64,000 nt of DNA. Source: Candidatus Lucifugimonas marina. GTDB taxonomy: Bacteria; Chloroflexota; Dehalococcoidia; Lucifugimonadales; Lucifugimonadaceae. A model generated the notes under the pieces. It was not told the origin of the DNA, did not search any database, and saw only the letters and a program-made list of their open reading frames with translations. Location of the stretch: positions 2,899,001 through 2,963,000 of the forward strand of contig CP046147.1 of the NCBI GenBank assembly GCA_029593915.1. Direction: 5' to 3'. Shown here piece by piece: positions 1-64,000 of this stretch; within the stretch, counting starts at the first letter, position 1; every line of letters starts with the position of its first letter. Both the position numbers and the translations under genes were made by a program.

Positions 1-1
1 C

Positions 2-631
2 CATTACGGCCAATCCGATAAAGATGCGCAAGATACCGCAGCTCTGATTCAATCGATGGGCAGTGAGGCTGTCACGTTACAGGCCGATCTAGAAGATACG
101 GATCAAGTAACCAAACTCGCGGCATCGGTCGCTGAACAACTTGGACCAATCGAAATTCTTGTGAACAATGCGTCAATCTTCGACAAAGTCGGGTTGGAAG
201 ATCTTTCCGTTGATGAATGGGATCGTCATTTCGCGATCAATGTGCGTGCACCGTTCGTTCTAGCTCAGGCGATGCAGGCACAGCTCACGACCGATTCACC
301 GGGCAAGATCATCAGCCTCAGCGACTGGCGCACAGCCCGTCCAACCCGTTTTGCTTACGGTATTACCAAAACAGCTCTCTCAGGGCTTACACGGACACTT
401 GCGCTTTCAATGGCACCAAACGTTCAGGCGAACGAGATCGCACTTGGGGCGATTCTTCCGCCAGCCGATATTCCACTCGATAGACCTAGAAACGAAATTC
501 AGATCGATCTGGGTCCCGCCGACCGAATGGGCACGCTTAACGAAGTGACCGACGCGATGATGATGCTGATTAACAACGACTTCATCACTGGCGAAACTAT
601 CAACGTCGATGGCGGCCGGCATATCCGCTAA
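2..631 (+). CDS. SDR-family reductase, FolM/pteridine-reductase-like (5' end missing)
   Basis: Short-chain dehydrogenase/reductase that runs in from outside the window; the reading frame is open from base 2, so the ATG at 56 is internal. The fragment starts just after the nucleotide-binding glycine motif (HYGQSD, end of beta-2) and holds NNAS (the NNAG motif), the catalytic Y-x3-K pair as YGITK, and a C-terminal FITGETINVDGG segment typical of classical SDRs. A dihydroneopterin aldolase gene follows 63 bases downstream on the same strand, which favours a pterin role (FolM-like dihydromonapterin/dihydrofolate reduction with NADPH). Substrate is inferred from context only; a generic 3-oxoacyl reductase cannot be excluded. 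Confidence 0.85.
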   Translation, partial: HYGQSDKDAQDTAALIQSMGSEAVTLQADLEDTDQVTKLAASVAEQLGPIEILVNNASIFDKVGLEDLSVDEWDRHFAINVRAPFVLAQAMQAQLTTDSPGKIISLSDWRTARPTRFAYGITKTALSGLTRTLALSMAPNVQANEIALGAILPPADIPLDRPRNEIQIDLGPADRMGTLNEVTDAMMMLINNDFITGETINVDGGRHIR

Positions 632-694
632 ACAGCGCACGACCTCAACCGACCGTTACTCGATTTTCTAAGTCGACAAATTCAAAACTCATCC

Positions 695-1084
695 ATGACT
701 CCACTTTCATCTTCATCCAGCAATCCCGAAAAACTCGACACAGTTCGAATCGAACGTCTTGAGCTCGACTGCATCATCGGAATCAATCCTTGGGAGCGAC
801 TCACGAAGCAGCGAATCACAATCGACATCGAAATGAACGCCGATCTATCGGCAGCCGGAGAGTCTGACGCTATCGAAGACACGATCAACTACCGGAACAT
901 CTCAAAGGCAGTTACTGCCGAGATTGAAGCATCGAGCTATGGTTTAGTAGAGGCGCTTGGCGCGCGGGTAGCTGAAATTTGTCTTGAAGACGAAAAAACA
1001 CAGTCGGTAGAAGTGACCGTACGTAAACCCGGGGCCGTTCGGAAAGCCGAAGCTGTCGGCGTCGTGATCCGACGCTCTCGCTAG
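695..1084 (+). CDS. folB: dihydroneopterin aldolase
   Basis: FolB catalyses retro-aldol cleavage of 7,8-dihydroneopterin to 6-hydroxymethyl-dihydropterin and glycolaldehyde in folate synthesis. The 129-residue protein has the family pattern: the N-terminal strand RLELDCIIGINPWER with the conserved Glu of WER, the NYRNI segment, and the C-terminal VRKPGAVRKAEAVGV block carrying the Lys-containing active-site loop. The first dozen residues (serine-rich) precede the domain, so the true start could be slightly later, but no other start codon is available before the first strand. Lies directly after the FolM-like SDR, suggesting a two-gene pterin operon. No strong Shine-Dalgarno is visible. Confidence 0.93.
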   Translation: MTPLSSSSSNPEKLDTVRIERLELDCIIGINPWERLTKQRITIDIEMNADLSAAGESDAIEDTINYRNISKAVTAEIEASSYGLVEALGARVAEICLEDEKTQSVEVTVRKPGAVRKAEAVGVVIRRSR

Positions 1085-1094
1085 CGCAAACCTA

Positions 1095-1262
1095 CTAGCT
1101 TGCTACCTGACCAGAGAGCACTCGAAATTCGCTCTCTGCGTTTCGGACACGCGCCGCTAATTCTGACAACTTTTCATCGTCAGCGCCTAGCTCTTGAGCT
1201 TCGCCAAGAACTCCCAGGGCAGCGATCAATTCTTTTGCTACTAAAGTTTTATCTTTACGCAT
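1095..1262 (-). CDS. small helical protein of 55 residues, unrecognised
   Basis: A reading frame just under the usual size cut-off, on the strand opposite folB and ending 10 bases from the folB stop. It starts ATG CGT AAA and ends GCA AGC TAG. The protein is rich in Ala, Glu, Leu and Arg in a heptad-like pattern (KELIAALGVLGEAQELGADD, then KLSELAARVRNAESEFRVL) and would form two amphipathic helices. Base use resembles the neighbouring genes. No clear Shine-Dalgarno lies before the ATG. It fills an otherwise empty stretch, which supports it being real; function unknown. Confidence 0.4.
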   Translation of the reverse strand: MRKDKTLVAKELIAALGVLGEAQELGADDEKLSELAARVRNAESEFRVLSGQVAS

Positions 1263-1677
1263 CGTGACATGTCCGGGCCGGTGAACAACTCACATTTTTG
1301 CAAGTGGGCGTTAATCCTAGAGGGGATTACGAATGGGAATTAAGACCCTAAATTGCTAAATACACAATAACTTGTGCCGACTCCCTACTAAGACCACTAC
1401 AGCTTGCGTTCTTATCTCATTCTCAACTAGTTAATAGCGGCGCGCCATGCGGGGAAACACCCAAATCTTCAACGGCGCGCCGTTGGGGAATGTTGAGAAA
1501 CAACAGCTAAGAGCCAGTTAATCGGAATCGCGCCTGAACTCAAAATCGCCGTGACAAGCGGATTTCTGGCAACCGCACGTTTCAAAACCCGGCTTCTGGG
1601 GAACACGACGGCGCGCCACAGCGCTGCTGCTGCTTAGTCAGATCAGCATCCACTGAACCTGATTCAGTCAGTAGAGA
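1263..1677. other. gene-free stretch with three GGCGCGCC octamers
   Basis: About 415 bases with no convincing reading frame. The octamer GGCGCGCC occurs three times, at 1439-1446, 1474-1481 and 1610-1617; the middle copy is the centre of a 16-base perfect palindrome, CAACGGCGCGCCGTTG, at 1470-1485. The stretch separates the folB side from the convergent MFS gene, so it holds the 3' ends of two transcription units. No T-tract follows the palindrome, so a standard terminator is not supported. Confidence 0.5.
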
Positions 1678-3321
1678 TCACTCAGGTCGAGCTCCACCAC
1701 TTGCAGGCGGACCACCCCGTTTGCGCAGAGGAACCTCTCGAATGAACGCCGTTATCACTACTGCCATAACAACGAAAATTGCAGCAAGGAAGAACACGTC
1801 GCCTATCGCACCCGCTAACGATTCTCGAATGGCCTCAACAACTCGTTCGCCCAGAGCTGCTCCTGAAGGTCCCGATGCAGCGAATGCGTTCATCAAACTT
1901 TCTGAGGCATCGGAATTAACCAGAGCGTTCGGATTACTGGTGATTTGATCGAGCAATTGTGGAGGAACCGTTTCCAAAGCCTCAGCAGGCAAGTTAGCTT
2001 CCATTCCGCTCTTGAACTGCCGAACCATGTACGATCCGAACAATGCAAGACCTATCGACCCACCAACAGATCGGAAGAACTGCACTGCGGAAGTAGCGAC
2101 GCCCAAATATTGCTGCGGAACGCCGTTCTGAGTTGCGATTGTGTACAGCGGGAACGATGTACCGAGACCAAAGCCCATGATGATTGCCGAGCCAAGCGCA
2201 TACGCATGCGTCGTCGAGCCATCTACCCGACTGAGCAATCCCATTCCAATCGCCATTATCGAAACGCCGATGATTCCTTGAATCCGATAATGCCCACCAG
2301 TTCGAGAAAGTATCTGCCCGCTTATGGCAGCACCGAACACAATGCCAAGCATCATCGGAGTTAGGAAGCTTCCGCTGGCAGTTGCCGAAGCCCCCAGCAC
2401 GCCCTGGAACAGCAGCGGGATAAAGAATATTGCGCCGAACATCGCGAAACCCGTTAGCAACGTGACCAACAAAGCAATTCCGACGATTCGGTTCTTGAAA
2501 ACAGCGAGCGGAAGTAGAGGGTCAGGAACTCGGGTCTCGTAGAGCCCAAATACCACGAGCATTACGCCGCTGAAGATCACAGAGCCCGCCACGAGCGGAT
2601 CTGACCATTCGTACTGGTTGCCGCCCCAAGAGAGCCCCAGCAGACCCGGAACAATCGCCAACACAATTAGAACTGCACCACCCACATCGATTTTTCGCTG
2701 TGGTCCATCTTTCTTGCCGTTAGGAAACAATTTGATAAATAAAGCGATCACAGGAATTCCGAGAGGGATGTTCACCAAGAAAATCCACTCCCACGAAAGT
2801 TGATCGGTGATGAACCCGCCAAGCGTTGGCCCCAGTACCGACGAGACACCGAACATGGCCGAGATTATGCCCATGTACTTGGCACGCTCAGAAGGCGGGA
2901 ACAGGTCGGCGATTGTCACGAACGAAAGCGCCATGATCATTCCGCCGCCTAGCCCTTGAATGCCTCTGAAAATGATGAGCGCATTCATGGTCGGCGAGAA
3001 CGCTGCCAACGCCGAACCTAATAAGAAGATCGCTATAGCGCCCACAAACAGCCATTTGCGACCGTACACGTCAGACACAGCGCCGGTGATCAACACCACC
3101 GATGTCGATGCAACGATGTAAGCCGTTGAAATCCAAGTGAACCGATCAAAGCCATCTAAATCGGCCATAATCCGCGGAATAGCAGTCGCCACAATCGTCT
3201 GATCCAACGATGCCAAAAACATCGCGAACATCACACCGATTAGAGTTAGTTTGACCTGACGGGGAGTTAACCCCGGATCTTTCCACTCAGCCTGAAACGA
3301 CCCAGCTTTCGATTCGGCCAA
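1678..3321 (-). CDS. DHA2-family (EmrB/QacA-type) multidrug MFS transporter
   Basis: A 547-residue inner-membrane proton/drug antiporter of the 14-helix DHA2 family. Visible signatures: FLASLDQTIVATAIPRI in helix 1 (DHA2 motif D1), GAVSDVYGRKWLF (motif A) after helix 2, RGIQGLGGG in helix 4 and GVSSVLGPTLGGFITDQ (motif C) in helix 5. The start is TTG with GAGG about eleven bases upstream. It begins 54 bases after the xanthine-dehydrogenase-like gene on the same strand, so the two are probably co-transcribed, perhaps linking oxidation of an aromatic or purine-like substrate with export. Substrate unknown. Confidence 0.93.
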   Translation of the reverse strand: MAESKAGSFQAEWKDPGLTPRQVKLTLIGVMFAMFLASLDQTIVATAIPRIMADLDGFDRFTWISTAYIVASTSVVLITGAVSDVYGRKWLFVGAIAIFLLGSALAAFSPTMNALIIFRGIQGLGGGMIMALSFVTIADLFPPSERAKYMGIISAMFGVSSVLGPTLGGFITDQLSWEWIFLVNIPLGIPVIALFIKLFPNGKKDGPQRKIDVGGAVLIVLAIVPGLLGLSWGGNQYEWSDPLVAGSVIFSGVMLVVFGLYETRVPDPLLPLAVFKNRIVGIALLVTLLTGFAMFGAIFFIPLLFQGVLGASATASGSFLTPMMLGIVFGAAISGQILSRTGGHYRIQGIIGVSIMAIGMGLLSRVDGSTTHAYALGSAIIMGFGLGTSFPLYTIATQNGVPQQYLGVATSAVQFFRSVGGSIGLALFGSYMVRQFKSGMEANLPAEALETVPPQLLDQITSNPNALVNSDASESLMNAFAASGPSGAALGERVVEAIRESLAGAIGDVFFLAAIFVVMAVVITAFIREVPLRKRGGPPASGGARPE

Positions 3322-3375
3322 AACTCAGTACCTCGCAGTAGTTATCCACGCCGTCCATATTCAGATCGAAAACGG

Positions 3376-5673
3376 CTACTTAGAAGAATCCTTCATTGCC
3401 TCGAATACACGTTCTGGGCTCATTGGGAGTCGCCCCATGCGCACGCCAACAGCATCGCTAATGGCGTTACCAATAGCTGCTGGTGGTGGAACGATTGGTG
3501 GTTCTCCAACCCCTCGGATACCGAACGCTCCGTCGTCGGCAGGCTCTTCAAGGATTACCGTGTTGATCATCGGCAGATCGAGTGCTGTAGGCATTCGGTA
3601 ATCGAGGAACGATGCGTTTCGCATCAGCCCCTGATCGTCGTAGACATACTCTTCAGATAGCGCCCAGCCGATCCCCTGAACAGCTCCGCCCTGCATCTGG
3701 CTTTCGACCTGAGTTGGGTTGACGCACTTTCCGACATCCTGGAACAACGTGAAGTCGGTGAGCTGAACCTTTCCGGTGTCAGGGTCAACTTCAACGTCGG
3801 CAACAGCCATCGCGTAGCCGTTTGCTGCCCGCATTCCCGGATCGTTCGAAGCGGTTGCAACGATGTTAGATCCGTTCTTTGTAACCAACGATCCGGCTTC
3901 CTTGAACGAAACTTTCGAATCCTGGTTGTCACGTGCGTAGAAATTTCCACCTTCGTACTCAACGAATTCAGCGTCCACGCCGAAACGAACAGCCATCTTG
4001 GCTTTCATCTGATCGATTACCGAAACTCCGGCCTTGTACACGGCCTGACTCAGTGTTCGAGTGATTCGTGATCCGGCAGCGTTTCCTGTGTAAGGAATTC
4101 CCTCGGTATCGGCAGTGTGAACATAAACCTCTTCAGGCTCGATGCCGAGAGTTTCAGCTGCGACCTGAGCCGTTCCAGTGCGAACACCGTGAAGGTCGAC
4201 TGCACCGATTGTCACATCGACACCACCATCGTGGTTGACCATGATTCGCGCGCTTGAAATCTCAATTCCGCACGGCCACCAGCCAATACCCACGCCACGA
4301 CCTACGGGGAAGCCGTTTTTGCTGGCTTTGACTGGCCGGTTGTACTCGTCAGAAGCTTTTACGGTTTCAAGCATCTGAACGATGCCGATACGTGCGTACT
4401 CTTCGTCGTCCACGTTTGAATCGCCAGTTTTTGAGGCGTTCTTGATGCGGAAATCAATCGGATCCATTCCGATCTCACGAGCCAGATCATCCAGAGTCGA
4501 TTCTCCACAGAATGTAGCCACCGTGGCACCCGGAGCTCGGTATGCAGCAACTCGAGGAGCGTTGGTCACAACGTCGTATGCGTCGACCTTAGAATTCTCG
4601 GGTTGGTAGCAAGCAAATATCGTCTGCATTCCACGCAGAACTGGCGATCCTGGGAATCCACCAGCACCAAAAACCAATCGTGACTGAGCAGCCTTCAATA
4701 CACCGTCTTTAGTGGCACCCATCTTCACGGTTACAACAGCACCAGAAGCGGGACCTGTCGCCTTCAGAACTTCTTCTCTCGTAAGAACGATCTTTACCGG
4801 CTTACCAGCCTTCTGAGAAAGGATCGCTGCAATTGGTGTCACACGTGGAGTGTTCTTGGCTCCAAACGCGCCACCGACCTCTAGAGGCATAACCTTGATC
4901 TTGCTGACATCAACGCCGAGCAAGTTCGACATGTTCTGCCTGAGCGGGAACGAACCCTGCGAGTTAGCCCAAACTTCGATTCGACCATCAGCGTGCCAGT
5001 GAACCGTCTCAGCTTCAGGCTCTAAGTAGCCCTGGTGAACAAGAGCTGTCCGGTAAGTGCGCTCAACAACAACGTCAGATTCTTCGAAGCCCTTTTCTAC
5101 GTCGCCTTTGCCGCCTTCCATGTGACCAGCAATATTGCTTGGTGCATCTGCTGATCCTGAAAGCGATGTTGCGATTAAACCTTCGTGGAGAAGTGGAGCA
5201 TCCTGCGCCATTGCCTCGATTGGATCGGTCACCGCTGGAAGAACTTCCCATTCGATCTTGATTCGTCGGGCTGCTTCTTCAGCAATATGAATATCGGTTG
5301 CGGCAACCGCAGCAACAGGGTGACCTTCGAACAGAGCCTTGCGTCGACCCATGATCAGGTTGGCAAGGAACTGAATTCCAATCTCAACCTCACCAGTATC
5401 CACATCACCTGCTACGTCAGATGGAAAGTCGGCCGCAGTACATACTGCCTCCACACCAGCCATTGCCTCAGCTTCCGATGTGTCGATAGACACGATGCGG
5501 GCGTGTGCGTAAGGACTCCGTACGATCTTTGCGAATAGTGAACCTTTAGCGGTGAAGTCGGCTCCAAAAACGGCCTGACCTGTGACCTTGTCGTCACCAT
5601 CAACTTTTCGGTATCGCTTACCGAATTGCTTGAATTCGAGTCCGTCGGCGTTAGATCTAATTTCAGTAGTCAC
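3376..5673 (-). CDS. xanthine dehydrogenase-family molybdopterin-binding subunit, orphan
   Basis: Large catalytic subunit of a molybdenum hydroxylase (xanthine dehydrogenase/aldehyde oxidase/CoxL family). Domain order: FGKRYRKVDGDDKVTGQA and SLFAKIVRSPYAHARI (N-terminal a/b hammerhead), VGGAFGAK (GGxFGxK/R cofactor loop), AYRAPGATVATFCGES with the family segment DDLAREIGMDPIDFRIKN, and a C-terminal GVGEPPIVPPPAAIGNAI block holding the catalytic Glu of GxGEPP. GTG at 5673 is preferred over the TTG at 5694 because GTGAG lies seven bases before it. At 765 residues it has the normal length for a separate subunit. No iron-sulfur or FAD subunit gene adjoins it, unlike most relatives. Substrate not determinable. 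Confidence 0.9.
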   Translation of the reverse strand: MTTEIRSNADGLEFKQFGKRYRKVDGDDKVTGQAVFGADFTAKGSLFAKIVRSPYAHARIVSIDTSEAEAMAGVEAVCTAADFPSDVAGDVDTGEVEIGIQFLANLIMGRRKALFEGHPVAAVAATDIHIAEEAARRIKIEWEVLPAVTDPIEAMAQDAPLLHEGLIATSLSGSADAPSNIAGHMEGGKGDVEKGFEESDVVVERTYRTALVHQGYLEPEAETVHWHADGRIEVWANSQGSFPLRQNMSNLLGVDVSKIKVMPLEVGGAFGAKNTPRVTPIAAILSQKAGKPVKIVLTREEVLKATGPASGAVVTVKMGATKDGVLKAAQSRLVFGAGGFPGSPVLRGMQTIFACYQPENSKVDAYDVVTNAPRVAAYRAPGATVATFCGESTLDDLAREIGMDPIDFRIKNASKTGDSNVDDEEYARIGIVQMLETVKASDEYNRPVKASKNGFPVGRGVGIGWWPCGIEISSARIMVNHDGGVDVTIGAVDLHGVRTGTAQVAAETLGIEPEEVYVHTADTEGIPYTGNAAGSRITRTLSQAVYKAGVSVIDQMKAKMAVRFGVDAEFVEYEGGNFYARDNQDSKVSFKEAGSLVTKNGSNIVATASNDPGMRAANGYAMAVADVEVDPDTGKVQLTDFTLFQDVGKCVNPTQVESQMQGGAVQGIGWALSEEYVYDDQGLMRNASFLDYRMPTALDLPMINTVILEEPADDGAFGIRGVGEPPIVPPPAAIGNAISDAVGVRMGRLPMSPERVFEAMKDSSK

Positions 5674-5845
5674 AAAAAGTCTCACTAAAGGCAAGTATTT
5701 GTTCGATATTTTCGCACCCGGGCGCGGGAACGTTCCAAACTAGGCGTCCGACCGCCACTCTACCACCAATATCGGTATCAAAAAGCACTAATCAGGCTAC
5801 GTTTGCGGATTGGGCGCGGATTGGGAAGTATGAACTGAGAGTGCG

Positions 5846-6307
5846 TTATTTGCGAGGCGTACGTTCAGCCTCAAACGTTTCGTGATCTGGCACGTCTTCG
5901 CCAACCACCCACAGCCAGTAGTAGCAGCCCATCTCGCCCATGAATTTGAACTGCTTTCGAAGTTCTTTCACCAGATCCCAGAATGAATCGTGCGAACGTA
6001 GGTATTTTTGGAACGATCCATACTCATCTTCGAGCTCGATCATCCTTCGAGCGTTGTCTGTAATCGCCTGAAGTTTTCGGCGATTCCGAATGACACGTTT
6101 ATCGTCGGCAAGGGCGTCGACCGCCGCATCGTCCATTGACGCTACTGCTCCGATTTGAAAGTCGTTAAATGCCTCACGAATCGTCGGCCACTTCGATTCG
6201 ACTACTTTCCATGACATGCCACTTTGAAACACGGCCTTGGTCTGAATTTCCAGATAATCATCGAGTTTCTCAGGCACAATTCGATCTGGTGCGACTCCTA
6301 AAGGCAT
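5846..6307 (-). CDS. DNA-3-methyladenine glycosylase I-like protein, shortened
   Basis: Base-excision glycosylase fold of the Tag/HhH type, which removes 3-methyladenine from DNA. The segment AVFQSGMSWKVVESKWPTIR corresponds to the Tag active-site region, and FGEMGCYYWLWVVGE-type residues lie near the end. The ATG at 6307 has TTGGAG six to seven bases upstream, better than the TTG at 6319. The protein is 153 residues, shorter than the usual Tag of about 190: the N-terminal RCxW start and the Cys/His zinc ligands of Tag are not seen. It may therefore be a Tag paralogue with altered specificity. Single gene, convergent with nothing, divergent from the serine hydrolase at 6462. Confidence 0.75.
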   Translation of the reverse strand: MPLGVAPDRIVPEKLDDYLEIQTKAVFQSGMSWKVVESKWPTIREAFNDFQIGAVASMDDAAVDALADDKRVIRNRRKLQAITDNARRMIELEDEYGSFQKYLRSHDSFWDLVKELRKQFKFMGEMGCYYWLWVVGEDVPDHETFEAERTPRK

Positions 6308-6461
6308 AACCCACTCCAACTCGTTTCAATCACGATAATCTGTCCAAATACGATGCCGCTCAGCTGGAAATCGATTCCAATTACGAAGCAGCTATGCTCC
6401 TGCGCAGATTATCCTGTTTCGCTAACAACTCCCACCCAGAACGACATCCTGCCTTAACACC

Positions 6462-8627
6462 ATGACTTTGAAGATCTCGACTTCAATTCCAATACCAATA
6501 CAAAGTGAATTTGATCGACAGTTCGTGGATGGACTTCACTCAAGTGCATCACTAGCAGTGTTCAAAGACGGCAAACTGGCAGTCGATCTAACTCGTGGCG
6601 CACTTCATGCAGCACCCCTGTTCAGAGTGTTTTCGATGGGTAAGCCGCTCGCGGCTGCCGTTCTGTGGAGATACAAAAACCGCGGCCTACTTGATTGGGA
6701 CACGCCGGTTGTAGATTTCTGGCCAGAGTTCGGCACACGTGGTAAATCTGGCATCACCATCAAGCACGTGCTCTCGCATTCAGCAGGGCTTGCTTCGTCT
6801 GATTCAATTCCGCCAAACGACTACTCCGACTGGGGTCGAGTGATATCGCACATCGAAGATATGACTCCAGCCACGGAGCCAGGCTCGACTGTTCACTACC
6901 ACTCGAGAACTTTTGGATGGCTAGTTGGTGAAATCGCAGCGCGAATATCAGGTCTAACCTTCGATGAAGCCTTCGCTCGTGAAGTAACGCTTCCACTCGG
7001 ACTAAAGAACACCACCTTTACTATCGAACAATCTGAATTCGGCCGAGTTGTCCCTGTTGACGCCAGTGATGACTGGCCGGACGAAAGCATCTTAAAAAAC
7101 ATCAACTCAGTACAGCGCTCCAAGATCATGATGCCCGCCGGTTCGATGATCACCACGGCGCACGACGTCGCGAAGTTCTATTCGGCGATAGCCGACAAAG
7201 GCAAGCTCAACGGCGTTCCGTGGTTGTCCGAGGGCGTTGTCGACGAAGTAACTTCGCTTCATGCCGAGGGACACGACGCAGCGTCTGGAAACTACTCTCG
7301 AGTCGGGTTAGGCGTTCGACTCCCTTCCTCGCCTCCAAACCAATACGCCAGCACAAACGATACCGACACTGTTGGTCACGGCGGAATGGCGACTTGCACC
7401 GGATGGGCAAGCCTCACCGAAAATGTTTCTGCCGCGTACATAACGAACCGACTTCAACTCGAAGCACCGAACAAGGCGAGACTTCACGACATGGCAAAGG
7501 TTGTCCGTGAATCTCTCGCTCAACTCGACTCCACTCCGGAACCCAGTTCAAGCCCCACACCATCACCAGTCCCCCCACCACAGCGTGTTTGGCCCGGAAA
7601 AGAATGGGAAGTTTCAGAACCCGAAGAATTAGGATTCAATCGAGAAAAGCTAGCCGAGGCGGGGCGTTACCAATCTGAAATAGCGGTCGATCAGCCCTAC
7701 AGAATTTTGATCGCCCGGTACGGCAAGATCGCTGCCGAATGGATTTTCAGATCTGATCCCACAGCTCAGGCACATCAAGCGTCCGCTTCCAAGTCCACTT
7801 TCTCATCGATTCTCGGAATTGCCATCCAAGAAGGCGTTATCAAATCTGAAAACGACCGAGTTGCCGACTACTACCCCGAAATGCTCGACGTAGCTCCGGG
7901 TGAAGGTCCTAAAGAAGGTCGATACGCGTTCCCTGAGAACGATCAAATCACGTTCAAACAGTTAATCGGCAACACATCGGGATACATGAAACCCGGCGAA
8001 GCTCCCGGAAAAGTATTTAACTACCAGACGTTCGGTATGAACATCCTCACTCATGCCATCGCTTCGGCTTACAGCCTCTACAAAACCTCCAAACCAGAAC
8101 AGGGCGCGGGGTTCGGAACGCTTACCGAATGGAAGATTCGCAATCTCATCGATGGAAGCTGGTCATGGAAGTACGGCAACTTCGACATGCACGAAGAAGC
8201 CAAGCTGGGCGTTTTCGGCTACATGACCTCGTACCAGATGTCGCTCAGAGATATGGCACGCATGGGCTGGCTCTGGCTTAACAAAGGAAACTGGAACGGC
8301 ACACAAATCATCCCGGAATCGTGGATGAACAAAGCCACAAAAGTTTCCGACGAAATCCTCGAAAACGAACCCGCAGAACGACACGTCTATGGGTTGGGTT
8401 TCTGGTGCAACGATCAAGCTCAAGTATGGCCCGATCTACCTCGTGACTCGTTCGCAGCAAGCGGCGCGGGCAACCAACACATCTGGGTGTGCCCAAGCCT
8501 CGATTTAGTGGTCGCACAATCGCCGGGAATTTACCCTTCGAGAGGAGCCTTCGATTCCGATGAGCAAATCGAAGACCGCCGTTCGATGCAAGGTCTACTA
8601 GGCAGAATTGTCGATGCTATCGACTAG
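6462..8627 (+). CDS. tandem beta-lactamase-fold serine hydrolase (two domains)
   Basis: A 721-residue protein made of two penicillin-binding-protein/class C beta-lactamase-like hydrolase domains in one chain. Domain 1 (about 1-350) has the S-x-x-K nucleophile motif as S58-M-G-K61, a Y-x-S-type second motif (HYHSRTFGWL) and a C-terminal GHGGMATCTGW. A linker of Pro/Ser repeats (PEPSSSPTPSPVPPPQ) follows near 355. Domain 2 (about 375-721) has S441-A-S-K444, FNYQTFGMNIL as second motif, and ASGAGNQHIWVCP near the end. No signal peptide is obvious. Likely an esterase or amide hydrolase; domain 1 resembles EstA-like esterases and domain 2 the 6-aminohexanoate-hydrolase-like group. Two active domains in one protein are unusual. 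Confidence 0.88.
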   Translation: MTLKISTSIPIPIQSEFDRQFVDGLHSSASLAVFKDGKLAVDLTRGALHAAPLFRVFSMGKPLAAAVLWRYKNRGLLDWDTPVVDFWPEFGTRGKSGITIKHVLSHSAGLASSDSIPPNDYSDWGRVISHIEDMTPATEPGSTVHYHSRTFGWLVGEIAARISGLTFDEAFAREVTLPLGLKNTTFTIEQSEFGRVVPVDASDDWPDESILKNINSVQRSKIMMPAGSMITTAHDVAKFYSAIADKGKLNGVPWLSEGVVDEVTSLHAEGHDAASGNYSRVGLGVRLPSSPPNQYASTNDTDTVGHGGMATCTGWASLTENVSAAYITNRLQLEAPNKARLHDMAKVVRESLAQLDSTPEPSSSPTPSPVPPPQRVWPGKEWEVSEPEELGFNREKLAEAGRYQSEIAVDQPYRILIARYGKIAAEWIFRSDPTAQAHQASASKSTFSSILGIAIQEGVIKSENDRVADYYPEMLDVAPGEGPKEGRYAFPENDQITFKQLIGNTSGYMKPGEAPGKVFNYQTFGMNILTHAIASAYSLYKTSKPEQGAGFGTLTEWKIRNLIDGSWSWKYGNFDMHEEAKLGVFGYMTSYQMSLRDMARMGWLWLNKGNWNGTQIIPESWMNKATKVSDEILENEPAERHVYGLGFWCNDQAQVWPDLPRDSFAASGAGNQHIWVCPSLDLVVAQSPGIYPSRGAFDSDEQIEDRRSMQGLLGRIVDAID

Positions 8628-8737
8628 CAGTGTTTGCAAACTGCGCATAGTTCGTTCTCAGTTCGTACGACAACGTAGCTTGGGCGACTGATAACCTGCG
8701 GCGACTATATGATCGTAAATTCGCTTGAGGACAATAA

Positions 8738-9457
8738 ATGTCTGATCGATTCTTTGCACTTAGTATCGCCGGTGGACGCGGTGAACGACTTCGCCCACTC
8801 ACCGACAATCGACCTAAGCCCATGGTCGAAATCAACGGTAAGCCAATAATCGGCTATCAGGTCGATTGGATGCGCGCCCAAGGCGTAACAGACGTCGTGT
8901 TCCTCACCGGGTACATGGGCGGAATGATCCAGGACTACTTCGGCAACGGTTCGGAACACGGAATTACAGCCCACTATTCGAGCGAAGACACGCCCTTGGG
9001 TCGTGGAGGGGCGATCAAGCAAGGGCTTTCTCAAGTTCCGAAAGACGTAAAAAACGTTCTGGTCGCGAATGGCGACATAATCACCAATCAGCCGTTGGCA
9101 CCGATTACGGAACTTCATGAATCGTCGAACGCAACAGGAACAATGATGTTGGTTCCGTACCCAAGCCAATACGGCGTAGTTGAATCCAATGATCAACAGG
9201 TCGTGACGCAGTTCATCGAAAAAGGCAGCTTGCCGTTCTGGATAAACGCTGGCGTATACCTGTTTGATCGAAAGATAGAGTCGCTTCTACCCGACATAGG
9301 CGATCATGAAACATCAACGTTCCAAGATCTCGCAAAACAGGGCAAGCTTTCGGCGTACCACTCTGAAATGGCGTGGACCAGTATCGAGAGCCCGAAAGAC
9401 CTGAGCGATATCACCGCTGAAATCAACGAAGGTCGGCTAGTACTAGCCGGTGTCTAG
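8738..9457 (+). CDS. sugar-1-phosphate nucleotidyltransferase
   Basis: A 239-residue NTP-transferase of the GlmU/RmlA/HddC fold that activates a sugar phosphate with an NTP. The N-terminus SIAGGRGERLRPLTDNRPKP is the signature nucleotide-binding loop (GGxGxRLxPLT...KP), followed by MVEINGKPIIGYQ and a magnesium-binding NGD (VANGDII) near residue 110. ATG at 8738 has GAGG seven bases upstream. No left-handed beta-helix acyltransferase domain is attached, as in mannose-1-phosphate guanylyltransferase or heptose-1-phosphate nucleotidyltransferase. Exact sugar and nucleotide are not resolved. No other envelope-sugar genes are adjacent. Confidence 0.88.
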   Translation: MSDRFFALSIAGGRGERLRPLTDNRPKPMVEINGKPIIGYQVDWMRAQGVTDVVFLTGYMGGMIQDYFGNGSEHGITAHYSSEDTPLGRGGAIKQGLSQVPKDVKNVLVANGDIITNQPLAPITELHESSNATGTMMLVPYPSQYGVVESNDQQVVTQFIEKGSLPFWINAGVYLFDRKIESLLPDIGDHETSTFQDLAKQGKLSAYHSEMAWTSIESPKDLSDITAEINEGRLVLAGV

Positions 9458-9481
9458 TTATCCGGCCTCTGTGACGACTGC

Positions 9482-9943
9482 CTAGTCGCTTTCGGCGAAT
9501 AAAGTCAGCAGGTCGTGTCGTGAAACCATTCCGACAGGCTTGTCGTCTTCAATCACTGGCAGATGATGCGACTCTGTTTCAACCATGAGCTTCGCTACCT
9601 CAGCAAGGTGCGTCTCAGGCTCAACAGTCGGCGCATTCTTTCGCATCGCGTCGCCCACCAGAGAATTCCGAGTTTTCAGGATGACTTCCTCGATGTTCTC
9701 AGGATCACCGAGCTCGCTTCCGAGAACCCTCAGCACAGATTGACGTAAGTACGGAAGAACAGTCTCTTCAGGAAGGTACTTCGATTCCGAGAGCAGACCC
9801 AGGAAGCGACCATCGTTATCAACAACTGCCAATGAGCCCACGTTGCGCTCGAGCATGATCTTTGCGCCTTCAGCCACCGACTTGTCGGCGGTGATAGTCA
9901 CAACAGGAGCAGTCATTATTTCTTTAGCGAGTTTAGTGAGCAT
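9482..9943 (-). CDS. two-CBS-domain protein
   Basis: A 153-residue protein consisting almost wholly of a CBS pair (Bateman module), a sensor for adenine nucleotides. CBS1 begins at EIMTAPVVTITADKSVAEGAKIM with NVGSLAVVD, and CBS2 at VGDAMRKNAPTVEPETHLAEVAKLM with HHLPVIEDDKPVGMVSRHDLL. The first domain carries an insert of about 40 residues (residues 55-95, rich in charged residues) between its last strands. It is convergent with the nucleotidyltransferase. Partner and ligand are unknown. Confidence 0.88.
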   Translation of the reverse strand: MLTKLAKEIMTAPVVTITADKSVAEGAKIMLERNVGSLAVVDNDGRFLGLLSESKYLPEETVLPYLRQSVLRVLGSELGDPENIEEVILKTRNSLVGDAMRKNAPTVEPETHLAEVAKLMVETESHHLPVIEDDKPVGMVSRHDLLTLFAESD

Positions 9944-10081
9944 TGAGCTGCAGATTCTCCGTCATTTAGCCAGGCACCCAAATTTTTATGCCAGCCGAGC
10001 TTGGTAACCACCACTATAACGCCGGACGCGTGAACTCAGCGTGATTACTAAACAATAATTGGCGAACAGTCGATGAGAGAA

Positions 10082-10741
10082 TCAAGCTGGCTGCAGTGCC
10101 AACGCCTCACGAGCAAACCGTGCAACCTTGATAGATGCCACTGCAATGTTCTCTGAACTTGTGTCGACAATGATGTCGTACAAGCTGTGATCGTCAGGGG
10201 CGGCACCGTGCACATCGCCAAAGTACTCGCGCTGCAACTTCTCGCGCCGCTCAATGATGTTCTCGGCATCAGATGCAGACTTCAAGCCTTCACGCTTCAT
10301 GATGCGTTCAACACGATCTTCCCACGAAGCGAATAGACCAACCTTGAGAGCTGTTCGTTCGCCAGCTTCTACAACACCCGCTCGATGAACGAGAACGGTG
10401 TTACCAAGATCGAACAAGTTGTCGACGCTGTTCGATGCACTGGTTTCAGAGTGCTTTTCAGCGGGACCATCGCTATCCCAAGTTAGTGGGAGCAGCAGTG
10501 CTTCAGGAACGTTGAAGTATGGATCGCCCGCAGCGTTACCAAGCGCGAAACCTGATACAGCACGTTCGACTATCGCCCAAAATCGGTCTGTCAGACCAAC
10601 CGGAGCAGTTTGTTTGCCTTCAGTGAGGGTACGTGGCAGAGCAATCCGGTCGACATAGTCGAAATCGAACATCCTCGCAACGCGCTTGCCCAGTTCTGGG
10701 CCTCCAGCACCAATATGTCCATCAATTGTTATTACAGACAT
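10082..10741 (-). CDS. cytidylate-kinase-like protein
   Basis: P-loop kinase of the cytidylate-kinase-like family (219 residues). The N-terminus MSVITIDGHIGAGGPELGKRVARMF is a Walker-A-like loop in which GxxGxGKS is altered to GHIGAGGPELGK, as is common in this family. LFASWEDRVERIMKREGLKS is the lid/NMP-binding helix region, and YDIIVDTS near the end is typical of the family. The ATG has AAGGAG seven bases upstream. It starts 12 bases after the TetR gene stop, so the two form an operon. Whether it phosphorylates CMP or another substrate is not clear; the altered P-loop suggests a specialised role. Confidence 0.82.
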   Translation of the reverse strand: MSVITIDGHIGAGGPELGKRVARMFDFDYVDRIALPRTLTEGKQTAPVGLTDRFWAIVERAVSGFALGNAAGDPYFNVPEALLLPLTWDSDGPAEKHSETSASNSVDNLFDLGNTVLVHRAGVVEAGERTALKVGLFASWEDRVERIMKREGLKSASDAENIIERREKLQREYFGDVHGAAPDDHSLYDIIVDTSSENIAVASIKVARFAREALALQPA

Positions 10742-10753
10742 TTCAGCTCCTTC

Positions 10754-11416
10754 CTACGAACCCACACCGTTGTCACTCGCAGCGTTCTCGTTTGCGTGCA
10801 AATCTGCATCTTCATCCGAGAATTCAAGAGAAGTTCTAAACAACTTCCACATCGAAACTGCGTTCTCTCCAAGTGGGTGTGTCGAAGGATCGAACAACCA
10901 CCTGGTGACTGCTGACTGGATCATACCGAAAAATATCATCGCTGCCGCATCTGGCATAACGGTTTCGTCGATTTCATCTCTCTCGATACCTTGAGAAATG
11001 ATCTCCGCCACCAGCGAAAGGTATTTTTCCACTAATCGTCGACCAGCAGACCGAACTCTTGGCTCTTCAAACTGAGCCGCCTGGGCAATAACCACGAACG
11101 AGATACCCTGTCGCAACTCAACATATGAAACGTGAAGCTGCAACATGTGCTCTAAACGCTCTAACGCATGCCGGTCGGACCGAGTCGCACGAGATATCGC
11201 CTGAAACAGTGATTCTTCAACTTCCTGAATCAGAAGCAGTATCACTTCTTCCTTAGATGCAACATGTCGGTAAATCGCTGCTTCGGTAACACCTACCTTC
11301 GAAGCAATACCTCGAATAGTAAGCGCGTCGACACCACCGCTCGCAATGAGATCGCGAGCCGCTTCGACAATCTGATGTTGTCGAGTTTGGTGGTCCAGCC
11401 GTGTACGTGTTGCCAT
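10754..11416 (-). CDS. TetR/AcrR-family transcriptional regulator
   Basis: A 220-residue regulator with an N-terminal TetR helix-turn-helix: HQIVEAARDLIASGGVDALTIRGIASKVGVTEAAIYRHVASKEEV (written in parts: recognition segment VGVTEAAIYRHVASKEEV). The C-terminal ligand domain is all helical. ATG at 11416 is preferred to the TTG at 11437, since the HTH begins shortly after it. It is divergent from the HPP-family gene, and the shared spacer contains nested inverted repeats, so self-regulation and control of HPP are likely. The kinase-like gene follows in the same operon. Effector unknown. Confidence 0.9.
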   Translation of the reverse strand: MATRTRLDHQTRQHQIVEAARDLIASGGVDALTIRGIASKVGVTEAAIYRHVASKEEVILLLIQEVEESLFQAISRATRSDRHALERLEHMLQLHVSYVELRQGISFVVIAQAAQFEEPRVRSAGRRLVEKYLSLVAEIISQGIERDEIDETVMPDAAAMIFFGMIQSAVTRWLFDPSTHPLGENAVSMWKLFRTSLEFSDEDADLHANENAASDNGVGS

Positions 11417-11420
11417 TGGG

Positions 11421-11485
11421 AATATTTGCTCAACCAAAGGTTGATACTTACATGTTAGTGATCGTTTACATACTTAGCAAATATT
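11421..11485. promoter_or_regulatory. nested inverted repeats, candidate TetR operator
   Basis: The TetR gene's 5' region holds two nested perfect inverted repeats. The outer arms are AATATTTGCT (11421-11430) and AGCAAATATT (11476-11485), ten bases each. Immediately inside the left outer arm is CAACC-AAA-GGTTG (11431-11443). They lie just before the ATG at 11416 and about 110 bases before the HPP start. Such symmetry between divergent genes is where a TetR protein usually binds; binding is inferred. Confidence 0.45.
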
Positions 11486-11594
11486 TTTCGGTTCTTTCGA
11501 TTGCCTACAAATACATATAGACGTCATACACACACATTCCGCTGGGTAGTGATATTTTCATCACCGCACTACTTATCCAGTCATTAATCAATCG

Positions 11595-12164
11595 ATGTCG
11601 ACACGACGCAACCCAAATAGTTCATCTCACAAGCACGAACGACTGCACACGCTCCGTCACCACCCGACACTCCGGTGGATCGACGCTAAGTTCGTCCATC
11701 GTCCTCGCATATACATAAGCCAATCACTGCTGGCGGGTCTCGCACTGGTCGGAATACTTATCGCGGAAGACGCACTTACAAACGGCGCCGTAGTTGCTGC
11801 TGTCGCAAGTTCAGTAGCAATAGTCTTCTTTGTACCCCACTCGGTAGCATCCAAGCCATTCAGGCTTATTGGTGGGCACGTCGCAGCTATCGCCGCGTCA
11901 CTTTGCACCGTTGGAATAATGCTTCTGCTGCCCAATGCAGTGGCAACCAATCAACTCATGATTCATGGATTACAGGGAGCCTCCCTCGCGCTTGTAATTC
12001 TATTTATGACTATCACCAACACTGAGCACGCACCTGCTGCCGGAACGGCACTAGGACTCGCCACTTCCGTTCCAATGAACTCAGTGATATTCATCCTGTC
12101 GTCGGCGCTGATCATCTCGGTAGTACGAATAGTTCTTTACCGAAGGCTCCACAACCTGATTTAA
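11595..12164 (+). CDS. HPP-family integral membrane protein
   Basis: A 189-residue membrane protein of the HPP family, four predicted helices after a basic, Ser/His-rich cytoplasmic N-terminus of about 40 residues. The family hallmark is seen as IGGHVAAIAASL and TNTEHAPAAGTALGLA (the family's HPPA motif reads HAPAAGTA here). HPP proteins are membrane proteins of poorly known function, with some plant and cyanobacterial members linked to nitrite transport. Divergent from the TetR gene, followed by a bidirectional hairpin at 12167-12200. Confidence 0.85.
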   Translation: MSTRRNPNSSSHKHERLHTLRHHPTLRWIDAKFVHRPRIYISQSLLAGLALVGILIAEDALTNGAVVAAVASSVAIVFFVPHSVASKPFRLIGGHVAAIAASLCTVGIMLLLPNAVATNQLMIHGLQGASLALVILFMTITNTEHAPAAGTALGLATSVPMNSVIFILSSALIISVVRIVLYRRLHNLI

Positions 12165-12166
12165 AC

Positions 12167-12200
12167 GAAACGGCCCCGAGTATTTCATCGGAGCCGTTTC
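12167..12200. terminator. bidirectional hairpin between HPP gene and hflC
   Basis: Inverted repeat GAAACGGC ... GCCGTTTC with an additional CCG/CGG pairing inside and a loop of about ten bases. It sits between two convergent genes (HPP stop 12164, hflC stop 12229). T-tracts on either side are weak (AAACTTATTT on the plus strand), so termination strength is uncertain. Confidence 0.6.
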
Positions 12201-12228
12201 AAACTTATTTCTATCCGTCGCAGACTTG

Positions 12229-13284
12229 CTAGCCGCCTGAAGGATCAGTCAAGAACTTCAGTAGATCGCTTTCAGGGTCGATGATGACCGTTGTCTGCGA
12301 ATCCATGAATACCTTGTACGCCTCGAGCGAACGTCGGAAGCTGTAGAAGTCGGGATCTGCTTCGAGCGACTCAGCAAGAATCTTAATTGCCTCTTGCTCA
12401 GCTTCACCTCGTAGCAGTGCAGAAGTACCTTCTGCAGTTTCGAGAATGATGTTGACCTTACGGTCGACTTCAGCCCGAATCTCGGAATCACGCTGTGAAC
12501 CTTCTGCACGAAGACCACTAGCAATTCGTTCACGTTCAGCTTCCATTCTGGCGAACACACTTGTCTCAATGTCCGGCGGGAAGTCAGCACGCTTGATTCG
12601 AACGTCGATAATCTCGATTCCCAGTGCTTCAATCACACTAGCTGAGTAGGTGACAGAGAAGCCATCCATCGCTGGCGGGTTGGCGTCGGTGGCCAGCATT
12701 GCCAGTTCTTCGTTCGTTGCAGGACGTGAGCGCTGAGTGTCGCTGGTGTCTTCATCAACAAATACAGAAACAGCAGGGTGATCGAGAGAACCGTAGTCCC
12801 TGAACAGATCACCCCGTGAAACTTCTATCCGGTTACTAGCAGTAGTAACACGGTTCATGATGTCTTCACGAGTCTCAGAAATCACTTCGTGCTGAAGGTC
12901 CTGAGCCACTTCCTGTCGAAGCTGAGCGTTGACGATGTCACCAACACGAGCGTCAGCACCCGATTCGTTCCTCAAGTTTTTGAAGAACACGAGAGGGTCA
13001 ACGATTCGGTATCTGGCGTATGAGTCGATCACAAGGTTTCGTTTGTCGGCAGTCAGAAGCGAAGCGGGAGCAACGTCAACACGCAGCAATCGCTTGTCGA
13101 ACCTGGTTACCTGCTCAGCAAACGGAGTTTTCACCTGTAGACCCGGCGAGCGGTGTGAACGTTTGAATTCACCAAATCGAGTAACGATCGCCAACTGAGT
13201 TTCATCAACCACAAATAATGTCTGTGGAACGATGATTGCAGCAGCAATGATGATTACGATCAGTGGGATAGTGAGCTTGCTCAT
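12229..13284 (-). CDS. hflC: HflC-like SPFH protease modulator
   Basis: Membrane-anchored SPFH/prohibitin-domain protein (351 residues) that pairs with HflK and encloses the FtsH protease. One N-terminal helix (TIPLIVIIIAAAIIVPQTLFVV) is followed by the HflC start of the SPFH domain, VDETQLAIVTRFGE, then LLTADKRNLVIDSYARYRI and a long Ala/Glu-rich coiled coil (ERERIASGLRAEGSQRDSEI region). Its ATG overlaps the hflK stop (TAATG, one shared base), indicating translational coupling. A C-terminal segment beginning DPDFYSFRRSLEAY matches the family end. Confidence 0.93.
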   Translation of the reverse strand: MSKLTIPLIVIIIAAAIIVPQTLFVVDETQLAIVTRFGEFKRSHRSPGLQVKTPFAEQVTRFDKRLLRVDVAPASLLTADKRNLVIDSYARYRIVDPLVFFKNLRNESGADARVGDIVNAQLRQEVAQDLQHEVISETREDIMNRVTTASNRIEVSRGDLFRDYGSLDHPAVSVFVDEDTSDTQRSRPATNEELAMLATDANPPAMDGFSVTYSASVIEALGIEIIDVRIKRADFPPDIETSVFARMEAERERIASGLRAEGSQRDSEIRAEVDRKVNIILETAEGTSALLRGEAEQEAIKILAESLEADPDFYSFRRSLEAYKVFMDSQTTVIIDPESDLLKFLTDPSGG

Positions 13285-14405
13285 TATTGCGCTCCTCCCG
13301 CTCCAGAGATCGTATTTCCGCCCGAGCCATCAAGTGGCAAGAACGGCAGAACACCGGTGTCGGAAAGAATGAACTTCGTAACACCCGGCAGGATCTCTTC
13401 CATTGCTTCCAGATACAGTCGCTGGCGAGTGATATCTGGCGATTGGAGATAACCCTCTAAGATCGCATCGAAACCGTCTGCTTCACCCTGAGCACGTGCA
13501 ATACGACCCTGTTTGAAACCTTCAGCAGCTTCGGTGATCTTCGCAGCCTCACCAGATGCCTTTGGAATTTCAGCAGCCTGATAAGCCTCCGCGAGGTTGA
13601 TTAGACGTTCTCGGTCTTCACGAGCACGAACAACGTCTTCAAATGCCGACTGTACTTCCAATGGTGGGTTTACGTTCTGCAGCAGAACCTGAAGCACGTC
13701 GATACCCGTCTTGTAGTCAGCGGCTAGTTCTCGCATTTTGAGAAGAACTTCAGTTTGAACCTGTTCCTTCTCAGTCGTTAGTACGTCGTCGATGTTTCGT
13801 GCACCAACAACCTGACGAAGAGCCGTTTCGGCGATGTCACGAAGTGTTCGCCCTTCAGGATTACCCGCTGCGACACCTCTATCGGCATCACCAGGGTCAT
13901 CAACTTCAAACAGGAAGCTTTGCAAATCAGCGATTCTGTACTGAACAACAGCCTGTACGTCGACGATGTTTTCGTCACCCGTAATCATCAGAGATTCGTT
14001 GGTGACAGATTGCGCAACCGTGAATCCATCGGCTCCTGAACGGAATCCCAGCTCCATACGACGAGTGGTTGTAACAGCTACAACGTCTCGTTTTCCAATT
14101 GGGCCAGGGTAGTGCCAGTGCAAACCACCGGTGGTAGTTCCAGTGAACTTACCGAAGGTACGAAGCACTGCTTCCTGATCGGGACCTACCGTGTAGAAAC
14201 CGGTACCAGCCCAGATGATCGCGATAACGATCAGGGCTGCAAAAACTAATCCAGCAGAACCCGCACCACCGATGCCTGGAATGTTCGGTAATGATTCCTT
14301 CAGGCGATCAATTACCTCGTCCAGAGTTAGCTGGGTTTCTTCCTGTTGTGGAGGCCGATACATCTTGTTATCGGCGACCGGGGTGCCTTCGTTTGACGCC
14401 GCCAT
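13284..14405 (-). CDS. hflK: HflK-like SPFH protease modulator
   Basis: Partner of HflC; 373 residues from the ATG at 14405, chosen because AGGAG stands seven bases before it, rather than the upstream TTG at 14438. Cytoplasmic N-terminus, a single helix about residues 47-69 (GSAGLVFAALIVIAIIWAG), then the SPFH domain with VGPDQEAVLRTFGKF and GLHWHYPGPIG, which are HflK-typical, and a coiled-coil region (AAKITEAAEGFKQGRIARAQ). The C-terminus is Gly-rich. Forms an operon with hflC; the gene 230 bases upstream on the same strand encodes a putative membrane metallopeptidase. Confidence 0.93.
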   Translation of the reverse strand: MAASNEGTPVADNKMYRPPQQEETQLTLDEVIDRLKESLPNIPGIGGAGSAGLVFAALIVIAIIWAGTGFYTVGPDQEAVLRTFGKFTGTTTGGLHWHYPGPIGKRDVVAVTTTRRMELGFRSGADGFTVAQSVTNESLMITGDENIVDVQAVVQYRIADLQSFLFEVDDPGDADRGVAAGNPEGRTLRDIAETALRQVVGARNIDDVLTTEKEQVQTEVLLKMRELAADYKTGIDVLQVLLQNVNPPLEVQSAFEDVVRAREDRERLINLAEAYQAAEIPKASGEAAKITEAAEGFKQGRIARAQGEADGFDAILEGYLQSPDITRQRLYLEAMEEILPGVTKFILSDTGVLPFLPLDGSGGNTISGAGGAQ

Positions 14406-14635
14406 CGCTTCTCCTCGCACCGACTGTAATCCAGCCAATACGTTTCGTAGTGTTCAGTTGTCCACACTCATTTTCGCAAGTGCGATTGAAGTGCGAACCT
14501 ATAAATTTGGTTGACTGAATACACAGTCATCCCGAATTGCGTGTACCAAGTATACCGACGAGAGGAGGGTTCGAACTGAGATTCACGGTAACAACGCCTT
14601 CTCTAGACATCTGAATGCGCAATTACTGTTCAATA

Positions 14636-16021
14636 TCACTCTGCTTCGAGCTCAATTCCCCTCTCGACAAGTAATCCTTCAAATTCTTCATACGTACCAA
14701 GTGGGCGTAACAGCTTCACCATTTCGCCGACAGTTTCAACCTGATCGCGTAAATCCCACATATAGCGAGCTATCGGACTAGTCGATGAGGGACTCTCCGC
14801 GTACGTACCGTGAAAAGCAAAATACGCCTGATTTATCTTGCGAATCCTGTAGTTGTGATCGAGTAATTCAACTCGACGCGACTCCATGTACGCCTCAGCT
14901 TCGTCGATCTTGCCGTCCGCTAAGAGATCATCAGTCGTTCGGCGAGTTTCACCCATAAACCTGTTGAAGTTAAATTCTTCAGGGTCGATTAGAGCTTCAT
15001 CTTCAGTTTCCACATGCTTTGACGCGGTTTCGGGTCTGGTAGGTGCAACAAACGGCTCACCAGTTACTTCTGAGTACACCCTGAGCCCAACTTCACGACC
15101 AAAAATGTCAGCAAGAGTTTCGTTCATCGACCGAATCTCACCTCCGCCAAAATAAGCTCTACCCAACGGATGAAACGCCAAATACGCGTGCAACCACTCG
15201 TGAGACGCCACATCGACGAGCCGTTTTAGATCTGATGTCGGAATAACCGTCGGATAGCTGGCAAGCCCACCTGTTTGCAGAATAACAGCCGATATGTCGT
15301 GCTCAGCGACAAGTTCACTCTCGATCCGCGACATCTCGTCGATGGGAATATCAGGATCGATCAACACGTCTTCGATTCGAACGATCTCATCGCGCCGTGA
15401 TGTAACCAAAAGCTTTGGCGGATCGCCTATTCGAAAGTCGACCGGAGGCCACACGAACGAACCGACCAGGTCGATTTCTGGTGAACGAACAACTTCGGCG
15501 ATTATCTGCTCGAGATATTCTTCGACTGCCGACCTAATGGAGTTCCGCTCAGATATCAGGCGATCAATTTGGGCTTGAGCTCCACTAATCTCAACTTCAT
15601 CAGGATTTGCCGCCGATGTAGCCCTGTTCAGATCCCCCTTTGCAGTCCGGAGTTCTCCAACTAGTTCAACATACCGATCAAGCGCCGCTCTCCGATCTGA
15701 CTCACTCGTTGGAGTCCACGGCAATGCTGTCCATACCCGATGACTCCACTTATCGAAGAAGTTATCGAACTCCCACGAAACCAATCCATAGCCGTGATCA
15801 AGAGAAACGGCAGCAGCCGGCGTGTCGAAACGTTTGTCACCAGTTGGAACTATCCACCCAATGAACAAAACGGCGATCAGTACAACGCGAAATAGCCATT
15901 TAGATCGCCGGCCCAGTGGGAACAGCACAAGCCACTCGATGACCTTGAACGCGATTAACAACAGCGAACCAGCGGTCCACATCAATGTTCTATTCAAAAG
16001 AGCCAGTAAGTTCGTGAGCAA
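14636..16021 (-). CDS. putative membrane-anchored gluzincin-type zinc metallopeptidase
   Basis: A 461-residue protein I cannot place in a named family. Two N-terminal membrane helices (about 10-35 and 43-60) are followed by an extracytoplasmic or soluble region with a coiled-coil stretch (about 105-170). The sequence ASHEWLHAYL gives an H274-E-x-x-H278 zinc motif, and SMNETLADIFGREVG places Glu301 22 residues later, in the N-E-x-x-x-D context that supplies the third zinc ligand in thermolysin-like gluzincins. Three ligands plus catalytic Glu275 are thus all present. It lies just upstream of hflK on the same strand, so co-expression with the FtsH modulators is possible. Function is inferred from motifs only. 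Confidence 0.72.
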   Translation of the reverse strand: MLTNLLALLNRTLMWTAGSLLLIAFKVIEWLVLFPLGRRSKWLFRVVLIAVLFIGWIVPTGDKRFDTPAAAVSLDHGYGLVSWEFDNFFDKWSHRVWTALPWTPTSESDRRAALDRYVELVGELRTAKGDLNRATSAANPDEVEISGAQAQIDRLISERNSIRSAVEEYLEQIIAEVVRSPEIDLVGSFVWPPVDFRIGDPPKLLVTSRRDEIVRIEDVLIDPDIPIDEMSRIESELVAEHDISAVILQTGGLASYPTVIPTSDLKRLVDVASHEWLHAYLAFHPLGRAYFGGGEIRSMNETLADIFGREVGLRVYSEVTGEPFVAPTRPETASKHVETEDEALIDPEEFNFNRFMGETRRTTDDLLADGKIDEAEAYMESRRVELLDHNYRIRKINQAYFAFHGTYAESPSSTSPIARYMWDLRDQVETVGEMVKLLRPLGTYEEFEGLLVERGIELEAE

Positions 16022-16177
16022 ACGACAGACCGTGGCTTAGTCCAGCGTACAACGCGGTCGCACGCAGCAAGTGAATACAGTGAATAAAGAACTAGAGCCT
16101 AACGAAGTTATACGTCGAGCGGGCGAAGTAGGTGCTTCACGAATTCCACAAACTTAGTGAAAGTAAGCAATCAAAAG

Positions 16178-16618
16178 CTAACTAGTCGGTCGTGCCCACA
16201 GCGTTTCGTACTGCTCGCCCATGATCAACTGAGCCAGTTCACGCCGTTCCATTCGAACCAGTTCGTCGAACGCTTTTTCGGCATCATCAAGAGCGTCGCT
16301 GTAGCCAGATTCCTCGATGCGAGCAACGATCTTGCCCCACAATCCAGAGGTTTTCATGGCGTCGACATAGCCAACCCACGGGACGGCAATGATGTCTTGC
16401 GGACGAGGCAGTCCAGGTCGCATTCGCTTGATCGTACGAAGACGATCAGCAATCGATCGGGCCATAGGAACGACTCGAATCAGGGCCGGTTCGCCTTCCT
16501 TGTGCCGGACATCAATCACAACCGATTGGCCGAACTTTGGAAAGAACACTGCCATGACATCGGCGTTCGAAATGAATTTGAACACCCCATCCACGCCGTT
16601 TCCGTAACCAAAATCCAA
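16178..16618 (-). CDS. conserved-looking hypothetical protein, 146 residues
   Basis: I do not recognise this protein. It begins with TTG, well supported by AGAGGT seven bases upstream. No signal peptide or membrane helix is seen. The N-terminal half is strand-rich (VMAVFFPKFGQSVVIDVRHK), and the C-terminal half is helical and acidic/basic mixed (DALDDAEKAFDELVRMERRELAQLIMGEQYETLW). Single gene between the metallopeptidase and the etf operon, all on the minus strand. Confidence 0.7.
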   Translation of the reverse strand: MDFGYGNGVDGVFKFISNADVMAVFFPKFGQSVVIDVRHKEGEPALIRVVPMARSIADRLRTIKRMRPGLPRPQDIIAVPWVGYVDAMKTSGLWGKIVARIEESGYSDALDDAEKAFDELVRMERRELAQLIMGEQYETLWARPTS

Positions 16619-16701
16619 TTTATTACCTCTCGTCTCACGAAGCTCTAGGCGAGCCCGTTGTTTTGCCGAGTGATATCCAGCTTACCTCGTTATTCGAACG
16701 A

Positions 16702-17655
16702 TTAGGCTTTCAGCTCGCGAACAGTAGCAAGAAATGAGGAGAGTACTTTCTCCCAATCACCCACTACGCCGAATCTCGCCTCTTTGAAAATGTTCGAATC
16801 GCCATCTTTATTGATGGCGACAATTGCTCGTGAACTCGAGCAACCCGCCATGTGTTGGCTCGCACCGGAAATACCGACCGCCAAATAAACGTCCGGACTT
16901 ACCGATTTGCCTGTGAGACCAACCTGATGCGAATGATCAATCCACCCGGCATCGCAAGCGGCACGAGAAGCACCGACAGCCCCACCCATAGCGTTCGCAA
17001 GATCAGTAAGCACGCTGAACGGCTCAGGCCCACCCAGACCACGACCACCGCTCACAACAAAATTCGCATCTTCGAGTCGAACACCGTCACGCGCTTCGGC
17101 GACCGTATCGGTCACAGTCGCTCGCTTGTCGGCACTGCCTGCCGCTGCCGCCTCAACCGATGGAGAGCCAGTATCGGCAGTCGGCTCATAAGCACCTGCT
17201 CGCAACGTGATCACCGCTGGCGAAGAAGCAATTTCAAACTCGGCAAGTGCGCTACCGCCGCAGACCGGTCGTGTAACGCTAATCGAGCCACTACCACCAG
17301 AAATCTCGGTGCAATCAGCAGCAAATGCAGAATCGTTTCGGAACGCCAGCCTTGCACCGACAACCGAACCAAAGTCTGTTTTGCTAAACAGCGCTACATC
17401 AGGGTTCGACGCCGAAACCAGTGCTGCTACATCGGCAGTTGCCTGCTCATATATTCCCGAATCCGAAGCATCTATAGCGGAAACGGTTACTACTTTGTCG
17501 ACCGGCAATGAAGTTGCCGAACCAGGAGCATCGCCAGCAATAGCAACAGTGATCTGCGCATCGTTCAAACCGTTAGCCGCTGCAACCGCTTGAAGAGTCG
17601 CCTGGCTAATCTCACCCTGTTCATCGCTCTCGGCGATCAAAAGTATCGTCGTCAT
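16702..17655 (-). CDS. etfA: electron transfer flavoprotein alpha subunit
   Basis: FAD-carrying subunit of the heterodimeric electron transfer flavoprotein, which passes electrons from acyl-CoA and related dehydrogenases to the quinone pool. The 317-residue protein has the C-terminal FAD domain signature: VVSGGRGLGGPEPFSVL, GASRAACDAGWIDHSHQVG, then GLTGKSVSPDVYLAVGISGA and AIVAINKDGDSNIF. Start ATG overlaps the etfB stop by one base (TAATG). No ETF:quinone oxidoreductase gene is in the window. Confidence 0.96.
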   Translation of the reverse strand: MTTILLIAESDEQGEISQATLQAVAAANGLNDAQITVAIAGDAPGSATSLPVDKVVTVSAIDASDSGIYEQATADVAALVSASNPDVALFSKTDFGSVVGARLAFRNDSAFAADCTEISGGSGSISVTRPVCGGSALAEFEIASSPAVITLRAGAYEPTADTGSPSVEAAAAGSADKRATVTDTVAEARDGVRLEDANFVVSGGRGLGGPEPFSVLTDLANAMGGAVGASRAACDAGWIDHSHQVGLTGKSVSPDVYLAVGISGASQHMAGCSSSRAIVAINKDGDSNIFKEARFGVVGDWEKVLSSFLATVRELKA

Positions 17656-18455
17656 TAAATCAACTTCTCCTCGCGCAATCGCAAAGCAAGTTTCTTGCCC
17701 GAATCGGCTTCGTCTTCACCTTCGATAAGTTCAACCTGCTTGTTCGATTCAGGAACGTACAGCTTCTTCAGTTCGAGCTTCGGAGTCAAATCACTTGCCG
17801 ACAATCCAAGATCAGCAAGAGACAAGATTTCAGGCTTCTTGCGGCTCGCCTGCATGATTCCTCGTAGGTTCGGGTATCGAGGTTCACCAAGCTCGTTCGT
17901 GATGGTTAATACAGACGGAACTGGAGCCGTAATCGCCTGGTATCCATCTGGAATAACACGCTGGAGCGAAAGCGAATCGCCGTCGATCTCAAGTTTTTGA
18001 ACCAGCGACACAAGCGGCAGACCAAGAACTTCAGCTAATCCGAGCGTAACGTGCGCCTGGTCCCAGTCGGAAGCTTGTCGACCGCCTAATATCAGATCAA
18101 ATGGACCGTCTTTTTCGATTGCAGCAGCTAGAACCTTTACCGTTGCCGAAGAATCGATCTTGTCGAGTCCTTCTTCGTCTACAAGAACTAGTCGATCTGC
18201 GCCCATCGCAAGAGGCTTCTTCATGGCATCCATCACGAATTCAGAACCAACTGAAAGAACCGTGATTTCGACATCGGCGCCACCGTCTCGCAGAAGCAAT
18301 GCAGCCTCAACTGCGTTCAGGTCGAATCCGTTCACAACGGGCGGAACACCGCTCGGTGGAACAACACTGTTCGTAGATTCATCGATCTTGAACTGCGATG
18401 GCGGAGTTTCGGGGTCTGGTACCTGCTTAGCAAGCACCACGATTCGAACAGTCAA
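17655..18455 (-). CDS. etfB: electron transfer flavoprotein beta subunit
   Basis: AMP-binding subunit that pairs with EtfA. The TTG at 18455 gives the usual N-terminus TVRIVVLAKQVPDPE and has GGAAA seven bases before it; a longer frame to 18512 would add 19 unusual residues. Family segments present: NGFDLNAVEAALLLRD, ADRLVLVDEEGLDKID, ILGGRQASDWDQAHVTLGLAE. 266 residues, normal length. First gene of the etfBA operon. Confidence 0.94.
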   Translation of the reverse strand: MTVRIVVLAKQVPDPETPPSQFKIDESTNSVVPPSGVPPVVNGFDLNAVEAALLLRDGGADVEITVLSVGSEFVMDAMKKPLAMGADRLVLVDEEGLDKIDSSATVKVLAAAIEKDGPFDLILGGRQASDWDQAHVTLGLAEVLGLPLVSLVQKLEIDGDSLSLQRVIPDGYQAITAPVPSVLTITNELGEPRYPNLRGIMQASRKKPEILSLADLGLSASDLTPKLELKKLYVPESNKQVELIEGEDEADSGKKLALRLREEKLI

Positions 18456-18670
18456 TTCAGTATTTCCAGTTTCTAAACTTGAGCTATCGAGCAAAGTATT
18501 AGCGCAAAACACGATAATAGCGACACTCTCGGCAGGTCGGAATCCGATTAGCGGCCTATAACATTACCGATCATTCAACTTGTTCGCCGTAGTCTGCCGT
18601 GATATTCACCAGTCAGAGTTAGCGGTGATGTCCCAACGAAATAAATTTCACTCGAGGTGAGTCACACGTT

Positions 18671-19420
18671 TTGGAATCTGTAGTCGCAGCCGCACAGTTG
18701 CTTGGTGTCGACCTAGACGCGAAACAACAAGCACAGTTCCAGCGATACCGTGAACTGATTGAACTTCGCAGCAAGCAGTTCAATCTCACCGGACACAAAA
18801 CCTGGGACAAAATTCGCGAAGAGTTGTTCATTCGTTCGCTCCGAGTCCTTTCGCCCGCCGGCGGAAACGTCCCAACGCCAGAATGGTTCGCTGGCAAACG
18901 TGCGATAGATATCGGAACCGGGGCTGGCATACCGGGAATGATCATGAAAATCGCCCTTCCGGATCTGCAGATGACCCTCCTCGATTCGATAGGTAAGCGA
19001 ACAAACTTCCTCATCGAAGTAGCCAACGAGCTAGAACTCACAGGTCTAGAAATAATCAACGGCAGAGCTGAAGATCTGGGTCAGGAACGCGGACATCGTG
19101 AACAGTACGACGTCGTAGTTGCGAGGGCAGTCGCCCGCCTCGCCGAACTCGCGGAACTAACGATTCCGTTCGCCAAAGTAGGCGGAACCGTGATCCTTCC
19201 AAAGAGCCAGGGCGTACAAGATGAAGTTGAGGAAGCCGCTGCCGCTGCCGAACTGCTTGGTACGGCCCCGGCTCTGGTTCTAGAAGTAGACAAACCTGGC
19301 ACTTCCCCGCCCGACGATATGGTTTATTGGATGAAAATCTCTACGACTCACCGCGAGTTTCCACGTAGAGTGGGAATTCCTCACCAATCGCCGCTTATCC
19401 TGCAATCTGACGACGAGTAA
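18671..19420 (+). CDS. rsmG: 16S rRNA (guanine527-N7)-methyltransferase
   Basis: RsmG methylates N7 of G527 in 16S rRNA using S-adenosylmethionine. The 249-residue protein has QFNLTGHKTWDKIREELFIR (family N-terminal segment), the SAM-binding loop IDIGTGAGIPGM, the acidic strand end LLDSIGKRTNFL, and VVVARAVARLAELAELTIPF. The start is TTG; GAGGTGA lies about ten bases upstream. It is followed after 33 bases by a flippase-like membrane gene on the same strand; no gid/parAB neighbours are present. Confidence 0.94.
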   Translation: MESVVAAAQLLGVDLDAKQQAQFQRYRELIELRSKQFNLTGHKTWDKIREELFIRSLRVLSPAGGNVPTPEWFAGKRAIDIGTGAGIPGMIMKIALPDLQMTLLDSIGKRTNFLIEVANELELTGLEIINGRAEDLGQERGHREQYDVVVARAVARLAELAELTIPFAKVGGTVILPKSQGVQDEVEEAAAAAELLGTAPALVLEVDKPGTSPPDDMVYWMKISTTHREFPRRVGIPHQSPLILQSDDE

Positions 19421-19453
19421 GAACTAGCGGTAACCCTCGAATTTCTGGAATAA

Positions 19454-20527
19454 ATGTCCGAACCTTCGTCTAACCAGACACATAATCCCGATCACCACGA
19501 CGATTCGGGAATGCCAAGCGCCGCAACTCTGCGGCAGCGGGTGCTGTCACTCCCAACTCTCGTAGCGATTCTCGTAGGCGCAGTTTTACTCGCCTTCGCT
19601 CTGTGGCGAATTTTCGACTTCGAATGGGACGAAGTGTGGACAAATATCAAGAACGTCCACCCCGGCAAGTACCTGCTGGCGATAGTTCTCTACTACCTGA
19701 GCTTCTGGTTCCGTGGCCTGCGCTGGCGACTGATCGCCCAAACTGCTGAAATAGGCGGCGACAAGGGCAAAAACGTCCCTGGGACTCTCGCACTCTCAGG
19801 AATCATTCTTATGGGATGGTTTGCCAATTCAGTTGCTTTCCTTCGCTTAGGCGACGCCTACAGAGGTTGGGCGCTTGCACGGGAATCTAAAAGCGACTTA
19901 CCGTCGAGCCTGGGCACAGTTCTTGCCGAACGTGTGCAAGACATGGCAGCAGTTCTAATCCTTGTACTTACCGCCGCAATATGGCTCACCATCGAAGGCG
20001 ACTCTAAAGTACCCGGATGGGTTGTATTCGCAGCGTTCGCACTCGTAGGCGCTTTAGTTCTCGGCCTTTTCGTAATGCGAGTGGCTGGAGAACAAATTTC
20101 ACGCCGGCTCCCAGGCCGATTCGAAGCCGCGTTTGTAAATTTCCAAAAAGGAACCCTCAGCAGCTTTTCTGGCAAAGACTTACCACCACAACTTCTACTC
20201 GGGATCATCGGCTGGCTTCTTGAAATCGCACGCTTCTACTTCGTTGCCGATGCAATGGGTATGGATATTTCGTTCGGAATCGTGATGTTTGCGGCATTAG
20301 CAAACGCCATGCTCACGACCATTCCAACCCCCGGCGGATTCGGATTCGTTGAAGGCGGACTTACCGGCTTGCTGATCTTGTTCGGCAGAAGCGACAACGA
20401 AGCTATAAGCCTCGTCGCCGTCGACCGAACGATCAGTTGGCTCAGCGTCGTATTATTTGGCGGAATCCTGTTCGTCGTGTGGCACGCGGTGAAAGCCAAA
20501 AAATCCACAAGCTCCTCACCTAGCTAA
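19454..20527 (+). CDS. lysylphosphatidylglycerol synthase TM-region/UPF0104 flippase-like protein
   Basis: A 357-residue polytopic membrane protein, about eight helices, of the AglD/MprF-N-terminal-like (LPG_synthase_TM, UPF0104) family. Typical features: YYLSFWFRGLRWRLI after helix 2, GWFANSVAFLRLGDAYRGW with the conserved R-x-GD, AERVQDM, and PTPGGFGFVEGG near the end (family PGGxGxxE motif). Members are linked to flipping or modification of glycolipids and phospholipids; the precise substrate here is unknown. Probably co-transcribed with rsmG. Confidence 0.87.
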   Translation: MSEPSSNQTHNPDHHDDSGMPSAATLRQRVLSLPTLVAILVGAVLLAFALWRIFDFEWDEVWTNIKNVHPGKYLLAIVLYYLSFWFRGLRWRLIAQTAEIGGDKGKNVPGTLALSGIILMGWFANSVAFLRLGDAYRGWALARESKSDLPSSLGTVLAERVQDMAAVLILVLTAAIWLTIEGDSKVPGWVVFAAFALVGALVLGLFVMRVAGEQISRRLPGRFEAAFVNFQKGTLSSFSGKDLPPQLLLGIIGWLLEIARFYFVADAMGMDISFGIVMFAALANAMLTTIPTPGGFGFVEGGLTGLLILFGRSDNEAISLVAVDRTISWLSVVLFGGILFVVWHAVKAKKSTSSSPS

Positions 20528-20656
20528 GCCGAAAAATCTGACTCGACTTTTCAAAGTGGGTTAAGATCATCGCCTCGATACTCACTTCCAGATTCGCTGG
20601 TTCTACTTCACGTAGCACTTCGCAGTGCTCAAAAAGATTAAGAAAAGGTATTTCGT

Positions 20657-21505
20657 ATGGCTGATAAGAAGAAAGTGCTCGTTACCGGTCTAAGCGGTCT
20701 AGTTGGAACAGCTCTACGCAAAGATTTCGAAGAGAAATACGAACTATCGTCTCTTTCTCGATACGGCACTGAAGGCCTCGACGATGCCCACAACTTCAAA
20801 GGCAACATCGCCGAAATCGAAACGATGATTCCAGCCTTCGAAGGTCAGCACACAGTCGTTCATCTCGCTGCCGACCGTAGTGCCAATGCCAACTGGGAAT
20901 CAGCACTCCGCAACAACTTCGTTGGTGTTTACAACGTATATGAAGCCGCCAAGCGTACTGGCGTAAAGCGAGTCGTCTTCGGTAGCTCACAGCACGCCAT
21001 CGGTGGGTTCTACCGTGACGAGCCGTACAAGTCGATTCTTCAAGGAAACTACGAAGGAATCGAGCACGGCAAGTTCAAGAAGATCGACGAAACGGTTCCG
21101 TTCCGACCCGACGGCTACTACGGAGCGTCGAAGGGTTACGCAGAAGGACTCGGCAGCTACTACTCAGAGTGGCACGGTATCTCTTCGATCAACATTCGAA
21201 TTGGCTGGACAATCTCCGACGACGACCCAACGGTAGCGCCCGGCGGACTGTCTATGTGGCTGTCACACCGCGACACTGCTCAAATCCACGTGAAAGCCGT
21301 CGATGCTCCAGACGACCTCATGTACACAGTCGTATTCGCCATGAGCGACAACCACTGGAATATCTTTTCTCTGGACAAGGCACGTGAAGTACTCGGATAC
21401 GAACCCCAGGACAATGCAGGTACGGAGCTAAACCCAAACAAGAGCCTCTCAGAACGAGACGACACCGACTTCAAGCAACACGAAGAAGACCCTGAATCGT
21501 ACTAG
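20657..21505 (+). CDS. NAD-dependent epimerase/dehydratase
   Basis: Extended SDR of 282 residues. The Rossmann glycine motif is VLVTGLSGLVGTAL (TGxxGxxG) at residues 7-20, an acidic NIAEIE segment follows, VVHLAADRS is strand 4, and the catalytic pair is YYGASKGYAEGLG (Y-x3-K). AAAAGG lies upstream of the ATG. Substrates of such proteins are nucleotide sugars or uronates; the sequence resembles the uronate-dehydrogenase-like group, but this is not certain. Single gene, last one before tRNA-Ala and the integrated element. Confidence 0.88.
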   Translation: MADKKKVLVTGLSGLVGTALRKDFEEKYELSSLSRYGTEGLDDAHNFKGNIAEIETMIPAFEGQHTVVHLAADRSANANWESALRNNFVGVYNVYEAAKRTGVKRVVFGSSQHAIGGFYRDEPYKSILQGNYEGIEHGKFKKIDETVPFRPDGYYGASKGYAEGLGSYYSEWHGISSINIRIGWTISDDDPTVAPGGLSMWLSHRDTAQIHVKAVDAPDDLMYTVVFAMSDNHWNIFSLDKAREVLGYEPQDNAGTELNPNKSLSERDDTDFKQHEEDPESY

Positions 21506-21525
21506 GGCATAGGCCCAAACCGGTC

Positions 21526-21651
21526 CTCCCCCGGATAGGGGGAGTTAGTGGGGGAGACTGCGACGCGGAGCCGAGTCGTCCGACGACGAGCGCGACTAAC
21601 GCCAACTTGCCAGCTTCCTCCCTTCTTATTCCTTCTCCCTCAGGGAGAAGG
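21526..21651. repeat. two GC-rich hairpins in an interspersed-repeat-like spacer
   Basis: The spacer after the epimerase holds CTCCCCC-ggata-GGGGGAG (21526-21544) and a ten-base-pair hairpin CCTTCTCCCT-C-AGGGAGAAGG (21631-21651), each next to the related strings GTTAGTGGGGGAG and GGTTAGGTTGAGGGGG. This resembles dispersed intergenic repeats rather than coding sequence. The first hairpin could end epimerase transcription but lacks a T-tract. Confidence 0.5.
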
Positions 21652-21755
21652 TTAGGTTGAGGGGGAACGCACTTGAAGCCAACCACGCTCGAAACTGCTA
21701 CCTCACAAAGCACCCCTGTGCTACGATTTTTTAGTTGGGTAATTCGTAACCGCTC

Positions 21756-23414
21756 TCAGAAGCCATCTCGAACCGCCCACCCCGCACGAAAAACGGGGCT
21801 GTAGCTCAATTGGGAGAGCGCTTCAATGGCATTGAAGAGGTAGAGGGTTCGAATCCCTCCAGCTCCACCAAACGACACTGTAGGTGGTACACCCTCCTCG
21901 CTAAGACTGGATTTTTCCGGTGGAAGTGGGAGGGTGTACTCCGTTTCGACGATATTGCCCTTTTTACGAATGGTCTTTACAAACGTCCTCAGGAACGTTT
22001 TTCGTTGTGAAAGAGTACCGGCTGCGAGCAGGCCTTTGAGGTCGGCCAAGTATCGGAGCACTTCCTCGGTTTGCACGAGTTTCGACTCGGTCTCCACATC
22101 AGAGTAATGAATCGCTTGAATATCTTCTACGAGCGTCTTTTCTCGATCACGCAACTCACGTAATCTGGGCGCGAGGTCGATCATTGGCAGATCACCCCGT
22201 TCGATGATGTCGTAGAGCCGACTCAGCCGCTTTCGTACTTTCGTAATTTCACCGGAAATTACGGCCGACTCGGCCTTCAATGACTTTGCGCGGGTAACAA
22301 GAGTTTCGTTCGTAAGTTCAACGAGTCGAATGAGATTAGGCTCAGTTAGGACGACATGCAGGATCCTTGCCATAACCCTTTGTTCGATCAGATTCTTTTC
22401 GACCGGTGTACCACCACACTCTGTATTTCCGAGTCTGTAAGCAGTTCCACACACGTAGTAGGAATATTTACCCGACTTCGCAGCATGCCCGATCAACAGA
22501 GCTCCACAATCGCCGCATGTAAGAATTCCGCTGAGTAAGAATCTCGATCCTGCTCTCCTCGCATTGAGTGTCTTTGGAGCCCGGTCTTTGAGCGATGCTT
22601 GAACACGATCGAATGTACTCCGATCGATTATCACCGGAAATGCATCTTCAACCCTGATCGGCTCAAGACCGGCCTCCCGATGATGTCTTCCTCGTTCACC
22701 AAACACGAGAGTGCCTGTATAGGCAGGGTTCACCAGGATCTTGTGCACTCGCCCTCGGCCCCACTTCTTACCCCGAGGCGATGGGACCCCTTTCGAGTTC
22801 AAACTTACAGCGATATCCTTCACACCTGTTCCATTCAGCGCTAACCTAAATATCTCCTCGACGATCTCCGAGCTACCGGCCTCGATCATTAGCGTTGATC
22901 GTTCTTTTGCTCCGTCGACAACTTTCTTTCGTCGATATCCGTACGGGGCACGAGAGTTTACCCAAAATCCTCTCGATGCCGCTTCACGCATCCCTCTTAC
23001 GACATCCTGTGCAAGATTCAGAGAGTAGAACTCGTCAACTGTCTCGATAATTCCTGCTAAAAGCTGCCCTGATGGACTTTCATCGATGGGTTCATTTATC
23101 GAGATCACCTTGATGCCCTGCTTCTTGAGCATCGCCTTGAAGACGATCGAGTCTTCACGGTTTCGGGCGAAACGACTGAGTTTCCAGACCAAAATCCCTT
23201 CAAACGGTCTCGGACCCCGTTTGGCGTCCGAGATCATTTTCAAGAACTTTGGCCGGTCTGCCGACCGACCACTCTCGGCTTCTTCGATGTACTCCTCAAC
23301 GATGATCATGTCGTTATCGAGCGCATGTCGTCGAAGGGCATTGATCTGTGCCGATGTGGAAAGCTCAACGTCCTGTGCAAGCGACGAGGCACGAGCATAG
23401 GTTGCAACATTCAT
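21756..23414 (-). CDS. large serine recombinase (integrase)
   Basis: Site-specific recombinase of 552 residues that probably inserts and excises the element. The catalytic domain starts MNVATYARASS with nucleophile Ser10 in Y-A-R-A-S, and has LVWKLSRFARN plus the YSLNLAQDVVRGMREAASRGFW transition into the recombinase domain. A zinc ribbon (CGDCG ... YYVCGTAYRLGNTECGG) near residue 300-330 and a coiled coil (about 365-450) follow, as in phage-type integrases. The last 37 residues, from about GGAGGIRTL, are read from the antisense of tRNA-Ala and the upstream chromosome, so they are a product of integration. Its gene follows the HTH-like gene by 19 bases. Confidence 0.92.
   Translation of the reverse strand: MNVATYARASSLAQDVELSTSAQINALRRHALDNDMIIVEEYIEEAESGRSADRPKFLKMISDAKRGPRPFEGILVWKLSRFARNREDSIVFKAMLKKQGIKVISINEPIDESPSGQLLAGIIETVDEFYSLNLAQDVVRGMREAASRGFWVNSRAPYGYRRKKVVDGAKERSTLMIEAGSSEIVEEIFRLALNGTGVKDIAVSLNSKGVPSPRGKKWGRGRVHKILVNPAYTGTLVFGERGRHHREAGLEPIRVEDAFPVIIDRSTFDRVQASLKDRAPKTLNARRAGSRFLLSGILTCGDCGALLIGHAAKSGKYSYYVCGTAYRLGNTECGGTPVEKNLIEQRVMARILHVVLTEPNLIRLVELTNETLVTRAKSLKAESAVISGEITKVRKRLSRLYDIIERGDLPMIDLAPRLRELRDREKTLVEDIQAIHYSDVETESKLVQTEEVLRYLADLKGLLAAGTLSQRKTFLRTFVKTIRKKGNIVETEYTLPLPPEKSSLSEEGVPPTVSFGGAGGIRTLYLFNAIEALSQLSYSPVFRAGWAVRDGF
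21795..21870 (+). tRNA. tRNA-Ala (anticodon GGC)
   Basis: Folds as a full cloverleaf: acceptor GGGGCTG / CAGCTCC (one G-T pair), D-arm GCTC...GAGC, anticodon stem CTTCA/TGAAG with loop ATGGCAT giving anticodon GGC, T-arm GAGGG-TTCGAAT-CCCTC, discriminator A and an encoded CCA at 21868-21870. The gene is the integration target of the element that begins at 21871: its last ten bases are repeated at 39908-39917. Its original downstream terminator now lies at 39927-39958, 18 kb away. Confidence 0.97.
21861..21890. other. attL: tRNA 3' core plus left arm
   Basis: Core AGCTCCACCA (21861-21870) followed by element arm AACGACACTGTAGGTGGTAC. It lies inside the 3' part of the serine recombinase frame, so the integrase's last codons are read across the junction. 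Joined with the right arm it gives a symmetric attP of about 50 bases, the size usual for large serine integrases. Confidence 0.8.
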
Positions 23415-23433
23415 GAATCAACCTCCTCTTTAA

Positions 23434-24351
23434 TCAAAGTCGGAATCTTTTACAGCTTTTACATGTTCCTGGCAGGTAGGTGACCATCCTGAGCATCGCC
23501 AGTTCTTCGAGTAGACCGGAACTCGCCCTGGTGAGCGCGGTCCAGCTGGTCAGGATGTCTCGACCTACATCCGAAACCGATACACCCCTGACCTTGGCTG
23601 AGATCATGGTTCTGAGGTCATCAACGTCGTCGAACGATAACGATGTCAGTTTTGTCGATCCCAGCCAAATCCCACCTTGATCTGGATCGATGACTAAATC
23701 ACGCAGCACTTCGTCAACACTGTGGTCACTCTTGATCCGGTCGTTCGCTGCTGCGGTCTCTATCCTAGATAGTCCAGCCATTTCGAATGGTTCATCGACG
23801 CTTTCTGGAGCACCAGGACCAGCTGCTAACTCTATTTGGATCTGGGCAGCAAAACGTGTTCTCATAGCTATCCAGTGAGCTACCGAGTCGGAGAACTTAT
23901 CTAACTGCTTCCACATCTTGTCCGAGGGCAGATGCTCTTTCAGAAGACGTAACTCGATCGATTCCTCGCTAGGAATACGAACGCGCCAGGAGCTTCCCGC
24001 TAGCTCAGCGGTGACAGACCCGATCGCCACTTTGTTCACCGTGACAGCGTACAAAGGCAGTGGGTTCAACCTGCCAGTTGTAGTTGACTTGATCGCTTTT
24101 GTAAGAGGGTCAATGCCTGCAAGGAGATGCTTGGAGTGTTCCCGGATCGCATGTTGTAACTCGGCAGCACTTGCCGCTCTTTCAGCGATTTCGGCCTTGG
24201 TTTTTTTCAGGGCCCGCTCGATCGTCCGGGAATCGACCACCTTCCCGGTTCGGTCACGGTGCTTTTTACGAATCTCAGCGACCGTAAGACCCTGGAGCGC
24301 CAGCTCGGCCCATTGACGCGCATGGGTTGGATTGACAGTTCGGGGCATCAC
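23434..24351 (-). CDS. integrase-linked protein with putative N-terminal HTH
   Basis: I do not recognise this 305-residue protein. The N-terminus (THARQWAELALQGLTVAEIR, then GKVVDSRTIERALKKTKAE) reads as a helix-turn-helix like those of resolvases or small regulators. The middle is helical, with a strand-rich SSWRVRIPSEESIEL section, and the end has CKSCKRFRL, a C-x2-C pair. Its stop is 19 bases before the integrase start, so both are one transcript. Candidate roles are regulator or directionality factor of the integrase, by position only. Confidence 0.75.
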   Translation of the reverse strand: MMPRTVNPTHARQWAELALQGLTVAEIRKKHRDRTGKVVDSRTIERALKKTKAEIAERAASAAELQHAIREHSKHLLAGIDPLTKAIKSTTTGRLNPLPLYAVTVNKVAIGSVTAELAGSSWRVRIPSEESIELRLLKEHLPSDKMWKQLDKFSDSVAHWIAMRTRFAAQIQIELAAGPGAPESVDEPFEMAGLSRIETAAANDRIKSDHSVDEVLRDLVIDPDQGGIWLGSTKLTSLSFDDVDDLRTMISAKVRGVSVSDVGRDILTSWTALTRASSGLLEELAMLRMVTYLPGTCKSCKRFRL

Positions 24352-24457
24352 ACATCTCCGACAGATAGGTGGTCGTCATCTTTTAATAATATCAGAGACA
24401 TTATTTATTCCATGTTGGTGTTCTTAGTACATTTTCATACACGGGTATGGTTCCCCC

Positions 24458-24652
24458 ATGTCCGGTATCAGAAAGCGAAATGGCAGCGACGAATCGTCCC
24501 ATGTTGAGGACGGTCTCGTGATCCTCGCTTCAATGCTGGCGGACATGCTGGCTGGGGCCAGCCAGGACAGATCTCACGCTGCTCCAGAAGACCCTTCAAT
24601 TGAGGTCGAGGATGCGCAGCCGTCGGGACCCAGGAGCCCCGGCCAGTCCTAA
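24458..24652 (+). CDS. small acidic ORF of 64 residues
   Basis: Short frame between the integrase operon and the zinc-finger gene. It has one hydrophobic helix (GLVILASMLADMLAGA) and a Pro/Ser-rich acidic tail. No convincing Shine-Dalgarno precedes the ATG (CCCCC lies there). May be a real small element gene or chance; position at the left end of a mobile element makes an accessory role possible. Confidence 0.3.
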   Translation: MSGIRKRNGSDESSHVEDGLVILASMLADMLAGASQDRSHAAPEDPSIEVEDAQPSGPRSPGQS

Positions 24653-24790
24653 AGCCTCAACCCCAATAGATGTCTGAAGAAAGCCATTGCATCGAAATTT
24701 ATCTACGCCTCACATCGTTACGGCAACTGCTTACGCTTTTACGTTCGCAAGAACATTCCCAAGATCGTTTGTGAATGCCTTGGCAAATGC

Positions 24791-24879
24791 CATTAGTGTG
24801 CGCGCGTACGGGGGCTCCATTCGTCCTCGTATCAACACGAAAACACATATCGAATAGAGAACAATGGAGCACACTAATG
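24791..24879 (+). promoter_or_regulatory. long-range hairpin that covers the ribosome site and start codon
   Basis: CATTAGTGTGC (24791-24801) is the exact reverse complement of GCACACTAATG (24869-24879), which contains the ATG start; GCTCCATT (24814-24821) is the reverse complement of AATGGAGC (24863-24870), which contains the GGAG ribosome site. Together they would pair in the leader RNA and hide both signals, with about 40 bases in the loop. A translational control element is inferred. Confidence 0.5.
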
Positions 24880-25875
24880 CCAGGTAGAAAGCGAAAGCAC
24901 CAAAAAAATCGTGCTCGAGAAAGTGACTACAGACCGCCCAGCAGGGAACCCAATACAGGAAAAGAGATAGTCGACGAGGAACTGGTCAAGAGTGGCGCTA
25001 TACAAGGAGCTAGAGCTGATAGTTTCTCGGACGGTGGTTTCGGATGTCCTGATTGCTCCTGGACTACACCGAAAAAAGGTAATTCAGGTATTCAAGCGCT
25101 CAGGGCTCATTCTAAGGTCCACGTCAGAGACCGCAGGGCCGTTGTGAGCACCCTCACCATTCAGGCAGCGGTCCTCGTGGTGGCGGTTGCGATTACCCTA
25201 ACTCCGGTTTTCCTACAGATCGGCTTATCGGATGTCGTAAGTGATATTCGGTTCTACGTTCCAGTCAACACTGAACTTATTCTCGGGACGACAGTCGTCG
25301 CATCCACCGTCCTCACCGTTTCAGTTTTACTCACCGGAAGCCAGTACGTCATGAGAGGAAAACGTCGGTGGGGGTTCCGGTATACGTGGTCTGTACGTCT
25401 GTTGGTGGCATATATGTTGCTGGCAGCGAGTTTGAAGTGGTCAGAGGATGGACAAGACATCTGGTTACACTGGCTCGCTCCGGTTCTCGTTCTCTGGGCT
25501 GCATGGGCATTGATTGGAACCGACGTTGCGTTGACCCTGCTGGCCATAAAACGCGGGACTTTTGAGCCGCGAAATCAACGCAAACTCCTGAAGTCAAAGA
25601 ACGAGATAACTAATCAGAGGATAGGCATCTTCCGTCGCAGCGTTCAGGTGCGAATTCGAAATGGTCTAATCGTTCTAGACAAGCTTTCGAAAAGGCGTCG
25701 TAACTCCTACAACCAACTCGGTGTCGGTGAGACCCGACTCATCAAGAGAAGTCAACAAACACGGCTAGAACGGGAAGAGGAACAGCGCCAGAAACTCAAG
25801 CGAAGGAATCTGAAAAGCCAACGAGACCAAGGTCGGAGAAACAGGCCCGATGACGCTTCATCTCGTGGTGTGTGA
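24877..25875 (+). CDS. C2H2 zinc-finger membrane protein, unrecognised
   Basis: A 332-residue protein of unknown function. The start at ATG 24877 is set by GGAG eight bases upstream; an upstream frame to 24775 lacks such a site. Layout: basic N-terminus (GRKRKHQKNRARE), a C2H2-like finger (C57-x2-C60-x17-H78-x3-H82, FGCPDCSW ... ALRAHSKVH), four membrane helices (about 90-115, 128-150, 170-190, 200-225), then a very basic, Arg/Gln-rich cytoplasmic tail likely to form a coiled coil and bind nucleic acid. A finger joined to a membrane domain and basic tail is unusual in bacteria. Lies in the integrative element. Confidence 0.75.
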   Translation: MPGRKRKHQKNRARESDYRPPSREPNTGKEIVDEELVKSGAIQGARADSFSDGGFGCPDCSWTTPKKGNSGIQALRAHSKVHVRDRRAVVSTLTIQAAVLVVAVAITLTPVFLQIGLSDVVSDIRFYVPVNTELILGTTVVASTVLTVSVLLTGSQYVMRGKRRWGFRYTWSVRLLVAYMLLAASLKWSEDGQDIWLHWLAPVLVLWAAWALIGTDVALTLLAIKRGTFEPRNQRKLLKSKNEITNQRIGIFRRSVQVRIRNGLIVLDKLSKRRRNSYNQLGVGETRLIKRSQQTRLEREEEQRQKLKRRNLKSQRDQGRRNRPDDASSRGV

Positions 25876-25942
25876 AGTTGAACGTTAGGGATGCTTATAC
25901 GGCGTGGTGCGATGATTGTGGGTTTAATTCATTTCTTTCAGG

Positions 25943-26085
25943 GGTTCTGTCAGAACTTAGTGTCATACCCTGTTTTACGCCGTGAAAATAACATCCAACA
26001 CAGACTCATCGAGAACAAAATCGCCGGAATCCTGGACAGAGTTCGGTATTAATCTGAGCTTGTGCGCTGAGTCCTGACAGAATCC
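25943..26085. repeat. MITE-like element with IS6-family ends
   Basis: The left end GGTTCTGTCAGAACTTAGTG (25943-25962) differs at one base from the terminal repeat of the intact IS at 38646, and the right end (26065-26085, ...CTGAGTCCTGACAGAATCC) is an imperfect copy of the other terminal repeat. The 100-base core has no coding capacity and does not resemble the IS interior. Probably a non-autonomous element mobilised by the IS6-family transposase. No target duplication is visible. Confidence 0.65.
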
Positions 26086-26097
26086 CACACGAGGGGT

Positions 26098-26805
26098 TCA
26101 GATCAGTGGGCCTCTACCCTTGAGAGCGCGGAAAAATCGATCTTGGTACTCGTCGAAAAGCTGCCACGCTTCCAATTCTCTGTGCAATACGGCTGGATCG
26201 AGGTTACCGTCTTGGACTTGGCGAAGTGAATCCTCGATTCGTAATCGAGCGTCGATCGGTACGCCGTTATCCATTTTCATGCGGCCCGATCGCACAAAGT
26301 CAGCGGCATTTTTGGGTCCCGAACTGTTCGTCAGGTCAAAGATGAATTTCATCAGCGACACGTCCCATAGCTCGTCTACACCGAGTATTACGGCTTCAAG
26401 TGGCTGCGATTCGCTGTCAATCCGTTTGCTAATCCGTTCGGCCACCTCTTCGGGTCGACTTGAGATGATCTCCATCTGTAATGGTTCGTTTGAATATGTG
26501 TAAAGAATGCCGGCATCGTCTGCCTGACCTCGACGAATCAGCTCACGCATGAAATCTTGAGCTTCCTCGCCGAATCCAACGGTCCTGGAAAGGAAGTGTG
26601 GCGTCACGATCTGAGGGCGTTCAGCCTTTACCTTGCCCCTCCTCAACACCGCTTCTTCGGTCCGTTTATCGGCGTCCAAAGCCTGATACATGGGCCTCGT
26701 CACCATGTTGTAGGTAACCACGGTGGCACCAAAACTGGCCAGTTTTTGGGAAGGCATTCTGACCACGACTGTATTAATCAGGACATTTAGGAATTCGGGG
26801 TTCAT
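26098..26805 (-). CDS. hypothetical protein, 235 residues
   Basis: I do not recognise the family. ATG at 26805 is preferred to TTG at 26826, which would overlap poorly with any ribosome site. The protein is soluble, with no signal or membrane helix. It has an N-terminal strand region (TVVVRMPSQKLASFGATVVTYN), a central RPQIVTPHFLSR-GFGEEAQDFMRELIRRG segment, and a C-terminal helical, acidic part (LEAWQLFDEYQDRFFRALKGRG). The even spacing of conserved-looking motifs suggests a true protein. Lies between the MITE and the enolase-superfamily gene on the opposite strand. Confidence 0.7.
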   Translation of the reverse strand: MNPEFLNVLINTVVVRMPSQKLASFGATVVTYNMVTRPMYQALDADKRTEEAVLRRGKVKAERPQIVTPHFLSRTVGFGEEAQDFMRELIRRGQADDAGILYTYSNEPLQMEIISSRPEEVAERISKRIDSESQPLEAVILGVDELWDVSLMKFIFDLTNSSGPKNAADFVRSGRMKMDNGVPIDARLRIEDSLRQVQDGNLDPAVLHRELEAWQLFDEYQDRFFRALKGRGPLI

Positions 26806-27319
26806 GTAAGTCCAATCATCGCGCAATTCGGAGAACCGGGCTTAGTGCGAGAACCGCTAATCTTGGTGTGAAACTTCGACGTTCCCGGGCTAGGAATATC
26901 TATCTTCTCGGGTGGGGCTGTGGGCAGGGCGACCGCTGGCGTAGGAGTCACGATCTTCTCGACCACAACGGTCTTTTGCGCCAGTCGCCTCCCAGTAGAA
27001 AAACGAATCTGGTCCGGGTGCCTTTATCGTGGTACGAATCGTTGAGCCCGATTTAGTCTGATAATGATTTGCGTGGTTGCGTACAACGGGTAAATCAATG
27101 AATACGAAAGGGAGTAGGGCTATCAAAGGCGACAGAAACTTCGGGTGCAAAGGGCGGTACGGTCCTCGCTGACAGGAAACCGCAATATGACCCAAGTACA
27201 ACAACGCCTGAACATTCGAGTACGCGCGGTGACAGCGATTACGTCGATCGGATTTATACTCTTGCGCCACTCCTCCAGCCCTTACCAACAAAATAAAGCA
27301 GCCAAGGATCCGCCGCCAT
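26806..27319. other. spacer with degraded coding remnant
   Basis: About 500 bases without a convincing intact gene. On the minus strand, frame ending near 26814, the translation RLAQKTVVVEKIVTPTPAVA followed by LPTAPPEKIDIPSPG looks like the linker of an exported lipoprotein but has no start or upstream domain. The overlapping minus frame at 26890-27378 looks random in composition. Probably decayed DNA plus the promoter for the enolase-superfamily gene. Confidence 0.35.
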
Positions 27320-28501
27320 ATGAAGGTCACACAGGTACGTACGTTCCCAGTCAGTGACGAAGAAGACCGCAGATACATTGTGGTCCGTGTAGATACTGAC
27401 GCCGGGATTCATGGTCTTGGTGAGGTCGGAATCGTTTGGTGGGGTCGCGCAATTGGCCAGGCTATAGAACACCTTTCGGAGCTGATCATAGGAGCAGATC
27501 CATGGGAGACAGAGCGCCTATGGCAAGAGATGTTCAGGTCTTCGTTCTTTCCGGCCGACAAGGTTTATTCGTGTGCGATAAGCGCAATCGACCTAGCCCT
27601 GTGGGACATCAAGGGTAAGTCGGTGGAGAAACCTGTATACAAGCTGCTCGGAGGTCCGGTACGCGACAAGGTTGTCTGCTACATACACACCCAGGGCGAA
27701 ACGATGCAGCAACTGGTCGACAACTCAGTCCAGGCCGTGGATCAAGGTTGGAAATTCGTCCGATGGGGCCAGCCAGAGTCGTCTGGTCCGATGGCCAACC
27801 GGAGCATGAACGAAACAAGAATGGGTTACTTGCAGCCTGAAGCCTCCAACCAACTCGCAGTTGAACAGATGTCGAAAGTTCGCGATGCGGTTGGCCCCGA
27901 TATCGAGTTATGCTTCGACGTTCATACTCGCCTCGATCCTCATCACGTCATAAAACTCTGCAAGGAACTTGAAGAATTCAAGCCTTTTTTCATTGAGGAT
28001 CCGATCCGATCCGAGAACCCGGGAACTTACCGACTAATTCGCGACAAAGTGAATCTGCCGATTGCGGCGGGCGAGCAGTGGTCGTCAAAATGGCAGTTCC
28101 GCCAAGTGATCGAGGAAGATCTGATCGACTACGCCCGTATTGACCTCTGTAATGTCGGTGGCCTTACCGAGGCCCTAAAAATCACACACTGGGCCGAAAC
28201 CCACTACATAGACATCGCCCCACACAATCCGCTTGGCCCGGTAAGTGCGGCGGCGTGTGTTTCACTGTGTATGGCTTCAACTAACGTTGGCGTGCAGGAA
28301 ATGCCCTTCGGACGACCTGGATCGTACGCTGCGAAGTTGTTCCCAGAACAGATGGACTGGGAAGACGGCTTCGCGTGGTGCTATGACAAGCCGGGTCTGG
28401 GCGTTGAATTCAAAATCGAGGAAGCCGAACACAGTCATTTTGAGATGGGTGGATTCGCTCCTCGGTTAATACGGGATGATGGGGCCTTCACGAATTGGTG
28501 A
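27320..28501 (+). CDS. mandelate racemase/muconate-lactonizing (enolase superfamily) enzyme
   Basis: A 393-residue enzyme of the enolase superfamily, mandelate-racemase subgroup, acting by metal-assisted proton abstraction alpha to a carboxylate; sugar-acid dehydratases are the commonest relatives. Visible parts: N-terminal capping domain (MKVTQVRTFPV ... LGEVGIVWWGRAIGQ), the ALWDIKGKSVEKPVYKLLGG helix, and metal ligands in LCFDVHTRL (Asp), FFIEDPI (Glu) and AAGEQW (Glu). The catalytic His lies in IAPHNPLGPVS, as in galactonate dehydratase-like enzymes. Carried on the integrative element without other sugar-acid genes nearby; substrate unknown. Confidence 0.9.
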   Translation: MKVTQVRTFPVSDEEDRRYIVVRVDTDAGIHGLGEVGIVWWGRAIGQAIEHLSELIIGADPWETERLWQEMFRSSFFPADKVYSCAISAIDLALWDIKGKSVEKPVYKLLGGPVRDKVVCYIHTQGETMQQLVDNSVQAVDQGWKFVRWGQPESSGPMANRSMNETRMGYLQPEASNQLAVEQMSKVRDAVGPDIELCFDVHTRLDPHHVIKLCKELEEFKPFFIEDPIRSENPGTYRLIRDKVNLPIAAGEQWSSKWQFRQVIEEDLIDYARIDLCNVGGLTEALKITHWAETHYIDIAPHNPLGPVSAAACVSLCMASTNVGVQEMPFGRPGSYAAKLFPEQMDWEDGFAWCYDKPGLGVEFKIEEAEHSHFEMGGFAPRLIRDDGAFTNW

Positions 28502-28709
28502 CCTGGTCATATATACAACTTTGTTCGGTGACAATTTTGCTACTTTTTGCCTGGACCCACCACTACCCGGGAAAATAGGAGCTGGAGCCGCCGGATGAAC
28601 CCGGATCTCTAACTCTCCAAGTGGCGCGAAAACGGGGTATAGGTCACCTGTTTGAGCCTGATTGTTTCAGGTGCTGGGGGCAGCAACTGTCTTGGCTGTC
28701 AAGCACTGC

Positions 28710-29864
<1,155 letters not shown>

Positions 29865-29991
29865 GTTCGAAAGAAAATATTCATCGACAAATGGTCGACT
29901 CTAATGAACGAATTGTCGGCTTAAATACAAGTTTCGAAGTCGTCTTTAGGTTGATCTAGTTTCGATGGGAGCACGGAGATCTGACAGAACC
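29865..29991 (+). mobile_element. relic of the IS6-family element, right end only
   Basis: This stretch aligns without gaps to the last 127 bases of the intact IS (about 39468-39594): it retains the end of the transposase gene (GACAAATGGTCGACTCTAAT is identical, followed by GCTTAAATA including the stop) and the terminal CTGACAGAACC. By eye there are seven differences in the first 63 bases and more in the noncoding part. The rest of that copy is missing. It forms the left border of the carotenoid block. Confidence 0.85.
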
Positions 29992-30834
29992 CTCGTCATT
30001 GATTAGTACGTCCATCAACTCTATTGCAATTTCCGGATCGGCAAGAAGTGTGTCGTGATTCGCGCTCAAGAATCCCTGCCGGCCTGTGTCAAAACAGGAA
30101 ACAGAAAAGTGCGATTCAAGAATGGCTGTCTGCCAGTTGACCACCCGGTCTCGCTTGTTTGCAAAGTTCACCACACGATTGCCGTTCCAGTCCGTGTCGT
30201 GAATGAGCGATATGGACTGACCTGAGTCCTGGATATCCGACCACACCGCTGACGGTTCAGAGTTTGCACCGGGGAACTGCCTGCAGGCCAAAAGTTCGAT
30301 GGAGATTCGAGCAACGTTTGCGTTAGCTTCCGTCAGTCCTTGTACAGGGCTACTCACGGTGATAACTCGGGAAGTCTGTTCGAGCATCTCGTTATCGATA
30401 TCTGAGTACCTTGCAAGACCGTCGAGTGCTATGACTCCTCCGAGTGAATGGCCCAGCACAAAGAACTCTGAGTTCGGGTAGGCGGAATAGATGTCCAGTA
30501 AGGCTCGTGATGTGTCAGGAATGCTCCTCAACGTCTCGCTCGGCAGGTAATCCTGGTCCCAACCAGAAGCTGAGTATCCGAATTCGATGATCTGATCATC
30601 GGGATCACCAGTAGGCAGGTCAATCAGGTCGAATCGATTTGCAAGGATCGACTTAACGCTTGTCGTCCAGTGACCTGGCTGCTCAAATATCTCAGATGAC
30701 GAGCACACACCTTGGATGACGATTACGCGCTTTGTCGCGGGTTGTTCTGGTTCAAGAGCGCCGCATGCTATTAGCCCAGCAAATGAGGCGAGTGACAGCA
30801 TGGTCTGGATGTACGGGCGGAATATAGTTATCAA
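29956..30834 (-). CDS. lipoprotein alpha/beta hydrolase (esterase/lipase-like), 3' end altered
   Basis: A 292-residue exported esterase-like protein. The N-terminus ends in a lipobox, ASFAGLIAC (Cys about residue 24), so it is probably lipid-anchored. KRVIVIQGVCSS is the first strand with oxyanion region, and FFVLGHSLGGVIALDG gives the nucleophile elbow G-H-S-L-G-G. The frame ends inside the IS6 relic: its last ten or so residues (GSVRSPCSHRN) are translated from the inverted terminal repeat, so the original C-terminus was replaced when the IS arrived. A catalytic His may be SANHDTLLAD, before that point, so activity could remain. Confidence 0.8.
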   Translation of the reverse strand: MITIFRPYIQTMLSLASFAGLIACGALEPEQPATKRVIVIQGVCSSSEIFEQPGHWTTSVKSILANRFDLIDLPTGDPDDQIIEFGYSASGWDQDYLPSETLRSIPDTSRALLDIYSAYPNSEFFVLGHSLGGVIALDGLARYSDIDNEMLEQTSRVITVSSPVQGLTEANANVARISIELLACRQFPGANSEPSAVWSDIQDSGQSISLIHDTDWNGNRVVNFANKRDRVVNWQTAILESHFSVSCFDTGRQGFLSANHDTLLADPEIAIELMDVLINDEGSVRSPCSHRN

Positions 30835-30935
30835 AGATTTATTGGCTATTAATGACCTTGTATCTTCATGCGTTCAGCAGGGATGGTGATTAGCCACCTT
30901 GATATCAAATATTCGGAAGCGAATTACCTGTCTCG

Positions 30936-31739
30936 TCATTTCTTTCTCGGATTCAGATTCCGAGTTGTCGGACTATTGCATATTCGGTTAGGTTGGTCAC
31001 CGGAGTTTCGATTTGTAACCGAATGTGATTGCAGACGGCGCCAAGACAAATACGTGACCAACGAAAATGTAGTGATGATCAATGGCCACCAGAGCAGGTT
31101 GATGAGTGCTATCAACAGGAAGAATACGATGACGCTGGATGAGACGATAGCTCCTCCGCGGTCACTGTACCTTGTCATTGCTAAAACTCCAAAGATTGGG
31201 AGGCTTACTAAGAACCAGCCGAAAAAGTTAGTGATGGGCACGCCGTAGTACCCAAAAGAATCTTGCCACGACCACCCGCCCATTGGTCCTGTTGCCACCG
31301 GTTCAAGAATCAAATCGATCACGACCATCACGCCGGGACCCGCAACGATCCACCATGTTCGTTGAACACCAGCTTTTTGAAGGACATTAACGGCGAAAGC
31401 GGTAACTACGATCCACGCGGATGCGAGCGCGATTGGGACGTCTAAGAGCGCCGGGCCAAATGCGTCGGAGTAGCTGTACTCACCGAATGGAAAACCCGTG
31501 GACTCGCCAATAACTTCTGCAACAAACCCGTACAGGCCAATAGCATAGAACAGCAACCTATTGCGACCTTTGACGCGTACTATCACGATGATTGAAGCTA
31601 GGTACAGGAATGCCGGCGCAGCCCATCCGGTGCCGTCTGGAGCTTCATCCCACAGGGCAGACGATACTACCCCGCCAAACCAGAGAACTGCATAGAGGCC
31701 AGTACTTACAAGAAAAAAAATGTTGACGATCCTGCTCAT
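30936..31739 (-). CDS. cruF: CruF-like carotenoid 1,2-hydratase (DUF422)
   Basis: Integral membrane protein (267 residues, about seven helices) of the carotenoid biosynthesis DUF422 family. CruF and its archaeal relatives hydrate the C-1,2 double bond of acyclic psi-ends, giving 1-hydroxy carotenoids. Family features: FYAIGLYGFVAEVIGESTGFPFGEYSYSD (in parts: EVIGESTGFPFGEYSYSD), GWSWQDSFGYYGVPITNFFGW near residue 175 and LEPVATGPMGGW. Last gene of the coupled operon: its ATG overlaps the upstream crtI-like stop (ATGA). The C-terminus is basic and likely cytoplasmic. Confidence 0.87.
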   Translation of the reverse strand: MSRIVNIFFLVSTGLYAVLWFGGVVSSALWDEAPDGTGWAAPAFLYLASIIVIVRVKGRNRLLFYAIGLYGFVAEVIGESTGFPFGEYSYSDAFGPALLDVPIALASAWIVVTAFAVNVLQKAGVQRTWWIVAGPGVMVVIDLILEPVATGPMGGWSWQDSFGYYGVPITNFFGWFLVSLPIFGVLAMTRYSDRGGAIVSSSVIVFFLLIALINLLWWPLIITTFSLVTYLSWRRLQSHSVTNRNSGDQPNRICNSPTTRNLNPRKK

Positions 31740-33205
31740 TCTGATCTGTTCCCTATCACGTCGCTAACGATCTCGGCGGACATTAGCACGGTGGGTGTGC
31801 CTCCGCCTGGATGTGTTCCTCCTCCGACGTAGTAGAGGTTGTTGATCTTCCGGTCTTTAAGCGATGGTCGGATGAAAGTTCCTCGCCATCCGTGTGAGAC
31901 TTGGCCATAGATCGAACCTCCGGGTGCTGAGTAGTCAGATTCAAGCCTCGCCGGGGTCCAGTACTCAACAAATTGAGCATTAGCGAATAGGTCTGGCATT
32001 CCTGATGCCGTCAGTCTTGCCTGTACCCTTCGGACTGCTTCTGCCTGGAACTCGGGTGTCCACGCTGATGGATCGGCAGGGGCGTTTGCCATCACAAATA
32101 CCGATTCAGCGCCTGCAGGTGCCGTTGTAGGATCAGTAACCGAAGGAATATTCACGTAGACGGTTGGGTCGTCAGGGAACCGGCGTTCATTGAAGATTTG
32201 AGAGAATTCTCGGTTGTAGTCTTCGGAAAAACAGACCGTGTGATGCCGAATATTCTTAAGCTTTTTGTTCAGCCCTATTAGCATCACGAACCCGGACATC
32301 GACCGCTGATCCGACTTGAGTTCGCGGCCAGCTTTCCCGTTGGTAATTCGGTGGATCGAACCCGGGTCCGCATTAGAAACTACGATGTCGGACTTTAGGG
32401 AATCACCAGTAGATGTCTCGACACCAACAGCACTACCGTTCTCAGTTGAAATATCACTGACAGCGACGTTGTACTTAATCCGAACACCTGCCTGAATTAC
32501 AAGGTTTCGCAGCTCTTGAACTATCCGATAAATGCCTCCCGGGACGTACCAGCCCCCGAACGCCAGTTCCATGTAGGGAATCAGGGCTAGCGTTCCGACC
32601 GCTTTCTCAGGAGTAGCGCCGACATAGGTTGGATAGCGTTCAAATACTTGACGCATGCGCGGGTCTTTGAAATGGTGTTGAACCGACTTCTTGTAGTTGC
32701 TCCACGCATGCCGTTTTGGTGCCGACAGCAGCAGTGACAAGTCTTTGAATCTCGGTCTTGCCAGTGGAGGTCGATCGAAGAATGTTTTTTCGGAGAGGTT
32801 GTATAGCTTAGCTCCCAGTTCGAGAAACCGGTACAGGCCATCAATGTCTTCAGTCGATCCGGTAAGTCTTTCTATCTCAGCAGTTAGATAGGAAAGTTCT
32901 GAGGAGTAGGTGAAGCGGCTTTGATCACTGAATCTGTACTCGAACAATGGATCGAGCCTAACCGGGTTCAGCCGTTCGCGGAAGTCCACACCACCAATGG
33001 CGAAGAGGCGATCGAATACGTGAGGCAAAGTTATGAGAGATGGCCCTGTATCGAACCTGAAACCGTCTTGCTCGTATCGGTTGAGCTTTCCTCCGGGTTC
33101 GGGGCCTTGCTCGAGCACCACAACCTTCCAGCCGCGGTGCACCAACCGCAATGCAGTTGCCAGTCCACCTAATCCTGCTCCGACTACAAATGCTGTCCTA
33201 GTCAT
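31736..33205 (-). CDS. CrtI-family carotenoid desaturase, second copy (CrtD-like)
   Basis: FAD-dependent carotene desaturase, 489 residues. N-terminal dinucleotide fold TAFVVGAGLGGLATALRLVHRG with VLEQGPEPGGKLNRY and the CrtI segment GFRFDTGPSLITLP; C-terminal YYVGGGTHPGGGTPTVLMSA is the FAD/membrane-contact end. Beside cruF and a glycosyltransferase, the best guess is a C-3,4 desaturase (CrtD-like) acting on the 1-hydroxylated end, but a plain phytoene desaturase step cannot be excluded. Starts eight bases inside the end of the GT2 gene (ATGACTAG overlap). Confidence 0.9.
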   Translation of the reverse strand: MTRTAFVVGAGLGGLATALRLVHRGWKVVVLEQGPEPGGKLNRYEQDGFRFDTGPSLITLPHVFDRLFAIGGVDFRERLNPVRLDPLFEYRFSDQSRFTYSSELSYLTAEIERLTGSTEDIDGLYRFLELGAKLYNLSEKTFFDRPPLARPRFKDLSLLLSAPKRHAWSNYKKSVQHHFKDPRMRQVFERYPTYVGATPEKAVGTLALIPYMELAFGGWYVPGGIYRIVQELRNLVIQAGVRIKYNVAVSDISTENGSAVGVETSTGDSLKSDIVVSNADPGSIHRITNGKAGRELKSDQRSMSGFVMLIGLNKKLKNIRHHTVCFSEDYNREFSQIFNERRFPDDPTVYVNIPSVTDPTTAPAGAESVFVMANAPADPSAWTPEFQAEAVRRVQARLTASGMPDLFANAQFVEYWTPARLESDYSAPGGSIYGQVSHGWRGTFIRPSLKDRKINNLYYVGGGTHPGGGTPTVLMSAEIVSDVIGNRSE

Positions 33206-34352
33206 CAGTGATAACTATTCCATCGGCCATGTAGGTGCGACCCTTCCATGCAACCCCACCACGTACCGCACTTCGCCACCAGGACCTCATACCCAGTGTG
33301 AGCATCACCGTGATCGCTAGTGGATGGAGCAGGACGGGCCAGAATGGATGTTGAAAACGAATTGCGATTAGCGAGCGAGGGATCAGGGTTGCGATGGCTG
33401 CCAACAGGTAGATGGGATCAGATCCGGCTCCGAATACGCTGTACAACGAGATCAATGGCAGCGCGACGAAAGCCACTCCCATGTAGAACTGGAAGGTTAC
33501 AAACGATCTCAGGCTGCCGAGCGCTGGATAGTAGTTCTTCGAGAAGCCGTTCCAAATACCCGTGAAATCTTCGTACATGTGGACAGTTGCTACTTGCCTG
33601 CCGTCCACAACCTGCGAATTTTCAGATCGCTCCCGCCATACTCTGGCTAACGCGGTGTCCTCAAATAGGCGGTCCTTGACCAACTCGTGACCACCGAGCT
33701 TTTCGTAAGTATGGCGTTCGGCGAGAATGCATGCTCCGTGTGCGAGGCCGAGCGAAGCGCCTTTTCTTCGGCGGGAGATTGGTGTTGGAAATAGGCTGAA
33801 TACAACGAAGTTGAGTAGTGGCATCAGCAAGCGCTCAGCAAACGACTGCATTTCGATGCTGGGCCATGCAGATAACAACGTTGCTTTACTGTGCAGAGCT
33901 TCCGCCACGAGTTTTTCAGCAGCGTTTGGTTTGAGTCTCGTGTCAGCATCGACAAACAGCACCCACTGAGAGTGAGCACAGTCCGCCAGCTTCATGCATG
34001 CATGCGACTTTCCAACCCAGCCTGCAGGTAGGCTCACTGATTGGACTTGTCGAACCGTGTCAGGGTGATCTGCAAGAAGTCGATCTATGACCTGCTGCGT
34101 GCCGTCTGTTGAGCCATCGTTATAGATAAGTATCTCTGCTACAACGCTACCCTGTGCGAGTATAGAATCTGCACAGGCTTCGATGTTGTTCTCTTCGTCA
34201 CGCGCCGGTATCAGCACCGACACGAGGCCCGAGCCAACATTCATATGCTTGAGCCGCCGCGGCCAAAGCAGCAGGTTCATAAGTGCAACTAGTGTTACCG
34301 GGCCCAATAGGACCGTCGAAGCGATCATGATTGCGAGTTCGATACTAGTCAT
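33198..34352 (-). CDS. GT2-family glycosyltransferase of carotenoid cluster (CruG/CrtQ-like)
   Basis: Membrane-bound family 2 glycosyltransferase, 384 residues. The start ATG at 34352 gives a signal-anchor helix (IELAIMIASTVLLGPVTLVALM); an upstream extension in frame lies antisense-like in composition. GT2 motifs: SVLIPARDEENNIEACADS, ILIYNDGSTDGTQQV and the D-x-D as LFVDADTRL; three or so helices at the C-terminus. Position between two crtI genes and cruF suggests sugar transfer to a hydroxy carotenoid, as with CruG in cyanobacteria or CrtQ in staphylococci. Overlaps both neighbours by eight bases. Confidence 0.85.
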   Translation of the reverse strand: MTSIELAIMIASTVLLGPVTLVALMNLLLWPRRLKHMNVGSGLVSVLIPARDEENNIEACADSILAQGSVVAEILIYNDGSTDGTQQVIDRLLADHPDTVRQVQSVSLPAGWVGKSHACMKLADCAHSQWVLFVDADTRLKPNAAEKLVAEALHSKATLLSAWPSIEMQSFAERLLMPLLNFVVFSLFPTPISRRRKGASLGLAHGACILAERHTYEKLGGHELVKDRLFEDTALARVWRERSENSQVVDGRQVATVHMYEDFTGIWNGFSKNYYPALGSLRSFVTFQFYMGVAFVALPLISLYSVFGAGSDPIYLLAAIATLIPRSLIAIRFQHPFWPVLLHPLAITVMLTLGMRSWWRSAVRGGVAWKGRTYMADGIVITDD

Positions 34353-35088
34353 TGCCAAATACCAGTTTCGCCACCGCTTCACTCTGCTCTTCGATCGGCA
34401 GATGACCTGCACCGGCCAGCGTGTGGATGTGAACGTTTGGCAGGGTCTCCTGGAGAATGCGAGATGACTTCCTGACTGCACTGAATGTCTTTTCGCCAAT
34501 GATTACATCGACCGGAATATCGAGGTCGACGTAGCGCGCTGGCCCTTCGTGCTCGTACATCATTCGGAGGAATGAATGAACAGCTCCGTGGTCGACCCGC
34601 TCAAACGATGCGGTGAGATCTGAGTCGCCGGTTCGCTTCCCACGCAACGCCTGGTTGGTGAAGAAACGACCAATAGGTGATGCAAACGTCGTCTTATAAG
34701 CCATCTTGCCGAACGTACCTTTGAGAAAGATTGAGAAGTACCACGGCACATATGCAAACGGATCGATCATCACCAGCCGCTTCACTCGTTTCGGCCTGAG
34801 TTTCGCTAGCTCTGCGCCGATCACTCCACCTGTACAGTTCCCTATGAGGGTCACTGGTTCATCTAGCGTCACTGAGGCAGCTAGCATCTCCGCGACCTCC
34901 TCGGTTTGCCAGCGTTCCGGCAGCGCCGACCTTCCGTATCCCGGTAGGTCCGGAGCTTCCAATCGAACAGCGGTAGGAATCATTGGTACTAAGGGCAGGA
35001 ACGTGTCATGACTGCCACCCCAACCGTGAATTGCCACGTAGTTTGAGCGGCCTTCGCCCCATGTCTTTACTTCCAGTGGTGTGCTCAT
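34345..35088 (-). CDS. alpha/beta hydrolase with Cys in the nucleophile elbow
   Basis: A 247-residue alpha/beta-hydrolase-fold protein inside the carotenoid operon. ATG at 35088 overlaps the preceding stop (ATGA) and gives MSTPLEVKTWGEGRSNYVAI. HGWGGSHDTF is the oxyanion loop. The nucleophile elbow reads LIGNCTGGVIGAE, so Cys85 stands where Ser is usual (G-x-S-x-G), as in dienelactone hydrolase. The family Asp may be in DIPVDVIIGEKTF and the His is in AGAGHLPIEE. A role in acyl transfer or ester handling on the glycosyl carotenoid is possible; not established. Confidence 0.8.
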   Translation of the reverse strand: MSTPLEVKTWGEGRSNYVAIHGWGGSHDTFLPLVPMIPTAVRLEAPDLPGYGRSALPERWQTEEVAEMLAASVTLDEPVTLIGNCTGGVIGAELAKLRPKRVKRLVMIDPFAYVPWYFSIFLKGTFGKMAYKTTFASPIGRFFTNQALRGKRTGDSDLTASFERVDHGAVHSFLRMMYEHEGPARYVDLDIPVDVIIGEKTFSAVRKSSRILQETLPNVHIHTLAGAGHLPIEEQSEAVAKLVFGND

Positions 35089-36587
35089 GTTGCCAGCTCT
35101 TTTCGAGCCCATTCGGTGACACGATCTGCAGCCATTCTGCCGCTCAATACGCACATGGGAACGCCGGTTCCGGGTGTAGTGGATGCTCCAGCGAAGAACA
35201 GGCCACTTACCGTTGATGAGATGTTGCGAGGCCGAAATGGACCAATCTGCCGAAGGTTGTGAGCCGCACCGAATGCCGATCCATCGAACAGACCGAACTC
35301 TTTCGACCAGTCAACCGGCGACCATGCTTCCTGCTTGATGACGTCGCTCTCTCGTATGCTTATCCCATGGTCGTTCATGCGCCGAAACATCTTAGATTTC
35401 AGATCGTCCGCCATTCGCTCCCAGTCCGCTTCTGGCAACTGGGACATCAACGGAACCGGAGCGAGCAGGAATACTGCAGATTTGCCCTCCGGGGCAAGTG
35501 AATGATCAGTGTTGGATGCTACAGAAACATAGAACGGAAGGTCATCCGGAACCTTACCCTGTTTCATCAACTGGTCATACGCAAACTTCGGGTCTTCCGG
35601 AAGGAATACGCTATGGTGATTCAATTTTGGGAGTTCACGATCGACTGCTAGGTAGTACGTGATAACTCCGGGCGTCATCTTCGGCGGCTTGTAGCCATTT
35701 GAGGTGAGACCTGTTTCCGTATGCAGAAGGCGAGTCATCGTCGTCGGGACATCCACGTTCGAGACAACGACTTGCGCTCGCTCAATGCTTCCATCTGCGA
35801 GGGTGATACCCGCAACACGACCGTTCGTACTGTCGATGCTCTTCACCGGACTTCCGGTCTGAACATCGACTCCAATGCGCACTGCAACTCGCTCCATTGC
35901 TTCGATCAGGCTGTACATTCCTCCACTAGGAAGCCAGAGACCGTACTCTAGCTCACCGAAAGGGATGATTGAGAAGATGCCTGGCAGGTCGTACGGTGAT
36001 CCTCCGAGGTACATGCCGTATGAGCCTAGAGCTTCCCGAATCTTGCTGCTGTGGAAGTGCTTCCCTAGCTGCGAGTCCATAGAGCGGAAGAGACCGAGTT
36101 TTCTGAGGTTGCCAACGCCTGCTGCAGATAACCAGGAGAGCGGTGAATCCGAATTGCTGCTCACTAGCCGGCTGAACGACAGGTTGTACTTGCGCCGTGC
36201 GTCCCTCAGGAAGTTGAACAGGCCGACGCTATCTCGCGGGTCCAGTCGGCGGCACTGTTCAGATAGGCGTGTCAGATCTGAAGAAGGCTGAAAGGTTTCT
36301 TTGTCCGGCCAGTAGAATTTTATTGCCGGATCAACTCTTATTAGCTCGAGTTCCTGGCTGAGACTGGTTCCAGCGGCCTTGAAGAGTTCATCGAAAACCC
36401 ATGGATAGTTGAGCAGTGACGGTCCTGTATCGAACTTAAAGCCGTCAAACTCTATGACGTTCGCCCTACCTCCAACGCGGTCATTGGATTCAAAAAGTGA
36501 GACTTGATAGTCGCGTACAGCAAGTTGGATTGCAACGGACAATCCGGCTACTCCACCTCCAACAACGATCGCCCTGTCCGTCTCCAT
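35085..36587 (-). CDS. crtI: CrtI-family phytoene desaturase
   Basis: FAD-dependent desaturase, 500 residues, next to phytoene synthase and therefore the likely converter of phytoene to lycopene (or neurosporene). Motifs: AIVVGGGVAGLSVAIQLAVR, LFESNDRVGGRANVIEFDG, FKFDTGPSLLNYPWVFDELF at the N-terminus; GLFFAGASTTPGTGVPMCVLSG at the C-terminus (in parts: GASTTPGTGVPMCVLSG). It starts six bases after the crtB stop and ends in an ATGA overlap with the hydrolase gene. Confidence 0.92.
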   Translation of the reverse strand: METDRAIVVGGGVAGLSVAIQLAVRDYQVSLFESNDRVGGRANVIEFDGFKFDTGPSLLNYPWVFDELFKAAGTSLSQELELIRVDPAIKFYWPDKETFQPSSDLTRLSEQCRRLDPRDSVGLFNFLRDARRKYNLSFSRLVSSNSDSPLSWLSAAGVGNLRKLGLFRSMDSQLGKHFHSSKIREALGSYGMYLGGSPYDLPGIFSIIPFGELEYGLWLPSGGMYSLIEAMERVAVRIGVDVQTGSPVKSIDSTNGRVAGITLADGSIERAQVVVSNVDVPTTMTRLLHTETGLTSNGYKPPKMTPGVITYYLAVDRELPKLNHHSVFLPEDPKFAYDQLMKQGKVPDDLPFYVSVASNTDHSLAPEGKSAVFLLAPVPLMSQLPEADWERMADDLKSKMFRRMNDHGISIRESDVIKQEAWSPVDWSKEFGLFDGSAFGAAHNLRQIGPFRPRNISSTVSGLFFAGASTTPGTGVPMCVLSGRMAADRVTEWARKELAT

Positions 36588-36593
36588 ATCGGA

Positions 36594-37676
36594 CTACCTT
36601 TCGAAGAGTATGGCGACAGGTAGCCGCCAGTATCTGCTTACGGGCAACACTGAAAGCTTTTCGAAGACTGAAAGGGAACAGCGTTCGGTGAAGGATTCGC
36701 TGGACAGGATCTTGCTGTTCAGACGTGAATAAAGACGGTGACACGCTTCAATCGCTATCCGACTGTCCGGGTGGAATGCCTGGATTCCTAGTTCTGCCTT
36801 TTCGTACCAGGACGCCGCAAATTCGGCGAGTTGCAGCTTCGCTTCTTCGATTGAAGCAGGATCACCTGCTAGGACTCCATCCGAAACTCGCTTTCCATCC
36901 ACATCAACCTGATCTAGCGGAAGGTAGCTCCGACCACGCGCCGAATCGTCTAATACGTCACGGGCAAAGTTTGTTAGCTGAAGCGCTATTGCAAGTGCAC
37001 GGGCACTTTCGAGGCACTGAACCATGGTCGCCCCGGATGCCGGTTTGTAGATGTGAGCCAGGAAGTATCCAACAACGCTAGCTGAGCCATAGATATAGTT
37101 TTCGATAAGATCTCGCCACGTGGCGTAGGGACGTGGAGAGATGTCACGCCTCATAGACCGTAGAAACGCTGCGTAGTAGCGATCCGGAATTCCATTTCGG
37201 CGCGCGACGTCTCGGAAGCCGGCGACCGTAACCGGAATGCCGTTTTCGACCATCTCTCTGATCCCTGTGAAAGATGCAGAATCTTCAAAGTGATCATGCC
37301 AGTCTTCAATGGCGGCTGACTTTAATTCCGGGGTCAGGTCGAACGTGTCGACCACTTCATCTGGATAGCGAACTGCTGCGTATACAATCTCGACATCAGC
37401 ACGCTTTGCTGCCGGCAGAAAACGAGTAACGGCGTAAAAGGATGAGCTGTATGAGCGCAATACTTTGCGACCCCACCGTGCAGAGGCAGATCTGGCACCG
37501 GATTCACCAGTCTGGCGAAGGACCTTTTTCTTTATGGAGGCATGCAGGCGGTCCCACCTCTCACGGTTCCAGACCTGATCTGACTGAACACTATGGATGA
37601 TACCCGGTTGAGCTGCGTTCTCTGCGTCCAGATGGGTTTCAATAACCGCTTGAGTGAGTTGCTTGATCCGGATCAT
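36594..37676 (-). CDS. crtB: phytoene synthase (squalene/phytoene synthase family)
   Basis: Head-to-head prenyl synthase, first committed step of carotenoid formation. 360 residues, with an N-terminal extension of about 60 residues before the catalytic core RSYSSSFYAVTRFLPAAKR. The two Asp-rich motifs are VRYPDEVVDTF (D-E-x-x-D) and NFARDVLDDSARGRSYLP (D-x-x-x-D); YGSASVVGYFLAHIY is also typical. GGAAAAGG lies seven bases upstream of the ATG. Whether the product is C40 phytoene or C30 diapophytoene cannot be told from motifs alone. Confidence 0.92.
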   Translation of the reverse strand: MIRIKQLTQAVIETHLDAENAAQPGIIHSVQSDQVWNRERWDRLHASIKKKVLRQTGESGARSASARWGRKVLRSYSSSFYAVTRFLPAAKRADVEIVYAAVRYPDEVVDTFDLTPELKSAAIEDWHDHFEDSASFTGIREMVENGIPVTVAGFRDVARRNGIPDRYYAAFLRSMRRDISPRPYATWRDLIENYIYGSASVVGYFLAHIYKPASGATMVQCLESARALAIALQLTNFARDVLDDSARGRSYLPLDQVDVDGKRVSDGVLAGDPASIEEAKLQLAEFAASWYEKAELGIQAFHPDSRIAIEACHRLYSRLNSKILSSESFTERCSLSVFEKLSVLPVSRYWRLPVAILFER

Positions 37677-37716
37677 GTCGTAGCCTTTTCCAGATAGTTA
37701 GAGCTTATGATTTGTG

Positions 37717-37733
37717 ATGTTTATATAAAACAT
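37717..37733. promoter_or_regulatory. AT-rich palindrome upstream of crtB
   Basis: ATGTTTATATAAAACAT, a perfect inverted repeat of six-base arms around ATATA, lies about 40 bases before the crtB ATG in the only sizeable gap of the carotenoid operon. On the minus strand it contains TATATAA, usable as a -10 box. Likely an internal promoter or operator; no cognate regulator gene is present in the element. Confidence 0.4.
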
Positions 37734-37745
37734 AAAACCATACTG

Positions 37746-37955
37746 TTACCGACCGTATACGGCAACATGTTTTCCTGCAACCTCAGACCCGAGAAAGTTT
37801 GGCCCTGTGACCGAACTAAGAGTGAATGTTCGCTTGCCAGCGGTATTGGTGCAATTTGAAACCACCGACTTTATCGGATAGAAGATCGCTCCGGTCAACA
37901 ACTCGCCCTTGGTTTTGACAGAACCACCTGAACTAGATCTATGTGATAGCGCCAT
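37746..37955 (-). CDS. small protein coupled to the SRPBCC gene, 69 residues
   Basis: Starts one base after the SRPBCC stop (TGA-A-ATG overlap region), which suggests translational coupling. The sequence has no signal or membrane helix, one Cys (SVVSNCTNT) and an end of VTGPNFLGSEVAGKHVAVYGR. I do not recognise it. It may be a real small gene or the remnant of a longer one truncated near crtB. Confidence 0.35.
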   Translation of the reverse strand: MALSHRSSSGGSVKTKGELLTGAIFYPIKSVVSNCTNTAGKRTFTLSSVTGPNFLGSEVAGKHVAVYGR

Positions 37956-37956
37956 T

Positions 37957-38448
37957 TCAGGAAGATTTTGACCTCAGTGCTTTTTGAGTCGCATAGTTTC
38001 TATACCGAAAGATTCTTAGTAGATCTCGTGCTACAAAAAGTCTGTTTGTAAGCCTTCCAAATGGGACCTTGTATTTCACGAAGTCGTTCACTATGGTGCC
38101 ACCTTGTGGACAGACCTCTAAGGTGTGCATGTGTGACCACATTTTGTATGGACCTTTAATCTGTGTGTCCACGAACCTGTAAGGAGGGTCCCACAATGAA
38201 ATCTCGGACCTCCATCTCACAGGAAAACCATGAATTTTAAGTCGATACTCGATTTGTGTTCCCGAATGCATATTGATGGGAGTATCGGAGACGATCGCGA
38301 ACTTTAGCCAAGACGGCGTTATTAGGTTCAGATTTTCCGCGTTCGCGAAAAAGGCGAATGTATCACAAACGTCACTCTCAACTGTCGTTCGAGAACGCAG
38401 CAGATAGCTAGCGCCATTTCCACGAGTTATTGATAATTGTTTATCCAT
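37957..38448 (-). CDS. SRPBCC-family lipid-binding-like protein
   Basis: A 163-residue protein of the SRPBCC (START/polyketide-cyclase-like) fold, first gene of the carotenoid block. Recognisable parts: SRTTVESDVCDTFAFFANAENLNLITPSWLKF (start of fold, in parts ATTVESD and FFANAENLNLITP), then GTQIEYRLKIHGFPVRWRSEI, PPYRFVDTQIKGPYKMWSH and TIVNDFVKYKVPFG. Such proteins bind hydrophobic ligands in a deep cavity; with carotenoid genes, a carrier or cyclase-like accessory role is possible. No signal peptide. Confidence 0.8.
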   Translation of the reverse strand: MDKQLSITRGNGASYLLRSRTTVESDVCDTFAFFANAENLNLITPSWLKFAIVSDTPINMHSGTQIEYRLKIHGFPVRWRSEISLWDPPYRFVDTQIKGPYKMWSHMHTLEVCPQGGTIVNDFVKYKVPFGRLTNRLFVARDLLRIFRYRNYATQKALRSKSS

Positions 38449-38645
38449 TTAATTAGCCGGCAAATCTTGACCAGAGCCCCATACGTAAGGCAAGTTGTTG
38501 TTTTCGACCCAACCAAATTGTCCGTAGTGATTAGTATCTTTTCGTAGAAGATTACTTCAATGGGCCGCATCGAAGTCGGAGTTATCCAGCCAAGCGGGAG
38601 AAATCGGTGCGATATCAGGGACGATTAATTTCATAGTGTTTCGGT

Positions 38646-39594
38646 GGTTCTGTCAGAACTCAGTGTCGGGGCAGAATAGCATCATTCCTCATTTGCTGAG
38701 GAGATCGATTCATGTCCTGCCCACACTGCCTGTCTTCGTCCGTATCCAAGAGAAAACATCGAACCTCACTTGGCTATCGGACTATCTATTGCCGGGACTG
38801 CGATAGGCGTTTCAATGAGCGCACCGGTTCACCGTTCAACGATCTCCAGTTTCCGACAGATATCGTCTTACTAGCTGTTCTCTGGCGTCTGAGGTACAAG
38901 CTCGGGTTTCGTGATGTCGCTGAACTTCTCTTGCAGCGTGGGTTCCAAGTCAGCCACGAAACCATTCGGATTTGGGAGTTCAGGTTTGCACCGTTGGTCA
39001 GTGAGCACCTTCGATTGAAACGTCGTGGAATTGCAGGCCGTTCCTGGTATCTGGACGAAACTTACGTAAAAGTTAGTGGTCGCTGGCGCTATCTCTACCG
39101 AGCCATAGATCGAGAAGGAAACCTGCTTGATTCGATGCTTAGTGAACACCGAGATAAACATGCTGCCCGGCGTTTCCTACGCCGTCTAATCGATAGCGCG
39201 GAGCGTAAGCCACTGCGGACGACAACTGACAAACATCCTGCCTACACGAAGGCGATTCGTTGGATCGTTGGTCGAAAAGTTCTCCATCGGCACAATCAGT
39301 ATTTGAACAACCGAATGGAGCAGAATCACCGGCATATCAAACAGCGTTATTATCCGATGCTAGGTTTCGCCAAGTTCGAGTCAGCGAGTCGTTTCTGCAC
39401 GGCATTCGATGAGTTGAGGAATTATTTAAGAGTTCGTGCCACAGACGGGGAGCATATTCCAGCGGAAGTTCGAAGGAAGATATTCACCGACAAATGGTCG
39501 ACTCTAATGGCCGAGTTGTCAGCTTAAATAATGGGATGAATCCTGTATTTAGGTCGGCCTATTTTCGAGATATGCACTGAGTTCTGACAGAACC
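38646..39594 (+). mobile_element. intact IS6-family insertion sequence
   Basis: 949 bases bounded by 20-base perfect inverted repeats: GGTTCTGTCAGAACTCAGTG (38646-38665) and its reverse complement (39575-39594). Each end itself contains the palindrome GTTCTGTCAGAAC. The flanking eight bases differ (GTTTCGGT and AGAGCACT), so no target duplication marks it as a simple insertion; recombination between copies is likely. Relics at 25943-26085 and 29865-29991 share its ends. Confidence 0.9.
38712..39527 (+). CDS. IS6-family DDE transposase
   Basis: A 271-residue transposase. It has an N-terminal zinc ribbon (CPHC near residue 3 and YCRDCDRRF near 27) and helix-turn-helix (FRDVAELLLQRGFQVSHETI). 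The DDE catalytic triad is in WYLDETYVKVSGRWRYLYRA (Asp), TTTDKHPAY (Asp) and NNRMEQNHRHIKQR (Glu), spaced as in IS6/IS240 proteins. The frame is complete between the terminal repeats, so the element may be active. Confidence 0.95.
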   Translation: MSCPHCLSSSVSKRKHRTSLGYRTIYCRDCDRRFNERTGSPFNDLQFPTDIVLLAVLWRLRYKLGFRDVAELLLQRGFQVSHETIRIWEFRFAPLVSEHLRLKRRGIAGRSWYLDETYVKVSGRWRYLYRAIDREGNLLDSMLSEHRDKHAARRFLRRLIDSAERKPLRTTTDKHPAYTKAIRWIVGRKVLHRHNQYLNNRMEQNHRHIKQRYYPMLGFAKFESASRFCTAFDELRNYLRVRATDGEHIPAEVRRKIFTDKWSTLMAELSA

Positions 39595-39603
39595 AGAGCA
39601 CTC

Positions 39604-39648
39604 GCCCACGTAGTTCAGTTGGATGGAGTACAGGCCTCCGAAGCTCGG
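39604..39648 (+). pseudogene. 5' fragment of tRNA-Arg(CCG)
   Basis: GCCCACG TA GTTC then AGTTGGAT and GGAGT resemble a tRNA acceptor and D-arm, followed by an anticodon region with loop CTCCGAA (anticodon CCG). The anticodon stem is imperfect and no variable loop or T-arm follows, so the gene is cut at about position 43. It lies just after the IS6 right end. Confidence 0.55.
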
Positions 39649-39786
39649 AACAATCACTCGCTCACACCACCAAGTGCGTCGGCAAGCTTGTCTGAAGCTT
39701 CAACGTGAGAATCTGGATCAGCGTGCAGTCGAGTCACTGAATAGGAGCCGATTCGACCGTGATACCGAAGGGATGAAATTCGAGTT

Positions 39787-39841
39787 TGGTGGGCCCTGTG
39801 GGGATCGAACCCACGACCTGCGGACTAAAAGTCCGATGCTC
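39787..39841 (-). pseudogene. 3' fragment of tRNA-Lys(TTT)
   Basis: On the minus strand, GAGCATCGGA, loop CTTTTAG (anticodon TTT), TCCG, AGGTC, T-arm GTGGG-TTCGATC-CCCAC, then AGGGCCC, discriminator A and CCA (39789-39787) match a tRNA-Lys. The 5' acceptor strand GGGCCCT is absent, so the gene is truncated in the D-arm. It is the kind of 3' tRNA fragment left by integration events, and ends 46 bases inside the element's right arm. Confidence 0.8.
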
Positions 39842-39887
39842 ATCAATTTACCGGCAGCGGTGTTTCAAGTCGAAGGAATCCAGATAG

Positions 39888-39917
39888 GTACCACCTACGG
39901 TTTCGTTAGCTCCACCA
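39888..39917. other. attR: right arm plus core
   Basis: Element arm GTACCACCTACGGTTTCGTT followed by the core AGCTCCACCA and then chromosomal GAAATTTTTGAG leading into a hairpin with T-rich end, the expected downstream region of tRNA-Ala before insertion. The arm is the inverted counterpart of the left arm (11 identical bases GTACCACCTAC, then two differences in nine). Confidence 0.8.
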
Positions 39918-39926
39918 GAAATTTTT

Positions 39927-39958
39927 GAGAAGCCATCGGAAATCCGGTGGCTTTTCTC
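39927..39958 (+). terminator. terminator, probably originally of tRNA-Ala
   Basis: Hairpin GAGAAGCCA-TCGGA...TCCGG-TGGCTTTTCTC directly after the attR core. Before integration it would have followed tRNA-Ala by about ten bases. The A-T-rich base of the stem and CTTTTCTC end fit an intrinsic terminator. Confidence 0.7.
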
Positions 39959-40036
39959 GTTAATCGACCAAAAAATACCGTGCTCTTGTCCAGAGACGAA
40001 CAGATCAATTCTTTTGAAGTCCCCAACCAACCTCAA

Positions 40037-40176
40037 TCCAACTATCTCAAGTTGGAGCACAACCACGCCCATGCCAAACAATCATAGACTCCACTTAATT
40101 TAATCTTCACCTTAAGGTTCTCAGGCGTACCATTATCTCGTTGAGAAAAATCCCCGGCTGGTCGGGGTTCTTTTTT
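40037..40176 (+). promoter_or_regulatory. leader with hairpin and intrinsic terminator before the sulfur operon
   Basis: A hairpin TCCAAC-tatctcaa-GTTGGA (40037-40056) is followed by CCCCG-gctggt-CGGGG (40152-40166) and a T-tract TTCTTTTTT (40168-40176), a standard terminator shape. It ends 45 bases before the YeeE-like start with no intact plus-strand gene before it other than the displaced tRNA-Ala region. It may end a small RNA or act as an attenuator for the operon; no known riboswitch class was recognised. Confidence 0.5.
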
Positions 40177-40220
40177 GTCTCGCACGTTTCGCACACGTCA
40201 ACTGAAGCTTTTGCACGGTT

Positions 40221-41477
40221 ATGACTACAGACTCTCTTTCATTAGAGAACGATAAACCCAACGCTCTTCGACCCGTTTCAGGCCAAACATACGCCGGCCT
40301 AACCGTCGTAGCACTCACCCTACTTACCGCACTCTTTATTTCACGAAGCAACGGTGAAGTCGCGGCAATCTGGGTTCTCGCAAACGTATTCGGACTCACC
40401 CTCCAGCGTGCGCGCTTCTGCTTCGCATCTGCATTCCGCGATCTCTTCCTGTTCGGCTCTGGCCACAACATGAAGGGCATCATCGTCGGAATGGGAATCG
40501 CCACCATTGGTTTTGCGGCGATCATGAGCTGGATCATCCCAAACCCGGGTGCAGGATTCCTTCCAGCCGAAGCACACATCCTTCCTGTCGGACTCTCAGT
40601 CGTGGTCGGTGGAGTCATGTTCGGCGTAGGAATGGTTATCGCCGGCGGTTGTGTTTCTGGCTCGCTCTACCGAATGTCTGAAGGCTACATCGCCTCCTGG
40701 GTAGCGATCCTCGGAGTGATCATCGGTCTCGGCGCTCTGACCCTCACCTGGAACTGGTGGTGGGGCTTCACAATTTCAACCGAACCGAAAGTATGGTTCC
40801 CTTCGATTGGTGGACTCGGCTACACCGGCGCAATCGTCATCACACTGCTCGGACTCGCAGCGATCTACCTTCTTGTTACTTTCATGGAGTTCAAGAACGG
40901 TCTGTTCACGCCTCACATCAACAAGAAGGTCATCCCTGCGATGAACTTCGACGACCGAGTGCGATCCACACTGGACCCAATCTTCAAGCGTGGCTGGCCA
41001 GTAGCCATCGGTGGAGTCGTTCTCGGAATCCTCGGCATCGTTATGTACACCATCCACATGCCCCTTGGCGTGACTGGTGAACTGATGCGAGCTTCGCAGC
41101 TTGGTCTCGGCTGGATGGGCGTCGACGTTCCTGTTCTTGACGGACTTTCAACTCTCGGCGGCTGCACGGGCCGATCAGGTGAATCGGGTCTTCTCGGTCA
41201 CACATTTGCAATCACAGTCGGACTTCTCCCCGGTGCACTAATTGGCGCACTGTTCGCAGGCGAATTCAAACTCCGACTTCCAACCCATAAGCGTCGCTAC
41301 CTCCAGTCGATTGGTGGTGGTGTGATGATGGGCTACGCATCCGGTCTCGCCATCGGCTGCACCATCGGCGCATTCTTCTCGGCAGTACCTTCACTCTCCT
41401 TGTCAGGATGGGTGTTCGGGCTAGCAATGGCTGCCGGAGCGTTCGCAGGAACGCAAGTAATCAAGAGAATCGGGTAA
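40221..41477 (+). CDS. YeeE/YedE (TsuA-like) thiosulfate/sulfur transport protein
   Basis: Polytopic membrane protein of 418 residues in the YeeE/YedE sulphur-transport family; the characterised member TsuA imports thiosulfate through a relay of conserved Cys residues. The same Cys positions are seen here: LQRARFCFASAFRD, IAGGCVSGSLYRMSEG, TLGGCTGRSGESG and LAIGCTIGAFFSAVPSLSL. First gene of an operon with two TusA-like proteins and an exported rhodanese, consistent with capture of thiosulfate or sulfane sulfur and its transfer inside the cell. Confidence 0.9.
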   Translation: MTTDSLSLENDKPNALRPVSGQTYAGLTVVALTLLTALFISRSNGEVAAIWVLANVFGLTLQRARFCFASAFRDLFLFGSGHNMKGIIVGMGIATIGFAAIMSWIIPNPGAGFLPAEAHILPVGLSVVVGGVMFGVGMVIAGGCVSGSLYRMSEGYIASWVAILGVIIGLGALTLTWNWWWGFTISTEPKVWFPSIGGLGYTGAIVITLLGLAAIYLLVTFMEFKNGLFTPHINKKVIPAMNFDDRVRSTLDPIFKRGWPVAIGGVVLGILGIVMYTIHMPLGVTGELMRASQLGLGWMGVDVPVLDGLSTLGGCTGRSGESGLLGHTFAITVGLLPGALIGALFAGEFKLRLPTHKRRYLQSIGGGVMMGYASGLAIGCTIGAFFSAVPSLSLSGWVFGLAMAAGAFAGTQVIKRIG

Positions 41478-41485
41478 CCACAACC

Positions 41486-41722
41486 ATGCCAGAAATTATC
41501 GAAGTCGATCTTCGTGGCGTCCCGATGCCTCAGCATCTGCAACGGGCCACCGAAGCCGTAGCAAAAGCAAACGAAGGAAACGAAGTAGTTCTCACGACCG
41601 ATCAAGAGGTAGTGATCAAGTACGTTCCCTCCGCAGCTGCTAAAGACGGCCTAAAGATGCGTATGTCGATGCCGGACGAAGATGTTTGGCGAATCAAGCT
41701 CACATTGAAAACTGACGAATAG
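41486..41722 (+). CDS. TusA-like protein lacking the catalytic Cys
   Basis: A 78-residue protein, start ATG 41486, eight bases after the transporter stop. The N-terminal strand EVDLRGVPMPQHLQRATEAV aligns with the TusA motif (LDxRGxxCPxP), but the sulfur-carrying Cys is replaced (V-P-M-P) and the protein contains no Cys at all. The remainder (GNEVVLTTDQEVVIKYVP and VWRIKLTLKTD) keeps the two-layer TusA pattern. It cannot carry a persulfide itself; it may be a structural or regulatory partner of the next gene's product. Confidence 0.75.
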   Translation: MPEIIEVDLRGVPMPQHLQRATEAVAKANEGNEVVLTTDQEVVIKYVPSAAAKDGLKMRMSMPDEDVWRIKLTLKTDE

Positions 41723-41743
41723 CTAGGAAAGCGAGGCAGATAT

Positions 41744-41980
41744 ATGGCTGATGAGCAAATACCAACTCTGGATGTGCGTGGAGAAATCTGTCCATACCCA
41801 ATGTTGAAGACAAACGAGGCCCTTGATGGCGATCAGAAAGACGTCGCAATTTTCGACGTTATTACTGACCACCCGCCTGCGCTATCGACCGTCCCACCCC
41901 AGGCTATGAAGCGCGGTTACGAAGTTGAGATAGATGAGTTAGGTGCCGGCGAATGGCGCATGCGCTTAACCAAAATTTAG
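41744..41980 (+). CDS. TusA-family sulfur carrier protein
   Basis: A 78-residue sulfur carrier with the full motif LDVRGEICPYPMLKTNEAL, Cys within C-P-x-P. The middle section (FDVITDHPPALSTVPPQAMKRGYEVE) and the final GEWRMRLTKI strand fit the family. In TsuA/TsuB systems such a protein takes sulfur from the membrane channel. Directly follows the Cys-less paralogue. Confidence 0.92.
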   Translation: MADEQIPTLDVRGEICPYPMLKTNEALDGDQKDVAIFDVITDHPPALSTVPPQAMKRGYEVEIDELGAGEWRMRLTKI

Positions 41981-41998
41981 TTTCTTAGGAGAAACAGA

Positions 41999-43003
41999 GT
42001 GATTGTTCGTACTAAATTTATGCAGTTGATCGTACTTTCGGCACTAGTTGTCGCAGCTACGGTAATTGCAGCCTGTTCGTCTGAAGAAGAGGCGACACCG
42101 GCACCTGAGCCAACTGTTGCTCCAACAGCAACTACCGCTCCAGAGCCAACCGAAGTCGTTGCCGACACCCCGGCAGAAGTTGAAGCTTCTGAAATGCTCA
42201 TGACCGCTGACTGGATGGTTGAAAACCTCGACAACGAAGATGTTGTTGTTGTCGACCTCCGAAATGAAGAAGCTTACGCAGCTGGCCACATTCCAGGTGC
42301 TCTTCGACTAACACCTAACACCGCTTTCCAGGAAGAAGACGAGAACGGCGTAGCAGGAATGCTTCCTTCAGCCGAACACGTTGCATCTGCACTTGCTGAA
42401 CTCGGTATCGAGCCAACTGACACTGTTGTGTTCTACGACGGATTCTCAAACCTGTGGGCAAGCCGAGCTCTCTGGGCTCTTGAGGTTTACGGACACGCCG
42501 ACACCCGCTTGATTGACGGTTCTTGGAACTACTGGAGCGCAAACGAGCTGGAGACTTCAACCGAAACTCCAGAAGTTACAGCTTCTAGCTACGCCTTCAC
42601 TGGCGAGCCTAACCTCGACATCATCGCTGGTTGGGAAGAAGTTCTTACTTCGGTCGACGACCCTTCAAAGATCGTTTGCGACACTCGGTCACCTGAAGAG
42701 TACTCAGGCAAGGACGTTCGAGCCGCTGCCGGTGGTCACATCCCAGAGGCAAGCAACGTGAACTGGAACCGTTCGGTAAACGAACAAGGTCAGTTCCTCC
42801 CAGCGTCTGAACTGCAAGAGATCTACGACGGTGAAGGCATTCAGGGCGACAAAGTTGTGTTCACCCTTTGCCAAACCGCTGTCCGAGCTACACACTCATG
42901 GTTCGTTCTCCAGGAACTTCTTGGATACCCAACTGTGAAGGTTTACGACGGATCATGGACTGAGTGGGGTAACCGCACAGACCTTCCAATTACTACTCGA
43001 TAG
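41999..43003 (+). CDS. exported lipoprotein sulfurtransferase (two rhodanese domains)
   Basis: Thiosulfate/3-mercaptopyruvate sulfurtransferase-like protein of 334 residues. GTG start with AGGAG eight bases upstream. A lipobox (VVAATVIAAC, Cys about 26) precedes an acidic Pro/Thr-rich linker, then two rhodanese domains: domain 1 about 65-190 (VVVVDLRNEEAYAAGHIPGA, no catalytic Cys; VVFYDGFSNLWASR) and domain 2 about 195-330 (IVCDTRSPEEY; active loop FTLCQTAVRATHSW with the nucleophile Cys). Placed outside the membrane, it could load sulfur for the YeeE channel. Last gene of the sulfur operon. Confidence 0.9.
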   Translation: MIVRTKFMQLIVLSALVVAATVIAACSSEEEATPAPEPTVAPTATTAPEPTEVVADTPAEVEASEMLMTADWMVENLDNEDVVVVDLRNEEAYAAGHIPGALRLTPNTAFQEEDENGVAGMLPSAEHVASALAELGIEPTDTVVFYDGFSNLWASRALWALEVYGHADTRLIDGSWNYWSANELETSTETPEVTASSYAFTGEPNLDIIAGWEEVLTSVDDPSKIVCDTRSPEEYSGKDVRAAAGGHIPEASNVNWNRSVNEQGQFLPASELQEIYDGEGIQGDKVVFTLCQTAVRATHSWFVLQELLGYPTVKVYDGSWTEWGNRTDLPITTR

Positions 43004-43061
43004 TAATTCGTACATTCTGAAAGCCGATCAAATCGGCGGTTAGAAAATAACGCAAACAAAG

Positions 43062-43094
43062 AAAACGCCGACTCAATCGAGTCGGCGTTTTTTT
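43062..43094. terminator. strong bidirectional terminator
   Basis: AAAACGCCGACT-caatcg-AGTCGGCGTTTT followed by further Ts: a 12-base-pair stem with six-base loop. It ends the sulfur operon on the plus strand, while the stop codon of the convergent surface-protein gene (43073) lies inside its loop. Confidence 0.9.
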
Positions 43095-44437
43095 ATTGCT
43101 TTACGAGCGGCACGAATCGCCAGTTGCATTCTCGGCGAATTGGCAATGATGTCGATAACTGTCTTCGGCTTGAAGATGTTCAGACTGCGAGGTCCAACTT
43201 TCGACGCAAGTGAAGCGGTGATCTGATGTGCACCGACCTGATCAGCAACTATCGGTATCGTCAGGCTTTCTTCTCCACCGGCCCACAAGACACCCTCTGC
43301 GATATCTCCGTTAGCCAACCGCAAACCAGTCGATCCAAGATCAAGCATCACCCGGTTAGGCCGACGCATAAACGCCTTACGACCCGGTGATCCCTTCATA
43401 CGCACAACCATGTCAGTAACCTGCCCCGGACGCAGCGACATACTGCCGCCGACCGGTTCGAGAACCAGCTGGTAACGTCGGAATCCAAATAGGAATAGTC
43501 CTCCAAGAGCCAAGAACGACGCGCCTGAGAACATGCCAGCATAGAGCGGCCAGTTCGGTTTCTGTTCAACAATGATTGTGTATGTGCTGAAGTGAGAAAC
43601 CTGCGCAAGCACGTTTTGGCTCTCAGGGTCGTGAGTGCTTGGAATTTTCACCCATTCACCGTTTTCGAAAACCGCGATAGATATCGAATCGAAGTCGGGG
43701 CGATCAGGTAACCAGGATGAATCGTAAGCAAGTGCCATTTCGATAGGTGGATCGAACTGCGAACCATCAGGCCCCAGATCAATCGAACTACCTACGGTGA
43801 CAGCAGTGCCAGTCTCTGAAGTAGATCCAGAGCCGCTACTTGAAACAACCGTCTCACCAGCTCCAGTGCCCTGCGATCCAGACTCAACTATCTCGTCGAC
43901 CGTAACTTTCTCGACACGATCGCCAGACTCCTGAATTGCCTTCATGCTGGGTGAGAAAGCCAACACAACTCGACCACTCTCAGACGCGGATATCAGCTGA
44001 GCCTTAGTAGTCAGTTCCTCGGTGTCGACTTCAGTTACGGCAAGAGTGCCAAGGTTATCGACACTGAATGTGAGAGTGATTTTTGCCTCGACGCTAACGG
44101 CATCCCAGCCTCGATCAGGAATAGCAGCAGCTGAAATTACTTCGACACCAATCTCGTCGTCACGGTAGTGGAACTGAACTCCAGTTCCTTCGTCTGGCAC
44201 AGGGATGCGAAGCGTTTTCGTCTCAAACTTGCCGTTCGGATCGGTCGAAAGTCCAGCAGTTGGCGAATCGATAGTTACTTCGATATCGGTAGGACCGCTC
44301 GGCGAAGCGGGGTTGCCGAATTGGTCTTCAACGTAAACATCAACAACATCCGAAACTTCGCCCGGCTGAACCGGATCATCGACACATTCGATCTTTATCT
44401 GCGTCGCCTGACCAGCCACCACTGAAATTTCGACCAC
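43073..44437 (-). pseudogene. C-terminal part of a large surface protein, separated by in-frame TAG
   Basis: This frame continues the same reading frame as the 44468-46978 gene; only one TAG (44470-44468) separates them, and translation past it (AASSFGLDPVVVEISVVAGQ) reads as one uninterrupted protein. Content: Ig-like beta domains (VYVEDQFGNPASPSGPTDIEV), a domain around GPDGSQFDPPIEMALAYD, then one membrane helix (PLYAGMFSGASFLALGGLFLF) and a basic C-terminal domain. The GTG at 44437 has no ribosome site, so independent expression is doubtful. Without readthrough the anchor would be lost. Confidence 0.75.
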
Positions 44438-44467
44438 TACCGGATCAAGACCAAAGCTAGAAGCTGC

Positions 44468-46978
44468 CTATACGGTTATTTGGTAGACACCAGCGATGGT
44501 GTCGGTGTAAGCAATCTGACCCGAGGAATTTCCACTGGCGATAGTGACAATTGCCAGCTTACGAGACTCAAATGTTCCTGTATCTGACGAACTTGAAACA
44601 GTCAGATTGAAATCATCTTCGACCGCAATTGGATTCCCTTCGGAATCGATCAACTGAACTGTAACTATCGACGAGTCACCGGCATGTATTTCACTCTCAC
44701 TCAACGATGCGGTGATGCCGAATATGTTTTCTAGCCATGAAGGCGGAGTAGGTTCCGGTGTCGCCGTAGCTGTCGGTGTAGGTGGTACTGAGGTTGCCGT
44801 CGGCGAATCCTGAATTACAACAAACGGAACGAATGTTGGTACCGGTGTTGGAGTTGAGGTTGGCTGAGGTATCGGTATCTGTGTAGATACCGGAGTAATA
44901 ACAGGCTCAGGCGTGGGCGGTATTTCGGTCGCAGTCGGCTCCACAACAGTAGTCGGTGCAGCGGTCGGAGTAGCTGTCGCCGTCAGAACAGGTGTTGATG
45001 TTGCGGTTGGAACAGGAGTTGGTGCCGCCGTAGGCTCTGGCGTGGATGTTGGCGATAGAACTGGCGTAGGAACAGCAGTTGGTGTTGGCGTTTGAGTCGG
45101 TGTAGGCGTCGGAGCTAATGTCGGAACAGGCGTGGCAGTCGCGGTAGCAGGAACAGTGGTTGCCGTTGGAAGAGGTGTTGGCACGACTGTTGGCGTGGGA
45201 GTAGTAGTTTGGGTCGGAGTAACCGTGGGGATTGTCGTAGATGTGGTAGTAGGACTGGCCGTAGCTGTAGCCGTAGGAGTAGATGTAGAAGTCGACGTTG
45301 GTGATAGCGGCGGCGTTGTCGGAGTTGGGGTAGGAGTTTGAGTTGCTGAAAGATTGTCTTCCTGCACCCACGCAACAGTCGGCGGCACCGTTGGCGTCGC
45401 GGTAGGAGTCGGTGTCGAAGTCGCAGGTACAGGTGTCGACGTAGGCGTAGGCGTTGGAGTTGGTGTCGAAGTCGCAGGCACAGGTGTCGACGTAGGCGTA
45501 GGCGTTGGAGTTGGTGTCGAAGTCGCAGGCACAGGTGTCGACGTAGGCGTAGGCGTTGGAGTTGGTGTCGAAGTCGCAGGCACAGGTGTCGACGTAGGAG
45601 TTGGTGTAGGAGTCGAAGTCGCCGGTACAGGCGTTGCGGTGGGTGTAGGAGTCGAGGTTGGAGGAACGGGCGTGGCTGTCGGCGTAGGAGTAGGTGTAGA
45701 AGTTGGGGTGGGCGTGACCGTTGGTGTACCAGGACCAGGAGTTGGCGTAGGTGTAGATGTCGGAGTAGCCGTCGGTGCGACAATCGTTTGCTGCTGAACA
45801 GCATCGGTCCAGCTAGCACTTGGAGACTCCGCCGCGGTAATACTTGGCGTTCCAGCATTCGAATCTTTGTAATAGAAAGTCGCCGAACTAGTACTGTTCG
45901 TGATCGTAACCGACGTTATAGACCCATCAAACGAACCACCCGAATCGGTATCGAACAACCCGCCACCCGATGTCGACGACAAGTTGATAGTAGTGTCGGC
46001 AGAAACGTTCCTTGCCAGCCCTAATCCGTCTTGCGCCTGAACCGTAATCGCACCTGTTACAACATTCGGATCAACGCTGTGAGCAGAGGTCGTAAACGCC
46101 AGCTGAGTAATCGCATCGATAGAAACGAACCCGGTCGAACCAGTTGAAACATTCGTTTTAGTCGCTACCGTCTCGCCATCAGAGTTGTTGACCGTATCTT
46201 TCACGGCACCAACCGCACCCAAGCCCGCGGTAGTGGTGAACACACCGGTTACAAGCACTTCACTCGAACCACCAAGCGGGGTCAGAGCACCACCATAAGT
46301 CGACCCAAACCAACCAACCGGAATCTCAACCTCAATGCTGTACTTTCCGCCTGATGTCCCAATCGCCCCCACAGCAGCCGCATCCACAACTCCCGAATAG
46401 CCACTAAACGGACTAGCAATATTGGAAACTTTTTCTGTCAACGAACCAGTCGTTGCTACGACGCCCGGGTAGGGAGTGTCGTACTGGTGAAGCACGATCT
46501 CAACTTCTGTTGCATCGCCATCAGCATTGGCATATACCTGCAGCAGGTGATCCGACTTACCGGCAGCAGCGACACCCAAGTTCATCTGGATGTTGTAGAG
46601 CTGGTTCAGCGTGCTACTGGTACCCGCAGTGTCGATTCTGAAGTGGTACGAAACGATGTTGTTGTCGGCACCGGGAGTACCCGATCCACCATCTTCCGTT
46701 TCTATTCCCACCCAATACGCGGTGATGTCGAGGTCGCCAGAAACACCTCCACCGTCACGATCACCAGAGTTGCTAGCGTCTTCAAACACGCCGATGCTGT
46801 CGGTTGGCGTGGCGATCGTGCCCCAATCTGAGAACGATCCGTCTACGGTTATCGAGCTAGATCCAAGGAATGCGAGCGTGCTCGATTGGAACCCAACTAG
46901 GACGAGCGAGACTGCAAACGCAAGGGCCAAAGCCAGCGAAAATAGTCGCACTAATATTGCAGGACGTGGAAGCGTCAA
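44468..46978 (-). CDS. large Pro/Thr-rich exported surface protein, N-terminal part
   Basis: An 836-residue exported protein. The N-terminus is a signal peptide (LVRLFSLALALAFAVSLVLVG). Residues about 35-260 form a beta domain starting ITVDGSFSDWGTIATPTDSI, the DGxxxDW start seen in CBM9/DOMON-like domains. An Ig-like domain (QLAFTTSAHSVDPNVVTGAI) follows, then a linker of over 300 residues almost wholly Thr, Pro, Ser, Val and Ala with 17-residue repeats (TPVPATSTPTPTPTPTS), then another Ig-like domain. It ends at TAG 44468. With the downstream frame the full protein would be about 1,300 residues and membrane-anchored. Probably cell-surface display or adhesion. Confidence 0.85.
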   Translation of the reverse strand: MTLPRPAILVRLFSLALALAFAVSLVLVGFQSSTLAFLGSSSITVDGSFSDWGTIATPTDSIGVFEDASNSGDRDGGGVSGDLDITAYWVGIETEDGGSGTPGADNNIVSYHFRIDTAGTSSTLNQLYNIQMNLGVAAAGKSDHLLQVYANADGDATEVEIVLHQYDTPYPGVVATTGSLTEKVSNIASPFSGYSGVVDAAAVGAIGTSGGKYSIEVEIPVGWFGSTYGGALTPLGGSSEVLVTGVFTTTAGLGAVGAVKDTVNNSDGETVATKTNVSTGSTGFVSIDAITQLAFTTSAHSVDPNVVTGAITVQAQDGLGLARNVSADTTINLSSTSGGGLFDTDSGGSFDGSITSVTITNSTSSATFYYKDSNAGTPSITAAESPSASWTDAVQQQTIVAPTATPTSTPTPTPGPGTPTVTPTPTSTPTPTPTATPVPPTSTPTPTATPVPATSTPTPTPTSTPVPATSTPTPTPTPTSTPVPATSTPTPTPTPTSTPVPATSTPTPTPTPTSTPVPATSTPTPTATPTVPPTVAWVQEDNLSATQTPTPTPTTPPLSPTSTSTSTPTATATASPTTTSTTIPTVTPTQTTTPTPTVVPTPLPTATTVPATATATPVPTLAPTPTPTQTPTPTAVPTPVLSPTSTPEPTAAPTPVPTATSTPVLTATATPTAAPTTVVEPTATEIPPTPEPVITPVSTQIPIPQPTSTPTPVPTFVPFVVIQDSPTATSVPPTPTATATPEPTPPSWLENIFGITASLSESEIHAGDSSIVTVQLIDSEGNPIAVEDDFNLTVSSSSDTGTFESRKLAIVTIASGNSSGQIAYTDTIAGVYQITV
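45420..45598. repeat. tandem 51-base repeats in the surface protein linker
   Basis: Three consecutive copies (45420-45470, 45471-45521, 45522-45572) of a 51-base unit, near identical (the first has one clear change), then a 26-base partial copy. Each unit encodes 17 residues of the Thr/Pro linker. Copy number may vary between strains. This is a coding tandem repeat; there are no spacers, so it is not a CRISPR array. Confidence 0.9.
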
Positions 46979-47358
46979 GGAGCGTTGGACGAGAAAAATA
47001 TGTCGGGGTGGACGCAGTCGAAAGAGAACTGCTTCAGCATTACCAGAGCTACTGCGTCAACACATCTACATCACAACGTCGCGTTGGGCTCAATAAATAT
47101 TATTGTTGCCTGGTTCGATTACAAGCCGCCTAGTTATCCGAGAACCGATTCAGTACAAAAATTGACGTAATCCACACCATAGTTTTTTGTGGAACCAGTC
47201 GAAAAAACAGCCGAAATTGATACCCGCATCTGGCGAGTCAATCACATTTACAAATGCCTCATAGAGGTCGTTGAACGAGTATCTCAGTCGCAAGATCACT
47301 CGAAATTGAGCCTGAGTCGAATAAGGACGCTAAGCAACCAATCGTCTATGCTCATCGC
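46979..47358. other. gap between divergent surface-protein and channel genes
   Basis: 380 bases without a credible gene; short frames here have no ribosome sites. It must hold the promoters of two divergent transcripts. No strong inverted repeat or consensus promoter stands out by eye. Confidence 0.5.
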
Positions 47359-48405
47359 ATGATGCCCCGAAATCGCACTCACACATCCCAGAGCGTCGCA
47401 TTGTTGCGCCGCCTGCGGATCATCGTGCCCGTGTTCATGCTCGTAATCGGTACAGGCACGATCGGCTACTTGCTGTTGGAAAACGATTTCGGCGTGGTAG
47501 ATGCTTTCTACCAGTCAGTGATCACAGTTAGCACGGTCGGATTCGGTGAAGTTCAAACTCTGAGCGATGCATCTAGATTGTTCACTATCGTGCTGATTCT
47601 TCTCGGTGTTTCGGCATTCACATTCACGTTCAGTATCCTCGGCGAATACGTAGTAGCCGGCGAATTCAGAGGGTCGGTCAGGGCCAGAAAAATGCGAAAC
47701 AAAATTTCTAGTCTCAATGGACACACAATCGTCTGCGGATACGGCAGGATCGGCAATCGAATTGCTCAAGAATTCAGATCAGTAGATCAACCAATCGTTG
47801 TGATCGACAACGATTCAGAGGTCACTGAACAGATGAAAAACAATGGCTGGCTTGTGGTCGATGGTGATGCGGGAGACGATCAAGCTCTAATCGACGCCAA
47901 CATTGAGAACGCTAGCCGATTGATCGCAGCGACAGGATCAGATGCCACCAACCTGATGATCTCGCTCTCGGCAAGAACGCTTAACCCGGAAATTTTTATC
48001 GTGTCCAGAGCGGATGATGAGAGCAACGAGCAAAAACTGCTCAAAGCCGGCGCGAACCGCGTCGTTCCTATCTATCGATCAACGGGTCGCCGAATGGCGC
48101 AACTCGCCCTTCGACCTAACGCCGTTGAATTCACCGATATTGCGCTCGGCGATCAAGAGATCGAGCTGTCGATAGAAGACCTGATAGTTGAGGTGGGTTC
48201 CGCACTCGATGGCGAATCACTTGAGAAATGCATCACCCCTGAAGGCGCTAACTACATGGTGATCGCCGTTAGGCGTAAAAACGGTGCTCTCGAGATGATG
48301 CCACCAACATCAACAATCCTCTCAGCGAACGATGTGATCGTCGTGTTTGGTACACGCGACCAGTTCAGCGAACTTGAATCGCTAACAGTCTCAAAGATAA
48401 GCTAA
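47359..48405 (+). CDS. two-helix potassium channel with RCK (TrkA-N/TrkA-C) domains
   Basis: A 348-residue ligand-gated K+ channel subunit. Two membrane helices (IVPVFMLVIGTGTIGYLLL and FTIVLILLGVSAFTFTF) surround the pore loop YQSVITVSTVGFGEV, in which TVGFG is the K+ selectivity filter. The RCK-N Rossmann domain follows (HTIVCGYGRIGNRIAQEF, GxGxxG; VIDNDSE), then RCK-C (ALGDQEIELSIEDLIV to FGTRDQFSEL). MthK-like layout. Convergent with the universal stress gene. Confidence 0.92.
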   Translation: MMPRNRTHTSQSVALLRRLRIIVPVFMLVIGTGTIGYLLLENDFGVVDAFYQSVITVSTVGFGEVQTLSDASRLFTIVLILLGVSAFTFTFSILGEYVVAGEFRGSVRARKMRNKISSLNGHTIVCGYGRIGNRIAQEFRSVDQPIVVIDNDSEVTEQMKNNGWLVVDGDAGDDQALIDANIENASRLIAATGSDATNLMISLSARTLNPEIFIVSRADDESNEQKLLKAGANRVVPIYRSTGRRMAQLALRPNAVEFTDIALGDQEIELSIEDLIVEVGSALDGESLEKCITPEGANYMVIAVRRKNGALEMMPPTSTILSANDVIVVFGTRDQFSELESLTVSKIS

Positions 48406-48415
48406 GAACGTTGGT

Positions 48416-48883
48416 CTAAGTTCGATCGACGAGCATCACAGGCACGTCTGCATCGTGAACTACTTCGTCGGCAACGCTGCCGAGGAAAGCTCGCGAAACT
48501 CCTCGGCGACCGTGCGTGCTCAGGATCACCAAATCAGCGCCGAAATTTTTCACTGCTCGGATGATCTCGGTGTGTGCGGTACCCAGTACTGCCTCAGCCG
48601 ACACAGAAACGCCATCGGAACTGATCTCATCCGCCGATGCCTGGAGAATCTCCTGCTGATTCGCCAGATGAACCGATTCATCCTGCTGTGCTCGTTCAAC
48701 CACGGATGCTGCAGCATGAACTCCAGCGACGTGCTCATCGGTGATAATCAGCGGTGAATCGGGAGTAACTACGTGTAGAAGCACAATGCTCGCGCCTGTC
48801 GCTTTGGCAATTTCCTTAGCGTTAGTCAGCGCCAACCCGGCAGACTTGATGTCATCAACCGGTACGAGAATTTTTTCGTACAT
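48416..48883 (-). CDS. universal stress protein
   Basis: A 155-residue UspA-family protein. MYEKILVPVDDIKSAGLALTN is the N-terminal strand and ATP-contact region, ASIVLLHVV the second strand, and ADLVILSTHGRRGVSRAFLGSVADEVVHDADVPVMLV carries G-x2-G-x9-G(S/T)-type ATP-binding residues (in parts: STHGRRGVSRAFLGSVADEV). Divergent from the OFA-type transporter across a CRP/FNR-like palindrome, which fits starvation or redox control. Confidence 0.92.
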   Translation of the reverse strand: MYEKILVPVDDIKSAGLALTNAKEIAKATGASIVLLHVVTPDSPLIITDEHVAGVHAAASVVERAQQDESVHLANQQEILQASADEISSDGVSVSAEAVLGTAHTEIIRAVKNFGADLVILSTHGRRGVSRAFLGSVADEVVHDADVPVMLVDRT

Positions 48884-49035
48884 GCAGTTTTTACTCCTGA
48901 GGGATTATTTAGACCAGTACCAGGCCACACACGGCGCACAATCGACCGGTCGACTCCCAATGTATGTTCGAACTCGTCGCGTAGCAAGTGATTCAGATGT
49001 GTAGAGGCGTGACGATACAGCCTCGGACATTACTT

Positions 49036-49055
49036 ATTGTGAAATATCTCACAAT
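49036..49055. promoter_or_regulatory. CRP/FNR-family binding-site-like palindrome
   Basis: ATTGTGA-AATATC-TCACAAT, a perfect inverted repeat with the TGTGA-N6-TCACA core of CRP sites. It stands 153 bases before the universal stress gene start and 53 bases before the transporter start. Suitable for activation of the transporter; the protein that binds is not in the window. Confidence 0.6.
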
Positions 49056-49107
49056 CGCTTCATACCCTAACCCCCACTATCACTTCAACTAGTGAAATTA
49101 TGGAGGA

Positions 49108-50541
49108 ATGAGCACACGACACTCCCTTCTGCACAAACGACCGTCTGAGCTTCTCGTCGAAGTAGAAATGACGATCAAATCTGCTATCGACGAGTTTGAG
49201 CATCACCACCCGATGGTCGATGTGATCGACAAGGTCGAACACGGGCTACTCACCCGACACCGCTGGCTGGTAGCAATTGGAGCGATCCTAATCCAAATGT
49301 CACTAGGCGCCATATACGCCTGGGGTGTCTTCACAGGAGAGCTGACCGACAAAAATGGCGAATTCGGGTTCACTGCAACTCAAACGCAGTGGATCTTTTC
49401 AGTAGGACTCGCCTCTTTTGCAGCGATGATGCTCATTGCTGGAAAGGCCGTTGCCGATATCGGACCAAGACCCGTCGCTATCGCAGGCGGAATTCTTCTT
49501 GGAACCGGATATGGGTTAGCGGGCTTTTTCGGTCAGCATTTCTGGGTTCAGGTTCTCTGCATAGGCGTACTGGGTGGAGCCGGAATCGGGCTCGCCTATG
49601 TTGTTCCAATCGCCGTCGGAGTTCGTTGGTTCCCCGATAAAAAAGGACTCATGACCGGATTTGCAGTTGCCGGCTTCGGTTTTGGAGCCTTGCTCTGGGT
49701 TCAACTCGCAGGTGATTGGGGTCACCTGATCGAAAACTATGGCGTGTTGAATACGTTCCTCATATACAGCGTGATATTCGGAATTCTCGTCCACATCGGC
49801 GGATTACTCATGACCTATCCGCCCGACGGTTGGAAACCTGAAGGCTGGAATCCGCCCGAAGCTCAGGCTCAGCAGGAAGCTACACACGCTTTCACCCCAA
49901 GCACCATGCTGGCACGACCACAGTTTTACGTCCTGTGGCTGTCGTTCGTATTCCTCGCACTGGCAGGACTGATGCTGATCGGCATTAACAAGCTGTACGG
50001 TCGTGACGCTCTTATAGAAAGCGGAGCATTTACCGATCTAGCGGCAGCCGGAGCCGCAGCATCGACCGCATACGCGGTTGCGTTCGCACTCTCGAACGGA
50101 CTGGGCAGGATCGGTTGGGGCGTGATCGCCGACCGAATCGGCTGGCGACGATCGATGATGATCATGGCAGTGACTCAAAGCGTCCTCATGATCGCCTTCT
50201 ACTACTTCGGAGGATCACTCGTCGCTTTGTATGTTTTCTTAGCCCTCACCGGATTCAATTTCGGCGGAAATTTCGCACTTTTCCCGTTAGCAACTGCGAA
50301 CTGGTTCGGCGTGAAGAATCTTGGAATTAACTACGGCCTAATGTTCTCGGCATACGGCATTGGCGGAATAGTTGGCCCAATCATGGCAGGAATGTTCAAA
50401 GATGCAGGCAGCGGTGAAGGCTTAAGCGTTTGGTTAGCTCCGTTCCTCATCGCCGGAACACTCTGTCTGGTCGCCGGAATACTGGTGTCGACAGCTAAAG
50501 AACCTCGACTTGAAGCTATTGCCGAGCCAGTTCCGGCTTAG
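49108..50541 (+). CDS. OFA-type major facilitator (oxalate/formate antiporter family)
   Basis: A 477-residue 12-helix MFS carrier of the OFA family. Typical segment: RWLVAIGAILIQMSLGAIYAWGVFTG (in parts: MSLGAIYAWGVFTG) in helix 1, WIFSVGLASFAAMMLIAGK in helix 2, GLAYVVPIAVGVRWFPDKKGLMTG between helices 4 and 5, and NGLGRIGWGVIADRIG in the second half. An N-terminal cytoplasmic extension of about 50 residues is predicted. GGAGGA lies too close to the ATG at 49108, so a start at the later ATG (49168) is possible. Followed by acs, suggesting uptake of a small organic acid. Overlaps a three-codon ATG GAG GAA TGA frame. Confidence 0.9.
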   Translation: MSTRHSLLHKRPSELLVEVEMTIKSAIDEFEHHHPMVDVIDKVEHGLLTRHRWLVAIGAILIQMSLGAIYAWGVFTGELTDKNGEFGFTATQTQWIFSVGLASFAAMMLIAGKAVADIGPRPVAIAGGILLGTGYGLAGFFGQHFWVQVLCIGVLGGAGIGLAYVVPIAVGVRWFPDKKGLMTGFAVAGFGFGALLWVQLAGDWGHLIENYGVLNTFLIYSVIFGILVHIGGLLMTYPPDGWKPEGWNPPEAQAQQEATHAFTPSTMLARPQFYVLWLSFVFLALAGLMLIGINKLYGRDALIESGAFTDLAAAGAAASTAYAVAFALSNGLGRIGWGVIADRIGWRRSMMIMAVTQSVLMIAFYYFGGSLVALYVFLALTGFNFGGNFALFPLATANWFGVKNLGINYGLMFSAYGIGGIVGPIMAGMFKDAGSGEGLSVWLAPFLIAGTLCLVAGILVSTAKEPRLEAIAEPVPA

Positions 50542-50659
50542 CAAAATGGCTTCCAATCTGTATCCTTCCCGTGAAATCGTGCAATCGATCCCTTGATCGA
50601 ACCACCAACCACGGTGAAAACCCGTGTGCGATGTGAAAAAACTGTAACTGGAGACTCTG

Positions 50660-52636
50660 ATGTCTGATTCGGAACTTTATTCACCTTCGGAATCGTTCGC
50701 CGCGAACGCTCATATCAAGAGCTTCGATGAATACAAGGCCGAGTACGAGCGCTCGATTGCCGACCCAGACGCTTTCTGGGCAGAAAAGGCCGATGAATAC
50801 CACTGGTTCAAGAAGTGGGACACCGTCCGACGTTTCAACTACGACGTCCGTGAAGGTGATGTAGATATCAACTGGTTCGAGGGCGGACAAACCAACATTG
50901 CCTACAACTGTCTCGACCGACATCTCGATACTCGCGGCGAACAAACCGCGATCATCTGGGAAGGCAACGAGCCCGGCGAAGAGCGAGTAATCACATACAA
51001 CGAACTTCACGAAGAAGTTTCCAAATTTGCGAATGTTTTGAAGGCACGAGGCGTAGGCAAAGGCGACCGCGTGTCGATCTACATGCCGATGATCCCCGAA
51101 CTCGCCGTAGCCATGCTCGCCTGCGCACGAATCGGTGCTATCCACTCGATCGTGTTCGGCGGATTCTCAGCCGACGCTCTCGCCGACCGCATCGCCGATG
51201 CCACCTGCACTACTCTCATCACATGCAACGGCACTCACCGTGGCGCCAAGCCGGTCGAAATGAAGACAGTCGCCGATGAAGCGATGAAGCTAGCTGAAAA
51301 GCAGGGCGTTACTGTCGATACCTGCATCGTTGTTGAACGAATCCCCGGCTCAAAGGGCGTCGAGCACGAGATGCAAGACGGCCGCGACGAGTGGTACGCC
51401 GACGTCATGGCAGATGCCGACCCTGTAAACGAAGCCGAGCACATGGAGTCGGAAGACCCTCTGTTCATCCTCTACACATCAGGCTCAACAGGCCGACCCA
51501 AGGGCGTGCAGCACACCACTGGCGGCTACATGGTCTACGCCTCGCAAACCCACAAGTACGTGTTCGACTACCACGATGGCGATATTTATTTCTGCACCGC
51601 CGACATCGGTTGGGTGACCGGTCACTCCTACATCGTTTACGGACCTCTCGCCAACGGTGCAACGACGATTATGTTCGAGGGAATTCCAACTTACCCGGGT
51701 CCAGATCGCTTCTGGCAGATCGTCGAAAAATGGGGTGTGAACCAGTTCTACACTGCCCCTACGGCTATCCGTGCGATTGCAAGCTTGGGCGACGAATATC
51801 CAGACAAGTACGAAATGCCTACTTTGCGTCTGCTTGGTTCAGTTGGTGAGCCGATCAACCCAGAAGCGTGGCGCTGGTACAACACTCACGTCGGAAAAGA
51901 ACGCTGCCCAATTGTCGATACATGGTGGCAGACCGAAACCGGCGGAATTTTGATCACTCCTATTCCGGGTGCGGTTCCAACCAAGCCGGGCGCAGCAACG
52001 ATGCCGTTCTTTGGTGTTGAGCCAGAAATTCTCGACCCCGAAAGCGGAACTCCGCTCGAAGGAAATGGCGTTTCAGGTGTGCTGGCTTTGAAGGCGACAT
52101 GGCCGGGTCAGATGCGCACGCTGTACGGCGATCACAAGCGATTCGAAGATACATACTTCGACATGTACAAGGGCTACTACTTCACCGGCGATGGCTCGAC
52201 CCGTGACGAAGACGGCTACTACTGGGTCACAGGACGTGTCGACGACGTTATCAACGTGTCAGGGCACCGAATGGGCACAGCCGAAGTCGAAAGCGCTCTG
52301 GTGCTGCACGAAGCAGTTGCCGAAGCTGCGGTCGTAGGCTTCCCGCACGACATCAAGGGACAGGGCATCTACGCGTACGTCACTTTGAACGTTGGACAGG
52401 ACTACACCGACGAACTCAAACAGGCATTGAGAACTCAGGTCCGAACGGTAATCGGCCCAATCGCCTCACCCGACGTCATCCACTGGGCACCAGCCCTACC
52501 TAAAACCCGCTCCGGCAAAATCATGCGCCGCATCCTAAGGAAAATCGCCACCGACGAAATCGACACCATCGGCGACACAAGCACGCTGGCAGAACCTGAG
52601 GTAGTCGACGACCTGATCGCAAGGAAGGGTAAGTAG
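50660..52636 (+). CDS. acs: acetyl-CoA synthetase
   Basis: AMP-forming acetate:CoA ligase, 658 residues, in the adenylate-forming superfamily. Motifs: [21 protein letters not shown] (P-loop, in parts [15 protein letters not shown]), [31 protein letters not shown] and the C-terminal [14 protein letters not shown], whose Lys is the usual regulatory acetylation site. The start [25 protein letters not shown] is the ACS N-terminal domain. GGAG lies six bases before the ATG. Downstream of the OFA transporter on the same strand with a 118-base gap. Confidence 0.97.
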
Positions 52637-52837
52637 CGATTTCGTGACGTTGGTCGATGAGGATATCTGCGGACAGAAGATTACGGAAGATTCGGTCAAT
52701 AGATTTGTCCCCGCTGTATATAGTTGGATTTACGCTGTAACACGGTGCTGAAACTCTTAGTGGGATATTTCTCGACCATTTAGAATTCTGGTTATTCGAC
52801 CCCGTCTGCGTTCGCCACAGACTTATAAGGCTCCAAA

Positions 52838-53308
52838 ATGACCACCCTTACCGCAGTTCGTTCGACCGAACCATCTCCGGACTATTACACCATCGGCTAC
52901 GCTTCCAGAACTTTTGACGAGTTTGCCCAAACATTGATCGCCGCTGATATCCAATGTTTGGTCGACGTCCGAAAACACCCAGTGAGTATGTGGCGGCCTG
53001 AGTTCAGCAAGAAAAACATAAAATCTGGACTAGCGATGCATGGGATTGAATATGTGCATATTCCCGAACTTGGGGTTCCTACCGAACGACGCAAGAGCTT
53101 GAAAAAGCAAGCTGATTACGATGCGCTATGGGACTGGTACGACTCCGAAGTTGTGTATGGAAATGCCCACCGGAATCTCAAATGGTATTTCAACTACGCG
53201 CAAAACACGTTGGCCATTATGTGCGTAGAGTATGATGCAATCGAGTGTCATCGTCACAGATTGTCGGCAGGACTTGAACGGCTTGGACTAGTCGGTTCAC
53301 ACCTGTAA
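52838..53308 (+). CDS. DUF488-family protein
   Basis: A 156-residue DUF488 protein. YYTIGYASRTFDEFAQTLIAADIQCLVDVRKHPVSMWRPEFSK is the family start (in parts: TIGYASRTFDEF and VDVRKHPVS), followed by GIEYVHIPELG and the end block ALIMCVEYDAIECHRHR, containing the conserved C/E and CHR residues. Function of the family is not established. Followed in the same reading frame by a second gene 30 bases after its stop. Confidence 0.9.
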   Translation: MTTLTAVRSTEPSPDYYTIGYASRTFDEFAQTLIAADIQCLVDVRKHPVSMWRPEFSKKNIKSGLAMHGIEYVHIPELGVPTERRKSLKKQADYDALWDWYDSEVVYGNAHRNLKWYFNYAQNTLAIMCVEYDAIECHRHRLSAGLERLGLVGSHL

Positions 53309-53338
53309 TTTCATGGCGCTCATGAAAGGTGGATTCGC

Positions 53339-54127
53339 ATTTCTGAGCGCCGCAAAGTCCTAATCACAGTTCGTACTTATCCCAGCCCAGCCCGCAAAGG
53401 TGTGGAAGTTTCGTGCACCGCTGGAATCACATCGACTGGCGAGTGGCTCCGACTTTATCCAGTTCCTTATCGATTTATGGATAGAGACCAACGTTTCAGG
53501 AAGTATCAATGGATTGATGTCGAGGTCAATCGTCCGAGGCAAGATACTCGGCCAGAAAGTTTTACACCGAACTTGGATTCGATATCTATCGAAAGTGAGG
53601 TACTTTCTTCGGGTCACAACTGGGCAGCCCGAAAAGAATTTGTTTCTCAGATGATCGGTCCTAACATGTGTGAGCTTCGACAGTTGGGGAGCGTACCTGG
53701 CGGTCCCAGTCTCGGATTAATAAAACCGAAAAATATTCAACGGGTTTCGATAACACCCGAAGATAATCCAGAGTGGTCGTCGGAGGAATTTGCAAAACTA
53801 CGCCAATATTCACTGTTCGGCGAAACTCCGAAAAACGAACTCGAGAAAATACCGTACAAATTTACTTATCACTTCCATTGCGAAGATGATCACTGCGGTG
53901 GCCATTCAATGATGTGTTCAGACTGGGAGATGGCTGCGTTATACAGACGCACGCGACGGGAATATGGTGAAAATTGGCAACAACCATTCCTTGATAAGTA
54001 TCAAACCCGAATGATTAATGATTTCGACACATACTTTTATGTCGGAACCGTGAGTGGTCACTGGAATACATGGATAATCGTTGGGGTGTGGCGAGCACCG
54101 AAAACTGATCAACTGCAATTACTGTGA
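53339..54127 (+). CDS. hypothetical protein, possible AUU start, 262 residues
   Basis: I do not recognise the family. The frame is open from the DUF488 stop, and protein-like sequence (RKVLITVRTYPSPARKGVEV) begins well upstream of the first ATG/GTG/TTG (GTG 53402). AAAGGTG lies seven bases before ATT at 53339, giving MSERRKVLITVRTYPSPARK, so an AUU start is proposed. Later parts include CTAGITSTGEWLRLYPVPYR, an HFHCEDDHCGGHSMMCSDWE cluster of Cys/His that could bind metal, and HWNTWIIVGVWR at the end. Likely an operon partner of DUF488. Confidence 0.75.
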   Translation: MSERRKVLITVRTYPSPARKGVEVSCTAGITSTGEWLRLYPVPYRFMDRDQRFRKYQWIDVEVNRPRQDTRPESFTPNLDSISIESEVLSSGHNWAARKEFVSQMIGPNMCELRQLGSVPGGPSLGLIKPKNIQRVSITPEDNPEWSSEEFAKLRQYSLFGETPKNELEKIPYKFTYHFHCEDDHCGGHSMMCSDWEMAALYRRTRREYGENWQQPFLDKYQTRMINDFDTYFYVGTVSGHWNTWIIVGVWRAPKTDQLQLL

Positions 54128-54249
54128 AACAATCAACAACGTCGCCAGCAGGTCTCACCTGATGCAATGCACTGGGTAGTGGCTGTACCAAAGACTCGCG
54201 CGGGGAGGGTAGATTACAGTTGGGAATCGAGTCATTGGACGCCCAACCA

Positions 54250-55755
54250 CTACCCCCAAACAAACTCCTCGCCATCCAGATCAATACCCGGAATTACTTT
54301 CAAATCTTCCGCGAGATTTTGGGAGTGGTGCCATTCTGGCTTAGCTCCGCTTTTTGGGAGAAGGGGCATCGCACGTGTTAGATAGCCCGGATTAAAATTC
54401 TCGGGATCTTGCCAGGGTAGAAGTTCCATATCTTCGTCTTCTGGTCGCAGCTTCACTTCGACGCGCTGAGCATCCTTGTCATCCATGTGCGTCAACAATC
54501 GACAAACAAAATCCGACAGTAAATCAGCGCGCACGGTCCAGCTTCCTCGGAAGTATCCAAACACCCAGAGCAAGTTTGGTATGCCCGTAAACATCATCCC
54601 TCGGTAGTTAACGGTGTCTGAAAACACGAGCGGTTGGTCATCAATTGAAAAATCAATGTCACCTAAGACATTCATATTGAAACCCGTGGCGGCAACAACA
54701 ATATCTGCCTCGAGAACCGCTCCAGATTTCAGCACAACACCGGTCGAAGTAAATGTCTCGATCTCATCCGTCTCTACAGAAACCTGACCCGACTTAATGC
54801 TCTCGAAGAAATCTCCATCTGGAACCAGTGCGACTCGTTGACGCCATGGACGGTAGTCCGGTGTGAAGTGCGTATCGATATCGTAATCAGGACCCAAGAT
54901 ATCTCTTACGGCAGTGAGGAGTTCTTCCTTCACCACCTCTGGTTCCTCGAACGTACGTCGGTGGAATATCGATTGGTCGTGAATTATTTTCCGGCGAACA
55001 ATTTCGTGGATCCACTCGTCATCGACTTCGATCTCACGGAGCATGTCAGCCAGTTCGTTCTGATTCCGACCTGTGCCGTAGTAGATCGGCGACCGCTGAA
55101 CCAGAGTTACATGCTCGCAGCTATCGGCTATTGCAGGTATGAGCGTCGCTGAAGTGGCACCAGAACCAACCACGATGACTTTCTTATCGACGTAATCGAG
55201 ATCCTTGGGCCAAGTTTCTGAATGCACGATCTGACCCTGATAGTCATCCATGCCCGGCCAATCAGGGGTGAATCCCTCTGAATGTCGGTAGTACCCCTGG
55301 CACATCCACAAAAAATTAGCTGAGAAGTAGCGTGAGTCACCAGTGTCAGTTTGTGTGGCCTCTATGAACCAGCGGTTCTCTTCGCTCGACCATTTTGCTG
55401 AGGTTATTTTGTGGTTGTACCGAATATGGCCACTAAGGTCATTCTCATCGATGACTTCGCCCATGTAGTTGAGAATTTCTTCAGCCGTAGCAATGGGAGG
55501 ACCTGTCCATGGCTTGAATTTATAGCCGTACGTATGCAGATCGCTGTCAGAACGGATGCCAGGGTAATTATGAGACCGCCATGTCCCTCCAAAATTATCC
55601 TGACTTTCTAAGACAACAAAAGTCGAATCAGGACGTTGCGTGCTGAGGTGATAAGCACCGCCTACACCAGCAATTCCAGCCCCCACGACAAGCACATCGA
55701 ACTCTTCGATGTCGGTTCGATTGGTGCTCTCTGAGCCGCCGGATGTAACAGTCAT
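54250..55755 (-). CDS. flavin-containing monooxygenase / Baeyer-Villiger-like
   Basis: A 501-residue FAD- and NADPH-dependent monooxygenase. Two Rossmann motifs: DVLVVGAGIAGVGGAYHL (FAD) and VIVVGSGATSATLIPAIA (NADPH). Between them YQGQIVHSETWP matches the FMO/BVMO fingerprint (FxGxxxHxxxW[P/D], with Tyr for Phe), and NFGGTWRSHNYPGIRSDSDLH is also typical. Members oxidise ketones, amines or sulfur compounds. The acyltransferase gene ends 128 bases upstream on the same strand. Substrate unknown; SAR202-type genomes are rich in such enzymes. Confidence 0.92.
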   Translation of the reverse strand: MTVTSGGSESTNRTDIEEFDVLVVGAGIAGVGGAYHLSTQRPDSTFVVLESQDNFGGTWRSHNYPGIRSDSDLHTYGYKFKPWTGPPIATAEEILNYMGEVIDENDLSGHIRYNHKITSAKWSSEENRWFIEATQTDTGDSRYFSANFLWMCQGYYRHSEGFTPDWPGMDDYQGQIVHSETWPKDLDYVDKKVIVVGSGATSATLIPAIADSCEHVTLVQRSPIYYGTGRNQNELADMLREIEVDDEWIHEIVRRKIIHDQSIFHRRTFEEPEVVKEELLTAVRDILGPDYDIDTHFTPDYRPWRQRVALVPDGDFFESIKSGQVSVETDEIETFTSTGVVLKSGAVLEADIVVAATGFNMNVLGDIDFSIDDQPLVFSDTVNYRGMMFTGIPNLLWVFGYFRGSWTVRADLLSDFVCRLLTHMDDKDAQRVEVKLRPEDEDMELLPWQDPENFNPGYLTRAMPLLPKSGAKPEWHHSQNLAEDLKVIPGIDLDGEEFVWG

Positions 55756-55883
55756 TCTCAGGGCCGATCCAATCTAACGCGTGGCTTCCGGTTATACGGC
55801 GACGCCAGCGATGAACTACGTAGAGCGAAAATCGATACTGTAACGGAAAAAACAGAATCCGTTCAGCGCTTCGCACCCCAACC

Positions 55884-56705
55884 CTAAGCCTCGTACGGAA
55901 TCCTGCTTAGATCGGCGGCTTCTTTCATCACTTCTTCGGTAAGTTCGCGGGCGGTTTGACCTTCAAAGTAGTGGGCTTTGCCGAAGCGGACAGTGATACG
56001 AGTCCGGAACGCCGGGATTGTCCAGTTGGGCGTAAACGGAATCCACTTTTCGATCCACTTACCCACAGCCGATTGCTCGAGACCCCGACCGCCACGGTTG
56101 TATTCAATACCCACCGGAACAATCGGAATTTTCAGCTCTTGCCCTTTTTGCTTCAGGTGCTTTGCTTCGTATCGCTTCAAAAGACCAATAAGACCTTCTT
56201 CCACGGATTCAACCGAGTCGAACTGATACTCGCCTTGAGTGAATGCCGCTGTGATTAACCGACGATCTAGTCGATCTTCAACGTCCTTAGCGAGAGCAAC
56301 GGCACGCTTGCGGGGATTATCGATTCCGGCTTCGTGCCAGATGACAGTCCCGATGGCGGTAGTCCACTTTTCCTGAACGAAGTTGATCACGCCGTTGTGA
56401 CCGAACGAATCGGTCGAAACGAAGCTAACGAATTCTTTTGATGCTTCAGCAATAGCGAATACATCGGCCGAAGTTCGGTGCACCGGAGCCAGCAATACGG
56501 GTCGTACGTTAGGTATTTCACCTTCGGAGCTGCTTCTCATAAGCAGAGCTCGCTTGGCAAACGGAATGAATCCCAATCTCAAGCTGTGGTAATTAAACCG
56601 CCACCAATTCTCTTTTAAACCCAACTCAACCCTTTTATGTATACAGCGAACAACTGATCGCGCACGTTCGACAAAATTGCAATGAACGCGTTGAAGCCCA
56701 ACCAA
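55884..56705 (-). CDS. PlsC-type lysophospholipid acyltransferase
   Basis: A 273-residue acyltransferase. APVHRTSADVFAIAE carries the catalytic H-x4-D, and GEYQFDSVESVEEGLIGLLKR plus IPIVPVGIEYNRGGRG correspond to later family blocks (the third with FPEG/EG is divergent). An amphipathic, basic N-terminus probably attaches to the membrane. Acts in phospholipid synthesis or remodelling. Upstream of the flavin monooxygenase on the same strand. Confidence 0.85.
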   Translation of the reverse strand: MVGLQRVHCNFVERARSVVRCIHKRVELGLKENWWRFNYHSLRLGFIPFAKRALLMRSSSEGEIPNVRPVLLAPVHRTSADVFAIAEASKEFVSFVSTDSFGHNGVINFVQEKWTTAIGTVIWHEAGIDNPRKRAVALAKDVEDRLDRRLITAAFTQGEYQFDSVESVEEGLIGLLKRYEAKHLKQKGQELKIPIVPVGIEYNRGGRGLEQSAVGKWIEKWIPFTPNWTIPAFRTRITVRFGKAHYFEGQTARELTEEVMKEAADLSRIPYEA

Positions 56706-56764
56706 TAATTGTATCGCCGTCCAACCCGAATACTCATGTTGATACCCACTAATCTGATCCTCAC

Positions 56765-56910
56765 CCCGAAAATGTCATTCTGAACTTAATTCAGAATCTG
56801 TGGACGATACTGCGCCAACTGACGATTCAGGTGGAATAGGGCTTGCCATCTGTGTTCGATTTCTTAGTTTGAAAGAGATTCTGAATCAAGTTCAGAATGA
56901 CAATTTCGGG
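56765..56910. repeat. 146-base inverted-repeat element (MITE-like)
   Basis: Arms of 35 bases (56765-56799 and 56876-56910) are reverse complements apart from two positions; each contains GTCATTCTGAACTT[A/G]ATTC. The 76-base centre has no coding capacity. Similar imperfect palindromes occur as dispersed repeats in many bacteria. Located between the acyltransferase and the anti-sigma-like gene, with no effect on either frame. Confidence 0.7.
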
Positions 56911-56939
56911 TGTTGTAGGCATTCGTCAAGAATTAACAA

Positions 56940-56969
56940 GAAGAGCCGCTTCAAATGAAGCGGCTCTTC
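56940..56969 (-). terminator. terminator of the sigma/anti-sigma operon
   Basis: GAAGAGCCGCTTC-AAAT-GAAGCGGCTCTTC, a 13-base-pair perfect stem, 29 bases after the anti-sigma-like stop; on the minus strand it is followed by TTGTTAATTCTT. Confidence 0.8.
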
Positions 56970-56997
56970 TCGATTCGGACTATTTAGTTGGTGAGCC

Positions 56998-58026
56998 CTA
57001 GTTAGCGCACATCTCAGGGATGGCAGGATCGTGCGCCAGCAATCCGACAAGTTTTATGTCGGCTTCGGCAACGTATGCAGTCAAGACGTTTTCGTACGTC
57101 GTGATTTGCATGTCCAACCTCTTAGGATCAGGACCGTCGTGGGTAATCGGCGAATCTGGTTCGGCAGTCATTACCAGATGGAAAATGCCATCGTTAGCCT
57201 CTTCAGGAAGTACGTATACGTCCCAGCCGAATGTCTCTCCAATTTCCACTGGTTTCTCTGAATGCTGTAGATAAACCCCTCGGCCATCATCACAGAACGC
57301 GAACTCCTCGACGATGATCACTTTTGGATCATCAGCGGAGACAGTGAAGACTCCTTTGTTTCTACCTAGAGTTAAGTGCTGCATCATCGCCTGATCGTAC
57401 TCAAACACATCTCCATTTGCGAACGGATCGACACCAGGAGCATAGATTAGGAGCAGCATTCGTTTTCTACCGAACGCTTCCTGCCTTATTTGCTGCTGCA
57501 TGAGCGTCGCCACCTGCTCATCCGATGCGTTGTACGGCGCCATAAGGCTTGCAACTCCCGAAAGACTCCCATCGAGCTCTTTCATTTGGTCTGCATGCCA
57601 CCTGAAGTGCATCGGCCAACCACCCGATTCACCAAACGGAACAAGATCGTCCGGCACCATCAGTTTCGCAATCGGTGTTGCTTCTGGAACAGTCACGACG
57701 GTCGCAGTCGGCTCAGCCGCCTGTTGAGTGCCTGAATCGTCATCCCTACCCTGAAAAACCAACACCGCAGCTATCGCTATAGCGACAATCACTGCCGCAC
57801 CAGCTTTTACAAACATTCCCGTAAACATTGGAAGCCTCCATTCACCCGGCACGAGCTTCTTGATCAGCCTTGAAGGCGACCAGTCAGGGTCTTGCGAGCC
57901 GAGTCGATCTTGAATTGCTAAGAAGGTTCCGGCAGGAGGCGTTACTGACTCCACATTGCCACTAATCAGGGATTCCAGCTCTTTACCGAGCTGTTCGTCT
58001 GTCATTCGGTGCTTGTCGTTAGTCAT
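56998..58026 (-). CDS. membrane protein coupled to ECF sigma factor, probable anti-sigma factor
   Basis: A 342-residue protein with a cytoplasmic N-terminus of about 70 residues, one membrane helix (about 73-93, AGAAVIVAIAIAAVLVF), a Pro/Thr linker and a large exported domain (MHFRWHADQMKELDGSLSGV onward). Its start overlaps the sigma-factor stop by four bases (ATGA), the usual arrangement for an anti-sigma factor. No zinc-binding H-x3-C-x2-C motif is seen, so it is of the non-ZAS type if so. The exported domain, which might sense the signal, is not recognised. Confidence 0.75.
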   Translation of the reverse strand: MTNDKHRMTDEQLGKELESLISGNVESVTPPAGTFLAIQDRLGSQDPDWSPSRLIKKLVPGEWRLPMFTGMFVKAGAAVIVAIAIAAVLVFQGRDDDSGTQQAAEPTATVVTVPEATPIAKLMVPDDLVPFGESGGWPMHFRWHADQMKELDGSLSGVASLMAPYNASDEQVATLMQQQIRQEAFGRKRMLLLIYAPGVDPFANGDVFEYDQAMMQHLTLGRNKGVFTVSADDPKVIIVEEFAFCDDGRGVYLQHSEKPVEIGETFGWDVYVLPEEANDGIFHLVMTAEPDSPITHDGPDPKRLDMQITTYENVLTAYVAEADIKLVGLLAHDPAIPEMCAN

Positions 58027-58577
58027 AAAGCACCCCCAATCGTGTCTCGCAGTGTTGTCATTGCCCTAGAGAGTCGAGATTTCACCGTGCCTTCGCGCCA
58101 GCCGGTTGCTAACGCTACTTCGGGCACAGTCATCTGTTCGTAATACCGAAGCACCACAACCACGCGCTGTTCTGCAGACAACGTGCGTAGTGCAACGTCA
58201 AGTCGATGGCGATCGTCCAACGACAGTAGTAACTCTTCGGGACCTCTTACCGGTGAAGGCTTGTTAGTAGCTTCAGTGATGTCGACTGTTGGCAGTTGTT
58301 TTCGCCGACTCATGTCGATAACTCGATTTACGAGGATGCGGGTCAGCCAGTTCCTTAAGTTCGTACTTGGTTGGAACTGGTTGAACTTCTTCCATGCACG
58401 AACAAACGCGTCTTGAACAGCATCTTCAGCCAGCGAATAGTCGCCGGTAATTCCGTATGCCGTCCTGAACATAGCTGTCGAATGCAGACTCACGATGACG
58501 TGGAATTCATCCTTGTCACCAGCCCTACACTTGTCGACTGCCTGGCGTTCCAGACTCAGTTGAAGTGCTTCGTCCAT
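58023..58577 (-). CDS. ECF-type RNA polymerase sigma factor
   Basis: A 184-residue sigma-70 family protein of the extracytoplasmic function group. Region 2: RTAYGITGDYSLAEDAVQDAFVRAWKKFNQFQP with the DAVQDAF motif; then LRNWLTRILVNRVIDMSRR. Region 4: LRTLSAEQRVVVVLRYYEQMTVPEVALATGWREGTVKSRLSRAMTTLRD (in parts: AEQRVVVVLRYYEQMTVPEV and GWREGTVKSRLSRAM), a helix-turn-helix. First gene of a pair with the membrane anti-sigma-like protein. Confidence 0.94.
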   Translation of the reverse strand: MDEALQLSLERQAVDKCRAGDKDEFHVIVSLHSTAMFRTAYGITGDYSLAEDAVQDAFVRAWKKFNQFQPSTNLRNWLTRILVNRVIDMSRRKQLPTVDITEATNKPSPVRGPEELLLSLDDRHRLDVALRTLSAEQRVVVVLRYYEQMTVPEVALATGWREGTVKSRLSRAMTTLRDTIGGAL

Positions 58578-58770
58578 CGTTTAGTTATTCACTAAAGGCG
58601 TTCACTTACCGGAAGGTTATATCACCGGTATTTTTATGCCTTCACTAACTAAAACGAGTCGGCGAAGCAAACCGTTCCCAAAACTGTTTTGGATAGCTGA
58701 TTGAGAAAAAAACTGAGCGCATCATAAGGGTTTTATGTGTGCGTCTCAGGGGCCAAGGTCAAGCGCAAAG

Positions 58771-59388
58771 TTAGTCTGTGAACAACAGTCGTTCAGCCGA
58801 CCAATACAGCCAATTTTCAAACTGTTCTGCCGACCAGCCGAGACCCTCGGTGCAGTTCAAAAACGATTCGACGCTTGAAAGCAACCACAACTGCTCAGCG
58901 GCAGATTCGAAATCTATATCGTTCCTCAACGCCCCTGCGTCTTTCCAAATTTCGGTCAACCTTGTGCAGCCCATTAACCGTCGGGAGTCACCCTGACTCT
59001 TCATCTGAGACAAACCGGGTGCATCGGGAGATTTTTGCGTAATGACGAACAAATCTGAGCTTAGATCAAACAAGCGAGCGATCCACTGCGTGAAAATTCT
59101 CAGCTGTCCTCTAGGATCAGGCTCTGCCATGAGTGCTTCGACAGTCTCAGTCTCGCCGGCTTCATCCTCTAGGTGAGTCATCATTGCAGCGACTATGGCT
59201 GCCTTAGACCCAAAAGTGGAGTAGATCGTCTGAGGCGAAACTTCAGCGTCTGAGGCTATAGCTGCAATCGTCGTACCTTCAAACCCATTTTCAATCAACA
59301 GCTTTTTGGCAGAACGCTGTATTCGCAAACGCGTGTCGGCTGCCCGCTCTAAGCGGAGTGTCGAATCGTATTTTCTCTTTGTTGACAT
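58771..59388 (-). CDS. TetR/AcrR-family transcriptional regulator
   Basis: A 205-residue regulator. N-terminal HTH: RIQRSAKKLLIENGFEGTTIAAIASDAEVSPQTIYSTFGSKAAIV (in parts: FEGTTIAAIASDAEVSPQTI and YSTFGSKAAIV). The C-terminal part is helical, for ligand binding and dimerisation. Divergent from the DUF998 membrane gene; an AT-rich palindrome lies between them, so it probably controls that gene and itself. Confidence 0.92.
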   Translation of the reverse strand: MSTKRKYDSTLRLERAADTRLRIQRSAKKLLIENGFEGTTIAAIASDAEVSPQTIYSTFGSKAAIVAAMMTHLEDEAGETETVEALMAEPDPRGQLRIFTQWIARLFDLSSDLFVITQKSPDAPGLSQMKSQGDSRRLMGCTRLTEIWKDAGALRNDIDFESAAEQLWLLSSVESFLNCTEGLGWSAEQFENWLYWSAERLLFTD

Positions 59389-59420
59389 AAAAACTGGTTA
59401 ATGAATATAGTCTGCTCTAT

Positions 59421-59440
59421 CTAATATAACGTCATATTAG
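59421..59440. promoter_or_regulatory. palindromic operator candidate between TetR and DUF998 genes
   Basis: CTAATATAACGTCATATTAG: seven-base perfect arms around AACGTC. It is 33 bases upstream of the TetR start and 49 bases upstream of the DUF998 start, where binding would cover both promoters. Confidence 0.55.
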
Positions 59441-59488
59441 GCAGATCACTGTAGAGACTAAAACTTTGGCTGGAGAGTATTTATTCCT

Positions 59489-60124
59489 ATGACCAACGAA
59501 CAGAAACTTGGGGCGCTTGGGATAGCAGGTCCGATAATTTTCATTATCGGAATCATCATCGCTGGTACTCAGTACGACGGATATAGCCATATCTCTAGAG
59601 AAATTAGTCAACTTGGTGGAGCCGAATCTCAGTATCCGTGGATTCAAAACCTTAACTTCTATCTTCTCTCACTTTGCACGATCGGATTTGCGTTCGGAAT
59701 CCACAAGTCAATCGATGGCGGAGCGGGTTCGGTAATAGGCCCCGTTCTAATAGGAATTCTAGGGTTCTCATCGGCTGGTCTAAACGCAATCTTTCCTTGC
59801 GATGCGCTGTGTGAAGGCATCACCGCTGGCGGCAAGCTTCACCTCATCACTGGCGTTCTCGGGTTTCTATCGATGGCGATCGGACTAATTGTTATCTCGA
59901 GGCGCATGTCTCGTTCGCCTGAATGGAAAACCTACAGTCGATACACCCTCGCAAGCGGAATTCTCGCGTTCATACTTTTCTTCGCTGCAGGGGCCGTGGG
60001 CTCAGATGATGCTTCGACTCTAGACGGTTTAATGCAGAGGATTTTCGTTTCAAACTACCTTGTTTGGTTGATCGTCACTGGGATACGAATAGTCAGGAAT
60101 CCTGAGCTGACGAGTTCAGACTAA
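59489..60124 (+). CDS. DUF998-family membrane protein
   Basis: A 211-residue polytopic membrane protein, six helices, DUF998 family. Typical opening: GIAGPIIFIIGIIIAGTQYDGYSHISREISQLG with the conserved GYSHISREISxLG (in parts). A later NAIFPCDALCEG loop contains two Cys, and HLITGVLGFL is another family feature. Function of the family is unknown. Probably regulated by the divergent TetR protein. Confidence 0.88.
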   Translation: MTNEQKLGALGIAGPIIFIIGIIIAGTQYDGYSHISREISQLGGAESQYPWIQNLNFYLLSLCTIGFAFGIHKSIDGGAGSVIGPVLIGILGFSSAGLNAIFPCDALCEGITAGGKLHLITGVLGFLSMAIGLIVISRRMSRSPEWKTYSRYTLASGILAFILFFAAGAVGSDDASTLDGLMQRIFVSNYLVWLIVTGIRIVRNPELTSSD

Positions 60125-60176
60125 TCTCAGATTATTCGCGTCCAATACCAACTTTCTGGCGATACACTCACTCGCC

Positions 60177-61700
60177 ATGACTACCAATACCGCACTCGAC
60201 CCCGCCAACAAACCCAATATTCTCTACATCATGGCCGATGAAGCCATCGCCGAGCTAATGGGCGCCTACGATCACCCCGTGGTCAAAACGCCCAACATAG
60301 ATAAGCTCGTCGAAAATGGTGTGAGATTCGATACCGCTTACACCCCATTCCCACTTTGCGCACCTGGGCGAGCGGCGATGATGACGGGTCGACACGCTTC
60401 GAGCATCGGGGCGTGGGACAACGCTGCTCCGTTTGGTTCCGATATTCCAACCTTCGCCCACTACCTTGCTCAGAACGGATACGACACCGTTCTGAGCGGA
60501 AAGATGCACTTCGTTGGAGCCGACCAGCTTCACGGGTTCGCACGTCGCCTAAATACCGATATCTACCCGGCCGACTTCGATTGGACCCGCCCTGAGTGGG
60601 TTGCCATGAAGGAATCGAAGGGCGAAGACTGGCGAAACATCATGGAGAACCGATCGAAGTACAACGCTTCGAACTACGCTCCAGATGCGGTCAAAATCGA
60701 TGCAAAACACGGCCCGCTCACATACGACGAAGAGACTCACTTCAGGGCAAAACAATATCTGAATGCCAGAGGTAATAACCCTGAACCGTTCTTACTAACA
60801 GTCTCGTACCACCACCCTCACGAGCCGTTCTGGCCACCCAAGAAGTACTGGGACATGTACGAAGGTGAGCAGATCGACATTCCAGAGCTACCTGACGATC
60901 TCGAAGACAGGCAGTCGATGATGGATGTATGGCTCAATGCCTATCACGGTGTAAAACGCTACGACCTGCAAGACAAAGAAGGCTTATACCGACTTCGCCG
61001 AGCCTACTACGCACTAATGACGTATATGGACGATCTGGTAGGCGAACTTCTCGAAACACTCGAAGAAACCGGTCTAGATGAAAACACCATCGTCGTATTT
61101 TCTAGCGACCACGGAGACATGCTCGCTGAACGAGAAATGGTTCAGAAACGAGCGTTCTACGATTTCTGCTCACGAGTTCCGCTAATAGTTAAATACCCAG
61201 ACAACCGAAACGCTGGAACAGTGGTCGACACACCTGTCACCACGATGGATCTATTACCGACATTCTGTGAAATGACCGGCAGCAATGCGTCACAGCCTTT
61301 CGATGGCGACAGCCTGATCCCACTCTTCGAGAACGAAAATCCCGACAGGCACGTTTTCGTTCAAGCGCACGAGGTGGTCGGAGTCCCTTGCATCATGGTT
61401 CGTAAGGGCGACTGGAAATACAACTACATTCACGGTCACGCCCCCCAACTGTTCAACATGAAAGATGATCCTAAGGAATGGGACAATCTTGCCGGAACTC
61501 CTGAAAACAGCGAGATCGAGACAGAACTCAAGGCACTGATACTCGACGAGTTTGACCCAGACGATATCGCCGCCGAAAACCTTGCCAGCATACGTCGTCG
61601 GGCAGTCATCAAAGAAGTGATGGACAAGCAAGGTATCACGTGGACTCACTATCCTGAATTCGACGCACGCAAAAACGCACTCGAACAGCACCTACCGTAA
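60177..61700 (+). CDS. betC: sulfatase, choline-sulfatase-like
   Basis: A 507-residue arylsulfatase-superfamily hydrolase. PNILYIMADE is the first metal-binding strand. FPLCAPGRAAMMTGR carries the C-x-P-x-R site (Cys61) to be converted to formylglycine. DNAAPFGSDIPTFAHYL, SGKMHFVGADQLHGF and DIYPADFDWT match choline-sulfatase segments closely; VFSSDHGDMLAERE supplies further metal ligands, and QLFNMKDDPKEWDNLAG is the common C-terminal motif. No signal peptide, as in BetC, so it is cytoplasmic. Choline-O-sulfate as substrate is inferred from these motifs; no betaine genes or modifying enzyme lie nearby. Confidence 0.88.
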   Translation: MTTNTALDPANKPNILYIMADEAIAELMGAYDHPVVKTPNIDKLVENGVRFDTAYTPFPLCAPGRAAMMTGRHASSIGAWDNAAPFGSDIPTFAHYLAQNGYDTVLSGKMHFVGADQLHGFARRLNTDIYPADFDWTRPEWVAMKESKGEDWRNIMENRSKYNASNYAPDAVKIDAKHGPLTYDEETHFRAKQYLNARGNNPEPFLLTVSYHHPHEPFWPPKKYWDMYEGEQIDIPELPDDLEDRQSMMDVWLNAYHGVKRYDLQDKEGLYRLRRAYYALMTYMDDLVGELLETLEETGLDENTIVVFSSDHGDMLAEREMVQKRAFYDFCSRVPLIVKYPDNRNAGTVVDTPVTTMDLLPTFCEMTGSNASQPFDGDSLIPLFENENPDRHVFVQAHEVVGVPCIMVRKGDWKYNYIHGHAPQLFNMKDDPKEWDNLAGTPENSEIETELKALILDEFDPDDIAAENLASIRRRAVIKEVMDKQGITWTHYPEFDARKNALEQHLP

Positions 61701-61777
61701 AGTCCTGCGCTGGTCAGATAGTTCTTCACAAGTTAATGAATCCTGACCGAACTCGCACTACATACCTAGACGTATGA

Positions 61778-61806
61778 ATACAATCGTTATGTGAGACGAT
61801 GTGTAT
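61778..61806. promoter_or_regulatory. imperfect inverted repeat before the GAF-winged-helix gene
   Basis: ATACAATCGT (61778-61787) and ACGATGTGTAT (61796-61806) pair apart from one extra base, around an eight-base centre, about 50 bases upstream of the regulator start. Possible autoregulatory operator; weak evidence. Confidence 0.3.
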
Positions 61807-61853
61807 CCGTGCTAAACAGGTTCGTGGAATTTTAAGAGTGGGGCTGTGGGGAG

Positions 61854-62768
61854 GTGCTTACGAACGATCTACATGAAATGCCGCAAGATTTAATTACTCA
61901 TAATCGAGTTGCCCGACTAGCTGCCGATCTAGCACCGGCCGCATTCGCTTGCCTGGTCACGTTCAGTGAAGAATCGAACGAAGTTACAGTCGCGTCCATA
62001 TCTGGAACAGGCACTCCACTTTTTGCCCAGGTCAACACTTCCGCCCGGCGGTCTCAAGCCGGTTGGGTCCCCACCATCACGGTCGCCGCCGACGCCAATC
62101 CTGTACTCGAAACTATTTTTCACGATCAGCGAAAGCACTCCGGAAAAGTGCAAGAGTTCATCGATGGAGTTATTCCAACTTCGCTGATCAACTCAACATT
62201 CGCCAAATTTAACGAGAAATGGTGCTTGGGAATACCTCTGATGATCGAAGAGGAAGTCTACGCTGCCCTCTTTTTTGCCAGCGAGTTTCGTCTTACAAAA
62301 TCTCAGGAAGACTCATGTCAATCGTTCGTCGACAAGTGCATTGAGTCAGTTACGAGTCTTCTCGAAGAACGTCGTATCACTCATGAGATCGAAGATCTAA
62401 CAGAAAAACGCCGACTTATTCAGATGAACGACCCTCTCGGACTTACACAGCGACGAGAAGCGACGTCCAAAACTCCAAGATCATTTGGCGACATTAGATT
62501 GTCGCTTGAAACCCAAACCGCTACTCGGGGAGATCGCGAACTCAACCTCACCCGTCGAGAATTCGATCTTCTGGACACTTTCTTGCAAAGTCCCGGAACT
62601 GCATTATCGAGAGTTCAAATAATCTCGCGAGTATGGGTCGAGCGGAACGGAATCAGTTCGAACGTATTGAACGTAACTGTGAAAAACCTTCGCGAAAAAC
62701 TCGAAGCCGCTGGCGAGCCAAGAGTCATTCATTCGCTCCGTGCGTACGGCTACGTGCTAAAGGCCTGA
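61854..62768 (+). CDS. GAF-like sensor fused to OmpR-type winged-helix DNA-binding domain
   Basis: A 304-residue regulator. The N-terminal half (about 10-180) has a GAF-like pattern (RLAADLAPAAFACLVTFSEE, then WCLGIPLMIEEEVYAALFFAS) and is followed by a coiled-coil helix (SLLEERRITHEIEDLTEKRR). The C-terminal domain (about 205-304) is a Trans_reg_C winged helix: RELNLTRREFDLLDTFLQSP, SRVWVERNGISSNVLNVTVKNLREKLE and VIHSLRAYGYVLKA (in parts). The receiver domain that normally precedes this wing is absent, so it likely responds to a ligand rather than phosphorylation. GTG start overlaps its GGGGAGG site; ATG at 61875 is an alternative. Confidence 0.82.
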   Translation: MLTNDLHEMPQDLITHNRVARLAADLAPAAFACLVTFSEESNEVTVASISGTGTPLFAQVNTSARRSQAGWVPTITVAADANPVLETIFHDQRKHSGKVQEFIDGVIPTSLINSTFAKFNEKWCLGIPLMIEEEVYAALFFASEFRLTKSQEDSCQSFVDKCIESVTSLLEERRITHEIEDLTEKRRLIQMNDPLGLTQRREATSKTPRSFGDIRLSLETQTATRGDRELNLTRREFDLLDTFLQSPGTALSRVQIISRVWVERNGISSNVLNVTVKNLREKLEAAGEPRVIHSLRAYGYVLKA

Positions 62769-62842
62769 TCCGCTAGTTTTTGTAGTGAATCCTTCACGTT
62801 CACCAGATTTCGCAATTCCATTTCCGTGGTTACAGTAATTCA

Positions 62843-63475
62843 ATGTCGATTTCACAACGCCGAACAAATCTATTCATCACAGCGCTCCTTCTACTCGCCA
62901 TCGCGGCCGTAGCATGTTCGAGCGCCGACGACACCAGCTCTGATTCGTCCGATGCAGGACCTGCCGCCAGCAGTTACGAAACCTGCGAGGGCTTCATAAC
63001 AACCGACCATGTCGAAGCGGAATCGGGCACCTCTGGTCTTGTCGACCGAGTGCGCGTTCTCGATGTGACTTCGATCCCAGGTTTGGCAGAAAGTGGCGCC
63101 ACAGCCAACTGTCTTGTCGAGGTATTCCGAACGATAGACAGCTCCAACTCTGCCGCTCCCGGCGATTCGATCACACTCTCGTTAGTTCAGTTCGAAACTC
63201 CTGAACTCGCATCAAGTCTCTACAACTCCACGCTGGCAGCAGCGATCCTCACTGCCGAGCAGGTGGGTGACCTAGCTGAAATTCAACAAAGTGTAGTGGG
63301 AGCCGACTCATATTTGATGGACATCAAAGCAGGCGGAATTGGAGCAATTGTGGTGTACACATTTGGCTCTACATTCGTGTCGATGAGTTCCACCGCAAAC
63401 GATGAAGGTAGTGCGCTTCTCGACGGACAACAGTTGGTTAACGTCGCACAAGGCGTACAATCTCGGCTGCCTTAA
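62843..63475 (+). CDS. lipoprotein of unknown function
   Basis: A 210-residue protein with a lipoprotein signal: basic RRTNLF, hydrophobic ITALLLLAIAAV, lipobox A-V-A-C with Cys25. A Ser/Asp-rich linker is followed by an uncharacterised domain containing two Cys (YETCEGF and ATANCLVEV) that could form a disulfide. The rest shows alternating strands (SITLSLVQFETPELASSLY). The domain is not recognised. Single gene. Confidence 0.8.
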   Translation: MSISQRRTNLFITALLLLAIAAVACSSADDTSSDSSDAGPAASSYETCEGFITTDHVEAESGTSGLVDRVRVLDVTSIPGLAESGATANCLVEVFRTIDSSNSAAPGDSITLSLVQFETPELASSLYNSTLAAAILTAEQVGDLAEIQQSVVGADSYLMDIKAGGIGAIVVYTFGSTFVSMSSTANDEGSALLDGQQLVNVAQGVQSRLP

Positions 63476-63481
63476 ATTAAA

Positions 63482-63501
63482 AAACGGTGAAATCACCGTT
63501 T
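63482..63501 (+). terminator. short hairpin after the lipoprotein gene
   Basis: AAACGGTG-AAAT-CACCGTTT-type stem immediately after the stop codon. The stem is short and only a brief T run follows; a weak terminator at best. Confidence 0.4.
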
Positions 63502-63520
63502 AGCCAGAAATAACTGCCCG

Positions 63521-64000
63521 ATGCAACTGTTCGACTACAGCCGCGCTACTCACATCATGAAGTCAGCCGGTATCGATATTATTCTTGCCTCCTCACGTCA
63601 CGGAGTTGAGTACCTTTCCGACTACTACCACCCTGTGAGCGACCAGTTCTATGTACTGTGGGATACCGAAGCAACTCACATGACTCTCGTCGGGCTTCCT
63701 GCAGATGAAAGTCGTGAACCATTCATAGTTGCTGGAGCATCAGAGTCAACGACCATCGGCATCATGGACCCGTGGATCAAAGATCGACGATTCTGGGGTC
63801 CCGGGTACTACATTCAGACTTGGGACAACCCGCTCGATCCCAACCCACCTTCAGGCGATGCGATGGAAGTCGCTGCAAACGCCTTGAAAGAAAAGGGGCT
63901 TGATCGAGGGACTATCGCAATTGAAAAGCGGTTCCTAGGATCGAAGTACAGCGAACGACTGCAAGAGCTTCTTCCCAACGCCACTTTCGTAGACGCTGAA
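63521..64000 (+). CDS. M24-family peptidase (Xaa-Pro/creatinase-like), 3' end outside window
   Basis: The frame is open from ATG 63521 to the window edge, 160 codons. It reads as the creatinase-like N-terminal domain of M24 metallopeptidases: FDYSRATHIMKSAGIDIILA, SSRHGVEYLSDYYHPVSDQF, then IAIEKRFLGSKYSERLQELL (in parts). The catalytic pita-bread domain with metal ligands would lie downstream. Probably a proline dipeptidase or related hydrolase. Confidence 0.8.
   Translation, partial: MQLFDYSRATHIMKSAGIDIILASSRHGVEYLSDYYHPVSDQFYVLWDTEATHMTLVGLPADESREPFIVAGASESTTIGIMDPWIKDRRFWGPGYYIQTWDNPLDPNPPSGDAMEVAANALKEKGLDRGTIAIEKRFLGSKYSERLQELLPNATFVDAE

Follow-up and report, generated by a model that had tools for sequence, protein, structure and literature searches.

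Several described elements resemble the island analysed here, which lies in a stretch of DNA of 64,000 nucleotides (the window). In their passages on DsiB, the serine integrase of islands at ssrA, McMurdie et al. (2011, PMC3146451) noted that the gene lacks a stop codon and speculated that full function of the enzyme may require the circle or, alternatively, a neighbouring island bearing the 3' fragment. According to the same passages, these Dehalococcoides islands share with the window an integrase of approximately 540 residues encoded next to attL on the reverse strand, a frame that meets no stop within the island and continues across attL, and metabolic cargo without recognised conjugation genes. 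On the other hand, their target is the tmRNA gene, with crossover in the T-loop region, whereas the window island occupies tRNA-Ala and hence is not an ssrA island; a small recombinase, DsiA, adjoins DsiB, whereas the 305-aa neighbour of the window integrase is not recognised as such; and a conserved circle-form tail is not described for DsiB in those passages (PMC3146451). DsiB-type enzymes at tmRNA in loci L262 and L264 are only approximately 28% identical to the window integrase.

Dehalococcoides also carries islands at tRNA-Ala, as in the window, and one of them has a site-specific recombinase gene beside a repeated tRNA-Ala sequence; the sections on these islands (McMurdie et al. 2009, PMC2764846) do not describe a split integrase or the attP structure. 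In Myxococcus phage Mx8, the passages on its integrase (PMC6070905) likewise place attP inside the gene, which gains a new 3' end upon integration; unlike the window integrase, this is an unrelated phage enzyme, which the relevant part of Islander places among the tyrosine-family integrases across attP. The same part of Islander describes SSV-type archaeal virus integrases, whose gene crosses attP and is split by integration. Unlike that of the window, the SSV-type enzyme is a tyrosine recombinase of a virus. The cut in the SSV-type gene falls a long way from the gene end. CcrB of SCC elements, for its part, has a different target gene. It belongs to the same recombinase superfamily (NCBIfam NF047343, residues 3-455 of the window integrase); identity with CcrB itself was rejected at 153 bits against an equivalog cut-off of 900. 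To the extent of the literature searches, three features described below are new: the conserved tail specific to the circle, how widely it occurs and the frequent switching of tRNAs.

Island ends, empty site and movement

The target is the tRNA-Ala(GGC) gene at 21795-21870 (+ strand; ARAGORN), whose 3' end forms attB and which is still complete after integration. The attL core AGCTCCACCA (21861-21870, +) is repeated exactly in the attR core (39908-39917, +), a second copy of the tRNA-Ala 3' end, and between equivalent core positions the island measures 18,047 bp. A third copy of AGCTCCACCA at 1690-1699 has no arms; the shuffle expectation is 0.15 per window. The P' arm (21871-21890), which doubles as coding DNA for the C-terminal region of the integrase (VPPTVS), and the P arm (39888-39907), inverted relative to it, are 20 bp each and match at 18 of 20 positions as inverted copies. 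They are the only two matches in the window to the shared arm pattern with up to three mismatches (shuffle mean 0.04), and core plus inverted arm match at 28 of 30 positions, whereas none of ten shuffled arms exceeds 20 of 30. When the ends are joined, a short common core sits in a symmetric attP of approximately 50 bp, a trait of large serine integrases. The crossover probably lies at the CC of ..CCACCA within the attL core; in the island of G139, the unbroken shared block is CCACCA only. The right core is followed by an RNA hairpin at 39927-39956 (+; folding energy -21.8 kcal/mol, z -5.4) that fits the chromosomal tRNA terminator, displaced to the right end, and similar inverted repeats stand immediately behind tRNA-Ala in several congeners. 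The consensus terminator scan does not list this hairpin, and consensus promoter and terminator scans at the island ends yielded nothing informative. These results bear out the initial annotation, which had proposed a complete element of about 18 kb at tRNA-Ala with the 3' end repeated at 39908, inverted element-side arms, a symmetric attP of about 50 bp for a large serine integrase and a terminator behind the right core.

The search for an empty site in related genomes, set beforehand by the same annotation, was carried out in 15 congeners with the two chromosomal flanks joined as the query. As expected of an integrative genomic island, the empty site was found in relatives: an alignment of at least 36 nt runs across the junction in seven of the 15 (G005, G006, G009, G010, G012, G013 and G014). 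In seven others, the right flank is not conserved, because the alignment ends within 12 nt of the junction. In G007, the alignment ends exactly at the junction and is followed by the same element arm. Islands in G007 and G017, the latter at tRNA-Ala(CGC), have near-identical arms. A scan of genome contigs returned one locus, apparently that of G007 (same attL). A circular form of the island presumably exists.

The integrase gene and its attachment site

In the integrated state, the integrase ORF spans 21756-23414 (- strand) and encodes Resolvase N-terminal, Recombinase and zinc ribbon (Zn_ribbon_recom) domains in one protein, all above the Pfam gathering scores. The island itself encodes 21871-23414, and the frame has no stop ahead of attL. 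Since attP appears to lie inside the integrase gene, the ORF ends in 38 foreign codons, which come from the core, the antisense strand of the tRNA and the upstream flank. The severed 3' end of the gene (GGANETVGGTYLDSFDLKHRCR, followed by a stop) is located at 39848-39916 (- strand) and shares a frame with the body of the integrase gene only once the island ends are joined. The initial annotation was thus right about the element and overlooked the location of attP inside the integrase gene.

The same arrangement extends to related enzymes. After removal of matches that stop short of query residue 480 and of duplicates of the same 60 nt, 110 distinct integrase matches were examined, and 64 of these have an antisense tRNA within 600 nt, with 12 anticodons represented. 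Serine integrases at tRNA 3' ends, which had been taken to be uncommon, are therefore frequent in this class. In all 64, the frame has no stop ahead of the tRNA end and enters the tRNA in one codon phase, with frames read from near the C-terminus, upstream stops in damaged copies disregarded and ARAGORN tRNA ends moved by up to 3 nt to TGG. This phase is maintained across eight linker lengths, which differ by whole codons only, and the P' arm DNA motif keeps a fixed distance to the core in nearly all of the 64 loci. One comparison used 61 of the 64, leaving out three of fewer than 430 residues. Related enzymes with 49-50% identity stand at tRNA-Ala in G297 and G343. In 914 phage records and in 506 plasmid records, the integrase relatives are all below 60% identity, at approximately 25-34% among the 15 matches listed for each; 12 stretches of viral contigs fitted a pattern, and none was confirmed as an integrase relative. 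In each genome, the searches at order and class level scored just a small number of first-look candidates and overlooked some relatives, so that absence from a genome is not claimed; for example, G010 gave 0 matches, yet an integrase end is seen there in L045.

The circle-form tail and competing explanations

Both ends were located for 17 of the 29 islands searched (the window and 16 of 28 others). Once joined, the two ends yield a circle-form integrase whose tail has 18-25 residues in 15 of the 17 and runs to 102 residues in two; in the integrated state, by contrast, the tails of these islands range from 4 to 42 residues. When the entire inverted arm served as the attR query, only the window and G139 gave a clear signal; a motif-based search recovered more ends. 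Its acceptance score of 26 was fixed after looking at the data; the weakest accepted sites (L087 and L180) score 26, and controls reach 28 in L183, against 31 for its site, and 25 in L079. No attR was found for 12 of the 28 other long loci, five of which were searched over at most 17 kb.

Loci picked by arm DNA alone point in the same direction. A stop falls at codon 17-26 in 24 of 30 such loci (shuffle mean 7.7, maximum 16; 2000 rounds) and in 34 of 40 held-out loci (mean 11.0, maximum 21), and 32 of these 34 loci carry a strand-like aromatic-x-hydrophobic-x-hydrophobic motif (mean 9.3; a count attained in 0 of 2000 rounds), counts that are not independent probabilities because loci share ancestry, as in L281 and L285, whose circle tails are identical. 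Six loci of the first set and six of the held-out set miss the stop window. Both the motif and the 17-26 window were picked after viewing the first sets, and the 40-locus set alone was held out; it comprises 40 of the 47 zero-mismatch arm places among the matches listed (three were already used and four were left out). At least three of the 30 arm-selected loci also belong to the 17 two-ended islands. The class consensus of the circle tail is about GGxxxT-I/V-xRTFxLxFxL, from which the arm and tail of the window (GTYLDSFDL) depart; in G000, to which the control comparison refers, the consensus pattern has 0 matches versus 2 for the reversed control. The attR copies in congeners G004 and G008 retain GT-x-LD-x-F-x-L, and relative to the G004 copy six of ten changed codons are synonymous, counted to the last leucine of this motif. 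Because the expected stop and the strand-like motif recur, an intact integrase gene would be found only in the excised circle. Integration thus appears to swap the conserved integrase C-terminus for antisense-tRNA codons.

Taken with the island ends, the empty site and the conservation of frame, all evident from sequence comparison, it is likely that this is a Chloroflexota integrative island that passes between a circle and the tRNA-Ala 3' end by means of a serine integrase whose gene embeds attP. The large serine integrase would shift the island between these two states, with attP approximately 20 codons ahead of the true stop, and because of this placement the circle would encode the full enzyme with its conserved C-terminal strand. 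Upon integration, the gene body would remain at attL and read into the antisense strand of the tRNA, and the true 3' end would be stranded at attR. The tail swap may alter the activity or stability of the enzyme and so act as a reversible lock, reset by excision. For the class as a whole, we tentatively suggest, as a possibility close to evenly balanced, that one integrase type enters many tRNA 3' ends and that removal and restoration of the tail set its direction or activity as a recombination lock, which tandem islands re-arm by lending the stranded tail to the integrase of the next island. Under the lock, a DNA rearrangement would set direction or activity, because insertion removes the strand and excision restores it.

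One-way insertion by serine integrases is usually ascribed to separate directionality factors. Split-tail integrases suggest a second route, in which a conserved C-terminal segment is lost by integration itself, and a 2011 speculation on one integrase becomes a comparative result over a bacterial class with defined att sites. They also show that serine integrases can be specialised for tRNA 3' ends and change tRNA frequently. In practice, a stranded integrase tail offers a search rule for hidden attR ends, and the C-terminus annotated for such integrases can be antisense tRNA.

The switch could also work in the opposite sense: the enzyme active in excision would be the integrated form with its tRNA tail, and the conserved tail would restrain the circle form or recruit a partner. 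Self-excision does demand an integrase that acts from the integrated state, hence with a tRNA tail. However, integrated-state tails vary between tRNA types and sometimes have only four residues, which makes a specific positive role of the tRNA tail unlikely, and we regard this alternative as improbable.

It is also unlikely that the island is a formerly mobile relic, now fixed and decaying, as the insertion sequences and stray tRNA fragments at its right end would indicate. IS110 and IS240-type genes do lie within it, a stray copy of a tRNA-Lys(TTT) gene, comprising its last 55 nt, lies inside the right end near attR (39787-39841, - strand; 98.4% over 62 bp to the G000 tRNA-Lys locus), and its base composition is host-like, a difference between island and host having been sought and none found. 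Nevertheless, the integrase frame and the severed tail are intact, the arms match at 18 of 20 positions, and the islands with near-identical arms in G007 and G017 show past movement of the island lineage.

Less probable still is an incidental overlap: the integrase would already be complete ahead of the core, its gene would do no more than border on attP, and the codons beyond, whether from the tRNA or the P arm, would have no role. In the window integrase, the Pfam domains stop far short of the core, integrated copies in L167, L174, L181 and L087 have tails of only 4-5 residues, and a similar trivial explanation is given for DsiB in the passages on that enzyme (McMurdie et al. 2011, PMC3146451). 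Against this, linker lengths differ by whole codons only, and the 3' codons past the arm look protein-conserved, with an excess of third-position differences and a fixed stop, the held-out set included. A conserved non-coding stretch past the P arm, forming a longer protein-binding site, is very improbable: although the arm itself is plainly a motif at the DNA level, with fixed spacing, the tails have a strand-like residue pattern, and in 26 pairs whose tails are equally long and whose nucleotides past the arm are 55-97% identical, the differences at codon positions one, two and three number 76/59/126 in the tail versus 179/191/190 after the stop, where the third-position excess vanishes.

Gene content of the island

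A set of genes on the - strand would make up a carotenoid pathway, the apparent cargo of the island. They comprise a squalene/phytoene synthase (CrtB-like, 36594-37676; PF00494, NCBIfam below cut-off), a CrtI-type phytoene desaturase (35085-36587) and a CrtI/CrtD-type carotenoid desaturase (31736-33205), both above the TIGR02734 cut-off, a CruF-like carotenoid hydratase (30936-31739; PF04240, NCBIfam CruF below cut-off) and a family 2 glycosyltransferase resembling CruG/HpnB (33198-34499; Pfam, NCBIfam below cut-off). An alpha/beta hydrolase (34345-35154), a lipase-like protein (29956-30834) and a polyketide cyclase-like (SRPBCC-type) protein (37957-38448; weak match below the gathering score) are encoded on the same strand, as is the IS110-type transposase (28710-29816); the IS240/IS6-type transposase lies near the right end (38712-39527, +). 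To the left are a sugar-acid dehydratase-like enzyme of the mandelate racemase/enolase superfamily (27320-28501, +; NCBIfam matches below cut-off) and two proteins of unknown family, of 366 aa (24775-25875, +) and 242 aa (26098-26826, -; one weak PHROG match of unknown function). Among the 15 island ORFs scanned, no Pfam match to relaxase or conjugation genes (the ICE/IME trait) or to phage structural genes (the prophage trait) was obtained, and PHROGs run on five ORFs returned recombinase families for the integrase and the one weak match mentioned above. The 305-aa protein adjoining the integrase (23434-24351, -) has no Pfam, NCBIfam or PHROG match; it occupies the same position in G017 (55% identity) and G139 (18% identity) and may be a candidate accessory or directionality factor that aids excision.

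Island ends, empty sites and cargo

The island spans 18,047 bp between tRNA-Ala(GGC) at 21795-21870 and a second copy of the last ten bases of this tRNA at 39908-39917, a recurrence already recognized in the initial annotation. The window contains no arm matches besides the element-side arms, P' at 21871-21890 and P at 39888-39907, which are indeed inverted copies, agreeing at 18 of 20 positions. The core plus inverted arm scores 28/30, compared to at most 20 for shuffled arms (n=10), and joining the arms and core yields the symmetric site of approximately 50 bp that had been proposed, with CC at its centre.

Upstream of the tRNA lies an epimerase gene (query 20657-21870) that is also found in 17 of 18 congeners. 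When the two window flanks were joined into an empty-site query and given 15 congeners, the alignment extended across the junction for 36 nt or more in seven of them (G005, G006, G009, G010, G012, G013 and G014), and the empty site that the initial annotation had suggested seeking in relatives was thereby found. In seven other congeners, the alignment ends 12 nt or less from the junction, and these genomes therefore lack a conserved right flank. In G007, the alignment ends exactly at the junction and the same arm comes next; this genome has the same attL and an integrase 80% identical over the portion on its contig (residues 229-550). G017 carries an integrase of 75% identity at tRNA-Ala(CGC), and an attR of the same family lies 2.6 kb from its own tRNA-Ala in G004 and on a contig different from that of its tRNA-Ala in G008. 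At another locus (L045, G010:C148), an integrase end lies next to a close copy of the arm, after which only ~24 bp of a tRNA-Ala 3' end are present; this is possibly a secondary-site insertion or a tandem remnant.

The attL side is adjoined by the integrase (Pfam Resolvase, Recombinase and zinc ribbon) and by a 305-aa protein without a family, whose counterparts also lie beside the integrase in G017 (55%) and in G139 (18%, E 1e-5). Cargo genes encode, among others, a sugar-acid dehydratase-like enzyme and a lipase-like protein, together with a carotenoid set made up of a CrtB-like synthase, two CrtI-type desaturases (both exceeding the NCBIfam family cut-off), a CruF-like hydratase, a CruG/HpnB-like glycosyltransferase, a hydrolase and an SRPBCC-type protein. 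Two transposases are also present, and a Pfam scan of the 15 island ORFs revealed no conjugation or phage structural genes, consistent with the earlier description. A phytoene-synthase homologue occurs in 17 of the 60 genomes searched, its own included, and the gene (36594-37676) is patchy in the genus (5/19 genomes: its own, G002, G006, G012 and G016).

Several smaller features were observed near the ends. A perfect 11-bp inverted repeat (GTACACCCTCC / GGAGGGTGTAC) was seen by eye at 21887-21939, in the integrase 3' coding region beside the P' arm. Just inside attR, a tRNA-Lys(TTT) gene is represented by its final 55 nt (39787-39841, minus strand), which match the intact copy at another genomic location (98.4% over 62 bp), and a 5' half resembling tRNA-Arg was noted by eye near 39605-39640; both may be traces of earlier islands. 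Upstream of the tRNA, a short dispersed repeat at 21510-21610 recurs at several other places, both in this genome and in congeners.

The integrase frame across attL

The window integrase ORF (21756-23414, minus strand) has no stop before attL and continues antisense through the core and the entire tRNA. Related integrases were collected from the order (250 genomes, 56 with a match at E<=1e-30) and the class (393 genomes, 81 with a match at E<=1e-60), and at the fetched loci 64 of 110 distinct matches had an antisense tRNA within 600 nt. The targets are Ala (GGC, TGC, CGC), Ile (GAT), Val (CAC, GAC, TAC), Arg (CCT), Met (CAT), Asn (GTT), Leu (TAG) and Gln (CTG). None of the 64 frames contains a stop ahead of the tRNA end, and all share a single codon phase on entering the tRNA. 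The linker from the last conserved integrase motif to the core occurs in eight lengths, all whole codons, and a DNA arm motif of approximately GTTCTnnCTAYnG lies upstream of the core, at a fixed distance in nearly all loci.

On a quickly built tree of 61 of the 64 integrases, the tRNA amino acid must change 22 times and the anticodon 37 times, and close integrases occur at different tRNAs, such as the sister rows L071 (Val) and L104 (Leu). The attL and attR of G139 have no more than CCACCA in common as an unbroken block, which fits an enzyme that recognizes the end common to tRNAs.

The remaining 46 matches lack an antisense tRNA within 600 nt, and several are convergent integrase pairs. Two related integrases on opposite strands were observed at L064, L074, L101, L103, L105, L106 and L107; the L106 pair is convergent, with ~135 bp between matches and no tRNA found. 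Such loci are possibly islands whose two integrases share one attP.

The integrase tail at attR

A search for the common core plus inverted arm motif inside 28 other long loci located attR in 16, or 17 of 29 with the window. Upon in silico joining of attL and attR, the integrase terminates 18-25 residues beyond the start of the core in 15 of these 17 (for example, FGGAEVAVGRTFQFIFLIS and NGGRYQSIDRTFSLTFSLTPR; FGGANETVGGTYLDSFDLKHRCR in the window), and in two tRNA-Asn islands the joined frame extends to 102 residues. In the integrated state, the tails of the same 17 islands range from 4 to 42 residues, as set by the tRNA and flank. In the window's own lineage, the attR ends of G004 and G008 encode GGASETVGGTELDRF(R/P)L(G/V) before the stop and retain GT-x-LD-x-F-x-L. 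The tRNA-Asn islands concerned are L182 with L223 (G297) and L183 with L212 (G262), and by eye their 102-residue extension resembles a helix-turn-helix DNA-binding protein.

Test loci were picked class-wide by the arm DNA pattern alone, which matches in 116 of 393 genomes and whose reversed control also gives matches. Among the first 30 loci, 24 have their stop at codon 17-26 (shuffled downstream DNA, 2000 rounds: mean 7.7, maximum 16), and an aromatic-x-hydrophobic-x-hydrophobic motif occurs in 23 of these 24 tails (residue shuffles: mean 6.4, observed value reached in 0/2000). Since the motif and the codon window had been chosen after looking, 40 further loci were tested by the same criteria; 34 have the stop (null mean 11.0, maximum 21), and 32 of these 34 have the motif (null mean 9.3, reached in 0/2000). 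In 26 equal-length tail pairs, differences at codon positions 1/2/3 number 76/59/126 beyond the arm and 179/191/190 after the stop, although neither these counts nor those for the loci represent independent events, because pairs and loci have common ancestry.

Possible role of the split gene

As read from the sequences, the integrase gene is predicted to be whole only on the circle. Integration would shift its last codons to attR, and antisense-tRNA codons would take their place. We infer that this exchange most likely acts as a lock, with the full enzyme serving insertion and an altered enzyme present afterwards; the direction of the lock could be the reverse.

McMurdie et al. 2011 (PMC3146451) describe dsiB as always overlapping attL at ssrA, with no stop inside the island, and include full function only on the circle among several proposed options. 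DsiB-type enzymes at tmRNA among the fetched loci share only ~28% identity with the window integrase, which therefore belongs to a different branch. Islands at tRNA-Ala are already known in Dehalococcoides (PMC2764846), and attP lies inside the integrase gene of Mx8 (PMC6070905). A literature search found no account of a serine integrase gene containing or split by attP among the titles and abstract openings listed, nor do the passages located by term in PMC10083194, PMC12884075 and PMC10654092 mention one. As far as these searches extend, neither the conserved circle-only tail nor the breadth of its occurrence appears to have been described before.

At a tandem-island junction, the tail of one island could come after the integrase of the next, a possibility that McMurdie et al. 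2011 (PMC3146451) also considered. The integrase ORF of L164/L235 ends in a conserved-type tail and looks like such a case. L066, an integrase without an adjoining tRNA, has a complete conserved-type tail (SSPPNLTIDRTIFEMWLGGL); either this gene is intact or the locus is a tandem junction.
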